From: a candidate division TA06 bacterium B3_TA06
GTDB lineage: Bacteria > Hydrothermota > Tepidihabitantia > B3-TA06
DNA length: 58,261 bases
NCBI GenBank assembly: GCA_005223075.1
Contig: NJBO01000014.1
Span: 1 to 58,261 of the forward strand
Reading direction: 5' to 3'
Part shown: positions 1 through 58,261 of the stretch, one piece after another
Position numbering within the stretch: position 1 is the stretch's first letter
How the letters are laid out: each line of letters opens with the position of its first letter
The notes under the pieces: model-generated
What the model saw: only the letters and a program-made list of their open reading frames with translations
Databases searched by the model: none
What the model was told of the DNA's origin: nothing
Made by a program: the position numbers and the translations under genes

Positions 1-313
1 AGCGCTGACACGCCTCGATTGTAGGCCTGCCGTCCACCCAGGTAACCAGAACCTCGGTGTCCTTCTCAGGAACCAGGATGAACCCCAGGTCCTTGTCGCC
101 CTCCCTGTTGAGAACCCGCAACGGCATGGGAACGTGCTGCAAGAGCGTCTCGGACTCCTTCTCAGGCTGCACGTCACACCAGAACCCGTGTATGCGATCG
201 GGCAACGCCCAGCCTGCAGGTGTCGTCTGCTGGCACGCCTCCACAGTGCCTATGATTGCATCGTCAATGCCCTTATCTGAAAGCTCGGCAAAAAGTTTCC
301 TTACGTCATTCAT
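1..313 (-). CDS. Putative baseplate spike/gpV-like phage protein (partial)
   Basis: This gene runs off the left window edge; 104 codons are visible. It starts at ATG 313 behind a good Shine-Dalgarno (AAGGAG), two bases after the gpD-like gene stops. The protein begins MNDVRKLFAELSDKG and then has a beta-rich stretch (GTVEACQQT, RIHGFWCDVQPE, LGFILVPEKDTEVLVTWVDG). That pattern of a parameter-rich OB-like region ending in 'P..GTEVLVTW' is typical of baseplate spike or gpV/gp45 proteins, and the position just after the gpD-like gene fits. The C-terminal needle is outside the window, so the assignment rests on pattern and context. Confidence 0.6.
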   Translation of the reverse strand, partial: MNDVRKLFAELSDKGIDDAIIGTVEACQQTTPAGWALPDRIHGFWCDVQPEKESETLLQHVPMPLRVLNREGDKDLGFILVPEKDTEVLVTWVDGRPTIEACQR

Positions 314-315
314 TA

Positions 316-1491
316 TTACTCCTTAGGTAGAAGTTCATCCGGCGGCTTGCGAACCTCAACCGTCGTCCGGAAGCCCCCTTGGGGCGAGTAGTTAAAGGTC
401 ACCGCCTTGGCTTCGTAGTAACCGTTACGGCTAGGATGCTCGGCCGACTCAAGCCAGAATCTGTGGGAGTGTGAAAGCTTGGGATTACCGAACGTAGTGA
501 AGCTGCCCTCATACTGGGCGGCGTTGAGTTCGTGGAACTTTCTCTTCGCCAATTCCTTGGCTCGATCCTCGGCCTCCTTCTTGCCCTGATCAAATGAATA
601 GATCCGCGTGAAGCTGAACTCCTGTCCCTCCTTCACCTTCTCGGTTTTATACTCTTTTTCTGTCTCCGGATACTCCCCCTTCACGGATTTATTCTGCTGC
701 TCGCGGTCCACCAGATTGCAGATGGCCTTGCTGTAAGGTTTGTCGGTGCGGTATTTGAGACTGCCAGCCGAGATAATGTTACCCCATGAGGGTGAGAATT
801 TACTGCCCGCCTCGTAGTTTGAGCGCTCACGGCCGGAGCCTATGCGATAAAGAAGCACTTTAGAGATGGGAGGGCCTGAGATAGGAAGGTAGCGGCGCAG
901 GTAGGGCCAATCAGGGCCGAAGTATACCCTCTCGGTACCCGGTATGCAGAAGTGAACCCACTGAATCTCCTCCGAAAGCTTGGCCATGGCCTGGGCAACG
1001 GTCTGGTTCTTGAACTCCATGGAACGAGGCCTGGCGTCAAGGTCGGTCTCGGCAGCAGGCATACAATAATCCGTAAGCCCGGCCCGGGACAGCACATCCT
1101 GAGCTATCTCGCTGTAGTAGAGACGCTTGCCTCCCTTACAGTAGGTCTCGGTGAAGTATTTGCGTTTCGCCTTCGTAAAGGCGTCCTCAGCCTTGATCAC
1201 AAGCGGCAGGTCAGGTGAGATCCAATCGATAACCCCCACAAAAACCGTCGCCTTCTCCGCATTCTCACCGATATAGCCAAAGCCTATCTCTATCTGAGAT
1301 CCTTCTTTGCCGGGTTTAAGAAATTCAAGATCCTCGATCTTCTTGGTGGCAGGTACGTGTACCTCCGCACTGTCGCAGGGCTTCTCGGACGAAAGATTGA
1401 CGGTAATCTGGGATATAGCTTGAACATAGCGCACCTCGTCCGATGAAGAGATGATCTTTACTTCAAACGTTGGAAGCAGCACCGCCATCAC
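316..1491 (-). CDS. Phage late control gpD-like baseplate hub protein
   Basis: A 391-residue protein resembling the gpD/Mu gp44 hub family that caps the tail tube and holds the spike. The N-terminus is beta-rich (TFEVKIISSSDEVRYVQ), followed by a domain with 'GFGYIGENAEKATVFVGVID' and 'YYSEIAQDVLSRAGL', a typical gpD/VgrG-like arrangement with a LysM-like helical insert near residues 150-190. The first codon is GTG at 1491 directly followed by ATG at 1488, inside a TAGTGATG overlap with the upstream stop, so translation is probably coupled. Function is inferred from fold-like pattern and position in the tail operon. Confidence 0.75.
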   Translation of the reverse strand: MMAVLLPTFEVKIISSSDEVRYVQAISQITVNLSSEKPCDSAEVHVPATKKIEDLEFLKPGKEGSQIEIGFGYIGENAEKATVFVGVIDWISPDLPLVIKAEDAFTKAKRKYFTETYCKGGKRLYYSEIAQDVLSRAGLTDYCMPAAETDLDARPRSMEFKNQTVAQAMAKLSEEIQWVHFCIPGTERVYFGPDWPYLRRYLPISGPPISKVLLYRIGSGRERSNYEAGSKFSPSWGNIISAGSLKYRTDKPYSKAICNLVDREQQNKSVKGEYPETEKEYKTEKVKEGQEFSFTRIYSFDQGKKEAEDRAKELAKRKFHELNAAQYEGSFTTFGNPKLSHSHRFWLESAEHPSRNGYYEAKAVTFNYSPQGGFRTTVEVRKPPDELLPKE

Positions 1492-1931
1492 TACCCCCGA
1501 TAGAAGATTGAGCGCCAGCGTTCAGCCATACGCATCTCGGGCTTACGTGCACGCGCAAAGTAGAGGATCCTGTCCCCGGCCTGTGCTGCGTGATCCGCAT
1601 CCCAGCGGTTGTAGGCATAAAGATCAAAGCAAAGCGTTGGGTCGCCGTAGCGATCGGCAGCCAAAAGAACCATGGGATCGTAGGAGGGGTTGAGGGCAAC
1701 CTGGGCCAGGAACCCCGGAACCTTCCCTTGCTGCTCGGAGACCTCAAGGTAAGGTATAAAGACCTCAAGCCCGGGTGCCGTATACTCTGGATCGTCGCCG
1801 AAGCGATCAAGGTTAGCATGATAGATCACCCACCAAAGCGAGGCATCCCCGTAGTAAAGCTCGGCAAGAAGCCAGATATCCTCACCCTGATTGAGGGGGT
1901 GGAAGAAACCTCTTTCAGAATTATGCTCCAC
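1491..1931 (-). CDS. LysM/tail protein X-like baseplate protein
   Basis: A small protein with a LysM-like segment: 'GEDIWLLAELYYGDASLWWV' followed by 'IYHANLD' and 'APGLEVFIPYL', the pattern of phage tail protein X, a short adaptor near the hub. A second, weaker copy-like stretch (RYGDPTLCFDLYAYNRWDAD...AGDRILYFA) follows. The longest ATG would overlap the upstream gene by 62 nt. A GTG at 1931, six bases after a GGAGGAG ribosome site inside the end of the upstream gene, is the more likely start and gives 146 residues. It overlaps the gpD-like gene by one base. Confidence 0.7.
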   Translation of the reverse strand: MEHNSERGFFHPLNQGEDIWLLAELYYGDASLWWVIYHANLDRFGDDPEYTAPGLEVFIPYLEVSEQQGKVPGFLAQVALNPSYDPMVLLAADRYGDPTLCFDLYAYNRWDADHAAQAGDRILYFARARKPEMRMAERWRSIFYRG

Positions 1932-2520
1932 TACTCTCCTCCTGCGTTTCATAGTCCTTCTTGAGGGGGAAGAGATTGACATCTCGGTCCATCTCGGCCA
2001 CAGCGCTGAGCGTAACCTGATAGCGGTGATTCCTTGTAGGCTTTATGTCTATTGACTGCAGCACCACGTACTGAATCTCCAGCGCCCATAGAAGGGATTG
2101 TTGAGGGTCCATCTGGCCTTGCTCATTGCGATACACCGTGGCACTTTCGATGAGCGTGACCTCCCCCTTGTGTGTGTGAACAAGATTGGCCAGTTCATCG
2201 ATAACCTGGTGGGCACTTACGAAATCGCCCTCTATGGGAGGCAGTGCGTAGTCCCCTGCCTCGAACGAGATCGAAAGGTTGTAACCTGAGAACCCCATGT
2301 CCTCCTTGACCGTATCCACAAGGCCGTCGACCTCGGTCACCACCACCTTGCAACGCCCGTTGACCGTTATCTGGCAGGGGAATGGGATGGTTACCCTATT
2401 CCCTGCTTTGGGCGCCTCAAGTACCAGGTAATCCGTGCGGGTGTAGAACATCCCGGAGCGGAAGCTGTTGAATCGAACCGCCGTAGCCGAACCCTGGCTT
2501 TCTGGACTATCCTTAGGCAT
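1921..2520 (-). CDS. Phage tail/baseplate protein of unknown family
   Basis: A 199-residue protein in the tail operon. It has a central beta-rich domain (DYLVLEAPKAGNRVTIPFP, KVVVTEVDGLVDTVKEDMG, YNLSISFEAGDYALPPIEG) and 'HQVIDELANLVHTHKGEVT'. The wording and position between the tape-measure neighbour and the LysM protein resemble DUF6046-type tail proteins of Bacteroidetes phages, but that is only a similarity by eye. Start ATG 2520 has AGGAGG nearby. Its 3' end carries the ribosome site for the LysM-like gene. Confidence 0.55.
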   Translation of the reverse strand: MPKDSPESQGSATAVRFNSFRSGMFYTRTDYLVLEAPKAGNRVTIPFPCQITVNGRCKVVVTEVDGLVDTVKEDMGFSGYNLSISFEAGDYALPPIEGDFVSAHQVIDELANLVHTHKGEVTLIESATVYRNEQGQMDPQQSLLWALEIQYVVLQSIDIKPTRNHRYQVTLSAVAEMDRDVNLFPLKKDYETQEESSGA

Positions 2521-2529
2521 TCATACCTC

Positions 2530-3171
2530 CTAAACCTTACTTGCTTCGCGGGAAAGTTGTCCAAGAAAAGTTGTCAATAACTTTTCGCATTCCTTTTCAC
2601 TCAACTCTTCCTCTATAATCTCGACCGCCTCAGCATCCACATCAAATCTAGGCTCCGAAGAAGCGTACCACTCCCTGCCATAACTGTCGGGGCCAACTCG
2701 GCTTGCTCCTCTCTCTGGATAACCTGCTTGTACTTCTGGCCGCTGATAAGGCTCTTCTGAGGGTTGAATCTCCTCCATGGCATAAAGCAGAACCTTATCC
2801 TGGAGCACCTTGACAGGCGCATCCTCTTTGTTTGAGGGTCCATTATTTACATATGAAAGGATATATTCAACCGGTGGCATCTTCTCTTCTGGCGAAAGCT
2901 CAGCTTTCTGCCACTCGTAACCTGTTCCCAAGCCTTTCTTTATCTTAAGATTCTCTTCAGCCTGCGCGATATCTAAATCTTTAGGGATCTGCAGTTCCTT
3001 AGGGAAATCGAGTTCCGTGCTTAATTTCTTATCCTTACCTTTCAGCATCCCTGGCATAACCTTAGCCAGAGCCTCAAACAGAACATCCTGTTCCTTGCTG
3101 TAGTTGGCTAAAAGAGCGGTGTGATCCGTCGTCTGCGTGGAAGCGGTATTGGTATTCTGAGCATAACCCAT
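2530..3171 (-). CDS. Hypothetical phage protein
   Basis: A 213-residue hydrophilic protein that I do not recognise. It is rich in Glu, Lys and Pro, has no membrane segment, and ends in an acidic helical tail (VEIIEEELSEKECEKLLTTF). The first 20 residues are Asn/Thr/Gln-rich. It sits between the tape measure and tail genes on the same strand with short gaps, so it is probably a tail or baseplate assembly component. No function can be assigned from sequence alone. Confidence 0.6.
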   Translation of the reverse strand: MGYAQNTNTASTQTTDHTALLANYSKEQDVLFEALAKVMPGMLKGKDKKLSTELDFPKELQIPKDLDIAQAEENLKIKKGLGTGYEWQKAELSPEEKMPPVEYILSYVNNGPSNKEDAPVKVLQDKVLLYAMEEIQPSEEPYQRPEVQAGYPERGASRVGPDSYGREWYASSEPRFDVDAEAVEIIEEELSEKECEKLLTTFLGQLSREASKV

Positions 3172-3179
3172 AAACTCAC

Positions 3180-5558
3180 CTACTGTGCCTGGGAATACTG
3201 ACGGAGGAAATCAATAAATACATTTCCCAGTCTTTCCGGACTTATCTTCTGGGTATGAATCTGCACCGAGCCCTGCTCAAACCGGTACACAACCTGCGGT
3301 TGGGGTTGAGGTTCTGAAAGCCCACCCAAAAGATTGCCTGCAGTCCCTCCTGCGGCGAAGAGAGACCCTAATGGTGAAGCAGTTAGCATCATCTGAGGAA
3401 CTTGAAAAAGTCGTTCCGCAAGTTTACCAACCCTACTTCCTGGAGCTGATGGTCTTTGGGATGGTAAGAGATTCTTGAACGGAGCCAACAGGAACGCCCC
3501 GAGGTCCAACGCCGGACTGAAGCCTCCCCTACCATTTCCCTGACCAGCTACCAGCTGTTTGAGCCCGCCCAAGAAATACCCTCCAGATGCCATCGCACCG
3601 TCCCCACCCGCAGGGGTCATATTAGCGAGTTCCGCTTGGGCTTTCTCTTCCTGAGGGAATGCCCCGTACATGGCCAAAGATAACATACCCGCTACCATTG
3701 ATGACTTAGTTCCTCCAGGTCCGACTGGGGAAGGCAACGCAGAAGGCCACCCACCCAAACTGGGTAAACTCACCGAAGGAAACGAGGGCAAGCTGAGGCT
3801 TGAAGATGTGGTTGTGTCACCACCACCCGATGGCATTCCAAGAAAACCCGCACCATAGCCAGTTGTAGGGATGAATGGAGCGCTAGAAACCTCGCCTCCA
3901 CCTCTAGTATAATCGGCTCCTCTCGTATATGAGGCTGCCGCGACTCCCTGGGTTACACCGTAACCAGATGCAGCTAAAACACCTGCGTCAACAGGTTCCT
4001 CTGGAAGAGCTCCTCCTAATCCCAATTCTTCACTTTCTGAAAGCATCTTCTGGTAATACATATTTAACCACTCATTCCCAGGATCCCCCCCGGTGAAAAA
4101 ATTAATCCATTCCTTTAATCCTGCAATCAAAGGATGGTAAGTAACCTTTTTCAACCGAATGAAATCCTCATCAGGTGCGATTAATTTAAACTGGCCGGGT
4201 GTTAAATTCAGCACCTTTGCCCAGGCGTAAATGGCTCTGTCGTCAGGGACAAGTCGCCAATGTGACTGATCAACATATTCACTAAGTACACTTTTAAGCT
4301 CCCTATGCTTTTTTTCATCAGTAAATATGTCCGGGAAAACATATTTTTTTGCCAACTCGTATGCCATTATGAGGGGGTTAGGTTGGTCAAATAAAATCGC
4401 CATCAGCCCACTTATGTATCCTTTTATTTTCCCACCCGTAGCCCACCAATCCATTGTGTCGAAAGCTAAGTCACCTGTTCCCCCAGCGCGATGGTCAGCA
4501 TCTCCCAATCCTTTTGATCTATTTTCATTTGCTAACTCCGAATAGGAAAGCTCTGCCAAATCTTTAATGAACGGTAAAAATCTCTCAATCTGGTAATTTC
4601 TTATTTCAAGGGCTGAAGGGTCAAGCACGAGCCCTCTAAATACCTTTTGTGCCTCTGCATAACTTTCGTATCCGCCATAAAAACTTCTTACTGACTCGTC
4701 TCCCTCAAGATCATACCAAGATAGAGTACCTTCCAACTCCTTCTCAACGGCTTTTATTTCTCTATCTGCCCATTCATTCATCGCTGAACAAGTTACGGCA
4801 ATTCCTGCACCAGCAAGAGCAACGCTTATCAGGGTTGCAGTCAAACTCACTGGTATTGCCAAAGATGTCACTATAGAAGCTATCGATAAGGAAATCGACA
4901 TGATTTTCTTTGCTTGTTCATCATCCTTAACCCCTTTCTTTAAAATGGCATATACTTCTGCATCTTTTTTGATAACTTCCCACCATTTACCCGTATAAAT
5001 GCTTGCCTGGGGTTGGGGGACTTGTTCTTTAATCGCCTCTATTCGTCTATCTTCGATTTCCCTCAGTCCGTCGCGATAAATCTTCCCAAGCTGATACAGG
5101 TACTCCACTTCTTCAATAATCAAATCTGTTAGCTCTTTAATTATTCCATCTCGTCTAAGCTTGTCTAATGCCTCTTGGTATTCTGCTTCAGTTTCACGGG
5201 GAACGTTGTAATATTCGAAATATACCCACTCAGGAGCCACAACATGCATACGTGACTCTTCTTTTGTGCCGTATCCGATCAAGTTACCCTGCGAATCCTC
5301 GGTAATCCAAATGTCGTTGAAGTAATCTGAAACCAACATAGCGTTTTGAATAACGGACCGAGCACTAACTGGATCACTCATGGGGGCGGCAAAGCATACT
5401 GCGTATAAGTATTGTTGCTCATCCAACGTAACCAAAAAAGCACGGTGGAATCTTCGCTCTCTTGAACTCAACAGCTTCTTTATTTTTCTCAATTCCTCGT
5501 TCAGTTTTCTTGCTCTCTTCAGAAGTTCATTTATTTCATCACTTGGATTCTTACCCAC
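3180..5558 (-). CDS. Putative tail tape measure protein
   Basis: A 792-residue protein when started at GTG 5558, which follows GGAGG by five bases; upstream ATG codons lie inside the chaperone extension frame. Residues about 5-40 form a charged coiled coil (INELLKRARKLNEELRKIKK), and there is a long hydrophobic stretch about residues 215-260 (SLSIASIVTSLAIPVSLTAT). The C-terminal third is Gly/Ser/Pro-rich and low in complexity. Position directly behind the frameshifted tail chaperone is the classic site for a tape measure, but the protein is short for the family and also has a globular N-terminal domain. It is more AT-rich than neighbouring tail genes. Confidence 0.55.
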   Translation of the reverse strand: MGKNPSDEINELLKRARKLNEELRKIKKLLSSRERRFHRAFLVTLDEQQYLYAVCFAAPMSDPVSARSVIQNAMLVSDYFNDIWITEDSQGNLIGYGTKEESRMHVVAPEWVYFEYYNVPRETEAEYQEALDKLRRDGIIKELTDLIIEEVEYLYQLGKIYRDGLREIEDRRIEAIKEQVPQPQASIYTGKWWEVIKKDAEVYAILKKGVKDDEQAKKIMSISLSIASIVTSLAIPVSLTATLISVALAGAGIAVTCSAMNEWADREIKAVEKELEGTLSWYDLEGDESVRSFYGGYESYAEAQKVFRGLVLDPSALEIRNYQIERFLPFIKDLAELSYSELANENRSKGLGDADHRAGGTGDLAFDTMDWWATGGKIKGYISGLMAILFDQPNPLIMAYELAKKYVFPDIFTDEKKHRELKSVLSEYVDQSHWRLVPDDRAIYAWAKVLNLTPGQFKLIAPDEDFIRLKKVTYHPLIAGLKEWINFFTGGDPGNEWLNMYYQKMLSESEELGLGGALPEEPVDAGVLAASGYGVTQGVAAASYTRGADYTRGGGEVSSAPFIPTTGYGAGFLGMPSGGGDTTTSSSLSLPSFPSVSLPSLGGWPSALPSPVGPGGTKSSMVAGMLSLAMYGAFPQEEKAQAELANMTPAGGDGAMASGGYFLGGLKQLVAGQGNGRGGFSPALDLGAFLLAPFKNLLPSQRPSAPGSRVGKLAERLFQVPQMMLTASPLGSLFAAGGTAGNLLGGLSEPQPQPQVVYRFEQGSVQIHTQKISPERLGNVFIDFLRQYSQAQ

Positions 5559-5559
5559 G

Positions 5560-5748
5560 TTAACCTCCAAACAGGTTAGCGATAGCGGCGGCGAGGCGCC
5601 TGGAGGAGCGTTCCTCGAGCCACAGCGCCTCACCGTATCGAAGCCAGAATTCGCGCTCGTTCTCAGGGACCGAGCCGAAGTAGTGTCTAATCATTGCCTC
5701 CGCATGCAGCACCACGTTACGGTCTAGTTGCCTGCGGCGGGCTTGGGA
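5560..5748 (-). CDS. -1 frame extension of tail assembly chaperone (gpGT-like)
   Basis: There are 62 open codons in the -1 frame relative to the chaperone gene, beginning at the slippery site and ending with TAA at 5560-5562. The peptide (SQARRRQLDRN...HYFGSVPENERE...LANLFGG type) has no good start of its own before the internal ATG. It overlaps the zero-frame stop by about 24 bases. Joined by frameshifting it would give a product of about 152 residues, the usual long form of a tail chaperone. The ATG at about residue 19 (MIRHYFG) could alternatively start a separate 44-residue protein. Confidence 0.65.
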   Translation of the reverse strand, partial: SQARRRQLDRNVVLHAEAMIRHYFGSVPENEREFWLRYGEALWLEERSSRRLAAAIANLFGG

Positions 5749-6017
5749 AAATTTTCAAGCTTCACCTCCAGGCCGGTGCCGGCCACCCGCATCAGGTTTA
5801 CCGCGATCTGAGGCACCAGCGCAGGCTTGGCGTCAATGAGTTTCTTGATCGCTTGCTTTTCCAGTGCGCACGTCATAACCAGGTTGCGCGACGCCTCGTA
5901 TAAAGACTCCGAACCGGTATCGTAGTAGAACTTTATCTCTGCATGCCCCGGCACCCTGAAGCCGTAGGTCTCTTCACCGATACGGATGGTGATTGGTGCT
6001 TCTTCCTGCTTGGCCAT
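5724..6017 (-). CDS. Tail assembly chaperone (short form, gpG-like)
   Basis: A 97-residue protein starting at ATG 6017 (MAKQEEAPITIRIGEETYGF) behind AAGGAGAG; an upstream ATG at 6065 would run through the hairpin and has no ribosome site. It has the length, acidic/helical composition and position (tube, then chaperone, then tape measure) of the short tail assembly chaperone. Residues after 85 (KLENFPKPAAGN) contain the slippery site that would divert some ribosomes into the -1 frame. Identity is inferred mainly from position and the frameshift arrangement. Confidence 0.65.
   Translation of the reverse strand: MAKQEEAPITIRIGEETYGFRVPGHAEIKFYYDTGSESLYEASRNLVMTCALEKQAIKKLIDAKPALVPQIAVNLMRVAGTGLEVKLENFPKPAAGN
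5748..5754 (-). promoter_or_regulatory. A_AAU_UUU slippery site for -1 frameshifting
   Basis: On the minus strand the heptamer A-AAT-TTT is in the correct phase (last base of GAA, then AAT, TTT) eight codons before the zero-frame stop at 5724. It matches X_XXY_YYZ exactly. The -1 frame is open from here for 62 codons to the base just before the tape measure start region. Sequence shows the site; efficiency is not knowable here. Confidence 0.65.
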
Positions 6018-6040
6018 TTTTCTCTCCTTTTGCGTTTTAG

Positions 6041-6063
6041 GGGGCGGCCGCGAGGGCCGCCCC
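6041..6063. terminator. Perfect 9-bp GC hairpin between tube and chaperone genes
   Basis: Arms GGGGCGGCC (6041-6049) and GGCCGCCCC (6055-6063) enclose the loop GCGAG. It lies between the tube stop and the chaperone ribosome site on the minus strand. There is no immediate U-run on the minus strand, so it may be a partial terminator or mRNA-stabilising hairpin that lowers downstream expression. Confidence 0.5.
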
Positions 6064-6070
6064 AAAGTTT

Positions 6071-6532
6071 TTACTTTGCTATCACCTTACCGGCAACTGC
6101 CGTGTACTTGCGCACGATCTTCTTCGTGCCCTCGTCTAATGATTCGCTGATGTCGGTTACGTCCACGTCGTGGATCTCGATGCTCTTTATCACGTTCCAC
6201 ACCTGGGTGATGAGTCCGGCTGCGTCCGCCTTCTTGTCGGCGTAGGCGACGGTGATGAGGAAGGGCGCGTATTCAAGGGCGTCCTTGCTCTCATCATGGG
6301 CCGTGGCCTCGAAGCGGGCGGCACTCTCAAGGGTCATGGTGAAGTCAACCGTGTAGGAACGGTGGCCGTAGCCGATCCCGTGAGGGGCCGAACCAGCAGC
6401 GTACTGAAGCTCCTTTTCCTTCTTGGATGACCAGTTGATCGAGGTGATCCCGGTATAGGGCTCACCGCCCAGCTGGATGGCCACGTCGGTCCAGTCGTGG
6501 ATCTTACCGTTGATAAGGATGCTATCTGCCAT
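6071..6532 (-). CDS. Phage tail tube protein
   Basis: A 153-residue protein directly downstream of the sheath gene, the usual place for the inner tube of a contractile tail. It starts MADSILINGKIHDWTDV with AGGAGGTGAGAG before the ATG. The pattern of alternating beta strands ('GEPYTGITSINWSS', 'HRSYTVDFTMTLESAARFEA', 'LITVAYADKK', 'SIEIHDVDVTDISES') and the C-terminal 'KKIVRKYTAVAGKV' fit the tube fold. Length is normal for the family. Confidence 0.8.
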   Translation of the reverse strand: MADSILINGKIHDWTDVAIQLGGEPYTGITSINWSSKKEKELQYAAGSAPHGIGYGHRSYTVDFTMTLESAARFEATAHDESKDALEYAPFLITVAYADKKADAAGLITQVWNVIKSIEIHDVDVTDISESLDEGTKKIVRKYTAVAGKVIAK

Positions 6533-6543
6533 CTCTCACCTCC

Positions 6544-8355
6544 TTAGCCTTGCTCGACTTTTGTTCTAAGCTGGAAGGTGGCCTCGAGCTTCTTCTTGGT
6601 AGGCGTGGGTACTATCTCCACCTTACAGTGCATGATACCGTTGGACCAGATGTTTGCATCAGGACGCAGGGTCAGCACATAGTCCATGATGGGTTTGTCG
6701 GTGTCTTCCTCGGTGATCTTCATCGCCTCCAGGGGACGGGAAAGGTCGGCCTTGTAAGCGGCCATATCCTTCTCGGTGATGCCTGGCGAGTTAACGTAGG
6801 GCATGTTCGCCACGCCTACCATACGCACGGACTCGTCCATTATTCTGCGGTTGCGAATGCAGTAGTAATCCGAGGTGGGAGAAGCCCTTGTCCAGTCGTC
6901 GGTAAATCGGATGCCGTAGCCGATGAAGTGGCGGAAGCTCAGATACCGCGCGTCGTTGAGCCGGGCAACGTTCGAGGGTCCCATCTCGGCGTTGGTGATA
7001 TACTCATAGTCTGCGGTGGGGACGGTCGGTGCGACGAGGAAGTAATAATGCCCGGTTGCGTATTCGATAGTGCCAGTCGCAGTCCCGGTAGCCTGATCAT
7101 AGAGTACACCGTCTCCCCCGTCTACGTGAATAACCACCGGTTCGTCAGTGGTAGTTATCTTCACCGACCAGGGCACGACAGGAGCCTTGGCAAGGAATCC
7201 ATCCTGAAGGATAGAGTCTTCGCCGGTTATCGCAAAGATCGGCTTCGAAGGATAGATAGCGAGCGAGTTGGCGATGCTCATGTAGCGCACCCAGCCGATG
7301 GAGTGGTGGAGGTCCGCCTTGGAGACGAGCCCTGCGGCAGAACCGCCGGCCATACGGAGTTGCAGGCTGCCGCGCACGTCGGTCAGCGACGCCTGAGCCG
7401 CGTTCACGACGAGCCGGGCCGAGTTCTTGGCTCCGGCGCAGGCAACGAGTAGATCGATCCAATCGTCAACCTCTTCGAGCGCGTCGGCATCCTTCAAAGG
7501 CAGCATGGACGGGGCGTTGCAGATGAAGAAGATGGGGCGCTGTTCGTCCGTCCACAGGTTCTCGGCGATGGTAATGAGCGCTGTCCAGAAGCTGGTGATG
7601 TTCGTCTGGTCGCGGGTATTCCATATCTGGGCGGACAGGTTGGAGACGTAGACATATTCGAACCCCATTCCCGACGTAGGATCCTTCCATGCGGCGGCCT
7701 TTTCGCACGCGGTGATTATCTCGTTCTCCGTAGCGCGCGGCTCGTAGCACCACCAGCGGTACTCGTCGCCGGCAACGAAGCTATCGGCAGGGATAGTGTC
7801 TTCGGTAAACTCGATGTACGTGCCATTGTCCATCTCGATCATGGACTTTTTCGTCGGTTCTGCGGTAGTGATGGCAAAGGCTTTTTCCGCGCTCCAGGTA
7901 AGGCCGTTGTTTGCCGAGACCTGATAGGTGGCGGTAGTAAGGGAGCCGCCCTTGACGATGCGGAGCCGATACCGGCGGTTGTAGCCGACCTGCGTGTGCG
8001 GAGAAGCGTAGCCGGTAGCCACTACGGCCTTGCCCCCGCCGCCGCCTTCGCCGGTCGGCTTGCCGTAAATCTTGTGCTCCGGCACGGTGATATCGGTTTC
8101 AACTTTGGCCGCGGTCGCGCGAACGATGCCTATCTGGCTTGCACCGGCGCAGAACGCATCGTAGGCGTGTTCGGTAAGCGTGCCGTAGCCGTACTCATCC
8201 AGAACGTCGCCTGCATCGCCCGTGAACTTAGTGTCCGTTGTGCCTTGCTCTGACGTTCCTATGAGGCAGAACAGTCCGGCCAGCGAGGGGGGCAAAACGC
8301 CAAGCCCGCCTTCCTTGATCGTAGGATAGTAGCCGGGTAAATCTTTTATAGGCAT
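6544..8355 (-). CDS. Contractile tail sheath protein
   Basis: A 603-residue sheath protein with the expected N-terminus (MPIKDLPGYYPTIKEGG... LAGLFCLIGTSEQGT), a central subtilisin-like-domain region (FICNAPSMLPLKDADALEEV) and the C-terminal 'IRNRRIMDESVRMVGVANMP' and 'DYVLTLRPDANIWSNGIM' region. Two insertions are visible: residues about 128-205 (YRLRIVKGG ... GDEYRWWCYEP) and about 395-455 (GTIEYATGHYYFLVAP). Both have relatives in other virion proteins of this phage. Start ATG 8355 follows AAGGAGT. This gene shows that the prophage has a contractile tail. Confidence 0.9.
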   Translation of the reverse strand: MPIKDLPGYYPTIKEGGLGVLPPSLAGLFCLIGTSEQGTTDTKFTGDAGDVLDEYGYGTLTEHAYDAFCAGASQIGIVRATAAKVETDITVPEHKIYGKPTGEGGGGGKAVVATGYASPHTQVGYNRRYRLRIVKGGSLTTATYQVSANNGLTWSAEKAFAITTAEPTKKSMIEMDNGTYIEFTEDTIPADSFVAGDEYRWWCYEPRATENEIITACEKAAAWKDPTSGMGFEYVYVSNLSAQIWNTRDQTNITSFWTALITIAENLWTDEQRPIFFICNAPSMLPLKDADALEEVDDWIDLLVACAGAKNSARLVVNAAQASLTDVRGSLQLRMAGGSAAGLVSKADLHHSIGWVRYMSIANSLAIYPSKPIFAITGEDSILQDGFLAKAPVVPWSVKITTTDEPVVIHVDGGDGVLYDQATGTATGTIEYATGHYYFLVAPTVPTADYEYITNAEMGPSNVARLNDARYLSFRHFIGYGIRFTDDWTRASPTSDYYCIRNRRIMDESVRMVGVANMPYVNSPGITEKDMAAYKADLSRPLEAMKITEEDTDKPIMDYVLTLRPDANIWSNGIMHCKVEIVPTPTKKKLEATFQLRTKVEQG

Positions 8356-8358
8356 CTG

Positions 8359-8748
8359 TTACTCCTTGTTGAGAAGGTGTTTGTTGATTGCGGCCTGAAG
8401 TTCAGCCTCGGTGATCTTCGTCTGCTCGTCCCAGCCCATGGCGTTTTTGAGCACCGCTACGCGCGGGCGCGTCAGCTTTCGCTCCTGCGCCCACCGGCTG
8501 AGAGGCTGTTTCTTTTCTTTAGCCACTTCTTCCTCCTTGGCCTCTCTCTGAGGCTCTTGGGTTGGTTGTGGGGGTTCCTCAACGCCCCCGGAGGATTCAA
8601 AACGTGCAAGCATGCCTTTGAACTCCTCCCGGGTAAGAACGGTGTCTTGGCTCACCCCAAACAGCTCGCAAAACGCCGGCAGCTCTTTTTCCGAAAGCTT
8701 GTAGCGCCTTGCGAATTCCGCCACGCTGTAGCGATCTTCTTCTGCCAT
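8359..8748 (-). CDS. Hypothetical phage protein with HTH-like N-terminus
   Basis: A 129-residue protein started at ATG 8748 (MAEEDRYSVAEFARRYKL), eight bases after AGGAGG. The N-terminal 60 residues and the C-terminal 40 both look like small helical SAP/HTH-like repeats: 'FARRYKLSEKELPAFCELFG' and 'WAQERKLTRPRVAVLKNAMG', joined by a Glu/Lys/Pro-rich linker. It lies between the 302-residue structural gene and the sheath. Function unknown; I could imagine an assembly or tail terminator role, but no family was recognised. Confidence 0.5.
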   Translation of the reverse strand: MAEEDRYSVAEFARRYKLSEKELPAFCELFGVSQDTVLTREEFKGMLARFESSGGVEEPPQPTQEPQREAKEEEVAKEKKQPLSRWAQERKLTRPRVAVLKNAMGWDEQTKITEAELQAAINKHLLNKE

Positions 8749-8793
8749 AGCTTTTCCTCCTTTCGTTGTTCTATTCATCCTCTCCCCTCGTTC

Positions 8794-9690
8794 TTAAGGG
8801 ATGTCCGGTTCATCGTATTCCATCCTCGTGATCAAGGGCGAGACCTCGGCCATGAACACCTTGCCCGAGTAATGAACCACCAGATCGATCCGATAAAGGG
8901 TCTGTTCGTTCTCGATGTAGGAGGTAACGCTCATTCCGTTCATCTCCTCGGTGACCTCCTCGTAGTGGCCGTCGTAGAGCTCGGCTGCAAGCTTCTTGCG
9001 GGCAAACATGAGCATAAGCTGATCGAGGTACCCGCCCGAACCGATAATCTCCTCTTCGTTGACTGTCTCGATCTCGGCGGTTATGGGTACAGTGGCGTTG
9101 CGAATCTGCTGGTTGGTCACCCTGTAGGCCTCGGTCTCCCATGAGTAGGTGTCGCCCTGGACAACGTTTTCGTTGAGCTGGAAGACAAATGTCGAGTCGT
9201 TGCCCACCTCTATCTTACCGTCGGAAGGGATTGAACCGGAGGAGACTACCTCCTCTTCACCCCACTCCGAGCCTGTCCACGGGGTCTTGCTAAGCTCATA
9301 TTTGCCGCCGGAGCCAACCTCGCCTGACTCGGTGATCTCTATCACGTAGGAGTTGTTTCCGGAGTGGTTGCCGTCGATGCTCACCTTATCTTTTCCCATG
9401 CCCGTTCCGGTATGGACGATACCGTCTGCTCCGTTCCTGTAGATCACCTCAGGCCCGCCGTAGCCTTGAGCGTTGTAGAGCGCGACCTGTCCCACGTGCA
9501 GGACCGCGGTTGGTCCCTGGCTGAGGGTGGCGACCCTTGGATCAAGGCGCTCGCGACCCACGACCCGGGAGCCCTGTGCAAAGACCATCGCCTGATAAGG
9601 ATTCTGGAGTGCGGTCAGGCCTTCTTCAACTCGATCATAGCACCAGGAGACTGCAAGCCCGCGCATAATCGGGCCATAAGGAAGACTCAT
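8794..9690 (-). CDS. Phage structural protein with shared insertion module
   Basis: About 298 residues from ATG 9690 (MSLPYGPIMRGLAVSWCYD). Residues about 114-186 (SYVIEITESG ... GDTYSWETEA) match by eye the insertion in the sheath (YRLRIVKGG ... GDEYRWWCYE). The rest is a DUF-like head-tail or tail protein (LDQLMLMFARKKLAAELYDG; RIDLVVHYSGKVFMAEVSPL). The terminal GGGGTG of an A-type hairpin repeat lies five bases before the start and may act as its ribosome site. Position between connector and sheath suggests tail completion or a fibre-like role. Confidence 0.5.
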   Translation of the reverse strand: MSLPYGPIMRGLAVSWCYDRVEEGLTALQNPYQAMVFAQGSRVVGRERLDPRVATLSQGPTAVLHVGQVALYNAQGYGGPEVIYRNGADGIVHTGTGMGKDKVSIDGNHSGNNSYVIEITESGEVGSGGKYELSKTPWTGSEWGEEEVVSSGSIPSDGKIEVGNDSTFVFQLNENVVQGDTYSWETEAYRVTNQQIRNATVPITAEIETVNEEEIIGSGGYLDQLMLMFARKKLAAELYDGHYEEVTEEMNGMSVTSYIENEQTLYRIDLVVHYSGKVFMAEVSPLITRMEYDEPDIP

Positions 9691-9694
9691 AAGA

Positions 9695-9732
9695 CACCCC
9701 ACAAGGTCGCTCCGCGCTCTTGCGGGGACCCC
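9695..9732 (+). repeat. A-type hairpin repeat, 38 nt
   Basis: CACCCC, A, a 9-nt arm (CAAGGTCGC), loop TCC, the partly complementary arm (GCGCTCTTG), C, then GGGGACCCC. It has the same 38-nt layout as copies at 12600, 12991, 25320 and 30847. It lies just upstream of the minus-strand gene starting at 9690. Confidence 0.75.
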
Positions 9733-9820
9733 GGATGCGATCCGGCTATCTGACCCGAGCGGAAGATGTTCCCTGGATGTATCATCCTGGCAGCCTTACT
9801 CGTTGCTTTAGCCGTCCAGC

Positions 9821-9897
9821 CACCTCCCCCTTGATGGGGGAGGGTAGGGTGGGGGTGATCCCCCTCCCCTTTATCCCCTCCCACCAGGGGAGGGGAA
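9821..9897. repeat. C/G-rich D-type repeat pair, inverted
   Basis: A stretch of about 300 bases (9691-9993) has no gene. It contains two copies of a C/G-rich element in opposite orientation: CACCTCCCCCTTGATGGGGG then AGGGTAGGGTGGGGGTGA (9821-9859), followed by its inverted relative with ATCCCCTCCC and CAGGGGAGGGG (9860-9897). Related copies occur at 22378-22472 and, inside a coding frame, at 24019-24059. Confidence 0.7.
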
Positions 9898-9993
9898 CTC
9901 AGACCTGCCAGATGCAAACCTTTCGTCTCTGGGAGACGGCCGGGCATCCTCAAAAAGCCATAGCGATTTTGACTCTCGTGGCGTTCCATAAGG

Positions 9994-10434
9994 TCAATCC
10001 TCTTTATTCACGGAAAACCGCGGCTTTGGCGCCTTATAGCGGATGCGTTCGCGGGCGCGCTCCTCGGCTCCTGCAAGCTCTATCTTGCCCGAGGCAAGGT
10101 CGGTAAGGGTGCGGTCGGCAAGCTCGCGCTTGTCCTTGGCGATTCCTTCCTGTTCAACGCGGGCGTAGAGCCGGTAGACGGTCATCTGAAGTGAGGCCTC
10201 CTTCACCAGATTTCGGGCACCCTCGGATTGAATTGCGGTAAAATCCAAGGGCACGATGTAGCGCTTTGCAAGCTGTGCATCAACGTAGGCCTCGGCCCAG
10301 AGTATCGCGGTCTCGATCTTTGTATCGTCTATGACCTTCTCGGTGATCGAGTGTGAGACATCATCGTCGGTGAGTCTAGCCAGAACGTCTGTGGGAACAG
10401 CGGCTTTTACTTCGTCTACTGTGAGATATCTCAT
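9994..10434 (-). CDS. DUF1320/gp36-like head-tail connector protein
   Basis: A 146-residue protein starting at ATG 10434 (MRYLTVDEVKAAVPTDVLA), preceded by GGGG. The pattern 'YLT.DEV...VP...LA.LTDD', then 'IETAILWAEAYVDAQLAKRY' and 'LVKEASLQMTVYRLYAR' is that of the Mu gp36-like DUF1320 family, which sits at the head-tail joint. Position just after the capsid genes fits. The C-terminus (RIRYKAPKPRFSVN) is basic. Confidence 0.75.
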   Translation of the reverse strand: MRYLTVDEVKAAVPTDVLARLTDDDVSHSITEKVIDDTKIETAILWAEAYVDAQLAKRYIVPLDFTAIQSEGARNLVKEASLQMTVYRLYARVEQEGIAKDKRELADRTLTDLASGKIELAGAEERARERIRYKAPKPRFSVNKED

Positions 10435-10435
10435 T

Positions 10436-10621
10436 TTATCCCCCACGAGAATCTTTCAGCTTCTCGACGAGCCCGCGCTTGACGAACTCCCGCGCGATCT
10501 TAGCCGAGAGCAAAGCCTCTTCGCCTGGAAGATACCAGCGTCCCCCCATCTTCACCGGTCGCAGGAACTGAACCTTATAGGTACGTACAGCGCGGGACGT
10601 TCGAGAAGTCTTGGCAGTCAT
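10436..10621 (-). CDS. Small phage head protein, unknown
   Basis: A 61-residue basic protein (MTAKTSRTSRAVRTYKVQF...). Its ATG overlaps the capsid stop by one base (TAATG), so it is probably translationally coupled. The motif 'KVQFLRPVKMGGRWYLPGEE' followed by 'AREFVKRGLVEKL' resembles small head-associated proteins of Mu-like phages found between capsid and gp36. No enzymatic features are visible. Confidence 0.6.
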   Translation of the reverse strand: MTAKTSRTSRAVRTYKVQFLRPVKMGGRWYLPGEEALLSAKIAREFVKRGLVEKLKDSRGG

Positions 10622-11640
10622 TATTCAGGTGCGATTACTGACTCGCAGTAAACGATACACTCGGGCCAGTGGGGAACGGGCAGGGGACGGGACTCGGCAA
10701 GAAGCCAGAGCATTGATGGATCGGCCTCGGTCCAGCTCTTGGCGAAGAAGGGCTGGGCCACGGCAACTGCGTTGTCCAGGTCGTAGACCAACGCGTAGTG
10801 CATGCGGAACGGACCCTCTGAGGCCACCATGATGAAGGATTTCGGATCGATGAAGTTCTGGCTTGCGCCCGCAGAGTCGGTGTAGGTGGCGTCGTACTCG
10901 TAGATGTCCACACCCACCAAACGACCGATGTAGTTGGAGCGCCCCACCGATATCTCGCCCACGTTGAAGTGGCGGTAGTTGAGAATCTCGCGCACCTTGG
11001 AGTGACCCAACAGGGCGTCAATCGCGTCGGTGCCGGCGATGGCCACGTCAGCCGAGTAGCCGGTGTCGGATGAGATGAGCCGCTTCCAGGTGAGGATGTC
11101 CTGCACAGGATCGGAGGTGGTCTCGTCCCAGTAGTTGCCCGTGGTAAGGGCAGGCTTGTGGCTCTCCGGCAACAGGTAGTCTATCTTGAACTCGATGTTC
11201 TCCTGGGAAACGATCAACTCGCCCTGAAGGGCCTGGGAGGCCATCCACTCGGTGGTGCGGACGATCATGTTCTTAAGGTCTGAAAGTTCAACACCGATGC
11301 GCTGGTTCTTGTATTCGTCGATCCCGCCCTCTCCGAGGTAGAGTGCTGCTCCGGGTGAGCGAACCGAGAGTAGATCGTTTGCGGCCAGCACCTTCTTGGG
11401 GCGAAGGCGCGGCGCTCTCACAGACTGCATCTTGCGTGCGAGTTCTGCTACGACGATGCCGCCCTCAACCGGTGAGACGAACGGAGCCAGGCGTTTCCCG
11501 CCGATCACCACGTCAACGTCTATCTCCTCGGCCAAAGCCTGAACCTTGGTCTTGAACACCTTGTCAGTAAGGAACGATGGTGCAGCAGGGATCTCGTTGA
11601 TGGCGGTGGTTAAAGCACGCCAGTGAAATAGATCAGCCAT
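10621..11640 (-). CDS. Phage major capsid protein (E-type)
   Basis: A 339-residue protein with the pattern of the major capsid protein E family (HK97 fold): an N-terminal 'LTTAINEIPAAPSFLTDKVF', 'VRAPRLRPKKVLAANDLLSV', 'RIGVELSDLKNMIVRTTEWM' and C-terminal 'PKSFIMVASEGPFRMHYALV'. It forms the icosahedral shell. The start ATG 11640 has GGAGGTAGGAA before it. The decoration gene precedes it by 10 bases, the usual order in lambda-like and Mu-like head modules. Confidence 0.85.
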   Translation of the reverse strand: MADLFHWRALTTAINEIPAAPSFLTDKVFKTKVQALAEEIDVDVVIGGKRLAPFVSPVEGGIVVAELARKMQSVRAPRLRPKKVLAANDLLSVRSPGAALYLGEGGIDEYKNQRIGVELSDLKNMIVRTTEWMASQALQGELIVSQENIEFKIDYLLPESHKPALTTGNYWDETTSDPVQDILTWKRLISSDTGYSADVAIAGTDAIDALLGHSKVREILNYRHFNVGEISVGRSNYIGRLVGVDIYEYDATYTDSAGASQNFIDPKSFIMVASEGPFRMHYALVYDLDNAVAVAQPFFAKSWTEADPSMLWLLAESRPLPVPHWPECIVYCESVIAPE

Positions 11641-11650
11641 TTCCTACCTC

Positions 11651-12583
11651 CTAGAGACTGAATTTGAAGTAGATGCCGCGCTCTTGACAGTCGCGGGCAA
11701 TCTCTTGCTTCTGGGTATCTGATGTGCCTGTGGGCCAGACGACACCTTCGGGGTTGAAAACGCCGTGTACGTAGGTTATGGTATTGACATCTTCAGATGT
11801 GGCGTCTATGTCGCGTGCAAGGATGGCGCGGCAGATGTGGGTCCCGTCGGTGGAGCAGTAGTCGGCATCGATGGTAGAGTGGAGTTCGGGTGCATCGTCG
11901 AACTCGATTTCGATCTCGCCAGTCTCATAGTTGATAGAACCGCGGCCGTCCGTGCCTACCAAGTTACCGTGCCCATCGTCGCGCAGAACCTTGGCGGGGT
12001 CTTCATTAGTGTAGATGCGAACAGTCCTTTCGATGACCTTGGTGTAGGAAAGGAACTTCCTCCACTCCTTCTGGCTGCCATCGGCGTCGGTCTCGATATC
12101 CTCGCCGGTGTGCGCGGTAAGAGAGCCGATGTAGGTTGCAAGGATATCTTTCTCACTCTTCGGTGCAGTCTTGAACGTCACGCTATACTCTCCCGATGCA
12201 TATTTGATGGTGCCGGCGCCGGGAGTAGGAGTGGCGTCGGATTTGAGCGTGCCGTCGCCCTGATCGGTAAACGTCTCGTATTCGGTGTCGGAGATCAAGG
12301 CCCTGATTACCAGCGATCCAGGTTTGACACCAGGGTTGGGAAGCGTACCGCTGAAGGTGTATTGCGAACCGGTGCCGTCACCGATGTCCTGATCCTCGTA
12401 GGTGGTTCCAGGGGTTATGGGCGCGTATTTGCCGTTGGAGAGCCTGCGACCTAGGAGCGTTCCGCGGGAAAGCTCCCCGCAGCCGCTTGCAATCGTCACC
12501 GGCAGCTCAACACGGGGATGGTCGCCCGACAGGAGCTTGTCCTGGGACAAAGGTGTTTCTGTTACTCCGTAGCTTTCAGGCAT
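11651..12583 (-). CDS. Head decoration protein with two inserted beta modules
   Basis: A 310-residue protein whose ends look like a lambda gpD-type decoration protein: residues 25-60 (ELPVTIASGCGELSRGTLLG) and 245-310 (HICRAILARDIDATSEDVNT ... CQERGIYFKF). Between them lie two related modules, about 85-153 (GTIKYASGEYSVTFKTAP) and 185-243 (GSINYETGEIEIEFDDAP). A third relative is in the sheath. Usual decoration proteins are near 110-140 residues, so the middle is an expansion that probably projects from the capsid surface. Start ATG 12583 follows GGAGG. Confidence 0.7.
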   Translation of the reverse strand: MPESYGVTETPLSQDKLLSGDHPRVELPVTIASGCGELSRGTLLGRRLSNGKYAPITPGTTYEDQDIGDGTGSQYTFSGTLPNPGVKPGSLVIRALISDTEYETFTDQGDGTLKSDATPTPGAGTIKYASGEYSVTFKTAPKSEKDILATYIGSLTAHTGEDIETDADGSQKEWRKFLSYTKVIERTVRIYTNEDPAKVLRDDGHGNLVGTDGRGSINYETGEIEIEFDDAPELHSTIDADYCSTDGTHICRAILARDIDATSEDVNTITYVHGVFNPEGVVWPTGTSDTQKQEIARDCQERGIYFKFSL

Positions 12584-12599
12584 CTAGAACCTCCTTTAA

Positions 12600-12637
12600 C
12601 ACCCCACGAGAAAACTTTGTTTTCTCGCGGGGACCCC
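12600..12637 (+). repeat. A-type hairpin repeat, 38 nt
   Basis: CACCCC-A-CGAGAAAAC, loop TTT, GTTTTCTCG-C-GGGGACCCC; the 9-bp arms pair perfectly. It lies between the protease/scaffold-like gene and the decoration gene of the minus-strand head operon. Confidence 0.85.
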
Positions 12638-12699
12638 GGGATAGAATCCGGGGGTTGTGTTTTTATAACGATGCTTCTTCCTCATCATCACACCTCGCC

Positions 12700-13467
12700 T
12701 TACTTGAGGGCCTTGGCTATCTTATGCCCCAACGCCTCAAAGGAGTTATCCACACGAGCCTGGGGAGAAGCAAACTCGGAGAGCGGAACAAGCGCGGGCA
12801 AGGACTCGATGAGACCGATGAAGAAATCCAGCGGAGAGATCGGCTCAAAGCCTTCTTGCGAAAGACTCTTCTCCTGTGATAGCCCGGCTATGAAGCCCAC
12901 CAGCGCCTTGTGTCCCCATGCAGGCAGCAGCCGCCCCTGGTGCGCCAGGCGATCCACCAGCCGCTGGGCTTCAGCAAGCCGTTCGTCTTTTACCCCACTC
13001 GAATACTTCGTATCCGAGCGGGGACCCCGATCGACCTGGCTTTCGCTTTGAGGTTCCGCTTCACTCTTTGCATCTTCTGCCTCTTCAGTACCCGCATCGG
13101 TAGTCGCGGTCTGTGATTCCTGGCTGGCCTTCTCTATTTGAGCCAGGCGTTTCTTTAGAGCGCCCAGGCGATCCTCAACCGCGCTCCGCGTCTCCTCGTC
13201 TAGATCGGTCAGGGCTTCGCTGGCAGCCTTGAGTGCTGCAGGGACCACGCACGGCTCGCCATCCACAAGATCGACCACAAGCATCGGGTAGGCCTCGAAG
13301 GACTCCGAATCGGCTGAGGTGTCGATCCAGAGGGAGTAAGCCGCAAGCGCTGCCCAACCGAAAGCCTCCTCGAGACGCTTCGCTGCCACCTGCGCGTCCC
13401 AGGGATAATCCGTGGGGGCAAAGCTAAGCTCCTCAAGCGGCGTTAGTTGTGTTTTTTTAGGAGTCAT
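12700..13467 (-). CDS. Prohead protease/scaffold-like phage protein
   Basis: A 255-residue protein from ATG 13467 (MTPKKTQLTPLEELSFAPTD), preceded by AAGGAGG. The segment 'YPWDAQVAAKRLEEAFGW' ... 'VVDLVDGEPCVVPAALKAAS' matches the 'WD...A..RV..W' and 'DG....VP.AL.AAA' pattern found in Mu I-like and other prohead protease/scaffold proteins. An acidic linker and a C-terminal helical part follow. No catalytic triad could be located, so scaffold function is more likely. A 38-nt A-type repeat is translated inside it (residues about 147-159, reading RGPRSDTKYSSGV). Confidence 0.55.
   Translation of the reverse strand: MTPKKTQLTPLEELSFAPTDYPWDAQVAAKRLEEAFGWAALAAYSLWIDTSADSESFEAYPMLVVDLVDGEPCVVPAALKAASEALTDLDEETRSAVEDRLGALKKRLAQIEKASQESQTATTDAGTEEAEDAKSEAEPQSESQVDRGPRSDTKYSSGVKDERLAEAQRLVDRLAHQGRLLPAWGHKALVGFIAGLSQEKSLSQEGFEPISPLDFFIGLIESLPALVPLSEFASPQARVDNSFEALGHKIAKALK
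12991..13028 (+). repeat. A-type hairpin repeat inside a coding region
   Basis: TACCCC-A-CTCGAATAC, loop TTC, GTATCCGAG-C-GGGGACCCC, the same 38-nt layout as intergenic copies. It lies within the minus-strand protease/scaffold-like gene and keeps its frame open, coding RGPRSDTKYSSGV in a linker after an acidic region. Confidence 0.8.
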
Positions 13468-13546
13468 CCACTGACCTCCTTCCTCTTTAACATGATCATA
13501 TTGTGATGGGGTTTGTGAAGAACACAATAGAAACCTGACGAATTAA

Positions 13547-13623
13547 TACCCCATTCGAACGGAACCGTTCGAATGGGGGCCCCAAATAAAAGCTCCTTTT
13601 CGCTCGAAGCGAAAAGATCGCAG
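13547..13623 (+). repeat. Composite A+B hairpin repeat
   Basis: Module A: TACCCC, arm ATTCGAACGG, AA, arm CCGTTCGAAT, GGGGGCCCC (13547-13583). After an AT-rich spacer comes module B: GCTC, CTTTTCGCT, loop CGA, AGCGAAAAG, ATCGCAG (13592-13623). With the inverted copy at 13657-13736 it fills the otherwise gene-free interval 13468-13794 upstream of the phage head operon and of the divergent lipoprotein gene. Confidence 0.85.
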
Positions 13624-13656
13624 AAGAACCTATCGGTTGCCTCGTTCTTATCTTTA

Positions 13657-13736
13657 TTGCGATCTTTTGCCCGAAGGGCAAAAGGAGCATAAATTTTCGG
13701 GGTCCCCAAGCAAACGTGAAGCGTTTGCTTGGGGTG
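13657..13736 (-). repeat. Composite A+B hairpin repeat, inverted copy
   Basis: Read on the minus strand this is module A (CACCCC-A-AGCAAACGC, TTC, ACGTTTGCT-T-GGGGACCCC; 13699-13736) followed by module B (GCTC, CTTTTGCCC, TTC, GGGCAAAAG, ATCGC). It faces the 13547-13623 copy about 33 bases away. The variable arms of the two copies are unrelated in sequence. Confidence 0.85.
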
Positions 13737-13743
13737 CATATGC

Positions 13744-13771
13744 TTGACTTCCGGCAAAGTTCGCATATCTT
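13744..13771 (+). promoter_or_regulatory. Sigma-70-like promoter for lipoprotein gene
   Basis: TTGACT (13744-13749), 16-base spacer, TATCTT (13766-13771), 24 bases before the ATG at 13795. Confidence 0.6.
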
Positions 13772-13794
13772 AACAAGAGCGTTAGGAGAAACCG

Positions 13795-14328
13795 ATGAAG
13801 AGGAATATTTGGCTGCTGCTTGCAGGAATTGTGGCTTTGGGACTCGCAACCTGTAGCGAAGACCCAGAGCCTGTGCTTAAGGAACTGACCCAGAAATACT
13901 GGCAGGCGGTGCTTGAAGGCCACATACAAGAAGCATACGGGATGCTTTCTGATAGCTCACGGGTCAGCGTTACTCTCCAGGAGTTCAGCGAGGCGATGAG
14001 GTTCGTAGCGCTTGACGGCGAAGGAGTTGACGAGTTCAGAGAGGCCTTTGCCTCAAAAGCAAAACTAACCATCCTCGGGATAGAGGCAAAGCGCAAGGAA
14101 GCCACGGTCCACGTCATACTACTCGTGCCGGCTTTAGCAACGTTCCAGACAGACCTACAGGCGCAGTTGGCCTCCGGCGAGATTGAAGTTGATGATGAAG
14201 AAGCCTGGATTCTAGCACAGATGACAACAGCGCTTGAGGAGAACCGCCTCCCTACCCAGGAGTTACGGCTCAAGATGAGGTGGGTTCTTGTAGATAACCG
14301 GTGGCGATTAGTATTCGGAGAGGGTTGA
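13795..14328 (+). CDS. Lipoprotein, NTF2/DUF4878-like paralog 1
   Basis: A 177-residue predicted lipoprotein: MKRNIWLLLAGIVALGLATC with a lipobox ending at Cys20. The mature part opens with the shared motif 'LTQKYWQAVLEGHIQEAYGM' then 'LSDSSRVSVTLQEF', the pattern of small NTF2-like DUF4878 domains. Three paralogs follow nearby (14360, 14914, 18597), with the same length and W-Q-A-V...A-Y-M-L core. It is likely anchored to a membrane; its ligand is unknown. It sits next to the prophage head operon but on the opposite strand, with its own promoter. Confidence 0.7.
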   Translation: MKRNIWLLLAGIVALGLATCSEDPEPVLKELTQKYWQAVLEGHIQEAYGMLSDSSRVSVTLQEFSEAMRFVALDGEGVDEFREAFASKAKLTILGIEAKRKEATVHVILLVPALATFQTDLQAQLASGEIEVDDEEAWILAQMTTALEENRLPTQELRLKMRWVLVDNRWRLVFGEG

Positions 14329-14352
14329 CGAACGAGCACCTGGCTGTATCCT
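14325..14352 (+). promoter_or_regulatory. Sigma-70-like promoter for second lipoprotein gene
   Basis: TTGACG (14325-14330) overlaps the stop of the preceding gene, then a 16-base spacer and TATCCT (14347-14352), eight bases before ATG 14360. The leader would be very short or absent, so internal starts or leaderless translation are possible. Confidence 0.5.
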
Positions 14353-14359
14353 TCGGGTC

Positions 14360-14917
14360 ATGAAGCATATCCCCCGTGTAGTTGGTGCGCTTTTGATTCT
14401 TGGAACGCTGCTTGTCTCGGGTTGCGCCAAGAAGGACAAGCAAAGCGCTGAGGTTATGGTCACCGACTACTGGCAGGCTGTATTCTCAGGGAAGGCAAAA
14501 AGGGCCTACTCTATGCTTGCCCGAGAGAGCCGCCGCAGGATAAGTTTGGGGGAGTATGCGGCGGGGATCGCCTTTGGGATCGACCACTCACCGGTCAAGG
14601 ACAGCTTCTGGGAAGCCTACACCACTCTCTGCGATGTAAGCGTGGGAACGGTTAAAATCACCGCTGACACGGCCTGGGTTGACGTTCTGCTCACCCTGCC
14701 TGGGTTGCCGATGCTTGTTGAAAAGCTTACGCCCAAAGCCGACTCCCTATTTGAGCCTTCCGACTCGCTTGCCCGAAAACACTGGCTGCTGCGAAAACTC
14801 GCATCCGCCCTGAAAGATCATCGCTACATGACGCTTCTGATGCATCTTTCCCTGAAACTTCAATATGAGTGCGGCGGGTGGCGTCTTGTATATGAATACA
14901 AACCGGAGGAGAAATGA
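14360..14917 (+). CDS. Lipoprotein, NTF2/DUF4878-like paralog 2
   Basis: A 185-residue lipoprotein (signal peptide ending LLVSGC at about residue 22). The core 'VTDYWQAVFSGKAKRAYSML' and 'SRRRISLGEYAAGIAFGI' align with the paralogs at 13795 and 14914. The C-terminal strand pair 'LKLQYECGGWRLVYEY' matches the end of the others (W-R-L-V-F). The stop overlaps the next start by four bases (ATGA), so paralogs 2 and 3 are co-translated. Function unknown. Confidence 0.7.
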   Translation: MKHIPRVVGALLILGTLLVSGCAKKDKQSAEVMVTDYWQAVFSGKAKRAYSMLARESRRRISLGEYAAGIAFGIDHSPVKDSFWEAYTTLCDVSVGTVKITADTAWVDVLLTLPGLPMLVEKLTPKADSLFEPSDSLARKHWLLRKLASALKDHRYMTLLMHLSLKLQYECGGWRLVYEYKPEEK

Positions 14918-15456
14918 AGCGTAATTTATTGTTGCTTGTGGGCGCGGCACTTATTGCGGTTGTGCTTGCCGGATGTCCGCGGGAGGACGAGGCCCCAATC
15001 GTGCGCCAACGGGCAGAGCGATACTGGTATTACCTATTCAAAGGCCAGATCCGCTCCGCATACAACATGCTGGATAAAAAAAGTCGGGGGACGCTTACTT
15101 ACGGGGAGTACGCACGAAAGGTAGGGTTCGGCCCATCCAACCTCCTCGAGGTTCAGGAGTACTGGAAGGCTTACTACCCCAACACCCGGATAGAGGCAGG
15201 CAACGTCTCTGTTAAGCGCAAGAAAGCGATCGTCTCCCTTATCCTTACGCTCCCGGACCCGTCGTGGTTCCAGGACGAGGCATACGCCGAGGCCAAGCGC
15301 CTGGGGCTTGAAGGGCACGAATACGCCATCTTCATGATCCGCGCCCAAACCGAGGCCCTGAAAAAGGCTGAGATTTCTGTTGTGAAGATACAGGAAAACA
15401 CCCAGCTTGTGAAGGAAGACGCCGAGTGGCACATTGTCTTCCGTGAGGAAGATTAA
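14914..15456 (+). CDS. Lipoprotein, NTF2/DUF4878-like paralog 3
   Basis: A 180-residue lipoprotein (LIAVVLAGC lipobox) with the family core 'AERYWYYLFKGQIRSAYNML' and 'SRGTLTYGEYARKVGFG'. It follows GGAGGAG and overlaps paralog 2 by four bases. It ends 'LVKEDAEWHIVFREED', the same final strand as its relatives. The three clustered copies suggest tandem duplication with strong divergence. No catalytic residues are evident. Confidence 0.7.
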   Translation: MKRNLLLLVGAALIAVVLAGCPREDEAPIVRQRAERYWYYLFKGQIRSAYNMLDKKSRGTLTYGEYARKVGFGPSNLLEVQEYWKAYYPNTRIEAGNVSVKRKKAIVSLILTLPDPSWFQDEAYAEAKRLGLEGHEYAIFMIRAQTEALKKAEISVVKIQENTQLVKEDAEWHIVFREED

Positions 15457-15554
15457 TCAATTGGTGTTATCCTTTTAGATAATTCTCTCGCCTTCTTTCA
15501 GAAACGCTCCTAATAGATCTTACGCAATATAGCGGCTTATCTTTTGATCCGGTT

Positions 15555-15570
15555 TGGCATGAAAATTGCT
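15555..15570 (+). promoter_or_regulatory. Sigma-54-like (-24/-12) promoter
   Basis: TTGGCATGAAAATTGCT contains GG at 15556-15557 and GC at 15568-15569, separated by exactly ten bases, matching TGGCAY-N5-TTGCW. It lies about 30 bases before the ATG of the SBBP-repeat gene at 15600. A sigma-54 promoter needs an enhancer-binding activator, which is not encoded in this window. Confidence 0.5.
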
Positions 15571-15599
15571 TAAATAAAATTGAATAACAAGGAGGAATC

Positions 15600-17246
15600 A
15601 TGACAAAACAACGTGCTAATGCATCCTTTGCAGGGATAGCGTTGTTCCTTTTTGCAACCACCCTTGCGGCCCAGGTCACCGAAGAATGGGTAGCCCGTTA
15701 CGATGGTCCGGCAAGCGGCCGGGATGAAGCCCGTGCCATGGTAATAGACGATTCAGGCAACGTCTACGTTACAGGCTACAGCGACGGTTCAGGAACCTTA
15801 GATGACTATGCGACCGTCAAGTACAACTCATCTGGTACAGTGCAATGGGTAGCACGGTATGACGGTCCGGCAAGCTATGGGGATGATGCCAAGGCCATAG
15901 CAATAGACGCTGCAGGCAACGTCTACGTTACAGGCGACAGCTGGGGTTCAAGAACCACCTATGCGACCGTCAAGTATAATTCCTCAGGTGTAGAAGAATG
16001 GGCAGCCCGGTACGACGAACCGGAAAGCTATGGAGATTATGCCACTGCCATAGCGGTTGACGATGCAGGTAACGTATACGTTACAGGCTACAGCTACGGT
16101 TTAGACTTCTTTGGCTATGACTATGTGACCGTAAAGTATAGCCCTAATGGAGAAGAGCAGTGGGTTGCCCGGTACGACGGTCCGGTAAGCGGCCGGAATA
16201 TAGCCAATGCAATAGCAGTAGACGGTGCAGGCAACGTCTACGTTACAGGTTGGAGCGACGGTTCAGGAACCCACCCGGACTATGCTACCATAAAGTACAG
16301 CCCCTCAGGCGCCGAGCTGTGGGTTGCCCGGTACGACGGACCCGCAAGCGACGTGGATGCCGCCTGGGCCATGGCAATAGACGATAAAGGCAATATCTAC
16401 GTTACAGGTGAGAGCGACGGTTCAGGAACCGGTAAAGACTATACGACCGTAAAGTACGACTCATCAGGGGTCGAGCAATGGGTTGCACGGTACGATGGTC
16501 TGGTAAGCAGCATAGATGAAGCCTATGCCATAGCCCTGAACGGCTCAGGCAACGTATACGTTACAGGTTATAGCTACGGTTCAGGAACCGACTTTGACTA
16601 TGCGACCGTAAAGTACGACTCATCAGGGGTCGAGCAATGGGTTGCACGCTACAGTGTATCTGCAGACTTCGCTGATGAACTCAGACCCACCATCGCAGTG
16701 GGCGGTTCAGGCAACGTGTATATAACAGCCACGAGCCAGTTTGAAGACACCGAGTATGACTATGTGACAATCAAGTATAATTCAGCTGGCGAGGAACAGT
16801 GGATTGTTCGATACAATGGTCCGGGGAACGACGATGATGCGGCCGTTGCAATAGCGGTAGACAATTCAGACAATGTCTATGTCACAGGCTATAGCATGGG
16901 TGAAGGTACTAGCTACGACTACGCGACTATCAAGTACAGCCAGGGGCCGGGTGTGGCTGAGGCTTCTCCTGACGTGCCCGGCCATCGACTGGAAGTTGCC
17001 CAACTTACACCCGAGCCTGTAATCACCTACACCTTGCCTTCTTCCAGTTCAATCTCCCTAAAGGTCTACGACGTTACCGGCAAGCTGGTAAGGACGCTGG
17101 TCTCAGGAAATCAAGAGGCAGGCACTCATACCGCTTGCTGGGATGCGAGGAATGACTCAAACCAGCAGGTGTCCGCAGGGCTTTACTTTGTCTTGCTTGA
17201 GACTGCAGACTACCGCGCAACCGGAAAATTGGTGGTGGTGAGGTAG
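15600..17246 (+). CDS. Secreted SBBP beta-propeller protein with C-terminal sorting domain
   Basis: A 548-residue secreted protein. After a signal peptide ending TTLAAQ there are eight repeats of about 48-54 residues with the pattern 'WVARYDGPAS...A.AI..D..GNVYVTG.S.G.GT..DYATVKYN.SG', the SBBP/beta-propeller motif. From about residue 450 comes 'ITYTLPSSSSISLKVYDVTG' with 'GTHTACWDARND' and 'SAGLYFVLLE', a FlgD-like/type IX-sorting-type module. It is probably exported and surface-bound or released. ATG 15600 follows AAGGAGG. A close paralog follows at 17278. Confidence 0.85.
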   Translation: MTKQRANASFAGIALFLFATTLAAQVTEEWVARYDGPASGRDEARAMVIDDSGNVYVTGYSDGSGTLDDYATVKYNSSGTVQWVARYDGPASYGDDAKAIAIDAAGNVYVTGDSWGSRTTYATVKYNSSGVEEWAARYDEPESYGDYATAIAVDDAGNVYVTGYSYGLDFFGYDYVTVKYSPNGEEQWVARYDGPVSGRNIANAIAVDGAGNVYVTGWSDGSGTHPDYATIKYSPSGAELWVARYDGPASDVDAAWAMAIDDKGNIYVTGESDGSGTGKDYTTVKYDSSGVEQWVARYDGLVSSIDEAYAIALNGSGNVYVTGYSYGSGTDFDYATVKYDSSGVEQWVARYSVSADFADELRPTIAVGGSGNVYITATSQFEDTEYDYVTIKYNSAGEEQWIVRYNGPGNDDDAAVAIAVDNSDNVYVTGYSMGEGTSYDYATIKYSQGPGVAEASPDVPGHRLEVAQLTPEPVITYTLPSSSSISLKVYDVTGKLVRTLVSGNQEAGTHTACWDARNDSNQQVSAGLYFVLLETADYRATGKLVVVR

Positions 17247-17277
17247 GGATACAAATCTATAACAATAAGGAGGAGAC

Positions 17278-18414
17278 ATGATCAAACAACGTGCTAACAC
17301 ATCCCTTGCAGGGTTAGCGATGCTCCTTTTTGCAATCACCCTTGCGGCCCAAGTCACCGAAGAATGGGTTGCCCGGTACGACGGTCCGGAAAGTCGCATG
17401 GATAGAGCCAATGCCATAGCAGTAGACGATGCAGGCAACGTCTACGTTACAGGCCGGAGCGGCGGTGACTATGCGACTGTAAAGTACAGCTCCGCAGGGG
17501 TCCAGCAATGGGTAGCCAGGTACGACGATCCGGCAAGCGGATGGGATGAAGCCTATGCCATAGCGGTTGACGGTGCAGGCAACGTCTACGTTACAGGAAC
17601 CGACTGGGACTATGCGACCTTCAAGTATAATTCCTCCGGTTTAGAAGAATGGGTAGCCCGGTACGACGGTCCGGGAAGCGGTATTGATCTTGCCTATGCC
17701 CTAACGGTTGACGATGCAGGCAACGTCTACGTTACAGGCCACAGCGACGGTTCAGGAACCGCCATAGACTATGCGACCGTCAAGTATAATTCCTCCGGTG
17801 TAGAAGAATGGGTAGCCCGGTACGACGGTCCGCCAAGCAGCATAGATGAAGCCTGTGCCATAGCCCTGGACGGCTCAGGCAACGTCTACGTTACAGGCCA
17901 CAGCTACGGTTCAGGAACCGACGATGACTATGCGACCGTAAAGTACAGCTCCTCAGGCGTCCAGCAATGGGCAGCCCGGTACAACGGACCGGCAAGCGAC
18001 GTGGATAGAGCCAATGCCATAGGAATAGACGATGCAGGCAACGTCTATGTTACAGGCTCGAGCTACGCTTCAGGAAACTTGGTTGACTATGCGACCGTAA
18101 AGTACAGCCAGGGGCCAGGCGTGGCTGAGGCTTCTCCTGATGTGCCCGGCCATCGACTGGAAGTTGCTCAACTTACACCCGAACCTGTAATCACCTACAC
18201 CTTGCCTTCTTCCAGTCCAATTTCCCTAAAGGTCTACGACGTCACCGGCCAGCTGGTAAGGACGCTGGTCTCCGACAGTCAAGATGCAGGCACCCATACT
18301 GTAACCTGGGACGGCACCGACGACGCAGGCCGCAAGCTTTCGGCAGGGCTTTACTTCATACGTATAACTACCCCCCGGTTCAGCCGCTTCGCAAAGGTCG
18401 TTATGATACGATGA
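17278..18414 (+). CDS. Secreted SBBP beta-propeller protein, shorter paralog
   Basis: A 378-residue paralog of the preceding protein, 31 bases downstream behind AAGGAGGAG. It keeps the same signal peptide region (FAITLAAQVTEEWVARYDGP), has five propeller repeats rather than eight, and the same C-terminal module (VYDVTGQLVRTLVSDSQDAG). Long stretches are nearly identical at DNA level, including the join between repeats and C-terminal domain, but the last 30 residues differ (FSRFAKVVMIR against TGKLVVVR). This indicates recent duplication with repeat gain or loss. A B-type hairpin starts three bases after its stop. Confidence 0.85.
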   Translation: MIKQRANTSLAGLAMLLFAITLAAQVTEEWVARYDGPESRMDRANAIAVDDAGNVYVTGRSGGDYATVKYSSAGVQQWVARYDDPASGWDEAYAIAVDGAGNVYVTGTDWDYATFKYNSSGLEEWVARYDGPGSGIDLAYALTVDDAGNVYVTGHSDGSGTAIDYATVKYNSSGVEEWVARYDGPPSSIDEACAIALDGSGNVYVTGHSYGSGTDDDYATVKYSSSGVQQWAARYNGPASDVDRANAIGIDDAGNVYVTGSSYASGNLVDYATVKYSQGPGVAEASPDVPGHRLEVAQLTPEPVITYTLPSSSPISLKVYDVTGQLVRTLVSDSQDAGTHTVTWDGTDDAGRKLSAGLYFIRITTPRFSRFAKVVMIR

Positions 18415-18417
18415 AAT

Positions 18418-18449
18418 GCTCCTTTTCGCTAAAAGCGAAAAGATCGCAA
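18418..18449 (+). repeat. B-type hairpin repeat after a stop codon
   Basis: TGCTC, CTTTTCGCT, loop AAA, AGCGAAAAG, ATCGCA: a perfect 9-bp stem with a triloop, beginning about three bases after the TGA at 18414. Probably part of the 3' end of the SBBP transcript. Confidence 0.85.
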
Positions 18450-18540
18450 CGGATCCTGTTCTTCTCGAAAGGTAGTCCGTAAAATGGGATCAAGAGGCAC
18501 TCGGTTCCACATTGACAACGACAACTAACGTGTAGGGTGC

Positions 18541-18568
18541 TTGATTTTTTCGCCAATCCGATTATAGT
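18541..18568 (+). promoter_or_regulatory. Sigma-70-like promoter
   Basis: TTGATT (18541-18546), 16-base spacer, TATAGT (18563-18568), 28 bases before the ATG at 18597. Confidence 0.55.
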
Positions 18569-18596
18569 ATCGGCAAGCAAATCAGAGGAGGATTGA

Positions 18597-19142
18597 ATGA
18601 AACGGATCCTTTTGTGGGCTAGTGCCGTGTTTTTGCTTACGGTTGCCTGTTTTAACGAGAAGGAAGCAATCCGTGAGGCAACGACCCGGTTCTGGCAGGC
18701 CGTAATCGACGGTAAAACCGAATCCGCCTACCGGATGCTTTCCAAAAGAAGCCACTTTAACATTCCGAAGGCTGTTTTCGAGGAAAGCGCAAGCTTCGGC
18801 ATGAAACCCACGTTAAGAACCCGGGAACTGCGAAAGGCCTGGAGCGCGGAGTCTAGCTTCCGCATCGAGGAGCTGGAACAACGCGGCGCCGAAGCTTTGA
18901 CGCTTGTAAGCTTTCGAGTACCTGACCTGAATGAACTGGACGAGCGTCTCTCCAAGGAAGCCAGACGCAAAAACATATACAGAAAATACAAAGGTAACGA
19001 AGATAAACTCGACGCATGGTTCGCAAAACGGATGGCACAGGAGATCCGCGCGCATCGCTTCTCCCGTGTCAGCATAGAAAACCGCACCTGGCTGGTTCGG
19101 GAGGAAGGCCAGTGGAAGATCAACTTCGGGTATGAATATTGA
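18597..19142 (+). CDS. Lipoprotein, NTF2/DUF4878-like paralog 4
   Basis: A 181-residue putative lipoprotein (WASAVFLLTVACFNEKEA). It carries the family core 'TTRFWQAVIDGKTESAYRML' and 'SKRSHFNIPKAVFEESASFG' and ends with 'VREEGQWKINFGYEY', matching the three paralogs at 13.8-15.5 kb. It starts at ATG 18597 behind GAGGAG. The lipobox has Ala-Cys after Val, acceptable but not ideal. It overlaps the next gene by 11 bases, so the two are probably co-translated. Confidence 0.7.
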   Translation: MKRILLWASAVFLLTVACFNEKEAIREATTRFWQAVIDGKTESAYRMLSKRSHFNIPKAVFEESASFGMKPTLRTRELRKAWSAESSFRIEELEQRGAEALTLVSFRVPDLNELDERLSKEARRKNIYRKYKGNEDKLDAWFAKRMAQEIRAHRFSRVSIENRTWLVREEGQWKINFGYEY

Positions 19143-19659
19143 TGCAGGATCGCTCAAGACCCTCTTCTTGCTCGCTGTTTTAGCTGGTGTAAGCTGTGGG
19201 AGGGCTGACTCGGTCGGTGATTATCCACCGCCCGATGAAACCAATCTGGTTGCGCTTGGCTCGTGGGCGCAAAGCGGCCCGCTGCAATTCAGGGTGATGA
19301 AGGTCGCGGAAGCAAAGGTGCTCGAGACCCAAACAAAGAGAGAAAAGGCGCCGAGAGGCACCCGCTTCGTTCTCATCACACTCGAGGTGATGCCTGCAGA
19401 AAAAGGCAAGGGAAGCGTTGACTATCCGGCAAGTATAAGGTTACTGGATGCCAAAGGCCAGGGCTACCGACCGAACAGCAACCGCTTCCTTGAGGCGAAC
19501 GGGCAACCACTGCCGGTGGAGATCGAGATAGATGCCGGGACGTTTGTGGAACGGGTAGTGCCGTTCCTTGTAAACGAGAAGTTTACTCCCCTGGCCCTTC
19601 GCTGCACCGGCTCAGAGGACGCCGAGTCCTGCTACTTCGCGCTGAGAAAAGAAGAGTAG
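19132..19659 (+). CDS. Lipoprotein with DUF4352-like beta domain
   Basis: A 175-residue protein with an N-terminal lipobox region (LLAVLAGVSC). The mature part looks like the immunoglobulin-like DUF4352 family: 'QSGPLQFRVMKVAEAKVLET' then 'GTRFVLITLEVMPAEKGK', 'PASIRLLDAKGQGYRP' and 'ERVVPFLVNEKFTPLALRC'. The start lies inside the end of the upstream lipoprotein gene. A decayed partial copy of its 3' third is found at 21017-21211. Confidence 0.65.
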   Translation: MNIDAGSLKTLFLLAVLAGVSCGRADSVGDYPPPDETNLVALGSWAQSGPLQFRVMKVAEAKVLETQTKREKAPRGTRFVLITLEVMPAEKGKGSVDYPASIRLLDAKGQGYRPNSNRFLEANGQPLPVEIEIDAGTFVERVVPFLVNEKFTPLALRCTGSEDAESCYFALRKEE

Positions 19660-19687
19660 ACACAAAGTTTCCTTACCAGCGGAAACA

Positions 19688-19709
19688 TAAAAAGCCCCGC
19701 AAGGGGCTT
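19688..19709 (-). terminator. Rho-independent terminator of the HicAB-SecB operon
   Basis: On the minus strand AAGCCCC-TTGC-GGGGCTT is followed by TTTTTA, about 18 bases after the SecB-like stop. On the plus strand it also lies 30 bases after the lipoprotein stop at 19659, so it may work in both directions. Confidence 0.8.
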
Positions 19710-19726
19710 GAAGGTTTAATTCTTGA

Positions 19727-20179
19727 TTACCGGAAGACTTGAAATACAGGAAGTACCAAGGGCGGAAGACCCATCCGTACTGTTGAGTTCTGAACAAACT
19801 CTCGGAAGTAAGGCCAGGTATTGAGGGGAAGATTGACCTTCTCGAATATCTCAAACAGTTCGTCGGTCATTGGTTTCTCAGAGCGGTACTCCACTATAAA
19901 AGAACACTCTATTCGGGCGTAGTGTTTTCCTGACTCCCCCTTCACTACACCAAGCTTATACGTATGCCTGACCGTAAACCCCTTCTCGGTGGGTTTGTAT
20001 TCTGCCGATCTTTCAAGGGAGAGGGGCAAATCCTCCCCAGGTGACGGGGGGAATTTGGCAACGAAGGCAGCTTTCCCAGTATGAAGACGGACAGTTTCCA
20101 GTTGCAAGGTTTTAATGAGTTCGTTGTAAGCCTTGCGGATTTTTGCCTCGGAATCCTTTCCCGCTTGAGTATTGCTCAT
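19727..20179 (-). CDS. SecB-like chaperone of a toxin-antitoxin-chaperone system
   Basis: A 150-residue protein with a SecB-like pattern. The C-terminal 'EIFEKVNLPLNTWPYFREFV' then 'QNSTVRMGLPPLVLPVF' parallels the conserved 'PN.LFPY.RE....T.R.G.PPL.L.P' segment of SecB, and 'KHYARIECSFIVEYRSEK' matches the central strands. Length is normal for SecB (about 155). The ATG directly abuts the HicB-like stop (TAAATG). In TAC systems such a chaperone folds and stabilises the antitoxin; that role here is inferred from the operon. Confidence 0.75.
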   Translation of the reverse strand: MSNTQAGKDSEAKIRKAYNELIKTLQLETVRLHTGKAAFVAKFPPSPGEDLPLSLERSAEYKPTEKGFTVRHTYKLGVVKGESGKHYARIECSFIVEYRSEKPMTDELFEIFEKVNLPLNTWPYFREFVQNSTVRMGLPPLVLPVFQVFR

Positions 20180-20485
20180 TTATGCCGCCATCGCGTAGGA
20201 TGGCACTAGCTCTTTTCCGCGGATTGGTTGTATTTCAAGCCGATATTGGACTTCGCAAGCCCGCGTTCTTTCTCCAGGCTCGGGAATGCGTATCCCCCTT
20301 TGGAAGGCTGTCTTAATCCATCCACGACGAGCGTCATCGATTAATTCTAACGCTTCTTCTCGAGTATCTCCTTGTGTCATACATCCAGGCAGGTCTTCTA
20401 TTTCTGCAAACCAACAATCTTCTTCCTCTATGAGTGTGACGGTATACCTATGCTTAAGATAATCCTCTAGGGTTTTGCTTCTCAT
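20180..20485 (-). CDS. HicB-like antitoxin
   Basis: A 101-residue protein with the HicB partial RNase H-like fold: 'YTVTLIEEEDCWFAEIEDLP' then 'GCMTQGDTREEALELIDDAR'. Residues about 70-101 (RTRACEVQYRLEIQPIRGKE...) form an extra, fairly hydrophobic tail where other HicB proteins carry a DNA-binding helix-turn-helix or ribbon-helix. By analogy with TAC antitoxins the tail could be the chaperone-dependent segment. It overlaps the HicA-like stop by four bases (ATGA). Confidence 0.8.
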   Translation of the reverse strand: MRSKTLEDYLKHRYTVTLIEEEDCWFAEIEDLPGCMTQGDTREEALELIDDARRGWIKTAFQRGIRIPEPGERTRACEVQYRLEIQPIRGKELVPSYAMAA

Positions 20486-20754
20486 CTTTGACCTCCACGT
20501 AGTTCAGGACAAAAGCGCATAACGTTTCTTCGAACTTTATTAAAATAGTTCTTCCCCACTTTTCGCCCTTTCTCCGTGGGAATTGCTTTTATTTCATTCG
20601 GGGCCTTATCTATCATATAATGGAAATGACCTCCGACGACATTCACTTTTTTGTAACCGCAATCCTCTAAAATGTGTATTATGGTCTCAAAACGCATATC
20701 CGCAGGTTCAGGCTTGCGGAAAAGCAATTGGACCCTTTTTTGCTTACGAGTCAT
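20482..20754 (-). CDS. HicA-like toxin
   Basis: A 90-residue protein from ATG 20754 (MTRKQKRVQLLFRKPEPADM), which fits the longer HicA variants that begin with a basic helix and 'P.D'. The body 'FETIIHILEDCGYKKVNVVG' then 'GHFHYMI' has the HicA 'GxHxxF' motif with the catalytic His as the likely second residue of 'HFH'. 'YFNKVRRNVM' replaces the usual C-terminal 'LR.ILR.AG'. HicA toxins cleave mRNA. There is no strong ribosome site, and starts further upstream (20808, 20829) are possible. Confidence 0.7.
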   Translation of the reverse strand: MTRKQKRVQLLFRKPEPADMRFETIIHILEDCGYKKVNVVGGHFHYMIDKAPNEIKAIPTEKGRKVGKNYFNKVRRNVMRFCPELRGGQR

Positions 20755-20841
20755 GCTTATATAGTTAAGTAGAACCGTGGATATTAAAGGGATTGCACGG
20801 GATCTCATGATAGCCCCACGATTCACCACTCATCAGGCGAA

Positions 20842-20869
20842 ATTATAGGACAATCCGCCGCGGTGTCAA
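20842..20869 (-). promoter_or_regulatory. Consensus sigma-70 promoter of hicA-hicB-secB operon
   Basis: On the minus strand TTGACA (20869-20864), 16-base spacer, TATAAT (20847-20842). Transcription would begin near 20835, about 80 bases before the chosen HicA start. Both boxes are perfect consensus. Confidence 0.75.
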
Positions 20870-21016
20870 GCCCCTCTCTTTTGTATGATATCATTTTTCT
20901 CCTTTCGGTATGTCCCATTATCCCTTGAATCATGACGATGTCCATAGAAACCTGAAGGATTCATTGCACCTAGCCCCTTGAATCGAAAAAGAAGAGCAAA
21001 GACTATGGATAGCTAG

Positions 21017-21211
21017 GGGCAGGGCTATGTACCGAGTGCCGAGCGGTTCATCGAACTGAACGGCGGCAGCCTGCCCACAGAAATCGCCGCCGGCTGGTTC
21101 GTGGAGCGGCTCGTCCCCTTCCTTGTGCCTAAGGATTTTGTCCCCCTGGCCCTTCGCTGCACCGGCTCAGAGGACGCCGACCCCTGCTTCATCGCGCTGA
21201 GAAGGAAGTAA
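21017..21211 (+). pseudogene. Remnant of a DUF4352-like lipoprotein gene
   Basis: The plus strand reads GQGYVPSAERFIELNGGSLP ... ERLVPFLVPKDFVPLALRCT ... CFIALRRK and stops at 21209-21211. It matches the C-terminal third of the protein at 19132 (GQGYRPNSNRFLEANGQPLP ... ERVVPFLVNEKFTPLALRC). There is no start codon or 5' part; a TAG lies just upstream. It is a truncated duplicate separated from its parent by the HicAB-SecB operon. The rest of 20870-21016 holds nothing I can identify. Confidence 0.75.
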
Positions 21212-21214
21212 AGT

Positions 21215-22357
21215 TTAATCTGATCCAAATTGCTTCTCTGCTTGCCAGGAAACGAAGTCTAGGTTAGTCTCACGAGGAAAAGATTCCATTTCAGTCGAGA
21301 GAAACTCATCTAATTTATTCGACTGATAAATATCCAAGTCAGTTTCTTCATGGATGCCTCTCCGAACAAGTAACTTCATAAGAACTAACCGGAAGATGTA
21401 AATTGCAATTTCCATATGGCGACCAGCATACGGATTTGTCGTCCAATCAAGGTCCTCCGGATGAATTTCCTTGCCATGAGCTACTTTGTTTCGCAGTCTA
21501 TAGAATTGCCTCATCCAATATACCTTCCACGACTTACCAGTGTCAGGTTCTTGGATTTGTTGATTTTTGGCAAAGAGCTCCTCAATTTTTTGGCTGAGTT
21601 CTTCAGTTTTATTGCGCTTTCGGATATCTAGGAGAATTTCGAAAGCCGTCGCCAAAATAACGACTTCAGCAAGTATGGAACCCAAAGGATAATCGGTGTA
21701 GGCACTGTTAAACTGCGCTAATGCTCTGAAAATACGACGGGTGAAGGTGTTGAGTGGGGATTTCAGAAGTTTACCTAAGGAAGAAAGAAGTGAGTCATCT
21801 CCTTTTACTTCATCATCCGTACATTCTCTCGGTTTTATAACCGGAATAGGTGGAAATTCTCCAATCAATCGACTCCCATACCTTGTTCTCAGCTGCCGAG
21901 CTGTAACCTCGGTTCCTAATTGAATCCCGTGCCAATTAAAATCGGTATAGTTATTATAAGATCGGATATAACTAATAGTGGGCTTTTGGGATTCGATGGA
22001 AGTCCGAACTATATCCGTCTGGAAAAGCGTAGATAAACATAATGAGTCCACCGCCATTCTGAAGCACTCGAAATCTTCTTCCTTAAACCAGAGGCCTCTC
22101 TTTAAATATCTCTTACGATGACTAGCGATGCAAAGCGACTTGCAGGGATCAAGTGACCACTTCTTACTTTTGAAGCTATATCCAGTCTCTCTAAAATGAG
22201 CATGAAGAGTATCCTCTATCTTCCCAATCAGGGGTTTATTCACATATTTGTTTCTATCCTTTGGCCAGCGCCAGAAGGTAAACGGCCCGACTTCGATCTC
22301 TTCTGCCAATCTAAGCCAAGGCAAAACTGCAAGGAATTTAGGTTGATCTTTCGCCAT
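21215..22357 (-). CDS. HEPN-motif protein, putative defence gene
   Basis: A 380-residue protein starting at ATG 22357 behind GGAGG. The C-terminal half is helical, with 'LAEVVILATAFEILLDIRKR' and then 'RQFYRLRNKVAHGKEIHPED'. RNKVAH matches the HEPN R-x4-H ribonuclease motif, and 'ATAFEILL' helices preceding it are typical of ApeA-like and related HEPN proteins. The N-terminal 190 residues are not recognised ('VGPFTFWRWPKD'). It is AT-richer than neighbours and sits between a TA operon and the phage repressor, which suggests an anti-phage cargo gene. RNA cleavage is inferred, not shown. Confidence 0.6.
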   Translation of the reverse strand: MAKDQPKFLAVLPWLRLAEEIEVGPFTFWRWPKDRNKYVNKPLIGKIEDTLHAHFRETGYSFKSKKWSLDPCKSLCIASHRKRYLKRGLWFKEEDFECFRMAVDSLCLSTLFQTDIVRTSIESQKPTISYIRSYNNYTDFNWHGIQLGTEVTARQLRTRYGSRLIGEFPPIPVIKPRECTDDEVKGDDSLLSSLGKLLKSPLNTFTRRIFRALAQFNSAYTDYPLGSILAEVVILATAFEILLDIRKRNKTEELSQKIEELFAKNQQIQEPDTGKSWKVYWMRQFYRLRNKVAHGKEIHPEDLDWTTNPYAGRHMEIAIYIFRLVLMKLLVRRGIHEETDLDIYQSNKLDEFLSTEMESFPRETNLDFVSWQAEKQFGSD

Positions 22358-22377
22358 TTTCTCCTCCTGGTTTTAAT

Positions 22378-22472
22378 CACCCTCCCCTTAATCCCCTCCC
22401 GTCAAGGGAGGGGTAATACTAGGCCCTAGACACACCTCCCCCTTGACGGGGGAGGGTAGGGTGGGGGTGAAG
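22378..22472. repeat. C/G-rich D-type repeat pair, inverted
   Basis: Two inverted copies of the same C/G-rich element seen at 9821-9897: ACCCTCCCCTTAATCCCCTC / CAAGGGAGGGG (22379-22412) and CACCTCCCCCTTGACGGGGG / AGGGTAGGGTGGGGGTGA (22433-22470), separated by about 20 bases. They occupy the whole gap between the repressor stop and the HEPN gene start. Confidence 0.75.
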
Positions 22473-22474
22473 AT

Positions 22475-23128
22475 TCATTCCAACATTTTTTGCACCGCCA
22501 CCACGCGGCCGATGATGCGGTCGTCCTCGCCCAGAACGTGAGGCGGGTAGTCATGATTAGCAGGAACAAGGATGTGAACGATCTTTTCTCCATGCTGAGT
22601 GATCTTGAGCTCCTTGATGGTCGTCTCGCCATCTACAAGAACTACCACAATAGCGCGGTTAGGAGGCGATGGGTCCGGGCATACGATAACCCTGTCGCCG
22701 TCTGCAAGCCGCGGCTGCATCGAGTCGCCGTGAACTATAAGCGCGAAGGTCTGAGGGTGCCTTGCGGTAGGCGCAGGCACTGGCAGATACTCAAGGATCA
22801 CCTCAGCCGTGTAGTGAGGGAACCCGGCAGGCACCTGACCAAGCACCGGAATCCAGCGAACAGGTAAACGGTCGGATTCGGGTACCTCAGGGACTTGCTC
22901 CATCTCACCCTCACCGGTCACAAGCCAGTGAAGCGAAACCTCAAGCTCTCGTGCGATCCTCACCAGGAGTTCCACGTCAATCCCGCGCTCGCCGCGCTCA
23001 TACCGCACAAGCGAGTTGCGGTGGATCCCCAAACGAGCGCTCAGCTCCTCCTGGTTAAGCTCCCTCGCTCGCCGTGCAGCACGGATGCGCTGACCTACCA
23101 TCTTGTCCGAGGTTTGTTCTCCAAGCAT
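22475..23128 (-). CDS. Prophage repressor, HTH plus S24 LexA-like peptidase
   Basis: A 217-residue CI/LexA-type repressor. Residues 10-70 are a Cro/CI HTH (IRAARRARELNQEELSARLG, LGIHRNSLVRYERGERGI). Residues 90-215 are an S24 domain with cleavage site Ala101-Gly102 (VLGQVPAGFP), nucleophile Ser136 (HGDSMQPRL) and Lys172 (TTIKELK). It would hold the lytic promoter off until RecA-stimulated self-cleavage during DNA damage. It is divergent from the Gam-like gene, and three operator-like sites lie between them. Confidence 0.9.
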   Translation of the reverse strand: MLGEQTSDKMVGQRIRAARRARELNQEELSARLGIHRNSLVRYERGERGIDVELLVRIARELEVSLHWLVTGEGEMEQVPEVPESDRLPVRWIPVLGQVPAGFPHYTAEVILEYLPVPAPTARHPQTFALIVHGDSMQPRLADGDRVIVCPDPSPPNRAIVVVLVDGETTIKELKITQHGEKIVHILVPANHDYPPHVLGEDDRIIGRVVAVQKMLE

Positions 23129-23162
23129 CTTATCCCCAATCGGCTGTGGAAAGGCTCATAAG

Positions 23163-23253
23163 ACACCCAATTGGTTACAATTTAGCCCTAAACACCTTGA
23201 CATGTCACCCGTTTGGGTTATAATTAGACCGATGACTGAAACCATTTGGGTGA
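23163..23253. promoter_or_regulatory. Three repressor operator-like sites
   Basis: Three copies of an imperfect palindrome CACCC-N2-4-TGGGT: ACACCCAATTGGTTAC (23163-23178), TCACCCGTTTGGGTTA (23205-23220) and AACCATTTGGGTGA (23240-23253). Site 2 fills the spacer and touches the -10 of the rightward promoter; site 3 is just downstream of the start of transcription; site 1 lies on the repressor side. This is the arrangement expected for a phage immunity switch. Confidence 0.65.
23197..23224 (+). promoter_or_regulatory. Consensus early promoter
   Basis: TTGACA (23197-23202), 16-base spacer, TATAAT (23219-23224), both perfect. It drives the plus-strand operon starting with the Gam-like gene and is overlapped by operator-like site 2. 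Confidence 0.8.
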
Positions 23254-23298
23254 TTTTACTCATAAAACTCCCTATGTCAAGGGGGTAATGGGGTAATA

Positions 23299-23769
23299 AT
23301 GAAGAAAGAAGCGATCAAGAACCTCTGTTGCTGGCGGGACGCGGACCGGGTGCTGGCCCGGATCGCCAGGCTCCAGGGGCGTCTGAGGCGGATGAGAGCA
23401 AGGGCTGATGAACGAATCTCGGCGATCGAAGAGAGGGTGGGGGAAGAAAGCGTTGAGCTCCTGTCCGAGATTGCCGACATCAGGCAGGAGCTAGAGTGTT
23501 TCTTCAGAGAGAACGCAGATGGTTTAAGGTCGCGTACCCTGCCTAGAGGCCGGATAGGGCTGAGGTTCATGACGAGGCTTGAGATCTCAAGGCCCAAGAC
23601 AACACTGCGAAGGCTTGCACAAAGGGGGCTTGGCGACTGCATCCGTGTAAGGCAGGAGATCGATCGTCAGGCATTGCGAAGGCTGGATGCCGAGACGCTA
23701 AGGAGCGTAGGGGTCAAGCGAGTCTCGCGCGAGACCTTCTACGCCGTTCCAAAGGAGAATGGAGGATGA
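23299..23769 (+). CDS. gam: Mu Gam-like host nuclease inhibitor
   Basis: A 156-residue protein with the Gam layout: a long N-terminal coiled coil (ARIARLQGRLRRMRARADER, EIADIRQELECFFRENAD) followed by 'RGRIGLRFMTRLEISRP' and C-terminal 'VKRVSRETFYAVPKE'. Mu Gam binds DNA ends and blocks exonucleases; it is related to bacterial Ku. It is the first gene of the plus-strand early operon. Length is close to the family norm (about 175). It overlaps the next start by four bases. Confidence 0.8.
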   Translation: MKKEAIKNLCCWRDADRVLARIARLQGRLRRMRARADERISAIEERVGEESVELLSEIADIRQELECFFRENADGLRSRTLPRGRIGLRFMTRLEISRPKTTLRRLAQRGLGDCIRVRQEIDRQALRRLDAETLRSVGVKRVSRETFYAVPKENGG

Positions 23770-24350
23770 AGGAACGCAGCGTGGCAGAGGTAGCGGCTCA
23801 AATCGAGGCCAAACGACGCGAGCGCGATCGGATCATCTCCCGGCAGAGCTTCTACTGCACGAGGCGCAAGCGGCTGATGTCCCCGGCTCGCTGCCATGAC
23901 TGCTTTGCCGTCCTTCCATATCTGGAGCGCCTCACACGCTGGAACGAAAACAGGATGCGCTGCGTAAAGGCTCATCGCGCCTCCCACCTGCAGAAGGAGA
24001 AGGGCGAGAGAGATGTATCCTCCCCCTTGATGGGGGAGGATAAAGGAGGGGGTGAAAAGCCCTTTCCGCCTGTATTAGAAAGCTATTCTATCGACGAGTA
24101 TATGAGCCGTGGTCTGCTTGAGTTCCTGCTTGACCTGGACGTGCTGGCCCAGCGATTCGAGATATGGTGGGTAAACCTCGCCGACGCGGCGCGCGAGCGG
24201 GTGCACCGAAGTGCAGAGACGCATGAGATGATCCTGTGGCTTGCGGAAAGACTGCAGGGGTTCCAAAGGACGGTGCTCCTTATGGGGCGGCGGCCTGAGG
24301 AACAGAGTAAAGATCAAAAAAAGGAGGAACAATGTGGGGTGAAGAACTAA
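23766..24350 (+). CDS. Hypothetical phage early protein with D-repeat insertion
   Basis: A 194-residue protein overlapping gam by four bases. The N-terminal half is basic with a possible zinc site (FYCTRRKRL...ARCHDC). The C-terminal half is helical (LLEFLLDLDVLAQRFEIWWV). Between them the residues SSPLMGEDKGGGEKP are the translation of a C/G-rich D-type repeat (24019-24059) that keeps the frame open. Function unknown. The 3' end overlaps the holin-like gene by 19 bases. Confidence 0.6.
   Translation: MKERSVAEVAAQIEAKRRERDRIISRQSFYCTRRKRLMSPARCHDCFAVLPYLERLTRWNENRMRCVKAHRASHLQKEKGERDVSSPLMGEDKGGGEKPFPPVLESYSIDEYMSRGLLEFLLDLDVLAQRFEIWWVNLADAARERVHRSAETHEMILWLAERLQGFQRTVLLMGRRPEEQSKDQKKEEQCGVKN
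24019..24059. repeat. D-type C/G-rich repeat inside a reading frame
   Basis: CCTCCCCCTTGATGGGGGAG followed by GATAAAGGAGGGGGTGAAAAG matches the intergenic D-type elements at 9821-9897 and 22378-22472. Here it is translated in frame as SPLMGEDKGGGEK within the early phage gene. Confidence 0.8.
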
Positions 24351-24637
24351 CAGTTAACCTGTTTGGAGTGACGCTTTTGGGCAGCGTGATCGTTGCCGCT
24401 ATCGTTGCCAAGCTAAAGGTTTGGCTTAAGACCCAGGGCTGGGTAAACACCGCTTTAGCCCTTGGGGTTGGCGTGGCCCTCGGAGCGCTTCTGTATCTTA
24501 TCCAACTTTTACTTGCCCAGGCGGGTATGGTTGAACAGGTTATTCCCCTGATTGCGGCGCTCGTGCAAGGGCTTTTCTCAGGCGGGATAGCCGCAGGCCT
24601 GTGGAAAGCAGCACGCACCCTGGGACGAAAGAGATAA
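24332..24637 (+). CDS. Small membrane protein, holin-like
   Basis: A 101-residue protein with three hydrophobic stretches (VTLLGSVIVAAIVAKL, TALALGVGVALGALLYLIQL, VIPLIAALVQGLFSGGIAAG) and a basic end (ARTLGRKR). Size, topology and operon position between early genes and the portal fit a holin that would form the lysis pore. No endolysin is seen in the window. Start ATG 24332 has AGGAGGAAC before it and overlaps the previous gene. Confidence 0.55.
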   Translation: MWGEELTVNLFGVTLLGSVIVAAIVAKLKVWLKTQGWVNTALALGVGVALGALLYLIQLLLAQAGMVEQVIPLIAALVQGLFSGGIAAGLWKAARTLGRKR

Positions 24638-24639
24638 CC

Positions 24640-24984
24640 ATGCCAAAGGGACAGACGCCGATCACGGTAAAGATATCAACCATCGCCTCTGTGGTGCTTC
24701 TGCTTGGGGCCACAGGGGCGGCGGCCTTCATTGCAGGATACAGCCTTGCCTTCTCTAAAGTCGCCGATGTTTATGCCGAGACGAGCGTTCTTTCGGCGCA
24801 AGCCGCAGAGCTTGAGGCCCAGATCCTGCATCTAAAAAACTACGCCGTGCTCATAGACGCGATCGCCATACAGGGCAAGGCCGCGTCCGAACTCCAGGAT
24901 CTACCTTACCCCTCATCGAGGCAAGAACCACAAGATTCAAAGGAAAGCGAGGCCTCATCCCAAGAGGGAGCCTCGCTTGAGTAG
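24640..24984 (+). CDS. Phage membrane protein with coiled coil
   Basis: A 114-residue protein from ATG 24640, two bases after the previous stop. One N-terminal membrane segment (TIASVVLLLGATGAAAFIAG) is followed by a short helical region (ETSVLSAQAAELEAQILHLK) and a polar tail. This resembles spanin (Rz-like) or holin accessory proteins, but no defining motif is present. Position next to the holin-like gene supports a lysis role. Confidence 0.45.
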   Translation: MPKGQTPITVKISTIASVVLLLGATGAAAFIAGYSLAFSKVADVYAETSVLSAQAAELEAQILHLKNYAVLIDAIAIQGKAASELQDLPYPSSRQEPQDSKESEASSQEGASLE

Positions 24985-24986
24985 TC

Positions 24987-25319
24987 ATGCATCTTTTGGG
25001 TATCCGAGAGGCGGCTGCGATCCTGCACTGCCACCCCTATTCGATATACGCGGCGATCTACGAGGGACGCCTGAAAGCCGTCAAGCTGCGCGGCACTGTC
25101 CGCATCAGCGCCGAGGAGGTTGAAAGAATGCTTATCCGGAAGGAAAAGCTTGAGCGCAAGCTCTCGATCTCAGAAGCGGCGAAGATACTGGCATGCTCGC
25201 AGTCCACCGTGCTGCGCTTGATACACGAGCGTAAACTGAAGGCGGAGCTCATAAGGGGCCGCTACCGCATAAACCCGGAAGACCTGGAGACCTATGTACT
25301 TTCGCTACCGAACATATGA
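24987..25319 (+). CDS. Tandem excisionase-type HTH protein
   Basis: A 110-residue protein built of two copies of a MerR/Xis-like helix-turn-helix: 'IREAAAILHCHPYSIYAAIY' with 'GRLKAVKLRGTVRISAEEVE' and 'ISEAAKILACSQSTVLRLIH' with 'RKLKAELIRGRYRINPEDLE'. Each half is a complete HTH_17 unit. Position right before the portal gene is where Mu-like phages put a small terminase or DUF1804 gene, so it may be a DNA-recognition subunit of packaging, or a regulator. A hairpin A repeat starts at its stop codon. Confidence 0.65.
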   Translation: MHLLGIREAAAILHCHPYSIYAAIYEGRLKAVKLRGTVRISAEEVERMLIRKEKLERKLSISEAAKILACSQSTVLRLIHERKLKAELIRGRYRINPEDLETYVLSLPNI

Positions 25320-25391
25320 CACCCCACGCGAAAACTCCGTTTTCCCGCGGGGACCCCTAAATCCTCACTTTCTCCTGTGGAGAAAGGATCG
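25320..25391 (+). repeat. A-type hairpin plus degenerate B module
   Basis: CACCCC-A-CGCGAAAAC, loop TCC, GTTTTCCCG-C-GGGGACCCC (25320-25357), beginning at the base after the TGA stop at 25319. A B-like module follows (CTCACTTTCTCC, TGT, GGAGAAAGGATCGG; 25364-25391) and ends just upstream of the portal ribosome site. Confidence 0.8.
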
Positions 25392-25412
25392 GAAACAAAA
25401 TTGGAGGTGAAG

Positions 25413-26597
25413 ATGAAAAGTCTTAAACCGATCGAGAAGGAATTCAGCGCGGCAGGCGGTTCCATGTTATGGCTTACCAACGTCCTGAACCGTATGCCGG
25501 TATCAACACCCTCCTTTCTCGAACGCCACGAGGGACGCGGATTGTGGGACGTGTTTGAAGAGATGATGGCGGATCCACATATCCAGAGCTCCTTCCGCTC
25601 GCGCCGTGCAGGCGTGGCCGGACGAAGCTGGGAGGTGGTGGCGGCGGACGACTCACGAAAGGCACAAAAGATCGCTGAGTTCGTTCGCAAAACCCTGGCC
25701 GCCATCCCCAACTTCGAGCACGCGCTCGCGCATCTTCTCAAGGCCATACCCTACGGGCACAGCGTTGCCGAGATCATGTGGCGCATAGATGCCGACGCTG
25801 TAAGGGTGGACGCACTCAGAACCCGTCGCCCTGAACGGTTCCTGCTTGAGAAAAACGCAGAGCTCAAGCTGCTCGATTCCCAGACCGGCCAGACCAAGGA
25901 TCTGCCAGACCGAAAGTTCATCTGCCATCGAAACGAGCCTCAGGACGACGTGCCCTACGCAAACCCGCTGCTCTTATCCCTTTACTGGCCGTGGTACTTC
26001 AAGAAGCACGCCTCCGCGTTCTGGATGGTTCTGGCAGAGAAGTTCGGTATCCCGAGTGTTATCGGTCGCTATCCCGCGCACTTCACCGACGCAGACGTGC
26101 GAAACCTGGTCACCGCGCTTGTGAACCTTCAGCAGGACTCAGTCGCGGCCGTCCCCCAGGAGACGAAGGTGGAGCTGGAAAGCATCCAGGTGGGCGAGAA
26201 GGGTTCCTTCTTCCGCGAGCTCCTAGACTTCATGAACGCGGAGATTTCAAAAACCGTGCTGGGTGGGACGTTGACTCAGGAAGTTGGCAAGGTGGGGTCT
26301 TATGCAGCAGCAAAGACCCATCAGGAGGTTCGCCAGGAGATAATCGCAGCGGACGCAAGGTTACTCCACACGACCCTGAACTCGACACTCATCCGCTGGC
26401 TTACCGATTTCAACTACGGCCCGAACGTTGCAGCGCCGCATTTCGTTGTCGACTACCTGCCGCCGCGCGGCACAGCGGAGTTCGCACAGACATTAAAGAC
26501 ATTATCGGAGATGGGCTATCGGGTCCCCGAGCGCTTCATCGCCGAGACCTTCGGCCTGCCCGAGGAGGAGGCATCAACAGAGAAGCAAGGGGAGTAA
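25413..26597 (+). CDS. Phage portal protein (DUF935, Mu gp29-like)
   Basis: A 394-residue protein from ATG 25413, preceded by GGAGGTGAAG. The features of the DUF935 portal family are clear: 'MMADPHIQSSFRSRRAGVAG' then 'RSWEVVAADD', 'ALAHLLKAIPYGHSVAEIMW', 'KKHASAFWMVLAEKFGIPSV', 'ISKTVLGGTLTQEVGKVGSY' and 'ADARLLHTTLNSTLIRWLTD'. It would form the dodecameric DNA gate. It is slightly shorter than Mu gp29 (about 500). The normal partners (large terminase, gp30/F) are not next to it. Confidence 0.88.
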   Translation: MKSLKPIEKEFSAAGGSMLWLTNVLNRMPVSTPSFLERHEGRGLWDVFEEMMADPHIQSSFRSRRAGVAGRSWEVVAADDSRKAQKIAEFVRKTLAAIPNFEHALAHLLKAIPYGHSVAEIMWRIDADAVRVDALRTRRPERFLLEKNAELKLLDSQTGQTKDLPDRKFICHRNEPQDDVPYANPLLLSLYWPWYFKKHASAFWMVLAEKFGIPSVIGRYPAHFTDADVRNLVTALVNLQQDSVAAVPQETKVELESIQVGEKGSFFRELLDFMNAEISKTVLGGTLTQEVGKVGSYAAAKTHQEVRQEIIAADARLLHTTLNSTLIRWLTDFNYGPNVAAPHFVVDYLPPRGTAEFAQTLKTLSEMGYRVPERFIAETFGLPEEEASTEKQGE

Positions 26598-26603
26598 AGT
26601 TAG

Positions 26604-26640
26604 GTAAGTACCCTGTCAGCCTCAAAGGCAGGGTACTTAC
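26604..26640. repeat. 12-bp inverted repeat beyond portal gene
   Basis: Arms GTAAGTACCCTG (26604-26615) and CAGGGTACTTAC (26629-26640) are perfect, with a 13-base loop. The position, seven bases after the portal stop and near the end of the transposase remnant, suits either a terminator-like hairpin or the terminal region of the IS. Confidence 0.6.
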
Positions 26641-27043
26641 ACTGTCCATGGTCAATACATCGTTACCAGGTAGAAGGGGGTTGAGGTCGTCGAGGAGTAG
26701 TACCGGGAAGAGAATAAAGTTGTCATTAAGTTGATTGTAACCGAGGGAACGGAGTTTATCAAGAGGAGAGAGACTTCCCATACCCTTACCGAAGTGCGGT
26801 CGTTTTACGTTGTAGATATACTGCCACGCCTGAGCTGATCTTAACATGTCATCAGCATTGTTCCAACTGAGTATGCAAGGTAGATAAAACTCCTCATCAT
26901 CGGTAAGGTGACTTCTTTCTACACGACCGTTATACCCCTTACGTCCCAGGGGTATCCTTGCCAGCACAGCGTTCCAGGGGCTGTAGAGGGTTTCTTGGAG
27001 TCTCTCCAGCGTCCTTTGGCTCTTTCCACCGAACTCTTTCTCC

Positions 27044-27108
27044 CTCCTTTTCTCCTTCGGAGAAAAGATCGGGGTCCCCAAGCGGTTGCAAAGCAACCGC
27101 TTGGGGTG
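27044..27108. repeat. Fused B and inverted A hairpin repeats inside transposase
   Basis: Module B on the plus strand (CTC, CTTTTCTCC, TTC, GGAGAAAAG, ATC; 27044-27070) runs directly into an inverted A module (GGGGTCCCC-A-AGCGGTTGC, AAA, GCAACCGCT-T-GGGGTG; 27071-27108). The A arms pair perfectly over 9 bp. Both lie inside the transposase reading frame. Confidence 0.85.
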
Positions 27109-27458
27109 ATAGGGCGTCTTGCGAGGCGAGATATGAGGACGACGGGAACGATCCATGAGTCCTTTTTCTCCCTCTGCTTCGTAACGCCTGATCCACTTAC
27201 GCACCACCTGACGTGAAGTTCCCATCTGGTGAGCTGTTGCCGAAATGCTTGCACATCGCGGGTAAGTCTCTATAATCATACGTCTTGCCTGGATGGGGTT
27301 CATATTGTGTAACCTCTGGTAAGATACTTGCATAGGCGGTGGATCTCCTTGGTTAATTCCTTTTTTGTAAGTCTACAGGAGATCCCCGCTTTTTCTAATA
27401 CCCTCTTCACCCTCTCACCCACCTGGTAACTATCTATTGGCGCACAGACTAAACGAGC

Positions 27459-27486
27459 TTGACAAACATCCTACAAGCCGTAATAT
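27459..27486 (+). promoter_or_regulatory. Sigma-70-like promoter of cspA
   Basis: TTGACA (27459-27464), 16-base spacer, TAATAT (27481-27486). The leader to ATG 27550 is about 57 bases and includes AAGGAGG. The region 27334-27458 has an inverted repeat (27336-27349 with 27377-27389, GGATCTCCT/AGGAGATCC) followed by TTTTT. Confidence 0.65.
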
Positions 27487-27549
27487 AACACGTAATGGTT
27501 CGCACGAAACGAACCTGGGTATTGGTTTTTCCGGTAAGGAGGAAAGTCT

Positions 27550-27753
27550 ATGCCGACGGGCAAAGTTAAATGGTTCGACAACAAGAAGGGCTACGGCTTT
27601 ATTGAGCTGGATGACGGGGCGGGTGACATCTTTGTTCACTACTCCGACATCCTGGAGGAAGGGTTCAAGTCGCTCTCCGAAGGAGATGCAGTTGAGTTCG
27701 AGATCTCCGAGTCCGACCAGGCCCGCAAAGCGATTAAAGTCAAGAAGATTTAG
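27550..27753 (+). CDS. cspA: Cold-shock protein CspA family
   Basis: A 67-residue single cold-shock domain: [20 protein letters not shown] with both RNA-binding motifs (KGYGFIEL and DIFVHYSDI), and C-terminal '[19 protein letters not shown]'. It acts as an RNA/ssDNA chaperone in the cytoplasm. The ATG follows AAGGAGGAAAG. Length is normal. FolK coding follows almost directly after the stop. Confidence 0.93.
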
Positions 27754-27781
27754 TTCCAGCAGCGATCCGGGCCGGGCTCCT

Positions 27782-28258
27782 GTCCATGTCTACATAGCCC
27801 TGGGAAGTAACTGGGGCAGGAGAGAGGGGTTTTTAACCAAGGCCCGCATGCTTCTCGAAGCGCAAGGAGTAAGAATCCTTAACGCGTCATCTATCTATCG
27901 CACCTTCCCTGAGGGCTTTCGCTTCCAGCCCTCATTCCTTAATCAGGTATTGGCAGCCGAAACTTCCCTTTCTCCCCTTGAGTTACTTGAAGCCAGCAAG
28001 CAAATCGAACTCAGATTGAATCGCATACGGCCATTCCCAAACGCGCCCAGAACGATTGACATTGACCTGCTTTTCTATAATAATGTGGTGATGGATACCC
28101 CGACGCTCACCCTGCCGCACCCAAGAGTTGCGGAACGCGCCTTTGTACTCGTGCCCCTTGCAGAGATAGCGCCTCGGATGCGGCATCCTGTTCTTGGTCT
28201 GAGCGTTACCCAGATGCTTTCTAAGGTGGACACCAGCTGGGTCAGGCGATGGCGGTGA
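27782..28258 (+). CDS. folK: Dihydropterin pyrophosphokinase FolK; start unclear
   Basis: The folate enzyme 6-hydroxymethyl-7,8-dihydropterin pyrophosphokinase, 159 residues from the VHVYIALGSNWG start of homology. Family motifs are 'ALGSNWGRREGFL', 'ASSIYRTFPEG', 'QPSFLNQVLAAETSLSP', 'RTIDIDLLFYNN' and 'LPHPRVAERAFVLVPLAEIA'. No in-frame ATG, GTG or TTG exists between the cspA stop (27753) and the conserved N-terminus. The in-frame starts upstream lie inside cspA. The coordinate given is the first homologous codon (GTC), not a proven start. Confidence 0.85.
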   Translation, partial: VHVYIALGSNWGRREGFLTKARMLLEAQGVRILNASSIYRTFPEGFRFQPSFLNQVLAAETSLSPLELLEASKQIELRLNRIRPFPNAPRTIDIDLLFYNNVVMDTPTLTLPHPRVAERAFVLVPLAEIAPRMRHPVLGLSVTQMLSKVDTSWVRRWR

Positions 28259-28884
28259 GGAAGAACCTTGTGTGTGTCGAGGGAGTGATCGGTGTGGGCA
28301 AGACAACCCTTGCCTTAAAGCTTGCTCAGGAGTGGGGGGCGGTGACGTTGCTTGAGGAAGCCCTGGAGAATCCTTATCTTGAGAGATTCTACGAGGACCC
28401 GGAGACGTTTGCGTTCCCGGCCCAGCTGCACTTTCTCTCCTCCCGTTTCAAGGAACTATCCAAACTCAAGCAGACCAGCCTGTTCGAACGGGTGGCGGTA
28501 GCCGACTACACCTTCCAGAAGGACTGGGTTTTCGCATCCATAAATCTATCCGACTCGGACTTCAAGGTATACGAGAAGATGTATGCCGAGATGCTTCCCC
28601 AGGTTCCGTTGCCTGATCTGGTGATTCTGTTGCAGGCAAGGGTTGAGAGTTTGATGCGCAGGATCGCCAGGCGCAGTCGGTCCATGGAGCGCGGTATCGC
28701 CCGCGAGTATATCGAGAGCCTTGCCGAGGCTTACAACGGCTTCTTCCTTACCTATTATCAGGGGCCGCTCCTGGTGGTGAACACCGACAACCTTGATCTG
28801 GACCAGAATCAGGCTCATTTTCAGAGACTGCTTTCAGAGATAGACGCCACCGGTCAGGGCAGGCGATTTTTGGGATCGGCATGA
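28249..28884 (+). CDS. Deoxynucleoside kinase
   Basis: A 211-residue protein of the deoxyadenosine/deoxyguanosine kinase family. P-loop 'VEGVIGVGKTTLALKLA' (residues 10-26), 'LLEEALENPYLERFYED', 'FERVAVADYTFQKDWVFA' (DRS-like position) and the lid 'RIARRSRSMERGIAREYIES' are all present. It phosphorylates deoxynucleosides for salvage. It overlaps folK by ten bases, a common gene pair in related genomes (folK-dNK-panB). A hairpin repeat follows its stop. Confidence 0.85.
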   Translation: MAVRKNLVCVEGVIGVGKTTLALKLAQEWGAVTLLEEALENPYLERFYEDPETFAFPAQLHFLSSRFKELSKLKQTSLFERVAVADYTFQKDWVFASINLSDSDFKVYEKMYAEMLPQVPLPDLVILLQARVESLMRRIARRSRSMERGIAREYIESLAEAYNGFFLTYYQGPLLVVNTDNLDLDQNQAHFQRLLSEIDATGQGRRFLGSA

Positions 28885-28900
28885 ATACCCCACGTATCTT

Positions 28901-28957
28901 TACCCCACACGTCTGTTACACCCGACGGGGGTGCAGGCACAGCCGTGCGGGGGCCCC
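28901..28957 (+). repeat. Variant A-type hairpin repeat
   Basis: TACCCC-A-CACG...GGGGTG...CGTG-C-GGGGGCCCC, about 57 nt, with a longer, branched inner stem than the 38-nt copies. A partial head ATACCCCACG precedes it, starting two bases after the dNK stop at 28884. Confidence 0.65.
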
Positions 28958-28991
28958 ATATAACCTCTCCAAGAAGGAGTAAGAGGAAGAT

Positions 28992-29819
28992 ATGAGTCAT
29001 ACTCCTTCGAAAGATGCGAAAATCAAGCCCTTCACCGTTCCCCGTATCCGCAGACTGAAAGGTAAGGAGCGCATCGCGGCCATCACCTGCTACGATGCCA
29101 GCTTTGCACGATTGATAGACCAGACCCCCATCCAACTCGTGCTGGTTGGCGACTCTGCGGCCAACGTCATCTACGGTCTGGATACCACCCTGCCTATCTC
29201 TATAGATGAGATGCTCATGCACACCCGTGCGGTGGCCGCGGGATTAACCAAGGCGCTTCTTGTCGGGGATATGCCCTTTTTATCCTACCAACCATCTCCT
29301 GAAATTGCCATCACCAACGCGGGCCGGTTCCTTCAGGCAGGTGCCAAGGCGGTCAAGGTAGAGGGCGGCGGCCCTCACATCAGAGAAATCATCACAAAGC
29401 TCGTGGAGATCGGCATCCCGGTGATGGGCCATCTTGGGCTTACCCCTCAATCCGTTCACCGTTTTGGAGGTTTCAAGCTGCAGGGTAAGAAGGCATCCGA
29501 CGCGGAACGTATGCTGGCCGAGGCAAAGCTTTTGGAGGAGGCGGGCTGCTTCTCCTTGGTTCTTGAAAAGACACCATCAAAGCTTGCAGCAAAGATCACC
29601 TCCAGTGTCTCTATCCCCACTATCGGCATAGGCGCCGGTCCCTCATGTGACGGTCAGATACTTGTTCTTTACGATCTTCTGGGCCTTGACCCAGCATTCA
29701 AGCCTCGCTTCGTGCGCCGCTACGCCGAGCTTGCAGGCATAATCCTCGACGCGCTGGCACGCTACGCCTCCGATGTGATGGCCGGTAACTTCCCATCGGA
29801 TAAGGAAAGCTTCAGCTGA
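28992..29819 (+). CDS. panB: Ketopantoate hydroxymethyltransferase PanB
   Basis: A 275-residue PanB, the first enzyme of pantothenate synthesis, which transfers a hydroxymethyl group from methylene-THF to alpha-ketoisovalerate. Motifs: 'AAITCYDASFARLIDQ', 'VLVGDSAANVIYGLDTTLPI', 'ALLVGDMPFLSYQPSPE', 'GAKAVKVEGG', 'GHLGLTPQSVHRFGGFKLQG' and 'TIGIGAGPSCDGQILVLYDL'. Full length (usual about 265). ATG 28992 is preceded by AAGGAGTAAGAGGAAG. It follows folK and the kinase on the same strand. Confidence 0.93.
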   Translation: MSHTPSKDAKIKPFTVPRIRRLKGKERIAAITCYDASFARLIDQTPIQLVLVGDSAANVIYGLDTTLPISIDEMLMHTRAVAAGLTKALLVGDMPFLSYQPSPEIAITNAGRFLQAGAKAVKVEGGGPHIREIITKLVEIGIPVMGHLGLTPQSVHRFGGFKLQGKKASDAERMLAEAKLLEEAGCFSLVLEKTPSKLAAKITSSVSIPTIGIGAGPSCDGQILVLYDLLGLDPAFKPRFVRRYAELAGIILDALARYASDVMAGNFPSDKESFS

Positions 29820-29875
29820 CATTCCTCTACTCTACAATCCCAAGGAGTACCGTTATCTGCAACGTGAGTTAACAG

Positions 29876-29904
29876 TTGACATCCGGGTTCCTCAGGCCTA
29901 TAGT
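29876..29904 (+). promoter_or_regulatory. Sigma-70-like promoter
   Basis: TTGACA (29876-29881), 17-base spacer, TATAGT (29899-29904), just upstream of the gene at 29916. The leader would be about five bases, so an internal start (MKKLC at 29922) is possible. Confidence 0.6.
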
Positions 29905-29915
29905 TATATAGGATT

Positions 29916-30845
29916 ATGAAGATGAAGAAGTTGTGCTTGACCGCCTTTGTGGTCTTTATGTCTATCTCTATCCCATCGAGCGTTCTTTATGCCCGCAAAC
30001 CTTCGAGGGTGGAGGAGCAGCTGCGGGTCGCGGAGGCAAACGAGTTGCAGCTCCTTATAAGCATGGACGGAGAGATGCTTTTCGGCAGGATCACGAAGAT
30101 CGTTGCCGATTACGTCCACTTTGAGACAGACGGGGATACGACAATTATCTTCATACCTCAGATCAAGGAGGTCAGGGAGGTCACCTCCGACAACATAAAG
30201 AACGGCAGGTACTGGTTTCCCAACCCCAACGCCACGAGGCTGTATCTATGTCCCACCGCTCGTTTGTTACGCAAGGGGCAGGGCTACGTTGCAGCTTACT
30301 ATATCCTTGCACCTTTAGTTGCATACGCGGTGACGGATAACTTTACCATTGCGGGAGGAGCTTCGTTTCTTACCGCGGTTAATTTCGGCGGAGCCTACTT
30401 ATTACCTAAAGTGGGTGTAGCTCTTGGAGAATACGTCTCGTTATCCGCAGGAGCTGTGGCTGCACAGGGGTTTGGCCAGGAGGGTTTCAATCCGACCCTT
30501 CTTTTGGGTTATGGTGTCGGCACCTTTGGGAGGCCCGATGTCAGCATTAGCGTTGGTGCTGGTTACGGTGTTTCCCGGCTATATACGCAAGGGCCCGAGG
30601 AGAAAACAATGTTCTACTCTACACCTGGATTCATGTTGGGCGGCGAGTTAAGGGTGACGCGAAAGATAGCATTAGTCACCGAGAACTACTTCATTAGGGA
30701 GTGGGGGAACTACAGGCCGGTTATCTCCTACGGGATGCGCTTCTTTGGCGAGACCTTCAGCCTGGAGGGTGCTTTCATCTACACCAAGGATTTAATTGAC
30801 GAGTTTCTGGGATTTCCATTCGCCAGCATCGTCTACAACTTTTAG
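29916..30845 (+). CDS. Secreted or outer-membrane protein of unknown function
   Basis: A 309-residue protein with a signal peptide (AFVVFMSISIPSSVLYA). Residues 45-95 form a small beta domain (LLISMDGEMLFGRITKIVAD, VHFETDGDTTIIFIPQ) of the type linked to nucleotide-independent envelope proteins. The rest has alternating Gly/aromatic strands (NFTIAGGASFLTAVNFGGAY, SISVGAGYGVSRLYT) that look like an outer-membrane barrel. It ends with an aromatic residue (SIVYNF), as outer-membrane beta barrels do. No named family was recognised. Confidence 0.6.
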   Translation: MKMKKLCLTAFVVFMSISIPSSVLYARKPSRVEEQLRVAEANELQLLISMDGEMLFGRITKIVADYVHFETDGDTTIIFIPQIKEVREVTSDNIKNGRYWFPNPNATRLYLCPTARLLRKGQGYVAAYYILAPLVAYAVTDNFTIAGGASFLTAVNFGGAYLLPKVGVALGEYVSLSAGAVAAQGFGQEGFNPTLLLGYGVGTFGRPDVSISVGAGYGVSRLYTQGPEEKTMFYSTPGFMLGGELRVTRKIALVTENYFIREWGNYRPVISYGMRFFGETFSLEGAFIYTKDLIDEFLGFPFASIVYNF

Positions 30846-30846
30846 A

Positions 30847-30984
30847 CACCCCACGAAGTCACTACGTGACTCCGCGGGGACCCCGGGATAAATACTCCTT
30901 TTGACCAGAGGTCAAAAGATCGCAGGGAAAAACGTAGGGGCCGACTTGGGCGCCTTCGGCGTCCGCTTCGCGTAAGTCGGCCCG
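30847..30984 (+). repeat. A+B hairpin repeats and a GC palindrome
   Basis: Module A (CACCCC-A-CGAAGTCAC, TAC, GTGACTCCG-C-GGGGACCCC; 30847-30884) starts two bases after a stop codon. Module B (CTC, CTTTTGACC, AGA, GGTCAAAAG, ATCGCAG; 30896-30925) follows. A third hairpin, GTAGGGGCCGACTT ... AAGTCGGCCC (30934-30984), sits between this and the end of the convergent gene at 30989. Together they cover the whole convergent gap. Confidence 0.85.
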
Positions 30985-30988
30985 CTTA

Positions 30989-32563
30989 CTATCTTATGAG
31001 AACAACCTTCTGTGTTTTGGATGACGCATCCCCCTCCACCCGTGCGAAATACACTCCTGCTGGGAGATGGGAGGAGGGCTGGGAGGGCGTCCAGATGCCC
31101 TTGCCTTCGATGGTCTCGGTAAGCACGCGGCGGCCATCCGCGGAGTAGAGGGTAAGCTGCGCCTCGCCCGTAACACTCCCGGACACGTCGTAGAAGAGCC
31201 GGTTGAGGGATGCCTCAAGCTGGATGGGGGATTCGGTCTGGATGGGAGATTCAACTACCCCTATACCCATGTCCCAGTCGGTGATTAAGGCCCAGGCCTC
31301 ACAGAGGCTATCGGGCGTGGAACGGGGATATACCCATACGATTCGGTCGTCGCACACCCCTACTGCAGGTACAAAATAAGTGCCCAATAGGGTATCTATT
31401 CCGAAAGGTGCCGTATACTCGAAAAGATTAGTCCGCCGCCACGGCTCGTTGTTGCGAATCTCGCCAAGCATACCCGCAGGATGGCCCCATATCCAGTCTG
31501 GATTGTGCTGACGCCAAGTTCTAAAGTGCGTTTCAGCAAACCGCCCGTCTGAAGAGAAGGCAACCGAGAACTGCTTTCCCCAGCGAACGTCCCACGCGAA
31601 TACTATAGTATCCACCGCCACCAAGCGTGGTGGATAGGACGCCAACCCGCGATGGCCGAACACTCGACCCATAAGTCCGCCGTACAACCAGAATGTCACA
31701 AAACGGTCATTATCAACCCAAAAGGGGATGGCCCACCTGAAGTTTCTCCACTCATCCAACTGATGCCCCCATGGTCTCCAGGACAGGATAGGTTCATCTG
31801 CGGCATTAAACACCTGAAACCGCCGATACACCGAGTCCCGGTCACCCCAAATCTCATTAAGCCAGGTTACTGCCACGTCGCCTGCATCGTTCAGCGCCAC
31901 CCTGGGATAGTAGGAGAATACACACTCCGCATCACAAGTCAAGAAGGGCCGGTCTTCAGGATAACCATCCAAATCAAAACGCTCCACCCACACGTAGTTC
32001 AAAATAGGGGGAGGGGGGGCAGGCTTTATCTCACACCAGGTTACTACGAACTCCTCGTTATTGTTGAGGCTCAGGTCAAATGGGCTTGGTCTCTGCGTGT
32101 GCTTACCTAAGAGTATGCTGGCAACCAAGTTGTGCGCAGAGTCAACAGGGCTGCCGTCAGGGGCAAAGCGCTGAAAACGAACATACCAGGCATACCAAGA
32201 CTCATCCTCCCTCCAGATCGGCTTATCCGCCCAAAGCAGGATAGTGTTGCCCGTGGTGTCCATCTCAAGACAGGGGTGGCGAACCCACGAGGTGTCCGCA
32301 AGCTTTGCGATCTTATAAGCCTCGGTCATTGGATTTCCATCACGATCAAAGAAGCGGATAAAAAGCTCCAGCTCTAAATCGTCAGGATTGAAGGGATCGC
32401 CGGAGGTTATGTTGTCTACCCAGGCCACGGCAAAGTGGCCATCAGGAGCCATGGCTGCACAAGCATATGTCTGATGATGGTCAGGCTGGCGTTCTGCTAT
32501 CCGAAACGGCTCCACAAGAACACCGCCGCACAGGGCTAAAGCCAAAAGACTTATATTAAGCAT
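30989..32563 (-). CDS. Secreted protein with C-terminal sorting domain
   Basis: A 524-residue secreted protein started at ATG 32563 (MLNISLLALALCGGVLVEPF), behind AAGGAGG. The body repeats units with 'AWVDN', 'LEMDTTGNTILLWADKP', 'ALNDAGDVAVTWLNEIWGD' (sialidase/BNR-like strands with W). From residue about 440 comes a FlgD-like/type IX-type sorting module (VTGEAQLTLYSADGRRVLTE, LPAGVYFARVEGD, QKVVLIR). No catalytic residues are identified; it is probably a surface-located beta-propeller. Confidence 0.75.
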   Translation of the reverse strand: MLNISLLALALCGGVLVEPFRIAERQPDHHQTYACAAMAPDGHFAVAWVDNITSGDPFNPDDLELELFIRFFDRDGNPMTEAYKIAKLADTSWVRHPCLEMDTTGNTILLWADKPIWREDESWYAWYVRFQRFAPDGSPVDSAHNLVASILLGKHTQRPSPFDLSLNNNEEFVVTWCEIKPAPPPPILNYVWVERFDLDGYPEDRPFLTCDAECVFSYYPRVALNDAGDVAVTWLNEIWGDRDSVYRRFQVFNAADEPILSWRPWGHQLDEWRNFRWAIPFWVDNDRFVTFWLYGGLMGRVFGHRGLASYPPRLVAVDTIVFAWDVRWGKQFSVAFSSDGRFAETHFRTWRQHNPDWIWGHPAGMLGEIRNNEPWRRTNLFEYTAPFGIDTLLGTYFVPAVGVCDDRIVWVYPRSTPDSLCEAWALITDWDMGIGVVESPIQTESPIQLEASLNRLFYDVSGSVTGEAQLTLYSADGRRVLTETIEGKGIWTPSQPSSHLPAGVYFARVEGDASSKTQKVVLIR

Positions 32564-32582
32564 TACTACCTCCTTTTGTCTC

Positions 32583-32611
32583 AGTATAAGCCGGTTCTGC
32601 GGCAATGTCAA
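32583..32611 (-). promoter_or_regulatory. Sigma-70-like promoter
   Basis: On the minus strand TTGACA (32611-32606), 17-base spacer, TATACT (32588-32583), 20 bases before ATG 32563. Confidence 0.75.
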
Positions 32612-32621
32612 GGCCAGGAAA

Positions 32622-32646
32622 GCAGGAGGGGCAAAGCCCCTCCTGC
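32622..32646 (-). terminator. Terminator after 33221-32661 gene
   Basis: An 11-bp perfect stem GCAGGAGGGGC/GCCCCTCCTGC with a TTT loop, followed on the minus strand by TTTCCT. It lies 15 bases after the stop of the secreted protein gene and upstream of the next promoter. Confidence 0.7.
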
Positions 32647-32660
32647 ATAGGTTAGGTTAC

Positions 32661-33221
32661 TTAGTCCTCGTAGTAGGTCCGCTTGCCGGAACAGGTGCCG
32701 TCTCCAGTAACGAGAACAGGCCAACCGCTCCAGGTTACCATCCAGGTTCCTTCATAGGTAGGATCGGGCTCAGTGTTGTAATTGAATGTAGCTTCCCAGG
32801 TGCCGCCGAAGTCGAATATCTTCACCAATTGACCGTGCTCGTTGTATTGAGAGCCATCGCCGTACCAGTAACCTTCGCCTTCTTTTGTACCGCTTGTGCC
32901 GTACTCCTTTCCGCCGGTGGTGAGTGTGTCGATGTAGACAAAGATGCTGTCGCCAGGACGAGCAACACACACGAAAGCGACAGCAGGTATCTTGACCCAA
33001 ATACCAAACGTATCCCGGTGTGGAGGGGAGATGGTGTAGGTGGAGTCATCAACCTCGAGGACGCTCCACACAATCGTATAGGTCTTGCCATTGTAGTCTA
33101 GTTCTCCTGAGTTGAACCAGCCGTCCCATGATTCGTAAGAATAATCATCACCGTAAGCGTTTGTAGCGGCCACGAGCATCACCGCAACCGCGGCGATGAT
33201 AAGGAGAGTCTTTTTAGACAT
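32661..33221 (-). CDS. Small secreted protein, unknown
   Basis: A 186-residue protein with a clear signal peptide (LLIIAAVAVMLVAATNAYG). The mature part is Gly/Tyr/Trp-rich and beta-like, with 'SWDGWFNSGELDYNGKTYTI' and 'GTWEATFNYNTEPDPTYEGT'. It resembles small beta-barrel or lipocalin-like secreted proteins but no family is recognised. A TTGACA box lies about 100 bases upstream (33324-33319) with only a weak -10. Confidence 0.6.
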   Translation of the reverse strand: MSKKTLLIIAAVAVMLVAATNAYGDDYSYESWDGWFNSGELDYNGKTYTIVWSVLEVDDSTYTISPPHRDTFGIWVKIPAVAFVCVARPGDSIFVYIDTLTTGGKEYGTSGTKEGEGYWYGDGSQYNEHGQLVKIFDFGGTWEATFNYNTEPDPTYEGTWMVTWSGWPVLVTGDGTCSGKRTYYED

Positions 33222-33423
33222 TGTGTCCTCCTTTGTTTAGGTTTGTTTTTAGATATTCGGGGATTCCTGTATTCCCCCAATACCCTCCTCATAAGTCTAT
33301 TGTAAAAAAAGGGGACTTTGTCAAGTGATTTCAAGTTACTTTAAATCTTTTACTAAAAAGTAGTATTAAATCTTGCGAGCTAGAAATGATCTGGCCATCG
33401 CCTGCCGCACAGACTGTGTTTTG

Positions 33424-33452
33424 TTGACAATCGGGGAATTATTCAGTAAGCT
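33424..33452 (+). promoter_or_regulatory. Sigma-70-like promoter
   Basis: TTGACA (33424-33429), 17-base spacer, TAAGCT (33447-33452), just upstream of ATG 33459, implying a very short leader or an internal start. Confidence 0.5.
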
Positions 33453-33458
33453 CCGGCG

Positions 33459-34394
33459 ATGTGGCGGATGGTTTCTCTAATCCTTGCTCTGGGATGTTTT
33501 TTGGCTCTCTCCGCCTTCTCCTATGAGGGGCCGGTGCAGGTCGTGCGCTTCAGTGACGATGAACCGAACGGGCTTGGTTTCATTCGGGAGGGAGCAGGAC
33601 ACGGGCCTTTGAGGCTTCTTGCCTGTGATAGTCTCCTCTATCTCTTGGCTCGACTAGATCACTGTGCCTATACCTTCGATCGTCGAGGCAGGCTCATTGA
33701 TTCTCTGCGTCTTGATTTCTGCCCGGCGGATATGGCCTGCGACGACGAAGGTCGTCTTCACATCCTCCAGTATAGGGTGCAGCCCCAGTTCATAGCTGTC
33801 TACGAAAGGGGTAGGGAGGTCCAGCGTCGCGAGTTCGATCTCCCGGGGAATCGGCTCATGACCGAGATATGTTTTTCCCCCACCGCCGAGCGGTTGCTGC
33901 TTGCAGGCGGTTACACCTACCGGCTTGTGCCCGGGCAGGAACGGGACATACTCTTTGCCGCGGGTGAGAGACCGGGTCGTTTTCATCTCACAGATACCCA
34001 CATAAGGCGCATCCAGGATACCTGGGAGGTCGAGTTTACAGCAAAGACCTCCTCTGGGGTGGTAGGGCCGGTTCGTCTTGAACCTCTGGAGCGGGAGCTT
34101 TTCCAGTTCCACACCGACGATCGAGCGGGCCGAATATACATCGTCGGCACCTCTATCCAGACCGATGAGGAGGGGAAAAGCTACATCGCCCGAAGAATGC
34201 TCGTGCTGAAGGATGGCAAGCCTCTTGCAGAGCTGCGCGGCATTGAGCCTGGGCACTCGTCCTACGACTACGCCAACCGCGACATAGCAGTTGCACCTAA
34301 TGGCGACCTTTACCTCTGGATGACCCACTTCTCGGAAGGCTACTCCGAGATACTTTACTTCAAAGCCCGCCCAATAACCTCTCTCAGGAACTAA
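33459..34394 (+). CDS. Secreted propeller protein, tandem paralog 1
   Basis: A 311-residue exported protein (LILALGCFLALSAFS signal). The family core of the three tandem copies is visible: 'GPLRLLACDSLLYLLARLDH', 'AYTFDRRGRLIDSLRLDFCP', 'ADMACDDEGRLHILQYRVQP' and C-terminal 'ANRDIAVAPNGDLYLWMTHF'. Repeats of 'D..G..Y.L' about 40 residues apart suggest an NHL-like propeller. It is the most divergent of the three. Function unknown. Confidence 0.6.
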   Translation: MWRMVSLILALGCFLALSAFSYEGPVQVVRFSDDEPNGLGFIREGAGHGPLRLLACDSLLYLLARLDHCAYTFDRRGRLIDSLRLDFCPADMACDDEGRLHILQYRVQPQFIAVYERGREVQRREFDLPGNRLMTEICFSPTAERLLLAGGYTYRLVPGQERDILFAAGERPGRFHLTDTHIRRIQDTWEVEFTAKTSSGVVGPVRLEPLERELFQFHTDDRAGRIYIVGTSIQTDEEGKSYIARRMLVLKDGKPLAELRGIEPGHSSYDYANRDIAVAPNGDLYLWMTHFSEGYSEILYFKARPITSLRN

Positions 34395-34434
34395 AAGCTC
34401 CCCTGAGGGAGGTTGGTGTTACGGGTGTTACGGG

Positions 34435-34462
34435 TTGACAATCCTTGAACTGAGCTTATTCT
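34435..34462 (+). promoter_or_regulatory. Sigma-70-like promoter
   Basis: TTGACA (34435-34440), 16-base spacer, TATTCT (34457-34462), five bases before ATG 34467. It is preceded by a direct repeat GGTGTTACGG/GGTGTTACGGG. Confidence 0.6.
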
Positions 34463-34466
34463 CATA

Positions 34467-35345
34467 ATGATGAAGAATATTCTTCCCCTGATCCTTTTTG
34501 CATCATCCCTTTTGGCTCTGTCCTACGAAGAGCCGGAGGTTGTGGTGGAGCTGGCAAAAGGCTCTGGCAATTACGAGGTTGGGCTTGCGGAAGAGGATGT
34601 AGCGATAGGCCCTTACCGGTTGGTGGCCTTAGACTCTACCATGTATCTCCTTGACCAGCTCAACAAACGCGTACTTTGCTATGATACATCCGGCTCGTTT
34701 GTCCGCGAGATAAAGACGGCATTCCGTCCTTTTGACATGGCAGTAGACCGTTCCGGACGTATCTATCTTTTAGAGAACCGCACCCAACCCGCGCAGGTGG
34801 CGATCCTCAAGGACGGCAAGGAGATTGAGCGAATCAAGATCAAGTATGATGCCAAGCACCCCCTCACTGCCCTGGTTGCTCATCCTGGAGACAGCTTGTT
34901 GTTCTTATCGGGGAGCGACCTTTTACAGCCGGTTCCGGAATCTGCCGGTATCCTTGGTTATATCCCTGAGCGCAAGACCTTCAAGCTTAAGCGGGTTGAG
35001 CTGGAATCCCTCCAGGTTTTAGAAGCCAGTGGGTTAAGACCTCTGGGCATCGTGACCCGGTTTGAAGGCCGCACCACCGAGATCCTTTTATGTTACGGCG
35101 ACGGTCGGCTATGGGTAGGCACCGAGACCTATATCCAGGACAAATCCGGTTCGTTCAGCATGCGCGAGGTGATAGTTCTCGATGAATCCGCAGAAGATGA
35201 AGTTTATCTGCCCATCCCCTCAAGCTACTACTTCTACGATACAGGCTGGCGCAACGTTTCGGTGGATTCGCAGGGCAATATCTACGTGTTCACCTCAACC
35301 TCCGAGGGCAAGGCTTCTATACTGAGATGGCGCGTGTCTCCTTAG
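34467..35345 (+). CDS. Secreted propeller protein, tandem paralog 2
   Basis: A 292-residue exported protein (NILPLILFASSLLALSY). It shares with the next gene 'EEPEVVVELAKGSGNYEVGL', 'GPYRLVALDSTMYLLDQLNK', 'RVLCYDTSGSFVREIKTAFR' and the C-terminal 'WRNVSVDSQGNIYVFTSTSE'. The 'DSQGNIYVF' repeats indicate a six-bladed propeller-like fold. The last 19 bases overlap the start of paralog 3, so the two are translated together. Confidence 0.65.
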   Translation: MMKNILPLILFASSLLALSYEEPEVVVELAKGSGNYEVGLAEEDVAIGPYRLVALDSTMYLLDQLNKRVLCYDTSGSFVREIKTAFRPFDMAVDRSGRIYLLENRTQPAQVAILKDGKEIERIKIKYDAKHPLTALVAHPGDSLLFLSGSDLLQPVPESAGILGYIPERKTFKLKRVELESLQVLEASGLRPLGIVTRFEGRTTEILLCYGDGRLWVGTETYIQDKSGSFSMREVIVLDESAEDEVYLPIPSSYYFYDTGWRNVSVDSQGNIYVFTSTSEGKASILRWRVSP

Positions 35346-36244
35346 TCCTGTCCCTTCTAGTCTCCGCACTTTGGGCAGCTCGACCGGATAGTATTAATTA
35401 TGTAGGGCCAGAAGAGGTGGTGAGATTCGCTGTTGGGTCTGGACCGTATGAGATAGCGATTGAAGGGGAGGATACTCTCAAAGGTCCTTGCCGGTTAATT
35501 GCTACGGATACACGGTTGTATCTATTGGATCAGTTAAACAACCGGGTGCTTTGTTACGATACGGCAGGCATATTCGTTGACCAGTTTAAGACTCCTTGTG
35601 ATGCGGTCGATATGGCGCTCGACAGTTATTCTCGTTTCTATTTTCTTGATAATCACAATCAACCAGCGACAGTGGTTGTTACCGAGGCAGGTGAAGAAAT
35701 CACTCGGTTCCAAGTAAAATATGATGAAAAGAAGATCGTTAATGGGTTAGTTATTCATCCGGGGGATAGCTTGGTTTTTATCGTAAATCAGAGTGGGTTT
35801 TGGAGATTGACGGATGCTTTGGATTCTAAAGGGAGGAAAAATCGAGAGATTTTTTGTTTTGAACGAGCAAGATACCCTGTTACATATGCAGATTTACGTA
35901 TGGATTTTGACGGTGAAGAATGTTCAGGTTTTACTTTGAACCGAGAAATAGGAAGAAAAAGTTCTAATTGCCTATCGTTTCTTAACGATGTTACTACCGT
36001 ACGTATCCTCTCCTGGAGCCACGCAGAAACTAGATACCATGAGACAGGTTCACAGGTTGTGAGTAATAGTATATTGATTTTTGCAGGTAATAAGGGGTGC
36101 AAAATTATAAAAAATCCTCCGGGAAGTTACTATGAAACAGTACACTGGCGCAACGTCTCAATAGACTGTCAGGGTAATGTTTATGTCTTTGATCTTAATT
36201 CAGAAAGAAAGGCTTGCATCTTAAGATGGCGACCCTCCCCGTAA
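35327..36244 (+). CDS. Secreted propeller protein, tandem paralog 3
   Basis: A 305-residue exported protein (VSLVLSLLVSALWAARPDSI). It begins inside the end of paralog 2 and mirrors its core: 'EEVVRFAVGSGPYEIAIEGE', 'LYLLDQLNNRVLCYDTAGIF', 'WRNVSIDCQGNVYVFDLNSE'. The middle (35800-36120) is clearly AT-richer than its neighbours. Paralogs 2 and 3 end with the same 'ILRWR.SP'. Function unknown; the pair looks recently duplicated while base composition has drifted. Confidence 0.65.
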   Translation: MARVSLVLSLLVSALWAARPDSINYVGPEEVVRFAVGSGPYEIAIEGEDTLKGPCRLIATDTRLYLLDQLNNRVLCYDTAGIFVDQFKTPCDAVDMALDSYSRFYFLDNHNQPATVVVTEAGEEITRFQVKYDEKKIVNGLVIHPGDSLVFIVNQSGFWRLTDALDSKGRKNREIFCFERARYPVTYADLRMDFDGEECSGFTLNREIGRKSSNCLSFLNDVTTVRILSWSHAETRYHETGSQVVSNSILIFAGNKGCKIIKNPPGSYYETVHWRNVSIDCQGNVYVFDLNSERKACILRWRPSP

Positions 36245-36447
36245 CACTCCTTCGTTTGATTCTGCTCGTTCTGGGCGGGTTGACTTCGATAAAGGCAGTT
36301 ACCCGCAAGGAGATACTGGCTAGGGCTAAAAGCTTTGCCGAACTCACCTGGTTTGCGGACTCGGCAAACACCGTGGCCTGGGAGAAGATGTATGAGCGCT
36401 ACGGGTGCGAGGAGCATCTAATTCGGTGTCTCCACACGGTTGCGTAG
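36226..36447 (+). CDS. Truncated secreted protein gene
   Basis: A 73-residue product (MATLPVTLLRLILLVLGGLT signal, then KEILARAKSFAELTWFADSA). It overlaps the previous gene by 19 bases. The helix 'VTRKEILARAKSFAELTWF' looks like the start of a longer amidase- or NlpC-like secreted protein, but the frame ends at once inside an inverted A-type hairpin repeat (36425-36462). The coding signal stops about 36420. I read it as a gene cut short by the repeat. Confidence 0.5.
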   Translation: MATLPVTLLRLILLVLGGLTSIKAVTRKEILARAKSFAELTWFADSANTVAWEKMYERYGCEEHLIRCLHTVA

Positions 36448-36462
36448 CAAGCGTGTGGGGTG
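36425..36462 (-). repeat. A-type hairpin repeat, inverted, degenerate flank
   Basis: On the minus strand CACCCC-A-CACGCTTGC, TAC, GCAACCGTG-T-GGAGACACC: 38 nt as elsewhere, arms intact, right flank altered from GGGGACCCC. It contains the stop codon of the truncated gene. Confidence 0.75.
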
Positions 36463-36467
36463 ATAAG

Positions 36468-36495
36468 TTGACAACCTCAACATAGAGCGTAGAAT
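36468..36495 (+). promoter_or_regulatory. Sigma-70-like promoter of sphingolipid pair
   Basis: TTGACA (36468-36473), 16-base spacer, TAGAAT (36490-36495), 26 bases before the TTG start at 36521. Confidence 0.65.
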
Positions 36496-36520
36496 CTGTT
36501 TACACATCACGGAGGAATAT

Positions 36521-37705
36521 TTGGATCTATTCAAGAAATGCGAGGACTACTATCCCATAGTAGCGCGTGTGAAGAATGAGGGTTACTACCCATACTTCAT
36601 TCCTATAGATTCTCAGCCCGACCACAACGTAGTTATTGACGGCAAACGTATGATAATGCTCGGCTCAAACAACTATCTGGGGCTTACCGCTGATCCCCGG
36701 GTCAAGGAGGCGGCGATCCGCGCCACCGAGAAGTACGGCACCGGATGCACCGGCTCGCGGTTCCTCAACGGAACCCTGGACATACACATCGAGCTTGAAG
36801 AAAAGCTCGCCAAGTTTGTTCATAAAGAAGACTGCATCTGCTTCTCCACCGGCTACCAGACCAATCTGGGCTCCATCTCCGCCCTGGTTCAGAAGGGGGA
36901 TTACGTTGTCACCGACAAGCTTGATCACGCCTCCATCATAGACGGGGCATTCCTCTCCCGTGGCGCGATGAAGCGGTTTGTGCACAACGACATGGATTCG
37001 TTACAGCAGGTCCTGGCCTCTCTTCCAGCTGATGCGGGCAAGCTGGTTGTTGTTGACGGGTTGTTCTCAATGCAGGGAGACATCGCCCCTCTGCCTGAGC
37101 TGGTGCCTTTATGCAAGCGCTACGGTGCTCGGATTATGGTGGATGAGGCGCACTCGGCAGGGGTGATGGGTCCAACTGGCGCGGGAGTTACCGAGCACTT
37201 CTCTCTCTCAGAGGAAGTAGACCTTGTTATGGGGACATTCTCCAAATCGTTTGCCTCGCTTGGCGGCTTTATCGCCGGCGAGAGGAAGGTTATCACCTTC
37301 ATCCGACACAACGCTCGTTCGCTTATCTTCTCTGCTTCAATGACTCCGGCATCGGTGGCCTCGGCATTGGCCGCGCTCGAGATCATAATAGCAGAACCAC
37401 AGCGCCGCGAGCAGCTCTGGCGCAACACCCGAATGATGCTTGATGGCCTGCCCAAACTGGGATTTGATATCGGCACATCCGAGTCTCCGGTTATCCCCCT
37501 TCATATAGGCGACGACATGAAAACCCTTTTCTTCTGGAAGGAACTCCACCATGCGGGCGTATTTGTTAACCCGGTTCTGCCGCCTGGGGTGCCGCCCGCC
37601 CGCTGTCTTATCCGCACAAGCTGCATGGCCACTCACACCGAGAAGGAGCTGCACCGTGCGCTTGAGATATTCCAAAAGGTGGGCGTAGAGACAGGAGTGC
37701 TATGA
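36521..37705 (+). CDS. spt: Serine palmitoyltransferase-like enzyme
   Basis: A 394-residue PLP enzyme of the alpha-oxoamine synthase family; TTG start behind GGAGG. Residues match bacterial (Bacteroides-type) serine palmitoyltransferase: '[20 protein letters not shown]', '[17 protein letters not shown]', '[15 protein letters not shown]' (His136), '[12 protein letters not shown]' (Asp208, His211), '[14 protein letters not shown]' (PLP lysine Lys242) and '[20 protein letters not shown]'. It would condense serine with an acyl thioester to 3-ketosphinganine. KBL or BioF are less likely given the close Bacteroides-like pattern. It overlaps the next gene by four bases. Confidence 0.85.
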
Positions 37706-38856
37706 TTAGGATACGACGTGTTCGCGGCAAAAGAGATCTGCGTAGATTCATAAAGATGGCCTGGTCGCTCTACAAAGGCAACCAGCACTGGGTACCGCCT
37801 CTGATCTCCGATATGGAACAGATGCTTACCCCTGGCCGTAACCCTTTCTGGGAGAACGCCGAGCGCCAGCTTTTCCTCGCTCTGAAAGATGAGAAGATAG
37901 TGGGTCGGATCGCCGCCATCGTATCCTTCAATCACAACAAGCTTTATAACGAGAAAACCGGCTTCTTCGGGTTCTACGAGTCTGCGGATGACCAGGATGT
38001 CGCCCATGCCCTGTATGAGGCGGCCGAAGAGTGGCTGGCTGCCCTGCAGATGACGCACATGCGTGGGCCCATGAACCCCAACATCAACGAGGAGATAGGG
38101 TTCGTTGTGGATGGGTTCGATGAGGACCCGTTCGTGATGATGCCCTACACCCTGCCCTACTATCCCAAACTGGCCGAGAAAGAAGGTCTTGCCAAGATCA
38201 AGGACGTCTACTCCTACTGGGCACCGACCGCTGCCGGGATGCCTGAAAAGGTGGAACGGATTGTAAAAACGATCAAGAAGCGCTATAAGATAACCGTTCG
38301 GCCTGCCGATATGAAGAATATTGAGGCTGAAACCGCGCTTATAAAAGAGGTATACGACGAGGCGTGGAGCCAGAACTGGGGCGCGGTTCTCTTTACAGAC
38401 GCAGAGTTCGATTTGATAGTCAAAAAGCTCAAGCCCGTTGTTATTCCGGACTTCGTGCCAATAGTTGAGCTTGACGGCAAGGTGGTGGCGATGGCCGTTG
38501 CCACACCCGACGCTAACCAGATACTGCGCTACGCCAACGGCAGGCTGTTCCCGTTCGGGTTCATCAAGGTGTTACTTAACCAGCACAAGGTAAATCGGGT
38601 TAGGATCATGATCCTCGGGGTCCTGTCTGCCTACCGCCGCTACGGTTTTGACGCGCTTCTGTACTACGAGCTGTTCAAGGCGGCTGAGAGACACGGGTTC
38701 GTTGGCGGCGAGTTCAGCTGGATTTTAGAGGACAACGTGAAGATGATTAACCTCATCGAGAGCTGGGGCGGCAAGATAACCAAAACCTACCGGGTATACC
38801 AGAAGCCGATCAAACCGGTGGATCGCTCAAAGCGTAAATGGGATTACCTATTTTGA
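37702..38856 (+). CDS. GNAT-like acyltransferase, candidate bacterial ceramide synthase
   Basis: A 384-residue cytoplasmic protein overlapping spt by four bases (ATGA). It has an N-terminal helical segment ([20 protein letters not shown]), a GNAT-like strand set ([20 protein letters not shown]), '[20 protein letters not shown]' and a second GNAT-like half with '[20 protein letters not shown]' and '[20 protein letters not shown]'. Bacterial ceramide synthase is a GNAT-family protein, so coupling to spt suggests N-acylation of sphinganine. That function is inferred from the pairing. Confidence 0.65.
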
Positions 38857-38916
38857 TACCCCGATTATAAATGCTCCTTTTCTCCTCCGGAGAAAAGATC
38901 GCAGTAAATAAGGGGT
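38857..38916 (+). repeat. B-type hairpin with A-type head and outer inverted repeat
   Basis: TACCCCGATTATAAATGCTC, then CTTTTCTCC, loop TCC, GGAGAAAAG, ATCGCAG, and GGGGTAT at the end, pairing with ATACCCC at the start. The head begins directly after the TGA at 38854-38856. Confidence 0.8.
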
Positions 38917-38985
38917 ATATGGACTCTGAGGAGAGATATTTTTCGGGGTGTTTTATCCCCCCCCTTTATCCCCCTCCACTAGCAG

Positions 38986-39063
38986 GTAGGGGCACGGCAT
39001 GCCGTGCCCCTACAATTTTTATCGTGGGGGAGCGAGTAGGGGCGACGCATGCGTCGCTCCTAC
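38986..39063. repeat. Two perfect or near-perfect 28-nt palindromes in tandem
   Basis: GTAGGGGCACGGCA and its complement form a perfect 28-nt palindrome (38986-39013). The second, GTAGGGGCGACGCA/TGCGTCGCTCCTAC (39036-39063), is nearly perfect. Both share GTAGGGGC...CTAC flanks and TACAAT after them. They lie between two convergent genes, with a C-rich D-like element just before (38957-38980). Resembles the third hairpin at 30934. Confidence 0.8.
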
Positions 39064-39066
39064 AAT

Positions 39067-40104
39067 CTATTGCGTCTTGATGATCTTACCGACCTGGTGC
39101 CTTCCCTCTTGTGGTTTGTAGATACCAAAATAGACCCCTGCTGGAAACCCGGAGAAGTCAACGTCAACGTGGCCGTAAACCTCTATTGGCGCTTGAACCC
39201 TTCTACCGGTGCTCGCTTCATAAATTGTTAAAGTCCCTCTTTGTGGGAAGGTGGCTTGGTAGAGGTTTGAGCTTTTTAGGATAACATTACTTAGCTCTGC
39301 AGGTCTTTGGGTTGGAGTTTCTTCTTGAACTCCTGTGATTATTTGTCTTGTTGCGTGGAGGTAGACTTCATCTACTTCTAAAACATTTGCAGTGATTGTC
39401 TTGGGGATATTTTCAATGTAAAACCTTAGGCTTTTAACCTTCTTCTTTCCGAACCCCAAACTTCCCACAAACTCCCTTAAATCCTCTTTAAATTTTTGCT
39501 CATACCATACCTGTTGTTGAAAGATTCCCGCAACATTCCTAACCCCTCTGTGTTCAGAGCTTTCCAAATCTTCTCCGTAAGCGTAAGTTAATGTATCTCC
39601 ATCCTCTGTTGTAAGATCCACTCTTAAATTCCAATAGTCAGAACCAAAATTGGGATAAACATAAGGGTTTGCAGCAAACAATAAAGAGTCTAACTCTTCT
39701 AGTTTTATCGTGTCTTCTGTAAATAAATCGATTCCTATTTGGGCAACTGCCATACTTCCCCGATCATCGTCTGCCTTTATCCGAGCCTGAAAATCTCCCC
39801 TAAATGGTCTTACTTGTTCATAACCGGAGTAGTGTAATCTAATTTCGCTATAATTCCCGCTAATAATTTCCCCCACCCAATCCATCTCACTTTCAGAAAA
39901 TTCAAAGCCAGAGTTTGTGTCTCCGATTAGCTCAAAATATTCGTAGGTTGTGTCGTCTGGCATCATAACCTGCCCTGCCTGAACTGGCTCTTGCTGGTTG
40001 CTAGGATTATAATCATTTGCAAGGGCTTTTGGGGCTGTTAATGCTAAGCCTCCTACTATTGCTCCCACCACCAAAACCGTTGATTTCAAACTTCTGCTTC
40101 TCAA
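39067..40104 (-). CDS. Secreted protein with C-terminal sorting-like end
   Basis: A 345-residue exported protein, AT-richer than neighbours. TTG 40104 follows GGAGGG by five bases, which is better than the ATG 12 bases upstream, and gives the signal peptide 'STVLVVGAIVGGLALTAPKA'. The mature part is a beta-rich domain with 'YFELIGDTNSGFEFSESEMD', 'GYEQVRPFRGDFQARIKADD' resembling carbohydrate-binding-like strands. The C-terminus 'RGTLTIYEASTGRRVQAPIE ... FPAGVYFGIYKPQE' is a short FlgD-like sorting end. Function unknown. Confidence 0.65.
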   Translation of the reverse strand: MRSRSLKSTVLVVGAIVGGLALTAPKALANDYNPSNQQEPVQAGQVMMPDDTTYEYFELIGDTNSGFEFSESEMDWVGEIISGNYSEIRLHYSGYEQVRPFRGDFQARIKADDDRGSMAVAQIGIDLFTEDTIKLEELDSLLFAANPYVYPNFGSDYWNLRVDLTTEDGDTLTYAYGEDLESSEHRGVRNVAGIFQQQVWYEQKFKEDLREFVGSLGFGKKKVKSLRFYIENIPKTITANVLEVDEVYLHATRQIITGVQEETPTQRPAELSNVILKSSNLYQATFPQRGTLTIYEASTGRRVQAPIEVYGHVDVDFSGFPAGVYFGIYKPQEGRHQVGKIIKTQ

Positions 40105-40121
40105 GATTCCCTCCATGCAAA

Positions 40122-40149
40122 ATACTACGCGTTGCATTGGGTTTGTCAA
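40122..40149 (-). promoter_or_regulatory. Sigma-70-like promoter
   Basis: On the minus strand TTGACA (40149-40144), 16-base spacer, TAGTAT (40127-40122), just upstream of the start at 40104 or 40116. Confidence 0.7.
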
Positions 40150-40398
40150 CCCCGCTTTGAGGGTGGGAGGGCGCGCTCTCCAGACCGCTAATTCCTTTGG
40201 TGTGCATCAACTATGTTATGCGGCAACGACACGGTCGTTGCACTCCATATAAATCTAATCAGCGTAAATCTGCGTCATCTGCGGATAAAAATGGTGAGAC
40301 CGCCCTCCAAGGGAAGCGGAAAATGAAAAGCTTTTTTAACCGCATACGTCCGCGCCGCGTACGCCAGGGGACCCCGATCATTCACTTATGAAATGACC

Positions 40399-40462
40399 AC
40401 CTTTTGTCCAACTTTTGTCCACCTTTTGGCCACCTTTTGTCCACCTTTTGTCCACCTTCTGG
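40399..40462 (+). repeat. 11-bp tandem repeat, about six copies
   Basis: ACCTTTTGTCC is repeated with small changes at 40399, 40410, 40421, 40432, 40443 and 40454. It lies in a 376-base gap (40150-40525) with no gene; the same gap holds a degenerate A-type end (AGGGGACCCC at 40356-40365). 11 is not a multiple of three, so this is not a coding repeat. Confidence 0.85.
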
Positions 40463-40525
40463 TTAGGTTTCACAACCAATAACACCCCTCGCGCCTGTAA
40501 GCTTTTATGCCTGAAAAAGGGCAGG

Positions 40526-40861
40526 CTAGATGTTCAGCCGGTCGGAGTAGGCACCCAGGATGGGTACACGCCAGAGATCGCCGTTTGCCGCTCTGATTGC
40601 AGCTACAATCGAGATAGCTATATAAACCAGATAAAGGAATCCCTCTACTACCCAGAACGCAGTTCCGATGGGTTTAATCCATCCCAGGATTAATTGCAAT
40701 ATCCGGAATGCAAGCACGGTCAACGCAGCTGCTGCGAAGATCACAAGGGCCTGACGACCATGGTGCTTGACCAAGGTGCTGTCCCCTGAAAGGAAAAGTG
40801 GGATAAAGAACAGAGGCGGTATGTAGCCTATCGCGGCCAGCACATTCTTATTCTCACTCAT
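40526..40861 (-). CDS. DUF4870-like small membrane protein
   Basis: A 111-residue protein with three hydrophobic segments (VLAAIGYIPPLFFIPLFL, LVIFAAAALTVLAFRILQLI, VVEGFLYLVYIAISIVAAIR) and the DUF4870/Tic20-like motif 'KHHGRQALVIFAA' between them. It ends in a short polar tail. Size and topology fit the family. Role unknown. Confidence 0.75.
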   Translation of the reverse strand: MSENKNVLAAIGYIPPLFFIPLFLSGDSTLVKHHGRQALVIFAAAALTVLAFRILQLILGWIKPIGTAFWVVEGFLYLVYIAISIVAAIRAANGDLWRVPILGAYSDRLNI

Positions 40862-40870
40862 ACTGTATTA

Positions 40871-40898
40871 ATTCTATCACAAAGTCCGTCGATGTCAA
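40871..40898 (-). promoter_or_regulatory. Sigma-70-like promoter
   Basis: On the minus strand TTGACA (40898-40893), 16-base spacer, TAGAAT (40876-40871), ten bases before ATG 40861. Confidence 0.65.
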
Positions 40899-40904
40899 CC
40901 TTAT

Positions 40905-41019
40905 AACACCCCGTACCCCTTCGGGGCATCTCCATAACTTTCTGGGGCTAACGCCCCTTAATCAAGGACATAACACCCCGTACCCCTTCTCCTTTTGCTC
41001 TCCGGGCAGAAGATCACAG
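40905..41019 (+). repeat. Degenerate A heads and B module
   Basis: Two copies of AACACCCCGTACCCCTTC (40905 and 40972) and a degenerate B module (CTC, CTTTTGCTC, TCC, GGGCAGAAG, ATCACAG; 40989-41019) fill the gap before the MarR promoter. Confidence 0.6.
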
Positions 41020-41054
41020 GGAGTGAAAATTTATTCCGCATGGTGTGTTACGGG

Positions 41055-41082
41055 TTGACATTGTCCGTGCTATGGTTATCTT
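41055..41082 (+). promoter_or_regulatory. Sigma-70-like promoter
   Basis: TTGACA (41055-41060), 16-base spacer, TATCTT (41077-41082), ten bases before ATG 41092, so the leader is very short. Confidence 0.65.
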
Positions 41083-41091
41083 TAGGTAATC

Positions 41092-41601
41092 ATGAGCCGC
41101 GAACTTGACCGAAAGTTGCTTGCCCGTCTGGACGATATGGCCCCCGCGCTGGTCCGTAGTTTCCGCATTCTCGATCCACGCGGGCCTGCAGGGCTGGATA
41201 TCACATTGAATCAATACTTTGTGCTTTCACTTTTGGCCCGCAAGGAGAGCTTTGGTATGGGTGAGCTGGCGCGACAGATGGGAACATCCTCAGGCAACAT
41301 GACCGCGATGGTCGACAGGCTCCTACGCTCCGGCTTGGTAGACAGACAACGTTCGGAGAAAGACAGGAGAGTAGTAACCGTAAAGCTCTCCCATACGGGC
41401 CGGGAGCTGGCCGGGCGTGTGCAGCGCGTAACCAAGGCGGGGATGCGCCGCATCATGCGTCGGATACCGGACGAGCAGAAGGTGGCCTTTTTCGATACCC
41501 TTTCTGCGATCGTTGCCGTCCTTGCAGAAGGTCGTCGGCCTCGCAGACGCTTAAGGCCTATCCGGAAGACATTAAAGAAGGCAAAACGTCAGGGACAGTG
41601 A
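41092..41601 (+). CDS. MarR-family transcription regulator
   Basis: A 169-residue MarR-type regulator. Winged helix: 'LNQYFVLSLLARKESFGMGE', 'LARQMGTSSGNMTAMVDRLL', 'RSGLVDRQRSEKDRRVVTVK', with the wing Asp-Arg-Arg. A basic C-terminal tail (RRPRRRLRPIRKTLKKAKRQ) is longer than usual. MarR proteins bind DNA as dimers and respond to small ligands. It precedes an exported FG-GAP protein gene with a 59-base gap. Confidence 0.9.
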   Translation: MSRELDRKLLARLDDMAPALVRSFRILDPRGPAGLDITLNQYFVLSLLARKESFGMGELARQMGTSSGNMTAMVDRLLRSGLVDRQRSEKDRRVVTVKLSHTGRELAGRVQRVTKAGMRRIMRRIPDEQKVAFFDTLSAIVAVLAEGRRPRRRLRPIRKTLKKAKRQGQ

Positions 41602-41660
41602 TCCCAAAGGTTGACAGAAAGATAGTTACCTGGATTGATAAAGTGTAAGGAGGCGATAGT

Positions 41661-43760
41661 ATGAAGCGAGTGGTTACAGCTTTCGGGATTCTCGCCATCC
41701 TGGTTTACGCTCAGGGGTTCGAGGAGGTAGATATAGCCGAGCTGGGGATCGATGAGTTGGCAGGGTCTGTTTCTTTCCTGGATTACAACGGTGACGGGCG
41801 TATTGATTTCTGGGCCGGATACGCCTACTTAAACGACGGCGAGGGAAACTTCACAAAGCTTGAGACAAGTAAGTGGGGAGGCGGGGAGATCGTATGCTGG
41901 GGTGATTACAACAATGACGGCTACCCGGACGCGTTAACCTGCCGCACCGTATGGATCGATACCACCCCACGCAAGGATACCTGCTTTATCCTACTTTATG
42001 AGAACTCAGGACCGCCCGACTATGTGCTCGTAGACGTCTCAGAAGATGTTGGGCTCGGTTTTCCCATCCTTGATCGCGACCTCAACGATCCGGCCTGGCT
42101 TGACTACGATGCAGACGGACTTCTTGATTTCTACTACTCAAGTTACGAGTTCGTTCCTTTGAATTCCGAGGAAGACTACCCCTACTGGTCAGGACACGAG
42201 GATTACCTCTTCCACAACACAGGTTCAGGGTTTGAGGACGCCTCAGAAGCGGCGGGTATTCGTGAAGGAGGCACCGATACCCTGTGTGCGCGAGGGGTAA
42301 GCGTTGGAGATTACGACTCGGACGGGGATGTGGACATCTTCGTCTCGGTTTACCGGCTTCAACCCAACATCCTGTGGCGAAACAACGGAAACGGGACCTT
42401 CACAAACGTCGCTGAAGAGGCGGGTGTGATGGGTATCTTCAGCGAGGATTATTACGGACATAACATAGGTGCCGCATGGGGAGACTACAACAACGACGGA
42501 TACCTGGATCTCTTCACCCCCATTACCCATCACCCTACGTACCCGGGCGACTACACCAGCCACCTTTGGGCGAACGACGGCCCGCCCGAGTGGGGTTTCA
42601 CCGATCACTTTGCGGAGTCCGGAATGAACAACTCGGAGATAGGTTCGGCACCTGTCTGGACTGATTATGATAATGACGGCGATCTTGATCTCTACTGGCT
42701 CAACCTCTACGGTTCGCCTGGCAAACAGGGCTGGCTTTACCGCAACGATGGGGACAATCAATTCACCGACGTTACCCTCAAGGTGGGCATAAAGACATGG
42801 GGCAGCAAGAGTTACGTGCTGTGGGTTGACATCAACCAGGACGGGAAGATGGATGTCTACGCGCCTTACAGCTATTCGGGTGAAACTCACAAGGTCTTCT
42901 TTATCAACACCGCTGAGCGCGGCCACTGGCTGCAGCTTGACTTCGAGGGCCGGGAGAGCAACCGCTCCGGTATCGGGACTCGGGTCTGGGCCTATTGCGG
43001 CGATTTGATGGTGATCCGCGAGGCTGCCCCATCCAACGGCAACGGCTACGGCTCGATGTTTATTGCACGCCAGCACCTGGGTCTTGCAGATCACGAGATG
43101 ATCGACTCGCTCATCATCCGCTGGCCACGAGGACGTATCGACCGCATACGCAGCCTTGCCGCGGATCACTTGATCGGCATGGTCGAAGGCCCGCCATCTG
43201 CTCCTGCTCGGTTGACCTACTCGTGGCTGGGAGGGGATAGCTATTATTTCGCCTGGATACCTTCTCCTGAAAGGGATGTTGCCGGCTACCGGCTCTGGCA
43301 GCGCTTTGGTTCCGCTGATCCATGGCATATTATTGCAGACGCTATCCCTGCCTGTTCAACCCGCTATACGGTTATGCTTGAGCCTCCCCTGGCAGAGGTT
43401 TCCATCACCGCCTACGACTACTGCGAGGAGGACGCGGAAAGCCCACACTCTCCGGTAGCGACAGGTGTCGAAGAGGATCCGTTCGCTCCTTCAGGGTTGA
43501 ACTTTGAGGTTGGTTCGTTTTCAAGGATCATCCCGTGCAGGTTCTCACTTCCCACTATATCGGATGTGAGCCTTGAGATATACGATCCTGCCGGTCGGAG
43601 GGTGCGTGTTCTGGCATCCGGACAGTACCACGCCGGAACCCATGAGCTGCGCTGGCCAGGGACGGATGAAGAGGGCAGGGCGTTAGGATCGGGCGTATAC
43701 TTCGTGCGGTTGGTTGTTGATGGAGAAAAGGCGATAGCTCGAAAGACAATACTACGTTGA
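41661..43760 (+). CDS. Secreted FG-GAP/VCBS (ASPIC/UnbV-type) protein with sorting domain
   Basis: A 699-residue exported protein. After the signal peptide there are about seven FG-GAP/VCBS repeats with calcium-binding 'DYNGDGRIDFW', 'DYNNDGYPDAL', 'DYDADGLLDFY', 'DYDSDGDVDIF', 'DYNNDGYLDLF', 'DYDNDGDLDLY' and 'DINQDGKMDVY'. Then comes an UnbV-like region (SIIRWPRGRIDRIRSL type), a short fibronectin-like part and a C-terminal FlgD-like sorting end (VSLEIYDPAGRRVRVLASGQ, GSGVYFVRLVV). Starts at ATG 41661 behind AAGGAGG. A weak promoter is visible at 41611 (TTGACA). Confidence 0.85.
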   Translation: MKRVVTAFGILAILVYAQGFEEVDIAELGIDELAGSVSFLDYNGDGRIDFWAGYAYLNDGEGNFTKLETSKWGGGEIVCWGDYNNDGYPDALTCRTVWIDTTPRKDTCFILLYENSGPPDYVLVDVSEDVGLGFPILDRDLNDPAWLDYDADGLLDFYYSSYEFVPLNSEEDYPYWSGHEDYLFHNTGSGFEDASEAAGIREGGTDTLCARGVSVGDYDSDGDVDIFVSVYRLQPNILWRNNGNGTFTNVAEEAGVMGIFSEDYYGHNIGAAWGDYNNDGYLDLFTPITHHPTYPGDYTSHLWANDGPPEWGFTDHFAESGMNNSEIGSAPVWTDYDNDGDLDLYWLNLYGSPGKQGWLYRNDGDNQFTDVTLKVGIKTWGSKSYVLWVDINQDGKMDVYAPYSYSGETHKVFFINTAERGHWLQLDFEGRESNRSGIGTRVWAYCGDLMVIREAAPSNGNGYGSMFIARQHLGLADHEMIDSLIIRWPRGRIDRIRSLAADHLIGMVEGPPSAPARLTYSWLGGDSYYFAWIPSPERDVAGYRLWQRFGSADPWHIIADAIPACSTRYTVMLEPPLAEVSITAYDYCEEDAESPHSPVATGVEEDPFAPSGLNFEVGSFSRIIPCRFSLPTISDVSLEIYDPAGRRVRVLASGQYHAGTHELRWPGTDEEGRALGSGVYFVRLVVDGEKAIARKTILR

Positions 43761-43810
43761 TAACACCCCGGAGTCACCCACACTCACCCTGTTGCGATTC
43801 TGGTAGGTGG

Positions 43811-43838
43811 TTGACATATAAGTGACAGCTGCTATCCT
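43811..43838 (+). promoter_or_regulatory. Sigma-70-like promoter
   Basis: TTGACA (43811-43816), 16-base spacer, TATCCT (43833-43838), six bases before ATG 43845, another very short leader. Confidence 0.6.
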
Positions 43839-43844
43839 TAGACA

Positions 43845-44192
43845 ATGAAGTGGCCGATAATCGCGCTTCTGGTGATGACCGGGCTCTTGTGGATCACGAT
43901 CTTTATGCTCCTGGTTATCTGGATACTGCTACGTATGGGCAGAATACTTGACGAGCTCTTCTCGTATCTTGATGCCCCCGGGTTGGTGCGGGCCCAGAAG
44001 AGGAGTTTGTGGTTTCTTCTCCCCCTTGGAGCTATGCTTGCTGCAGGGGTCGTTCTCATCGTTCTCGATAACGCACTTTTCTGGTTGCTTTTGGGTGTGC
44101 TTTTGATAAGTGCTTCTATCTCGGGTGCGGCCGCTTTGCTCCTACTGGCCGAAGTCTGCGGCCGTGCCGGGGCAAAATCCAGCGCGAAATGA
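43845..44192 (+). CDS. Small three-helix membrane protein
   Basis: A 115-residue protein: hydrophobic segments at about residues 3-27 (IIALLVMTGLLWITIFMLLV), 50-75 and 80-100 (ALFWLLLGVLLISASISGAA). A cytoplasmic-like loop 'RMGRILDELFSYLDAPGLVR' lies between. It overlaps the next gene by four bases. No known family recognised. Confidence 0.6.
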   Translation: MKWPIIALLVMTGLLWITIFMLLVIWILLRMGRILDELFSYLDAPGLVRAQKRSLWFLLPLGAMLAAGVVLIVLDNALFWLLLGVLLISASISGAAALLLLAEVCGRAGAKSSAK

Positions 44193-44464
44193 TGGCATAC
44201 ATCCTTCCCTTTTTAATCGCGCTTGGCACGGTGGCCATATTCAGCCTTTTTGCCTTTCTTGCCACACTTTACCGCGAGTATCGCTGGTCCAGGCTCCTCA
44301 TGTGGGTGGGGCTATTGTTTCTTCTCGGCGGCTGTTATCTTTTCGGGGTAAACGTTATCCGCCTGCCCCAGCTCTGGATAATCATAGCCTCCCTATTCTT
44401 CGCCGTATTTTTCGGTATCTCGGCAGGCTACTTTATCCGACGAAGCCGTCGGTTACACAAGTGA
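44189..44464 (+). CDS. Small membrane protein
   Basis: A 91-residue protein with three hydrophobic stretches (FLIALGTVAIFSLFAFLATL, LLMWVGLLFLLGGCYLFGVN, IIASLFFAVFFGISAGYFIR) and a basic C-terminus (RRSRRLHK). Its ATG overlaps the preceding stop. The pair probably forms one membrane complex, but there is no evidence for function. Confidence 0.6.
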   Translation: MMAYILPFLIALGTVAIFSLFAFLATLYREYRWSRLLMWVGLLFLLGGCYLFGVNVIRLPQLWIIIASLFFAVFFGISAGYFIRRSRRLHK

Positions 44465-44500
44465 TCTTTTTTGTCCGGAAAAGCGTGGGAGGAGATTCCT

Positions 44501-45163
44501 TCAAGCCTGCAACCAAAGACTATATAGAAATTCGGCGCAATAGCGATTCATTTGTGGAATTCTGGGGTTTCGTTTGGGTGCTTCTATGAGTATTTCGGCA
44601 GAGTTAACCTCGACACCTATAAGCCCGAGACGATGACGATAGAGTAAGGACTTGTCAACGAGTCGAGCCTTGCCATTCCAAACGGCGATGTAAGTATAAT
44701 CGGCGAAAAAGGTATACCGCCTAGCCTGAAGAATAGCATCTCGCCATCGAGCTTGCTTCGCTTCAACCGCTACTATGTGATCAGCAGGAGACGGTAAGGA
44801 ATACAGAAGGCGTGCCGACTTACCTCTGTTATGTTCAACAAGCCCAAGATTCACAAGTCGTGGCAGGATGCTTTTCTGCAAAGTGCTTTCAGCTACTCCT
44901 ACTTTTCGAAGAAGTTGTTCATAGGATACATTTACATCGAGTCTAAGTGCCATTAATGTTTCTACGAGTCGATAGTTGTCAATGGTAACACCCTTAAGCC
45001 CATTTTCCTTACGGAAGAAGTGATTCTCATCCGAAAGATACGCCCCTACGAGATCTGCTCTTCCATAACCAGCGCTGAATTCTTCAGCAATCATACTCAA
45101 CCCTAACCCATCTTCCATAAATGTTTTAATGGGTCTAATCATATGGGCTTCCAAACGTTTCAC
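44501..45163 (-). CDS. Winged-helix protein with nuclease-like ExK motif
   Basis: A 220-residue protein from GTG 45163 (VKRLEAHMIRPI), five bases after AGGAG; it starts 23 bases after the kinase stop. Residues about 60-140 form a winged helix (VSYEQLLRKVGVAESTLQKS, LVNLGLVEHNRGKSARLLYS). The C-terminal part has 'ADHIVAVEAKQARWRDAILQ' followed by 'RRYTFFADYTYIAVW', reminiscent of PD-(D/E)XK folds (ExK on a strand, then Q-A-x-x-Y helix). It is AT-richer than the flanking genes. Together with the kinase it looks like an accessory module. Confidence 0.6.
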   Translation of the reverse strand: MKRLEAHMIRPIKTFMEDGLGLSMIAEEFSAGYGRADLVGAYLSDENHFFRKENGLKGVTIDNYRLVETLMALRLDVNVSYEQLLRKVGVAESTLQKSILPRLVNLGLVEHNRGKSARLLYSLPSPADHIVAVEAKQARWRDAILQARRYTFFADYTYIAVWNGKARLVDKSLLYRHRLGLIGVEVNSAEILIEAPKRNPRIPQMNRYCAEFLYSLWLQA

Positions 45164-45186
45164 ATTCACTCCTGTTTGGTTACCAC

Positions 45187-47157
45187 CTATATTATAAACA
45201 CTTCTAGCCAAGTTTCAAGATGTCTGTAATGGTAAGGATTAACGTCAATACCATATTTCTTTAAATTACGCCATGCCTTGATAGCCGACTTCACTCTTTC
45301 ACAAAACCATTGAATCCTTTCCAAGTTGCTACTTAAAGAATTGATTTCTGATATTTCTTCTGTGCGTTTTTGTAAAAAATGAGGTTTTGAGGCTCTGTCA
45401 AGACTTGATGGTGAGATAGAACAATAAGGACAGTTGCATTGATATTCAGGCTTGTTGTTTAATATATCCTCAGCCATTTTGACAGATAAGCAGGACATTA
45501 ATTCCGGGATGTAATATTTGGGTGACATATCATAACCAATTGCACGATCTAATAAAAGTCCTTTCTCCGAAAAACTTGTCAGGGATGCAATACCATTGGT
45601 TATTCCATCTACTCCAGCGGCAAGCATTCCCAGGCCAAGCGAACCAACACGACAGGCAAAAACAGGTTTTCCCAAACGCTGAAAGAGTTTGAGTAAGTTT
45701 AAGTAAGAATAGAGTTGTAGACGATTATCGGTCTTCTCGTTGATAGCATCAACGTAAAATAGGAATCCATTCGCTTTCGCTCGAGAATAACGGGTCAGTA
45801 AAGTTTGACGATTTGTGTCATTGGTATACGCTTCAATATTTAGAGCAAGTCCTGCATAAACCTTTTTCCTTGAGGCTGTTCGCTGAGCGTAAGCAAGAGA
45901 TTCTTCTATCAATTTGATGTCAATATCCATCCACTCAGATCCCAGATTTCTACAAAAGTGGAACGGGGCTACAAGATCTGCACACCCCCATTTTAACTGA
46001 AAGTCGAGGCAAGTTTTAACATATGCTTGTTGATCTCGCAATGATTGCAAAGACGTCGCTGTTAGTACGCTGTTCTTGTCAAAGACATAAGGCAGAGCTA
46101 CAAGGCCTTTTGTCTTGGCGAAAGAAGAATATGGTAACCGGCTTGTTCCTGGATCGAAGATAAATGGTATGTTGTTGTCTTGGAATTCCGAAAGAGTTTT
46201 TCTATGACTGGGCAGAAAATTTGCGGGGTACACCAATCCATCTATTTTTCCGCCTTTACGAACAAAATCAACAGTCACAGATTTCTCATTTTGCATTAAT
46301 CTGAAGAAACACCTTTTGGGGTATTCTTTTTTTCGTTCCCGTGCTAAGATTCTAGAACTTTTAGGTAGAGTCATTGGTGTAGCTCTAATTGCCTCAATCA
46401 ACTCATCATGGTCAAGCATTCTTTCGTAGGGTTGCTTTTCAAGAAGAGTCAGAATAAGGTTCTCAAACTCAGATGAAAGTTTAGGATTATGGCGGGTAGG
46501 TGGTGTTGGGGGATTGTTAACTACTTTACCAAATAACTCTAACTCCGTCCGTGCCTCGAATGGAAAAGCTCCCTGTGTAACCAAGTGATAAATCATTACA
46601 CCTAACGAATAAAAGTCAGCACGTTGATCAACATCTCCTCCTCTTAGAATCTCTGGGGCAATATAACAATGTGTTCCGATTGCTTGACCGGGTATACTTG
46701 TTAAGGTTGTATAGTCAAGCATTTTCACAAGACCAAAATCAAGTAACTTGACTTGACCTTCTGCTGTTAGAAATATGTTGGCAGGTTTCAGGTCGCGGTG
46801 AATGATATTTTGAGCATGGACTGTTTTAAGGCCATCGATGACTTGACAAAGGATATTTTTAAGTAAGACTTCTTCAAACTCGTAATTAGCCTCCTGAAAT
46901 GCCTTATGCAAGTCTGTTCCGTCTAGGTACTCCATGGCTACATAATAGCGAGTGGTATTGCCGAACTTTGCTGTTCCCGAATCAATAAATCGGACTACAT
47001 TTGGGCCCACAGCTTTTTGCAAAGCTCTGACTTCTCGTTGGAAGCGTCTCAGATCAAAACCGAACAGGATAGCTTCTTCTTTGATCAGCTTAATTGCGAC
47101 TCTTTCGTTGCCCTTGAAAGCTTCGTAGGTTTCCCCAAACATTCCCTTACCCAGCAT
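45187..47157 (-). CDS. Ser/Thr kinase fused to an unknown barrel-like domain
   Basis: A 656-residue protein, AT-rich. Residues 1-265 are a complete eukaryotic-type kinase: G-loop LGKGMFGETY, VAIK Lys23, REV Glu42, HRD Asp122 with KPAN, DFG 140-142, APE 167-169. Residues about 290-600 form a domain of repeated strand-helix units (FVRKGGKIDGLVYPANFLPS, GCADLVAPFHFCRNLG, GLALNIEAYT, VGSLGLGMLAAGVDGITNGI), plus a 'YQCNCPYCS' Cys cluster near residue 575. I read it as a TIM-barrel-like domain but cannot name it. Coding-like sequence (DDFRDYRLGR) precedes ATG 47157 with no canonical start. Confidence 0.75.
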   Translation of the reverse strand: MLGKGMFGETYEAFKGNERVAIKLIKEEAILFGFDLRRFQREVRALQKAVGPNVVRFIDSGTAKFGNTTRYYVAMEYLDGTDLHKAFQEANYEFEEVLLKNILCQVIDGLKTVHAQNIIHRDLKPANIFLTAEGQVKLLDFGLVKMLDYTTLTSIPGQAIGTHCYIAPEILRGGDVDQRADFYSLGVMIYHLVTQGAFPFEARTELELFGKVVNNPPTPPTRHNPKLSSEFENLILTLLEKQPYERMLDHDELIEAIRATPMTLPKSSRILARERKKEYPKRCFFRLMQNEKSVTVDFVRKGGKIDGLVYPANFLPSHRKTLSEFQDNNIPFIFDPGTSRLPYSSFAKTKGLVALPYVFDKNSVLTATSLQSLRDQQAYVKTCLDFQLKWGCADLVAPFHFCRNLGSEWMDIDIKLIEESLAYAQRTASRKKVYAGLALNIEAYTNDTNRQTLLTRYSRAKANGFLFYVDAINEKTDNRLQLYSYLNLLKLFQRLGKPVFACRVGSLGLGMLAAGVDGITNGIASLTSFSEKGLLLDRAIGYDMSPKYYIPELMSCLSVKMAEDILNNKPEYQCNCPYCSISPSSLDRASKPHFLQKRTEEISEINSLSSNLERIQWFCERVKSAIKAWRNLKKYGIDVNPYHYRHLETWLEVFII

Positions 47158-47215
47158 CCGGCCTAACCTATAATCGCGAAAGTCGTCTCCACTGACTCCT
47201 CCTTAATATATCATA

Positions 47216-47243
47216 AGTATATTCTTTTGGGTGAAGATGTCAA
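47216..47243 (-). promoter_or_regulatory. Sigma-70-like promoter of the kinase module
   Basis: On the minus strand TTGACA (47243-47238), 16-base spacer, TATACT (47221-47216). AAGGAGGA lies about 20 bases further down. Confidence 0.75.
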
Positions 47244-47282
47244 CCCCCCTGAGCCGGTTTTTTCTGTGTTGCGGAATTTACT

Positions 47283-47672
47283 CTAACCCCGCCGCATGGC
47301 GCTGTGGAGCTCGCGCTCAGCACGAAGGCTCAGGGTCCCCAGGAGGATAAGTGTCCCGATACTCAAAACTGCCCCGGGCAGAAAGAGGATCAATACCGGC
47401 ATGAGCGTGTTCTGATAGAGCAGGAGGGCCAAAAGGATCAGTATCACCCAGGCTACTATCTGGACTATGCCCGCGGCAAAACGACGGCCCGGGCGGAAGA
47501 GAACCGCGCTTGAGACAACGGAGATGGCGGCACACGCTCCAAGGAGGATGCCGGTTGTAAGAAATGCCTGTGTGAAGAGAAAGGCTAAAAGCAGGATAAG
47601 CCCGGCCCAGATCAACGTGTTCACCAGGAAGTAGAGGTTATGCCAGTGCTTCTTGGCCGAGAATCTCTTCAT
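47283..47672 (-). CDS. Four-helix membrane protein, unknown
   Basis: A 129-residue protein with four hydrophobic segments (LVNTLIWAGLILLLAFLFTQ, GILLGACAAISVVSSAVLF, GIVQIVAWVILILLALLLYQ, VLILFLPGAVLSIGTLILLG) and basic ends. It is similar in style to the membrane proteins at 43.8-44.5 kb, though not clearly homologous. Transcribed after the FG-GAP gene at 47734, with a hairpin between them. Confidence 0.6.
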   Translation of the reverse strand: MKRFSAKKHWHNLYFLVNTLIWAGLILLLAFLFTQAFLTTGILLGACAAISVVSSAVLFRPGRRFAAGIVQIVAWVILILLALLLYQNTLMPVLILFLPGAVLSIGTLILLGTLSLRAERELHSAMRRG

Positions 47673-47687
47673 TGCTTAAATGATGAA

Positions 47688-47711
47688 GCGAGGAGACTTA
47701 AGTCCCCTCGC
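47688..47711. terminator. 12-bp hairpin after FG-GAP gene
   Basis: GCGAGGAGACTT/AAGTCCCCTCGC pairs over 12 positions with one mismatch and no loop spacer. There is no clear U-run on either strand, so it may be an mRNA 3' end or an attenuator rather than a strong terminator. Confidence 0.5.
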
Positions 47712-47733
47712 CTCCATCTTCTTTAACTCCGGT

Positions 47734-49830
47734 TTAATCGACAATGACGATCTTCCTGGAAAGGGTCTTTGTTTGCCTCTCAAGGCGCACGAAGTAGATG
47801 CCCGCAGAAACGAGTTGCCCTTTTTCGTCGCGGCCGTCCCATGCGAGGCGGTGTCTTCCGGCCCTTTGCATCCCTTCATCCAGGACCTTCACCGTTCGGC
47901 CCGTAACGTCGTAGACTGCAAGGGTAATCCGTTCATTCGCAGGCAGGCTATAGTCTATCCTGAAGCCCTGGGACGCAGGTGAGACCTCAAACTCAAGTTC
48001 ATACCTATCTGTTCGTTCCTGGATGGCCACAGGCCCGAGATGGGCAAAAAGTGTGTCATTTTCAGGCACCACGTCTTCTGCAAACTCGGTAATGACCCAT
48101 AAGGTTTCGCCCGGGCAGCAGTACATCCCGCCGAAGATCAGTATAGCCGAGTCACCCGGAGCAACGTCTTCGGCCATCAGGATTTTGTCGAATCTATTTA
48201 CTCCAAGGCTGTCGAGCAGGCAGTGAACCGGGAACGTCTCGGCGGCGGTGCCCAGGTTGCGGACCTGCACGATTAAAGTCCTTGTGTCGCAACGGGTTAC
48301 GTCTTCCGGCAGGGGTGAGATTATGTTCTCCGGTGCCACATCACCTTCGCTTGGATAGCTGATTGTGACCTCCTCAAGCCTGGGGGCCTGCAGGAAGTCG
48401 GTGGTGAAGATCCCCCGGTAGCGGATATACCGTGATGCCAGGCTGTCCGGCAGGGTATCCCCGTCAGCTACCTGGAGCCATTCGCTCCACGAGGGGGCGG
48501 GATCAGGAACGTTGCCTGTTTGAACCTCAAGGATGAAGCCCGATCCGAAGGGTACAACTGCGGTATAGAAAACGGAGCCCCACTCTACAGTATCTCCTGC
48601 ATCGTAGATCGAGGATACGTAGATCTCATCCCCGCTTCGGTCGTAGGGGTTGCCGGCGTCCGTTGTGGTGCTTATGTGAGCGCCGTGGGTGAGGAGGCTG
48701 TCGTAGGCTGTGAAGTCTGGCCCCAGATAGATGTAGGAGTAGGTGTCGAATGTGCTATCCTCTAGCCAGTTGCAGAAGCAGATGTCAAGAGTTCTATTCC
48801 CGTCAAAGTCGCCTATTACGTTTCCCATCGCGCTGTGGGTCATAAGAATTCGGGTTGTAGCGTAGTCAGGGCCGCAATAGATTGACCCTGGGAGAGCCAG
48901 GTTTGAGAAAACAATGTCCAGCTCGTCATCTCGGTTGAGATCGGCTACCGAGACGCCGCGGGATTCTGCGGTGAGGAGTCCAAGAACTGTCGTGTAGTCA
49001 GGACCGTAGGCGATGTAGGAGCTATCTCCCCAGGCGGAGAAGACGAGGTCCAATGTTTCGTCACCGTCGAGGTCGACCACTGTCACGTCGGTCAGCGAGT
49101 CGATGTCTGCGATTGTTTCGTTGGATGTAAAGTCCGGGCCGTAGTAGATGATGGCTTGAAGCCCGGCGAGGACGATGTCCGGATCCCCGTCCTTGTTCAT
49201 ATCGGCTATGGCGTTGCCGAAGTTCCAGCCGCAGGCCAGGCTGTCGCGTTGAGCAGTACCCTGATAATAGATGTAGGCGTAGCCGCCCACAAGGTTCGAG
49301 AAGACGAGGTCAAGATATCCGTCCTTATCCAGGTCCGCTGCACTGACCGCCATCCCGCAGCGGGTAGGGAAGCTGTCTACGTCAGTCCAGGGGGCAGGCC
49401 CGTAGTACAGGTGTGAGTAGAGGTCGCCTGCGCCAGTTGAGTCGTCGAAGGCCGAAAGAACTACGTCAAGATTGCCGTCGTTGTCATAATCCACAATCAG
49501 GTTGCCTGAGCCGTTGTAGCTGAAGATGGAATCTGCAAATGTGAGCTTGTCGTAGTGATAAGCATGGTATGCCGGTCCTGGGTCCAGCGTATCCCTGCTG
49601 CGGTTGTTGGAGATCAAAAGATCCAGACTCCCGTCCTTATCTATATCCCGGTAATGTATCATCTGGACCGCACCGTCTCCGGCTATGCCTGTGTCGGCAG
49701 CGTAAAGTGTGGCGTTATAGAAGCCATCTACGAAGTCCTCCTGGGTGGTTTCTACCCACCAGTTGGCTGCGGCCAAGGGCAGGACTGCAATCAGAATAAG
49801 GCCTGGGATGAGAATAGAAAAAACCTTCAT
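47734..49830 (-). CDS. Secreted FG-GAP repeat protein with sorting domain
   Basis: A 698-residue exported protein (SILIPGLILIAVLPLAAANW). Multiple FG-GAP/VCBS blades carry 'DIDKDGSLDLLISN', 'DYDNDGNLDVVLSAF', 'DLDKDGYLDLVFSN', 'DMNKDGDPDIVLAG', 'DLDGDETLDLVFS' and 'DLNRDDELDIVFSN'. Then comes a CARDB-like domain (RTLIVQVRNLGTAAETFPVH) and the C-terminal sorting module (ITLAVYDVTGRTVKVLDEGM, GRHRLAWDGRDEKGQLVSAG). Start ATG 49830 behind AAGGAGG. Probably surface bound; partners unknown. Confidence 0.85.
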   Translation of the reverse strand: MKVFSILIPGLILIAVLPLAAANWWVETTQEDFVDGFYNATLYAADTGIAGDGAVQMIHYRDIDKDGSLDLLISNNRSRDTLDPGPAYHAYHYDKLTFADSIFSYNGSGNLIVDYDNDGNLDVVLSAFDDSTGAGDLYSHLYYGPAPWTDVDSFPTRCGMAVSAADLDKDGYLDLVFSNLVGGYAYIYYQGTAQRDSLACGWNFGNAIADMNKDGDPDIVLAGLQAIIYYGPDFTSNETIADIDSLTDVTVVDLDGDETLDLVFSAWGDSSYIAYGPDYTTVLGLLTAESRGVSVADLNRDDELDIVFSNLALPGSIYCGPDYATTRILMTHSAMGNVIGDFDGNRTLDICFCNWLEDSTFDTYSYIYLGPDFTAYDSLLTHGAHISTTTDAGNPYDRSGDEIYVSSIYDAGDTVEWGSVFYTAVVPFGSGFILEVQTGNVPDPAPSWSEWLQVADGDTLPDSLASRYIRYRGIFTTDFLQAPRLEEVTISYPSEGDVAPENIISPLPEDVTRCDTRTLIVQVRNLGTAAETFPVHCLLDSLGVNRFDKILMAEDVAPGDSAILIFGGMYCCPGETLWVITEFAEDVVPENDTLFAHLGPVAIQERTDRYELEFEVSPASQGFRIDYSLPANERITLAVYDVTGRTVKVLDEGMQRAGRHRLAWDGRDEKGQLVSAGIYFVRLERQTKTLSRKIVIVD

Positions 49831-49880
49831 TCTACCTCCTTTTTATTCATAAAGCTTCTCTCGATGTTGCTTGCTGAAGT

Positions 49881-49908
49881 ATGCTAAGCAAAGTTTTGGG
49901 ATTGTCAA
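49881..49908 (-). promoter_or_regulatory. Sigma-70-like promoter
   Basis: On the minus strand TTGACA (49908-49903), 16-base spacer, TAGCAT (49886-49881). The -35 box overlaps the stop of the lpxB-like gene. Confidence 0.55.
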
Positions 49909-50918
49909 GTGGTGAGTTCCTTCCTGAGCCTTATCGCAAGTTCTCGGGCCTCTTTAGGCTTGCAGATGGTTAATTTAGCCTCCTCAACAAGATCCCCTAC
50001 ATGGGGATTGAGGAGCTCGGGCACCGCATCCTCTGCAATGATCACGTTGGGCAGGGCGAAGTGTTTGACTCGTGCAAGCATTCGTATGAGTGCTACCTCC
50101 AACCTGGGCAGCGAATAGAATACAACCTGAGGTATTCCCAGGAGTGCGGTTTCAAGACAGGCCGTGCCGGATGCCACCACTGCAAGGTCAGCACTTGCCA
50201 GCGCTCGGTAACGCGTGCTGCCTCCTGTTGCTTTGTCGTAGCCTTCCAAAAGGAAGGAAGCGTCTTTTGCTTCACCCTCTGTAAGGAAGAGCCATATAGC
50301 CCTGTCCTTTGGGTAGAGCTGCTTCCAGGCGTCCCTGAATCCTTTGAGCAGCGTCTTGTGTCTTGACTGTTCAGACGGCCTGCTGCCCGCAAGCAGGGCT
50401 ATACTCCTCCTCGAGGCCCTTGAGGTTTTTCTTTTCACATCGAAGTAGGGGGTAAGATGTTCGACCAACGGATTGCCTGTAAAGCGTGCCGGTAGTCCGA
50501 GGGAGCCCAGGAAAGCGGCCTCCCTTGGATACAGGCAAAGAAGGGAGTGGTAGCCTTTACGCAGGAGTGTCGCCCGAAACCGGCCCCATGCCCACAGCTG
50601 GGGCGGGGCGAAGAACACCCGACGCATCCCCTTCAGATCCCTAAGCCTCAATCCGAGTATCGTGTTCGGCTCGGACCAGGCCACCGCGAGGAACACATCC
50701 GGTTTCACCCTGCGCACCTCCCGTTCTATACGCTTCATCCTTACCAGAGCCTCCCCCGCGCCTTCTATCCCTGCTGCAAATCCCACAGGGGCATCGCTTT
50801 CTTGGAGTGCAGCCGGCCAGATGATCTGGGTCCCTGCTTTCTTGAGTTCTTGGCTTATAAGCCCGGCGTAGAGCGCCCCGGAGCGCTCCGCAGTAGATAT
50901 GTATACTCGTTTTCTCAC
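49905..50918 (-). CDS. lpxB: Lipid-A-disaccharide synthase-like LpxB
   Basis: A 337-residue GT19-type protein: 'YISTAERSGALYAGLISQEL' (family E-x-S-G-x-x-x-x-A motif), 'RVKPDVFLAVAWSEPNTILG', 'RRVFFAPPQLWAWGRFRATL' (the conserved P-Q-x-W-A-W), 'ARFTGNPLVEHL' and 'ADLAVVASGTACLETALLGI'. It joins UDP-diacylglucosamine and lipid X to make the lipid A disaccharide, which implies an outer membrane. It is about 40 residues shorter than E. coli LpxB. GTG start overlaps the previous stop by one base. Confidence 0.85.
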   Translation of the reverse strand: MRKRVYISTAERSGALYAGLISQELKKAGTQIIWPAALQESDAPVGFAAGIEGAGEALVRMKRIEREVRRVKPDVFLAVAWSEPNTILGLRLRDLKGMRRVFFAPPQLWAWGRFRATLLRKGYHSLLCLYPREAAFLGSLGLPARFTGNPLVEHLTPYFDVKRKTSRASRRSIALLAGSRPSEQSRHKTLLKGFRDAWKQLYPKDRAIWLFLTEGEAKDASFLLEGYDKATGGSTRYRALASADLAVVASGTACLETALLGIPQVVFYSLPRLEVALIRMLARVKHFALPNVIIAEDAVPELLNPHVGDLVEEAKLTICKPKEARELAIRLRKELTT

Positions 50919-51895
50919 TAATCCGATTTAGACGCCTTAAGCGGCTCGAATGTGGCAAGGATCACCTCAAGCTGGTTCAGCCAGAAGACCTTCTTGGTAG
51001 GAGGAGCGGGGTAGAAAAGCATGGCGTCTATCATCCAGAAGCGGCCGCCCTCGTTGAACGAGAAGCCAATCATCGGCCCACCCACTATCATAGAATCGTT
51101 CTGCCAGACCCCTTCGATGCGTATCGCCTCGCTGGCGCGGAAGTAGGACGCCCCTGCAGTTGTGAATGTTGAGTCCAGATAGTCTCCCTCGTAGAAGCGG
51201 GCGGTCAGGCTGTCGCGTAAGGAAAGCATCGCTTCGCGTGAAACCTCGGGCCTTTCTTTATCCTCCCAGTAGATGAAGATAGAGCGATCAGGTTCATGAG
51301 CGTGAACCCAGATGAAGTTGTGCTCAGCGAAGCGTTCATCCAGCAGCCACTCCTTCGGGACATTGAGCTTGAAGCCGTAAGTCTCTATATCTTCAGAAAG
51401 CTCGGCGTCTTCGCCCTTGCCGTAGGTCATTGCCTGCAGGCGTTGTAGCAGTCGGTATTTGAATGTTTCGTGGAGCTTTGAGCGGACCGCCTTCAGTCCC
51501 AAGAGCATGTTCAACGTATCACGAGCCATGAAGACCAAAACGCTCTGGTTTTTTGCCCATATATCGTTGATTCGGTACAGCGCGAACGAGTCGTTTGCGG
51601 AAAGGTCAGGAAACAAACTGCTTGTCAAGGAGTCTTGCTCGAATCCCACGATCAGTATGCCGTGCTGGGTCAGACGGTTAGCTAACTCCCCTGGTTCCAT
51701 GTAGCGAACGATGAACTCCTTAGCGGGCTGCGGGGTGAATATCTGTTTTCCCAGAGCAAACGCCAGCTCCTGCTCGATCACCTCTTTATGCTCGGTAAAG
51801 ACCAGCACGTCTCGCGCCCGGCCTACAGAGGAGGGTTTATAGTTACAGCCTGTCGCCAGGAGCGCAACTGCGGCTGTTGCTGCAAATCTTTTCAT
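50918..51895 (-). CDS. DUF4837-like lipoprotein
   Basis: A 325-residue lipoprotein (RFAATAAVALLATGC) with the DUF4837 pattern found in FCB-group bacteria: 'DVLVFTEHKEVIEQELAFAL', 'RYMEPGELANRLTQHGILIV', 'NDIWAKNQSVLVFMARDTLN' and 'SIFIYWEDKERPEVSREAML'. ATG 51895 sits in TGATG at the end of recG, so it is translationally coupled. Its biochemical role is unknown; it is conserved with envelope genes. Confidence 0.75.
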   Translation of the reverse strand: MKRFAATAAVALLATGCNYKPSSVGRARDVLVFTEHKEVIEQELAFALGKQIFTPQPAKEFIVRYMEPGELANRLTQHGILIVGFEQDSLTSSLFPDLSANDSFALYRINDIWAKNQSVLVFMARDTLNMLLGLKAVRSKLHETFKYRLLQRLQAMTYGKGEDAELSEDIETYGFKLNVPKEWLLDERFAEHNFIWVHAHEPDRSIFIYWEDKERPEVSREAMLSLRDSLTARFYEGDYLDSTFTTAGASYFRASEAIRIEGVWQNDSMIVGGPMIGFSFNEGGRFWMIDAMLFYPAPPTKKVFWLNQLEVILATFEPLKASKSD

Positions 51896-53946
51896 CAAGC
51901 CACCCCTAAGAGTTCCAAGCTTTGTGCGTGTCTGCGCCGGATGGTTGCCGAGACACGCGGATGTTTTTTAAGCTCTGGATCTTCCTTTAATATCTTGAAA
52001 GCATCCTTTTGTGCGGCCATAAGCAGATCCCGGTCTCGCAGTAAGTCTGCAATCCTCAGGTCTGGCAGCCCGTGCTGGCGCCTACCCATGATCTGACCAG
52101 GGCCGCGTATCCTTAAATCCTCCTCTGCCAAAAGAAACCCGTCCTCTGTGTTTGCGAAGAAGGTCAGGCGTTGGCTTGCCTCTGGCGAGAGCCCGGAAGG
52201 CATCAGCAATACGCAGCGCGAAGGCCTTGAGCCCCTGCCTATCCTTCCGCGAAGCTGGTGAAGCTGGGCAAGGCCGAAGCGCTCGGGATGCATTATTATC
52301 ATGATGGTAGCCTCTGCAACGTCCACCCCCACCTCGATCACAGTGGTCGAGACAAGCACCTCGACTTCTCCCTTACGGAACCTGGACATGGCTAGCTGAC
52401 GCTCCTGCGGTTTCATCCTGCCGTGCACCAGGGTCACCCTCTGATCGCCCAGTCTTTCCACCAGCTCGTCAAAGGTCTCCTTGGCCGAGGAGAGCTCAAG
52501 CTTCTCCGACTCCTCTATCAACGGACAGACCACGTACGCTCGATCGCCTTCCTTTAATCTCTCCTCCAGCCATCTGTACACGCCTTCTTTTCTGCTCTCG
52601 TAGGCAAGCTCCGTCTTTCGCTCCGCTCGCCCTTTGGGTTTCTCCTTTATAACAGATACGTCAAGGTCGCCGTAGTAGGAAAGGGTTAAGGTTCTGGGGA
52701 TCGGTGTTGCCGACATCACAAGTACGTGAGGCCTCACTTCGCTCTTGGAAGCCAGTGCCGCTCGCTGCATCACCCCGAAGCGGTGCTGCTCGTCCACGAC
52801 AACCAGGGCCAGGTCTCTAAACTCAACGTTCTCCTCGATCAGCGCGTGTGTGCCGAAGATCATATCCGCCTTGCCTCGGGCGATCATCTCGCGACGCTCC
52901 TCCTTCTCTTTGTTCTTCAGGCTCCCGGTGAGCAGGAGCGGTCTTGCTCCAATGGCTGCAAGCGTGTTTCCCCATTTGTTGTAGTGCTGCTCGGCTAAAA
53001 TCTCGGTGGGTGCCATCATCGCCGCCTGCCTGCCCGCATCGGCAGCCGCAAGCATCGCGTATAAAGCTACGACCGTCTTGCCTGACCCAACGTCGCCCTG
53101 CAGCAGGCGGTGCATGGGGTTCTTACCACAGATGTCAGCACCTATCTCGGCTATCACCTTCAGCTGGTCACGGGTCAGCTCGAACGGAAGCGCCTTGAGA
53201 AAACCCTTGGTCAACTTACCTTCGGAGAGCAACGGTTCAGCCTTGATTCCCTCCTCAAGGTTCCTTCGCCTCATCGCGATCAGAGCCTCGAAGTAGAACA
53301 GCTCCTCGTAGCGCAGCCTTGCAAGCCCCTTCTCGATCTCGGCCATCTCTTTGGGCCGATGCACGTACTGTAAAGCCTGCATGATGCCGGGGAGCTCGTG
53401 TCTCTGCATGAGTTCGGGAGGAATCGTTTCCGGCAGCTCATCCAGCTCATCCAACGCGCGGTTTGCGGCCCTGCGCACCTCCCATGCAGCAAGACCCTCG
53501 GTCAAAGGATACACCGGAAAGATGGGCCTCTCGAAGAAATCGGGGTTGGCATCCAGCCGTTCGAAGAAGGGGTTCACCATCTGCATCTGGTCGTAAAAGG
53601 TAATCTGACCTGAGACTAACAGCTTCTCACCGGGCTTGAACTTGCCTCGCAGGTCAGGCCGGTTGAACCAGACCACGTACATCTGGGCGCTTTCGTCTGC
53701 CACAAGTATCTGCACCAGCGGCCCGCGCCTGCTCCTGCGGAAAGAAGCTCCCATAACCTTGACCACGAACGTAGCCTCCTGGCCGATCTGTGCCGACGCT
53801 ATGGGCACCGGGTTGGAGCGGTCTATATACCGGGTGGGCAGATGGAACAGCAGATCCTCGACCGTCTCGATACCCAATTTCGACAACCGTGCCGCTCTCT
53901 TGGGTCCGATCCCTTTGAGGTACTGAACAGGTGTCTCAGGCTTCAG
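51895..53946 (-). CDS. recG: ATP-dependent DNA helicase RecG
   Basis: A RecG helicase that reverses stalled forks. Wedge/OB domain (QEATFVVKVMGASFRRSRRG), Walker A 'MHRLLQGDVGSGKTVVALYA', DEQH box 'LALVVVDEQHRFGVMQRAAL', motif III 'VMSATPIPRTLTLSYYGDLD', and C-terminal 'GRIGRGSRPSRCVLLM' plus the 'GRRQHGLPDLRIADLL' end. The first TTG is 53886 (663 residues), but the conserved 'PVQYLKGIGPKRAARLSK' lies upstream in frame with no ATG/GTG/TTG. A CTG at 53946, eight bases after GGGGGG, is the likeliest start, so the coordinate given extends to it. Confidence 0.92.
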   Translation of the reverse strand: MKPETPVQYLKGIGPKRAARLSKLGIETVEDLLFHLPTRYIDRSNPVPIASAQIGQEATFVVKVMGASFRRSRRGPLVQILVADESAQMYVVWFNRPDLRGKFKPGEKLLVSGQITFYDQMQMVNPFFERLDANPDFFERPIFPVYPLTEGLAAWEVRRAANRALDELDELPETIPPELMQRHELPGIMQALQYVHRPKEMAEIEKGLARLRYEELFYFEALIAMRRRNLEEGIKAEPLLSEGKLTKGFLKALPFELTRDQLKVIAEIGADICGKNPMHRLLQGDVGSGKTVVALYAMLAAADAGRQAAMMAPTEILAEQHYNKWGNTLAAIGARPLLLTGSLKNKEKEERREMIARGKADMIFGTHALIEENVEFRDLALVVVDEQHRFGVMQRAALASKSEVRPHVLVMSATPIPRTLTLSYYGDLDVSVIKEKPKGRAERKTELAYESRKEGVYRWLEERLKEGDRAYVVCPLIEESEKLELSSAKETFDELVERLGDQRVTLVHGRMKPQERQLAMSRFRKGEVEVLVSTTVIEVGVDVAEATIMIIMHPERFGLAQLHQLRGRIGRGSRPSRCVLLMPSGLSPEASQRLTFFANTEDGFLLAEEDLRIRGPGQIMGRRQHGLPDLRIADLLRDRDLLMAAQKDAFKILKEDPELKKHPRVSATIRRRHAQSLELLGVA

Positions 53947-53985
53947 CGTCGTATCCCCCCGATGAGACAGATAGGTGAATCATTC

Positions 53986-54252
53986 TTATGGTTGGCGATA
54001 AGCTTGGCTTCGGTGGCGAATATGATAAACGATTACGACCTTTGCCTTATCATCTACTTGATAAATCACTCTGTAGTCCTTGATCCGAATTCGATAAATC
54101 CGTTCTGCACCGCGAAGTTTGCGATGGTGTGGCGGAAAGGGATTATCTCCAAGGGATTCAACCGCTTCTATTATTGGTGGGATATGCTGTGGATCGATGC
54201 TCCTTAAGTCCTTTTCCGCTGAGTGCTTCCAGCGGATATTATAGGAGGCCAT
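53986..54252 (-). CDS. relE: RelE/ParE-like toxin
   Basis: An 88-residue protein from ATG 54252 (MASYNIRWKHSAEKDLRSID). RelE pattern: 'EKDLRSIDPQHIPPIIEAVE', 'SLGDNPFPPHHRKLRGAERI', 'YRIRIKDYRVIYQVDDKAKV', 'YHIRHRSQAYR' with conserved R61-like 'RIR..DYRVIY' and the terminal Arg/His residues. It would cleave mRNA in the ribosomal A site. It overlaps the antitoxin by 14 bases. Confidence 0.88.
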   Translation of the reverse strand: MASYNIRWKHSAEKDLRSIDPQHIPPIIEAVESLGDNPFPPHHRKLRGAERIYRIRIKDYRVIYQVDDKAKVVIVYHIRHRSQAYRQP

Positions 54253-54430
54253 CCCTTTGCAGCTTCTTTTTAAGTTCCTCAAAGGACAGGGTCGGCTCAT
54301 CCCTACGTTCGGCAACCACTGCAAGATCATGTAAATCTTCCAGAAGTTCCTCATATTCCTTGAGGGGAATGATTACCGCTGTCCTTTGGCCTTTTTCATC
54401 TACTACGTACTTTTCCCGGCCTCGTTCCAT
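54239..54430 (-). CDS. relB: Antitoxin of RelBE type
   Basis: A 63-residue protein (MERGREKYVVDEKGQRTAVI) with the Phd/RelB-like N-terminus 'VVDEKGQRTAVIIPLKEYEE' and a C-terminal helix 'EPTLSFEELKKKLQRDGLL' that would wrap the toxin. It precedes and overlaps relE by 14 bases, a typical antitoxin-toxin order. The pair lies just upstream of recG. Confidence 0.85.
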   Translation of the reverse strand: MERGREKYVVDEKGQRTAVIIPLKEYEELLEDLHDLAVVAERRDEPTLSFEELKKKLQRDGLL

Positions 54431-54472
54431 ATCTTTCCTCCTTCAGGAGACTTGTTTCGCCTTGTCCTTCTT

Positions 54473-54500
54473 ACTATATTTACGTTCCGTGTAGTGTCAA
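54473..54500 (-). promoter_or_regulatory. Sigma-70-like promoter of relBE
   Basis: On the minus strand TTGACA (54500-54495), 16-base spacer, TATAGT (54478-54473), 43 bases before ATG 54430. Confidence 0.75.
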
Positions 54501-54557
54501 GATGGCTGTTGAGTCACTTAGTCATCCCTCTGAGTGTATACTCCAAGAAGAGATCAC

Positions 54558-55055
54558 TCAGGATTGCCAGTTTTCTTTGAGCTCCCGCCAGGTTTCGGCG
54601 AGAGCCTGAGAGATTACCTTAACGTCGGCTAAAACGGGCATGAAGTTGGTGTCGCCTGACCAGCGGGGCACCACGTGAAGGTGCAGGTGATCCTCGATCC
54701 CGGCGCCTGCCACCCTGCCGAGGTTGGTTCCTATGTTGAACCCGTCAGGATTGGCCGCCCGGCGAAGTGTGTCTATCGAGCGCTGGGTTAAACGCAAGAG
54801 CTCGGCTAAAGCGTCGTCTGAAAGCTCGGCCAGCTCTTTTGTGTGCTTGTAGGGCGTCACCATGAGGTGGCCGTTGTTGTAAGGGAAGCGATTCAAGACC
54901 ACGAACACGTTTTCACCGCGGGCCAAAACCAGGTTCTTTTCGTCGTCCTGGGGCTGGGCGGAACCGATCTCACACAAAACGCACCTATCCTTCCCTTCGT
55001 CAGATAACGCTTCCCTGATGTAGGTCATTCGCCAGGGTGCCCAGAGTTTTTTCAT
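54558..55055 (-). CDS. HIT-family nucleotide hydrolase/phosphorylase
   Basis: A 165-residue HIT protein. 'LWAPWRMTYIREALSDEG' and 'CVLCEIGS' at the N-terminus are typical of the AP4A phosphorylase-like branch. The catalytic HxHxH is 'DHLHLHVVPRW' near residue 122-130. 'ENVFVVLNRFPYNNGHLMVT' is the other conserved segment. It hydrolyses or phosphorolyses dinucleoside polyphosphates. It lies about 140 bases after the PHP gene; the gap holds nothing I can identify. Confidence 0.9.
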   Translation of the reverse strand: MKKLWAPWRMTYIREALSDEGKDRCVLCEIGSAQPQDDEKNLVLARGENVFVVLNRFPYNNGHLMVTPYKHTKELAELSDDALAELLRLTQRSIDTLRRAANPDGFNIGTNLGRVAGAGIEDHLHLHVVPRWSGDTNFMPVLADVKVISQALAETWRELKENWQS

Positions 55056-55196
55056 TACATGCCTCTATCTATAGAGAAGTCAGGTTTTTTTACGGTCTTC
55101 CATCCGCAGAAATTTGGAACGGGTTGCCGTTCATTTGGTGTCCACAGGGATTTCCACACAACTAGAGATACTACTTTTGCACAACACGCATTGAGT

Positions 55197-56453
55197 TCAG
55201 AAAAGCGACAACTGCTCATGGTCTTTTTCATCTTCATCTTTCTTCTCGGCCTCTTCTTCCCTGGAGAATACGCTTACCGTGCCGAACACCCCGTCGTAGC
55301 CTTCTTCCACCTTGACCTGGCCTTTCCGCATCCTGGCTATGCCTTGAGCGATCTCGCGCCCGGCCACCCGTGCTATCTCTTCGGTATCCGCCCACAGCAG
55401 GGCATTGAACTCGCCGTCCAGCTCCTGGCATACCCGTTCGTAGACGTGGCCTACCCCGGCGGTGTCCCGGCCAATGCCCTTGGCCTCGCCGATCAACTCA
55501 GCCAGAGGTATTATTGAGTAGTAGGGCAGTGCGCCCGTAGGATGGAAGCCTTCGGGCCGGTCGGCAAGCTCTTCTACGCGGTGAAGGACCCCAAGTGTAA
55601 GCGGCTTGCCGCAGCGGGGGCAGATATTTTTCCCCCCGATCGACTCGCCCGGCGCCAGGCGAATGTTACAGTTGCGGTGCCCGTCGTAGTGATACTTGCC
55701 TTCCTGAGGGAAGAACTCGATGGTGCCGAGCATTCGCTTCGGGTCCTTCTGTTTGAGTGAGTCCTTCAGCTCATAGAACGAGGGCTCTATGTCGAAGATG
55801 TTGGCCTCGCGTCCCATGCGGGCGGGCGAGTGCGCGTCGGAGTTGGAGATAAGGGTTATCCTGTCAAGTGCCGACAGCCTCCAGTTCATGGCCGGATCGG
55901 ATGAAAGGCCGGTCTCGGCCGCGAAGATCTCCTTCGAATAGCGCCCGAAGCACTCCTCTAAGGAGTCGAACCCGGACTTGGAGCCGAAGAGCGAGAACCA
56001 GGGCGTCCAGATGTGGGCAGGAACGATAAAACTGTCCGGGGAAATCGAAAGCACTCCCTCCAACATCGCCTCTGAGTCAAGGCCAAGGGTTGGACGCCCG
56101 TCCGAGGTCAGGCTGCCGAACCGGCCAAGGAACTTCGAGATCTTTTCCACATCGTCGAAGGATGGAGCGAATATCACGTTGTGTATCCTGTGCAGCGTCC
56201 CCTTGCGGGTGTAGATGCCCGACACCTCTGCGGTGAGTATGAACTTTATGCCGTCGTATTCATAGATTCCCGGCCCGGCCTCGATAAGATGCCGGTTAAG
56301 TTCGTCAAGCCAGCCAGGATGGGTAAAGTCCGCGGTTCCCAGAAGTCCTATCCCCTTGAGTTTTGCCATCCGCGCCATCTCGGGGATGCGCATGTTCTTG
56401 CTGGTCGCGCGCGAAAAACGCGAGTGAAGGTGAAGGTCGGCCACTATCTTCAT
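55197..56453 (-). CDS. PHP-domain protein, endonuclease Q-like
   Basis: A 418-residue protein of the EndoQ/TIGR00375 type. PHP metal residues are 'DLHLHSRFSRATS' (HxH), 'GTADFTHPGWLD', 'LTAEVSGIYTRKGTLHRIHN', 'IVPAHIWTPWFSLFG' and 'LISNSDAHSPARMGREANIF'. A zinc-like site 'KNICPRCGKPLTLGVLHR' follows. EndoQ cleaves DNA 5' of deaminated bases. The last five residues are QLSLF, the bacterial sliding-clamp binding motif. Overlaps the methyltransferase gene by four bases. Confidence 0.82.
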   Translation of the reverse strand: MKIVADLHLHSRFSRATSKNMRIPEMARMAKLKGIGLLGTADFTHPGWLDELNRHLIEAGPGIYEYDGIKFILTAEVSGIYTRKGTLHRIHNVIFAPSFDDVEKISKFLGRFGSLTSDGRPTLGLDSEAMLEGVLSISPDSFIVPAHIWTPWFSLFGSKSGFDSLEECFGRYSKEIFAAETGLSSDPAMNWRLSALDRITLISNSDAHSPARMGREANIFDIEPSFYELKDSLKQKDPKRMLGTIEFFPQEGKYHYDGHRNCNIRLAPGESIGGKNICPRCGKPLTLGVLHRVEELADRPEGFHPTGALPYYSIIPLAELIGEAKGIGRDTAGVGHVYERVCQELDGEFNALLWADTEEIARVAGREIAQGIARMRKGQVKVEEGYDGVFGTVSVFSREEEAEKKDEDEKDHEQLSLF

Positions 56454-57199
56454 TTCTTCTTCTCCGCGACGATCATTACCCGTGAGCTTATGTCCAGGAA
56501 GGAGTTGGTGGTCATGTGGGCGAATATCTTTACCGTTGAGAATCCCGCTTCCCGGAGGAGTTCTTCGATCTTTTCCATGGGATAGGCGCGTTCCTGATGT
56601 ACCTCCTCAACCCTCTTATAGAACTTTCCATCGCCCACGAAAAGCGTCAGGTAAAGCGTAGAGATATACTTGCTGGCGTCGTAGACCGAGCGCCAGACCG
56701 AGTAGATGTTGTCTATCTCCCTTACCAGTGTATTCGTGCCCCATACCTTTGCCAGCCCGTAGATGGTGTTCATGTCGAATACGAAGATGCCTTTTTCTGC
56801 CAGGGCGTCGTGAACGCAGCGGAAGCATCTCTTGAGCGCGCGTTCCTCCGTAAGGTAATTGATGCTGTCGAAGTAGCAGGTGACCGCATCCACCGGATGA
56901 GAGAGCTTGAAGTTCTGCATGTCCGCCTTCATGATCTCGATCTTGTGGGCCTTCTTTTTCTTTCTTAAAATCTCAAGCATCTCGCTTGAGAGATCGATTG
57001 CGGTTACCTCGAAACCCCGGCGAACAAGCTCAAGGGTGGCCGAGCCGGTCCCACACGCTAAGTCCAGCACTCGCTTAGGCTTATGGCCGAAGTGCTTGAA
57101 GAGGTCAATGGTATAGTTTACCCACTCGGAGTAATCGATCCCCTTCATCAGGGTATCGTAGTAGTCGGCGACTCTGCTGAAGGGATGCTTAGTCATCAT
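56450..57199 (-). CDS. Class I SAM-dependent methyltransferase
   Basis: A 249-residue methyltransferase: 'KRVLDLACGTGSATLELVRR' (motif I), 'GFEVTAIDLSSEMLEILRKK', 'IEIMKADMQNFKLSHPVDAV', 'TCYFDSINYLTEERALKRCF'. The family includes small-molecule and protein methyltransferases, and the substrate cannot be told from sequence. It is coupled by ATGA overlaps to the JAMM gene upstream and the PHP gene downstream. Confidence 0.88.
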   Translation of the reverse strand: MMTKHPFSRVADYYDTLMKGIDYSEWVNYTIDLFKHFGHKPKRVLDLACGTGSATLELVRRGFEVTAIDLSSEMLEILRKKKKAHKIEIMKADMQNFKLSHPVDAVTCYFDSINYLTEERALKRCFRCVHDALAEKGIFVFDMNTIYGLAKVWGTNTLVREIDNIYSVWRSVYDASKYISTLYLTLFVGDGKFYKRVEEVHQERAYPMEKIEELLREAGFSTVKIFAHMTTNSFLDISSRVMIVAEKKK

Positions 57200-57714
57200 G
57201 GTATCACCCCGGTTACGCCCGAGCAGTTGATGTGCACTCGTTTCCAGCCCCGTCCGGCGGATGTCCTCACAAAGCCACCTATCTCCACGTGAAATTTGTC
57301 CACCGTTCCGTAGATCGTGTAGCGGCCTTCGTTCCAGGCAACCTCTTTGCGCTTTGGGTTCAAGGCTACAATCAGCTCCACCTCATCGGGTAGGATGTGG
57401 TTGACATCGGCAGGTGAGGGTAAGGAAACGGCCTTTTGAGAGCCCTTGCCTGCATGGGAATGAAACGTCCCGACAATCTCCATCCCCTCGGCGAAGCGGT
57501 TTATGATCCGGTTGATGCGCGCCGTGCGGTTCTCGTCTATCCAGGCGAACTCCTGGTCCGATTCTATCGCCTGGAAGACCGCGGCGTACTCGATTATGAA
57601 TTTCGATTTGGTGGAATAGCCCACGAGATAACCTACGGTTTCTTCGGGATATATCTCGGCAGCCGCTGAAACCATGGTCAAGCACGAAGGCAGGGAGAGG
57701 TAAACGTCAACCAC
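57196..57714 (-). CDS. JAMM/MPN metalloprotease-like protein
   Basis: A 172-residue JAB/MPN domain. The active site has Glu24/25 (IYPEETVGYLVG), His85 and His87 (GTFHSHAGKGSQ) and Asp103 in 'SLPSPADVNHILP'. The loop between HxH and SxxD is about five residues longer than the consensus. JAMM enzymes are zinc isopeptidases or de-sampylases. GTG 57714 is chosen because the first helix (VYLSLPSCLTMVSAAAEI) is needed; the promoter places the transcript start at the same base. Confidence 0.82.
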   Translation of the reverse strand: MVDVYLSLPSCLTMVSAAAEIYPEETVGYLVGYSTKSKFIIEYAAVFQAIESDQEFAWIDENRTARINRIINRFAEGMEIVGTFHSHAGKGSQKAVSLPSPADVNHILPDEVELIVALNPKRKEVAWNEGRYTIYGTVDKFHVEIGGFVRTSAGRGWKRVHINCSGVTGVIP

Positions 57715-57719
57715 GAGGC

Positions 57720-57748
57720 AGTATAGTCGAGGTGAGTGGTTAAGTCAA
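57720..57748 (-). promoter_or_regulatory. Sigma-70-like promoter of JAMM operon
   Basis: On the minus strand TTGACT (57748-57743), 17-base spacer, TATACT (57725-57720). Transcription should start about 57713, at the GTG itself, implying a leaderless transcript. The bases 57749-57886 hold nothing I can identify. Confidence 0.65.
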
Positions 57749-57886
57749 GGATTCACCCCTAGAGGGATTTCAAATTTCACCGAAGGGCGACGATTGCGGA
57801 GTAGATTTTAAAGTTGTAAATCGTGGGTTCAATAATGAAGTGCAACACCTTGGAAAGCGAGAGGGATTTCGTTATTCTGAGGACGT

Positions 57887-58261
57887 ATGCACTCAAGATA
57901 CCAACATCTTGGACTGAAGGAGCGTGAGGTGACAGCGTGCCCCTTGAGCGCTTTATGCGCTCATAGGGTATAGATACGATGCGTAGAGACGGGCGATCTA
58001 TACGAGAGATGGGCCGTGTTTTAGGCAGGAGTCCCTCTACCATCTCGCGTGAGTTGCGGCGCAACCCCTCGCCTACCTACGACTTTTACATAGACCATCG
58101 TGCTCAGGTACGAGCGGATAAGCGCAGGTCAAAGGCAAGCCGCAGGATGCGATTAAAGAGCAAGGTGATCAGGGGTTACGTGGTGTCCAAGCTCACCCAG
58201 GACTGGTCGCCTGAGCAGATATCGGGCAGGATAGAGATAGACCATCCGGGTATATCCATCA
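57887..58261 (+). pseudogene. IS30-family transposase, frame broken, runs off window
   Basis: From ATG 57887 the sequence reads MHSRYQHLGLKEREVTA, the IS30 N-terminus. About 41 bases (57938-57978) then interrupt it, and from ATG 57979 in another frame it continues MRRDGRSIREMGRVLGRSPS, TISRELRRN, YVVSKLTQDWSPEQISGRIE to the window edge. The interrupting bases form a hairpin (CCCCTTGAGCGC/GCGCTCATAGGG). Translation could begin at 57979, giving an N-terminally shortened enzyme. The DDE core lies outside the window. Confidence 0.75.

Follow-up and report, generated by a model that had tools for sequence, protein, structure and literature searches.

Two REP-like hairpin families with constant feet and mostly copy-specific stems in the genome of a TA06 bacterium

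The window analyzed here is the 58,261-nucleotide contig NJBO01000014.1 of candidate division TA06 bacterium B3_TA06, and it carries two short hairpin repeats, module A and module B. A sequence-only reading of this DNA had claimed nine A and six B sites; all nine and all six were found, at positions within 1-4 nt of those given. On the plus strand, A lies at 9695..9732 (exact feet), 12600..12637, 12991..13028, 13547..13583, 25320..25357 and 30847..30884. Inverted copies on the minus strand lie at 13699..13736, 27071..27108 and 36425..36462, the last being degenerate with two mismatches in its feet. Eight of the nine are 38 nt long, as the reading's "almost always" had it, and the copy at 13547 is 37 nt. 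Module B lies on the plus strand at 13591..13623 (core 13593-13620 plus outer pairs), 18418..18449, 27042..27073, 30895..30925, 38872..38904 and, as a further and degenerate copy, 40989..41019, and inverted on the minus strand at 13657..13689. Two weak A-like matches occur at 28919 and 40338, and no match to Rfam 15 reached the gathering score in the window.

The setting of these copies varies. The stretch 13547-13736 is the one inverted A-B...B-A group of the window, and its outer copy at 13699 has a TTGACT box 7 nt away. The A copy at 12991 lies within a called ORF (12700-13467, minus strand), while the first base of the copy at 25320 directly follows the stop codon of the ORF at 24987-25319, with a Mu-like portal gene just downstream. 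The B copy at 27042 overlaps the foot of the inverted A copy at 27071. The A copy at 30847 begins 1 nt past the end of the ORF at 29916-30845; B at 30895 follows it after 10 nt on the same strand, and a plus-strand GTAG-type REP-like hairpin (30934..30983, its end placed by eye) lies 8 nt past this B copy, making 30847-30983 a three-module array of A, B and a GTAG repeat.

Orthologous positions in genomes G1 and G3 show several fates for the window copies. The arms at 9695 are identical in G1 at 93% flank identity, with one foot base differing in G1. At 12600 the G1 arms are the same and the G3 arms wholly different; at 12991 the arms are common to G0 and G3 and differ in G1, where the upstream flank is also more diverged. 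The A core at 13547 is replaced in G3, with the feet and a AAATAAAA tail kept, and the inverted A at 13699 has no copy at the G3 orthologous site. The inverted B at 13657 has the same arms in G0, G1 and G3. In the B copy at 13591, the loop and the outermost variable pair vary among the three genomes, and their states look as if one outer pair had undergone ordinary compensation and the loop had changed besides. The A copy at 30847 is shortened in G1.

The genome-wide count proposed in the sequence-only reading was made with the patterns ACCCCAN{16,30}GGGGACCCC for A and TCCTTTTN{6,20}AAAAGATCG for B, which returned 129 and 117 strict copies, respectively, and 0 in the reversed-pattern control for each; positions were listed for about 100 of each. 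As in REPs, both modules are short palindromes of 20-40 nt in high copy. Copies sharing most of the stem, which REP families would lead one to expect, were not the rule: 91 of 93 38-nt A copies in the sampled 850 kb of this genome are distinct, although about a quarter of A copies do have a close paralogue. Despite their differing sequences the arms do pair, as had been claimed, the paired fraction being 0.853 for the 91 distinct A 38-mers of this sample against a shuffled mean of 0.447 (maximum of 500, 0.497), and 0.893 for B against 0.504 (maximum 0.601). The further claim that arms differ completely is too strong. Of 92 A copies, 23 have a paralogue at most 2 nt off in the 23-nt variable core, against a mean of 4.9 (maximum of 200, 18) under an independent-pair null; some such pairs lie within duplicated stretches. 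The short B arms often recur, 15 of 49 being identical to another copy (null mean 6.2). Where dispersed A copies have near-identical arms and unrelated flanks, the shared part is the core only, from ACCCC to GGGGACCCC. Variation at arm positions is largely by transitions (A/G, C/T).

Read on the complementary strand, A runs from 5'-GGGGT through a CCCC foot, one pair that is either G.T or A-T, and nine further pairs, typically with one purine-purine mismatch among them, to a GNA loop with C-G closing and a GGGGT. Architecture was counted for A copies of 38 nt and B copies of 28 nt. Exactly one pyrimidine-pyrimidine mismatch was found in 151 of 233 distinct A copies, which were pooled from four related genomes and are not independent (null mean 96.4, maximum 118 of 1000). 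By genome the counts were 56 of 90 (null mean 37, maximum 51), 50 of 79 (34, 51), 41 of 57 (24, 35) and 32 of 49 (19, 30), and the position of the mismatch floats along the stem. A TNC loop with C-G closing occurs in 160 of the 233 A and 33 of 67 B copies. Hairpins of the type d(GC-GNA-GC) are stable. Under DNA parameters, the complementary strand is the more stable one for 208 of 233 A copies and for 60 of the 67 B copies. RNA parameters favor that strand as well (190 of 233 A), so energy does not decide between DNA and RNA. Neither end carries an unpaired REP tag, GTAG or CGTC, A ending in GGGGT/ACCCC and B in TGC/GCA pairs. Conserved feet and a largely conserved loop go with arms that keep to one architecture. 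Selection on structure, which the earlier reading had suggested, is supported across the family in another form, with one floating mismatch kept beyond independence and a mostly constant loop. Constant feet, loop and shape combined with private stems suggest that the elements are recognized by shape, not by sequence.

Both modules are extragenic, as REPs are. With called genes covering 83% of the sequence (own gene caller), intergenic copies number 104 of 109 for A and 78 of 80 for B, and some copies come directly after a stop codon or, as judged by eye, a tRNA 3' end. The orientation of A to genes is without preference (30, 25, 24 and 21 in four classes). The 3' side of A is A-rich and lacks a T-run, a T-rich stretch lying on the 5' side, so A has neither the hairpin followed by a T-run nor the fixed orientation downstream of genes that marks an intrinsic terminator. 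The promoter consensus is TTGACA/TATAAT. Up to 120 nt from A on its 5' side, 52 promoter-like matches read away from it; 31 of these start 3-11 nt from the A edge, and the A copies concerned therefore lie upstream of that transcript; the 39 matches on the 3' side are scattered.

Neighboring copies were counted among 409 A and 236 B matches with up to 2 mismatches in four genomes. B follows A on the same strand at 4-13 nt in 71 cases, and A follows A on the same strand in 36, 21 of them at 7 nt. Opposite-strand A/B neighbors number 19, after 17 self-overlapping A-A matches on opposite strands, artefacts of the palindromic foot, were set aside; same-strand neighbors (71 A-B and 36 A-A) thus dominate over the inverted pairs (19) that would form a REPIN unit. 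Of 178 B copies, 11 are followed by a GTAG-type motif at 0-14 nt. In a tandem set in which at least 4 sites were counted in two genomes, the 23 A-A mates differ on average at 11.8 of 23 nt, as much as random pairs do (11.3). Slippage as the origin of the tandem A-A pairs is unsupported, as one of these mates differs by 1 nt and the other 22 by 7-17 nt.

The A feet were found in eight of 41 genomes (this one and 40 relatives), all eight in one family, and B in the same eight plus one single match elsewhere. Within the genus, G002 (86% complete) has 6 A copies, whereas its congeners have 97-129. To compare copies site by site, orthologous positions were required to have flank matches within 12 nt of the element at no less than 85% identity on each side and were merged by genome pair and alleles, which reduced 356 raw anchors to 75 comparisons; mean flank identity at orthologous positions is about 91% between G000 and G001. 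Among 45 A comparisons, 21 are identical, 17 differ at 38 nt and 7 differ in length; among 30 B comparisons, 15 are identical, 7 differ at 28 nt, 4 differ at another equal length and 4 differ in length. The raw comparisons (up to 1 mismatch, both directions counted) gave 62 same, 66 changed, 30 absent or short and 12 other for A, and 48 same, 47 changed, 4 absent and 4 other for B.

Divergence between orthologues is bimodal. In 37 equal-length A comparisons, 26 show 0 arm differences, 4 show 1 and 4 show 2, and the others show 7, 10 and 11; in 17 B comparisons, 12 show 0, one shows 1, two show 3 and two show 7. The slow A class comprises the 34 comparisons with up to 2 arm differences; it has 9 one-sided and 0 two-sided changes of stem pairs, and base-by-base selection on structure at a fixed site is not seen in it. 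The fast class is small, with 3 A comparisons and, at 3 sites, 4 B comparisons. Two of the A comparisons (L329/L343 and L352/L405) are in duplicated stretches, where paralogy is therefore possible. The A comparisons have 6 one-sided and 10 two-sided changes, 6 of the latter from one Watson-Crick pair to another (WC to WC); the B comparisons have 0 one-sided and 6 two-sided changes, 4 of them WC to WC. Orthologous sites change in two modes: inherited copies drift slowly, and a few sites have had the whole core exchanged in one block.

The coordinated arm replacement proposed in the sequence-only reading was observed directly, in the form of block replacement between nearly unchanged flanks, at a few orthologous sites. 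In B, 7 of 11 core positions changed against 5 of 161 in the flank at L413/L406 and 7 of 163 at L330/L344; in A, 9 of 21 against 8 of 200 at L325/L394 and 14 of 21 against 10 of 81 at window 13547/L351, the Fisher tests being on chosen sites. The latter two replacements fall outside the fast-class count because of unequal length or flank identity below 85%. The G3 arms at window 13547 are 1 nt off another G3 copy and identical to the G1 counterpart of that copy. Elsewhere, where G3 and G4 have a tandem pair, G1 has one copy, whose junction lies at a repeated CGCGGGGACCCC; beyond B, the G1 flank there is unlike that of G3/G4. The flank is not unchanged at L325:4547, as G1 carries additional sequence, including an A copy, just upstream of its changed B. 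A further triple comparison that failed to align cleanly was left out. A is absent from one sister species at L312:5066, L320:665, L320:2492, L324:14294, L363:4971 and window 13699. The direction of gain or loss is clear at one of these sites: at L320:665, A interrupts (by eye) the loop of a palindrome of the host, and the sister has this palindrome intact, so that A is an insertion there. Ten empty or shortened sites showed no consistent target-site duplication, with one candidate (GTG at L320:665), unlike MITEs, whose terminal inverted repeats go with such a duplication.

Modules A and B are high-copy and intergenic, present or absent between sister species, and adjoin at short, narrow spacings. 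We think it probable that they are two very small, non-autonomous, REP-like families of mobile hairpins that are recognized by shape and whose arms change by turnover or conversion. A protein acting on single-stranded DNA would read the feet, the loop and the shape and not the arm sequence, and arms ignored in recognition would be free to differ. New copies may enter beside existing ones with dissimilar arms, and tandem pairs may then collapse by recombination between the identical feet, or another copy may convert a short tract; either event would swap the arms of a site as a block. Resident copies would drift and decay base by base. In the long term only hairpin-competent copies would propagate, and arms would therefore stay complementary across the family. 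It is a tentative possibility that arms are exchanged mainly by tract conversion between dispersed copies, with template switching at the identical feet and no new insertions; since this only narrows the favored explanation, our confidence in the two overlaps. Replaced cores with unchanged linkers and flanks are consistent with it, as are copies in the same genome that resemble donors of several alleles, such as that of the G3 arms at window 13547 and that of the B arms GACCAGAGGTC at L406, which are those of another G1 copy. However, the feet offer only about 8-15 nt of identity, several replaced alleles, among them CGCCATAGGCG at L344 and the G1 arms at L331:2745, lack a close match in what was sampled of the genome, and tandem pairs with unlike arms point to insertion as well. 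A dedicated system that swaps cores between copies of fixed architecture (feet, GNA loop, one purine mismatch) with arms of their own, the mobile element being recognized by nothing but its shape and spreading by programmed arm swapping, seems improbable to us.

Structured RNA elements such as terminators, attenuators or mRNA stabilizers, held by selection while their arms drift by compensatory substitution, would account for the strong complementarity across copies, the transitions in the arms, the copies behind stop codons or (by eye) tRNA 3' ends and the one-pair compensatory difference at B 13593. We nevertheless regard this as unlikely given the mixed orientation of A to genes, the A-rich sequence after A with its T-rich side 5', the 31 of 52 promoter-like matches that read away from the 5' edge, the presence of copies that varies between species, the 0 two-sided changes in slow A orthologues and the window's lack of Rfam matches at gathering. 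Less likely still is correction within a single copy, by hairpin-templated repair or strand switching, which would pair single mutations and could invert a loop. Two such loop inversions separate orthologues, GCGTTGC to GCAACGC at L318:3940 and TCC to GGA with arms nearly kept at L352:4753/L402:11913, but this process leaves unexplained 7 to 14 changes per core of 11-21 nt and new arms that match another copy, and one-sided changes persist in slow copies while most A copies keep their mismatch. The compared genomes are metagenome-assembled drafts of 42 to 240 contigs within the genus, and assembly or binning could in principle create such patterns. This is refuted for the existence of the families and very improbable overall, since the same families recur in eight genomes and at orthologous positions with conserved flanks, and A-type copies also occur in the named records WOR-3 RS_17_4 and Stahlbacteria CSMAG_1024.

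A candidate for the protein envisaged in the favored explanation was sought among Y1 transposases. Y1_Tnp matches occur in 10 of 13 genomes searched and in 3 of 6 other genomes with the same feet (some of them incomplete drafts), and G004, which is 93% complete and has 105 A copies, had no Y1 match at E 0.001. Six Y1 genes were inspected for nearby repeats: a GTAG-type repeat lies within 130 nt of three and at about 590 nt from one, with none at the locus of the other two; a B copy lies within 170 nt of two, and a degenerate A copy (2 mismatches) within 190 nt of one. With adjacency so mixed, no RAYT partnership is claimed, and the search yielded no mobilizing protein. Among 35 genes with A or B on both sides in four genomes, no transposase was recognized from the first 60 residues.

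Known systems share some of these features. As cited passages of Di Nocera et al. 2013 (PMC3733652) describe them, GTAG and CGTC REPs are likewise palindromes of 20-40 nt, high-copy, intergenic and tandem or clustered, with G.T pairs. Most GTAG families in that account hold sub-families with alternative complementary stem residues, so the premise of the earlier reading that REP copies share stem sequence was too strong. In contrast to the REPs so described, A and B carry neither tag (the unpaired end of A would be GGGGT, on the complementary strand), their arms are private to nearly every copy, and the mismatch floats. REPINs, in the passages cited from Bertels and Rainey 2011 (PMC3116915), have conserved ends and a less conserved middle that still pairs, with compensatory changes common, and are proposed to move as hairpins. 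A REPIN is there an inverted REP pair with a RAYT partner, whereas A and B occur mostly as lone hairpins or as neighbors on one strand, with arms directly between feet and loop. TnpA-REP/RAYT proteins, according to the portions cited of PMC8266576 and PMC6006769, recognize a folded hairpin strand-specifically by its foot, its loop and, in E. coli, a mid-stem mismatch; the E. coli hairpin has a conserved AA-GC bulge and a GTAG tag, whereas the A/B mismatch floats. Class 3 Y1 genes of Acidobacteria and Proteobacteria go with yet another foot, CnGA, in the cited part of PMC6006769.

Since REP-like repeats are usually defined by sequence, families recognized by shape are easy to overlook; the hundreds of copies in this family-level lineage would hardly be grouped by a search for sequence similarity. 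Comparison of orthologues separates compensation at a fixed site from copy turnover, two processes often mixed, and makes turnover visible. The single floating mismatch and the loop amount to a testable prediction of what the recognizing protein reads. Double-hairpin elements occur in fungal mitochondria. Searches of the open-licence literature for GGGGACCCC and related strings gave nothing on bacterial repeats among the matches listed, and a search for REP with WOR-3 found none.

Repeats with GGGGACCCC feet also occur in unrelated bacteria, where, as in ordinary REPs, the stems are mostly shared. Their feet are identical to those of A, their length is about 31-41 nt, the tandem period in some is about 40-45 nt, and a C-TNC-G loop or one mismatch is sometimes present; they differ from A in having few stem families per genome, with many identical copies. 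A record of Propionibacteriaceae, for instance, has 57 matches with one stem and minor variants, and stems were judged on 19 of 91 matches in Pullulanibacillus (G044) and on 55 of 80 in Defluviitaleaceae (G041). The sequence-only reading had taken a few families with identical arms to speak against variable stems; such families are what these other genomes hold, and not what was found in the present bacterial family. Feet common to unrelated phyla suggest a further broad REP class besides GTAG and CGTC. A scan of genome contigs for the A pattern returned at least 115 stretches, which makes this spread a lower bound, and some of its single matches are probably chance or coding sequence. G005 has repeated stems at contig ends, considered as possible marks of an autonomous element in a reading by eye of the first 700 bases of five loci. 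Viral contigs carry the A pattern too, in at least 120 stretches.

A and B look like mobile hairpins of the REP (short palindromic repeat) type, with a recogniser that reads feet, loop and shape. Hairpins of both families are present at the window positions assigned to them by the sequence-only reading. The draft genome of which the window is contig 14 comprises 2.41 Mb, and a pattern search of it returned 129 A and 117 B strict copies and 0 copies for the reversed control. Strict A copies in this genome (G000) and seven relatives of its family (G001-G007) number 129, 97, 6, 107, 105, 57, 29 and 30, respectively, by the same search. A was found in 0 of the 33 other genomes among the 41 searched (own plus 40 relatives), and B is present in G000-G007 with one single match elsewhere in the 41. 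A-type copies occur in the records Candidatus Stahlbacteria CSMAG_1024, which G004 matches, and candidate division WOR-3 RS_17_4, and the host is accordingly a bacterium of WOR-3/Stahlbacteria-like type. G002, which is of the same genus and 86% complete, has strict copies numbering just 6 for A and 9 for B, where its congeners have 97-129 and 90-117, and this low copy number offers a useful handle for tracing the mobiliser of A and B.

An 850,221-base sample of the own genome contains 93 A 38-mers, of which 91 have distinct sequences. The paired fraction of arm positions is nevertheless 0.853 (shuffles: mean 0.447, maximum 0.497 of 500), and reaches 0.83, 0.85 and 0.86 in three sister genomes, those of related species. 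Variation at arm positions mostly exchanges purine for purine or pyrimidine for pyrimidine. The sequence-only reading that arms differ completely between copies goes too far: 23 of 92 A copies have a paralogue no more than 2 nt away (independent-pair expectation: mean 4.9, maximum 18 of 200), and this excess indicates that copying with arms conserved also occurs. Some of the close paralogues are located in duplicated stretches, and dispersed A look-alikes have only the core in common, from ACCCC to GGGGACCCC, with unrelated flanks.

Hairpin architecture was compared across 233 distinct A and 67 B copies from four genomes. The inner nine-pair A stem contains 0 mismatches in 23 copies, 1 in 133, 2 in 58, 3 in 12 and more than 3 in 7. 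Pyrimidine-pyrimidine mismatches, which are purine-purine on the complementary strand, are lacking in 65 A copies, exceed one in 17 and number exactly one in 151; 1000 simulations treating positions as independent gave exactly one in 96.4 copies on average and in 118 at most. This excess holds genome by genome, narrowly in G001 (50/79; null maximum 51) and clearly in the other three, and the single mismatch floats, mainly across stem places 9 to 13. A.C combinations in the A stem number 86 (G.T on the complementary strand) and G.T 32; the pair beneath the inner stem is mostly A.C or A-T, which the complementary strand shows as G.T or A-T. A TNC loop with C-G closing, read as C(GNA)G on the complementary strand, occurs in 160/233 A and 33/67 B. 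The complementary strand is the more stable by DNA parameters in 208/233 A and 60/67 B, and by RNA parameters in 190/233 A and 21/67 B. B has two extra outer pairs, and its pair -1/+1 covaries (G-C 135, C-G 23; n = 163 copies).

Strictly anchored orthologues among four genomes provided 45 A and 30 B comparisons; G001 is ~91% identical to the own genome across aligned stretches. The whole element is identical in 21/45 A and 15/30 B comparisons, and arm differences are bimodal. Among 37 equal-length A comparisons, 26 differ at 0 arm positions, four at 1, four at 2, and one each at 7, 10 and 11; among 17 for B, 12 differ at 0, one at 1, two at 3 and two at 7. Stem pairs in the slow A class (few differences) carry 9 one-sided and 0 two-sided changes. 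Two-sided changes are confined to the fast classes of A and B, which are small, with 2/3 A comparisons lying in duplicated stretches and 2/4 B comparisons representing one site. Clear block replacements are seen between sampled loci L413/L406 (B), L330/L344 (B) and L325/L394 (A), and between window 13547 and G003 (A); because the sites were picked for differing, Fisher values of ~1e-6 characterise these sites and do not test the whole family. The G003 counterpart of window 13547 keeps the feet along with the AAATAAAA tail, its core is replaced, and the new arms are 1 nt off another G003 copy and the same as that copy's G001 counterpart. Loop inversions separate the orthologous hairpins L318:3940 and L338:19189 (GTT/AAC) and L352:4753 and L402:11913 (TCC/GGA).

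One sister is without A at several anchored sites, and the A copy at window 13699 is missing at the G003 site. A host palindrome at L320:665 has its loop split by an A copy but is whole in a sister, so this A copy is an insertion. A tandem A pair of G003 and G004 is a single copy in G001, with the junction within a repeated CGCGGGGACCCC; collapse or gain at the foot could explain this, though the flank past the neighbouring B differs. Tandem mates are on average as dissimilar as random copies, 22/23 differing by 7-17 of 23 nt.

Copy turnover together with core exchange would make arms differ between copies, and resident copies would decay. From the strand asymmetry, loop, mismatch and likeness to TnpA-REP recognition, as set out in PMC8266576 and PMC6006769, we infer that a single-stranded DNA enzyme may be involved. 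The tags defining the two known REP super-families (GTAG and CGTC) are absent from A and B, and the shared stems expected of REPs are not found; A and B are therefore assigned to neither. The A pattern is also found in unrelated bacteria, where repeats with A feet behave like ordinary REPs, each genome having a few stem families among the matches listed. A Propionibacteriaceae record contains 57 matches with nearly one stem, in tandem at ~44 nt; Pullulanibacillus pueri has one main stem among the 19 of its 91 matches that were listed; and, among the matches listed, an Acidobacteria record has a handful of stems and Clostridia and Defluviitaleaceae records several. Within the window's family, some stems are repeated in G005, of another genus, and almost none in G006 and G007. 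Y1 transposase matches were obtained in just 3/6 outside genomes tried, so that RAYT, the Y1 transposase partner of REPs, is no evident requirement.

With our own simple gene caller (coding fraction 0.83), 104/109 A and 78/80 B are intergenic, in mixed orientation relative to genes. Outward-reading promoter-like boxes begin 3-11 nt from the A 5' edge in 31 of 52 matches within 120 nt (285 copies); the 3' side has 39 matches and no comparable cluster near the edge. The -35-like boxes at this spacing read away from A, for example at window 13699 and L325 4347, as though promoters had A placed at their upstream edge or were targeted by it there. Same-strand A-then-B neighbours spaced 4-13 nt number 71 over four genomes; A-then-A neighbours number 36, of which 32 are spaced 6-10 nt. 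B is followed at 0-14 nt by a GTAG-type repeat (GTAGGGGCCGACC...GGTCGGCCC) in 11/178 cases, including window 30847-30983, where the repeat occupies 30934-30983. This repeat also occurs at L304 1346 and 1909 and in many other places, and borders the Y1 transposase gene in G001:C32; it has 36 matches on both strands of the 850-kb sample, some probably one palindrome counted twice. In several genomes A copies adjoin arrays of an 11-nt, TTTTGACCANC-like unit (L328, L340, L435-L440).

A and B copies also sit within a Mu-like prophage stretch. Mu-like prophage genes occupy window 6544-13467 and 22475-26597, and include DUF2586 (6544-8355), Mu Gp36 (9994-10434), capsid E (10621-11640), head decoration D (11651-12583), an S24/CI-type repressor (22475-23128) and Mu portal (25377-26597). 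Window 5564-15767 is collinear with G001, and the prophage is therefore old or retained. An ORF called at 12700-13467 encloses the A copy at window 12991-13028; together with the 7-nt linker that usually accompanies it, A measures 45 nt, a multiple of three.
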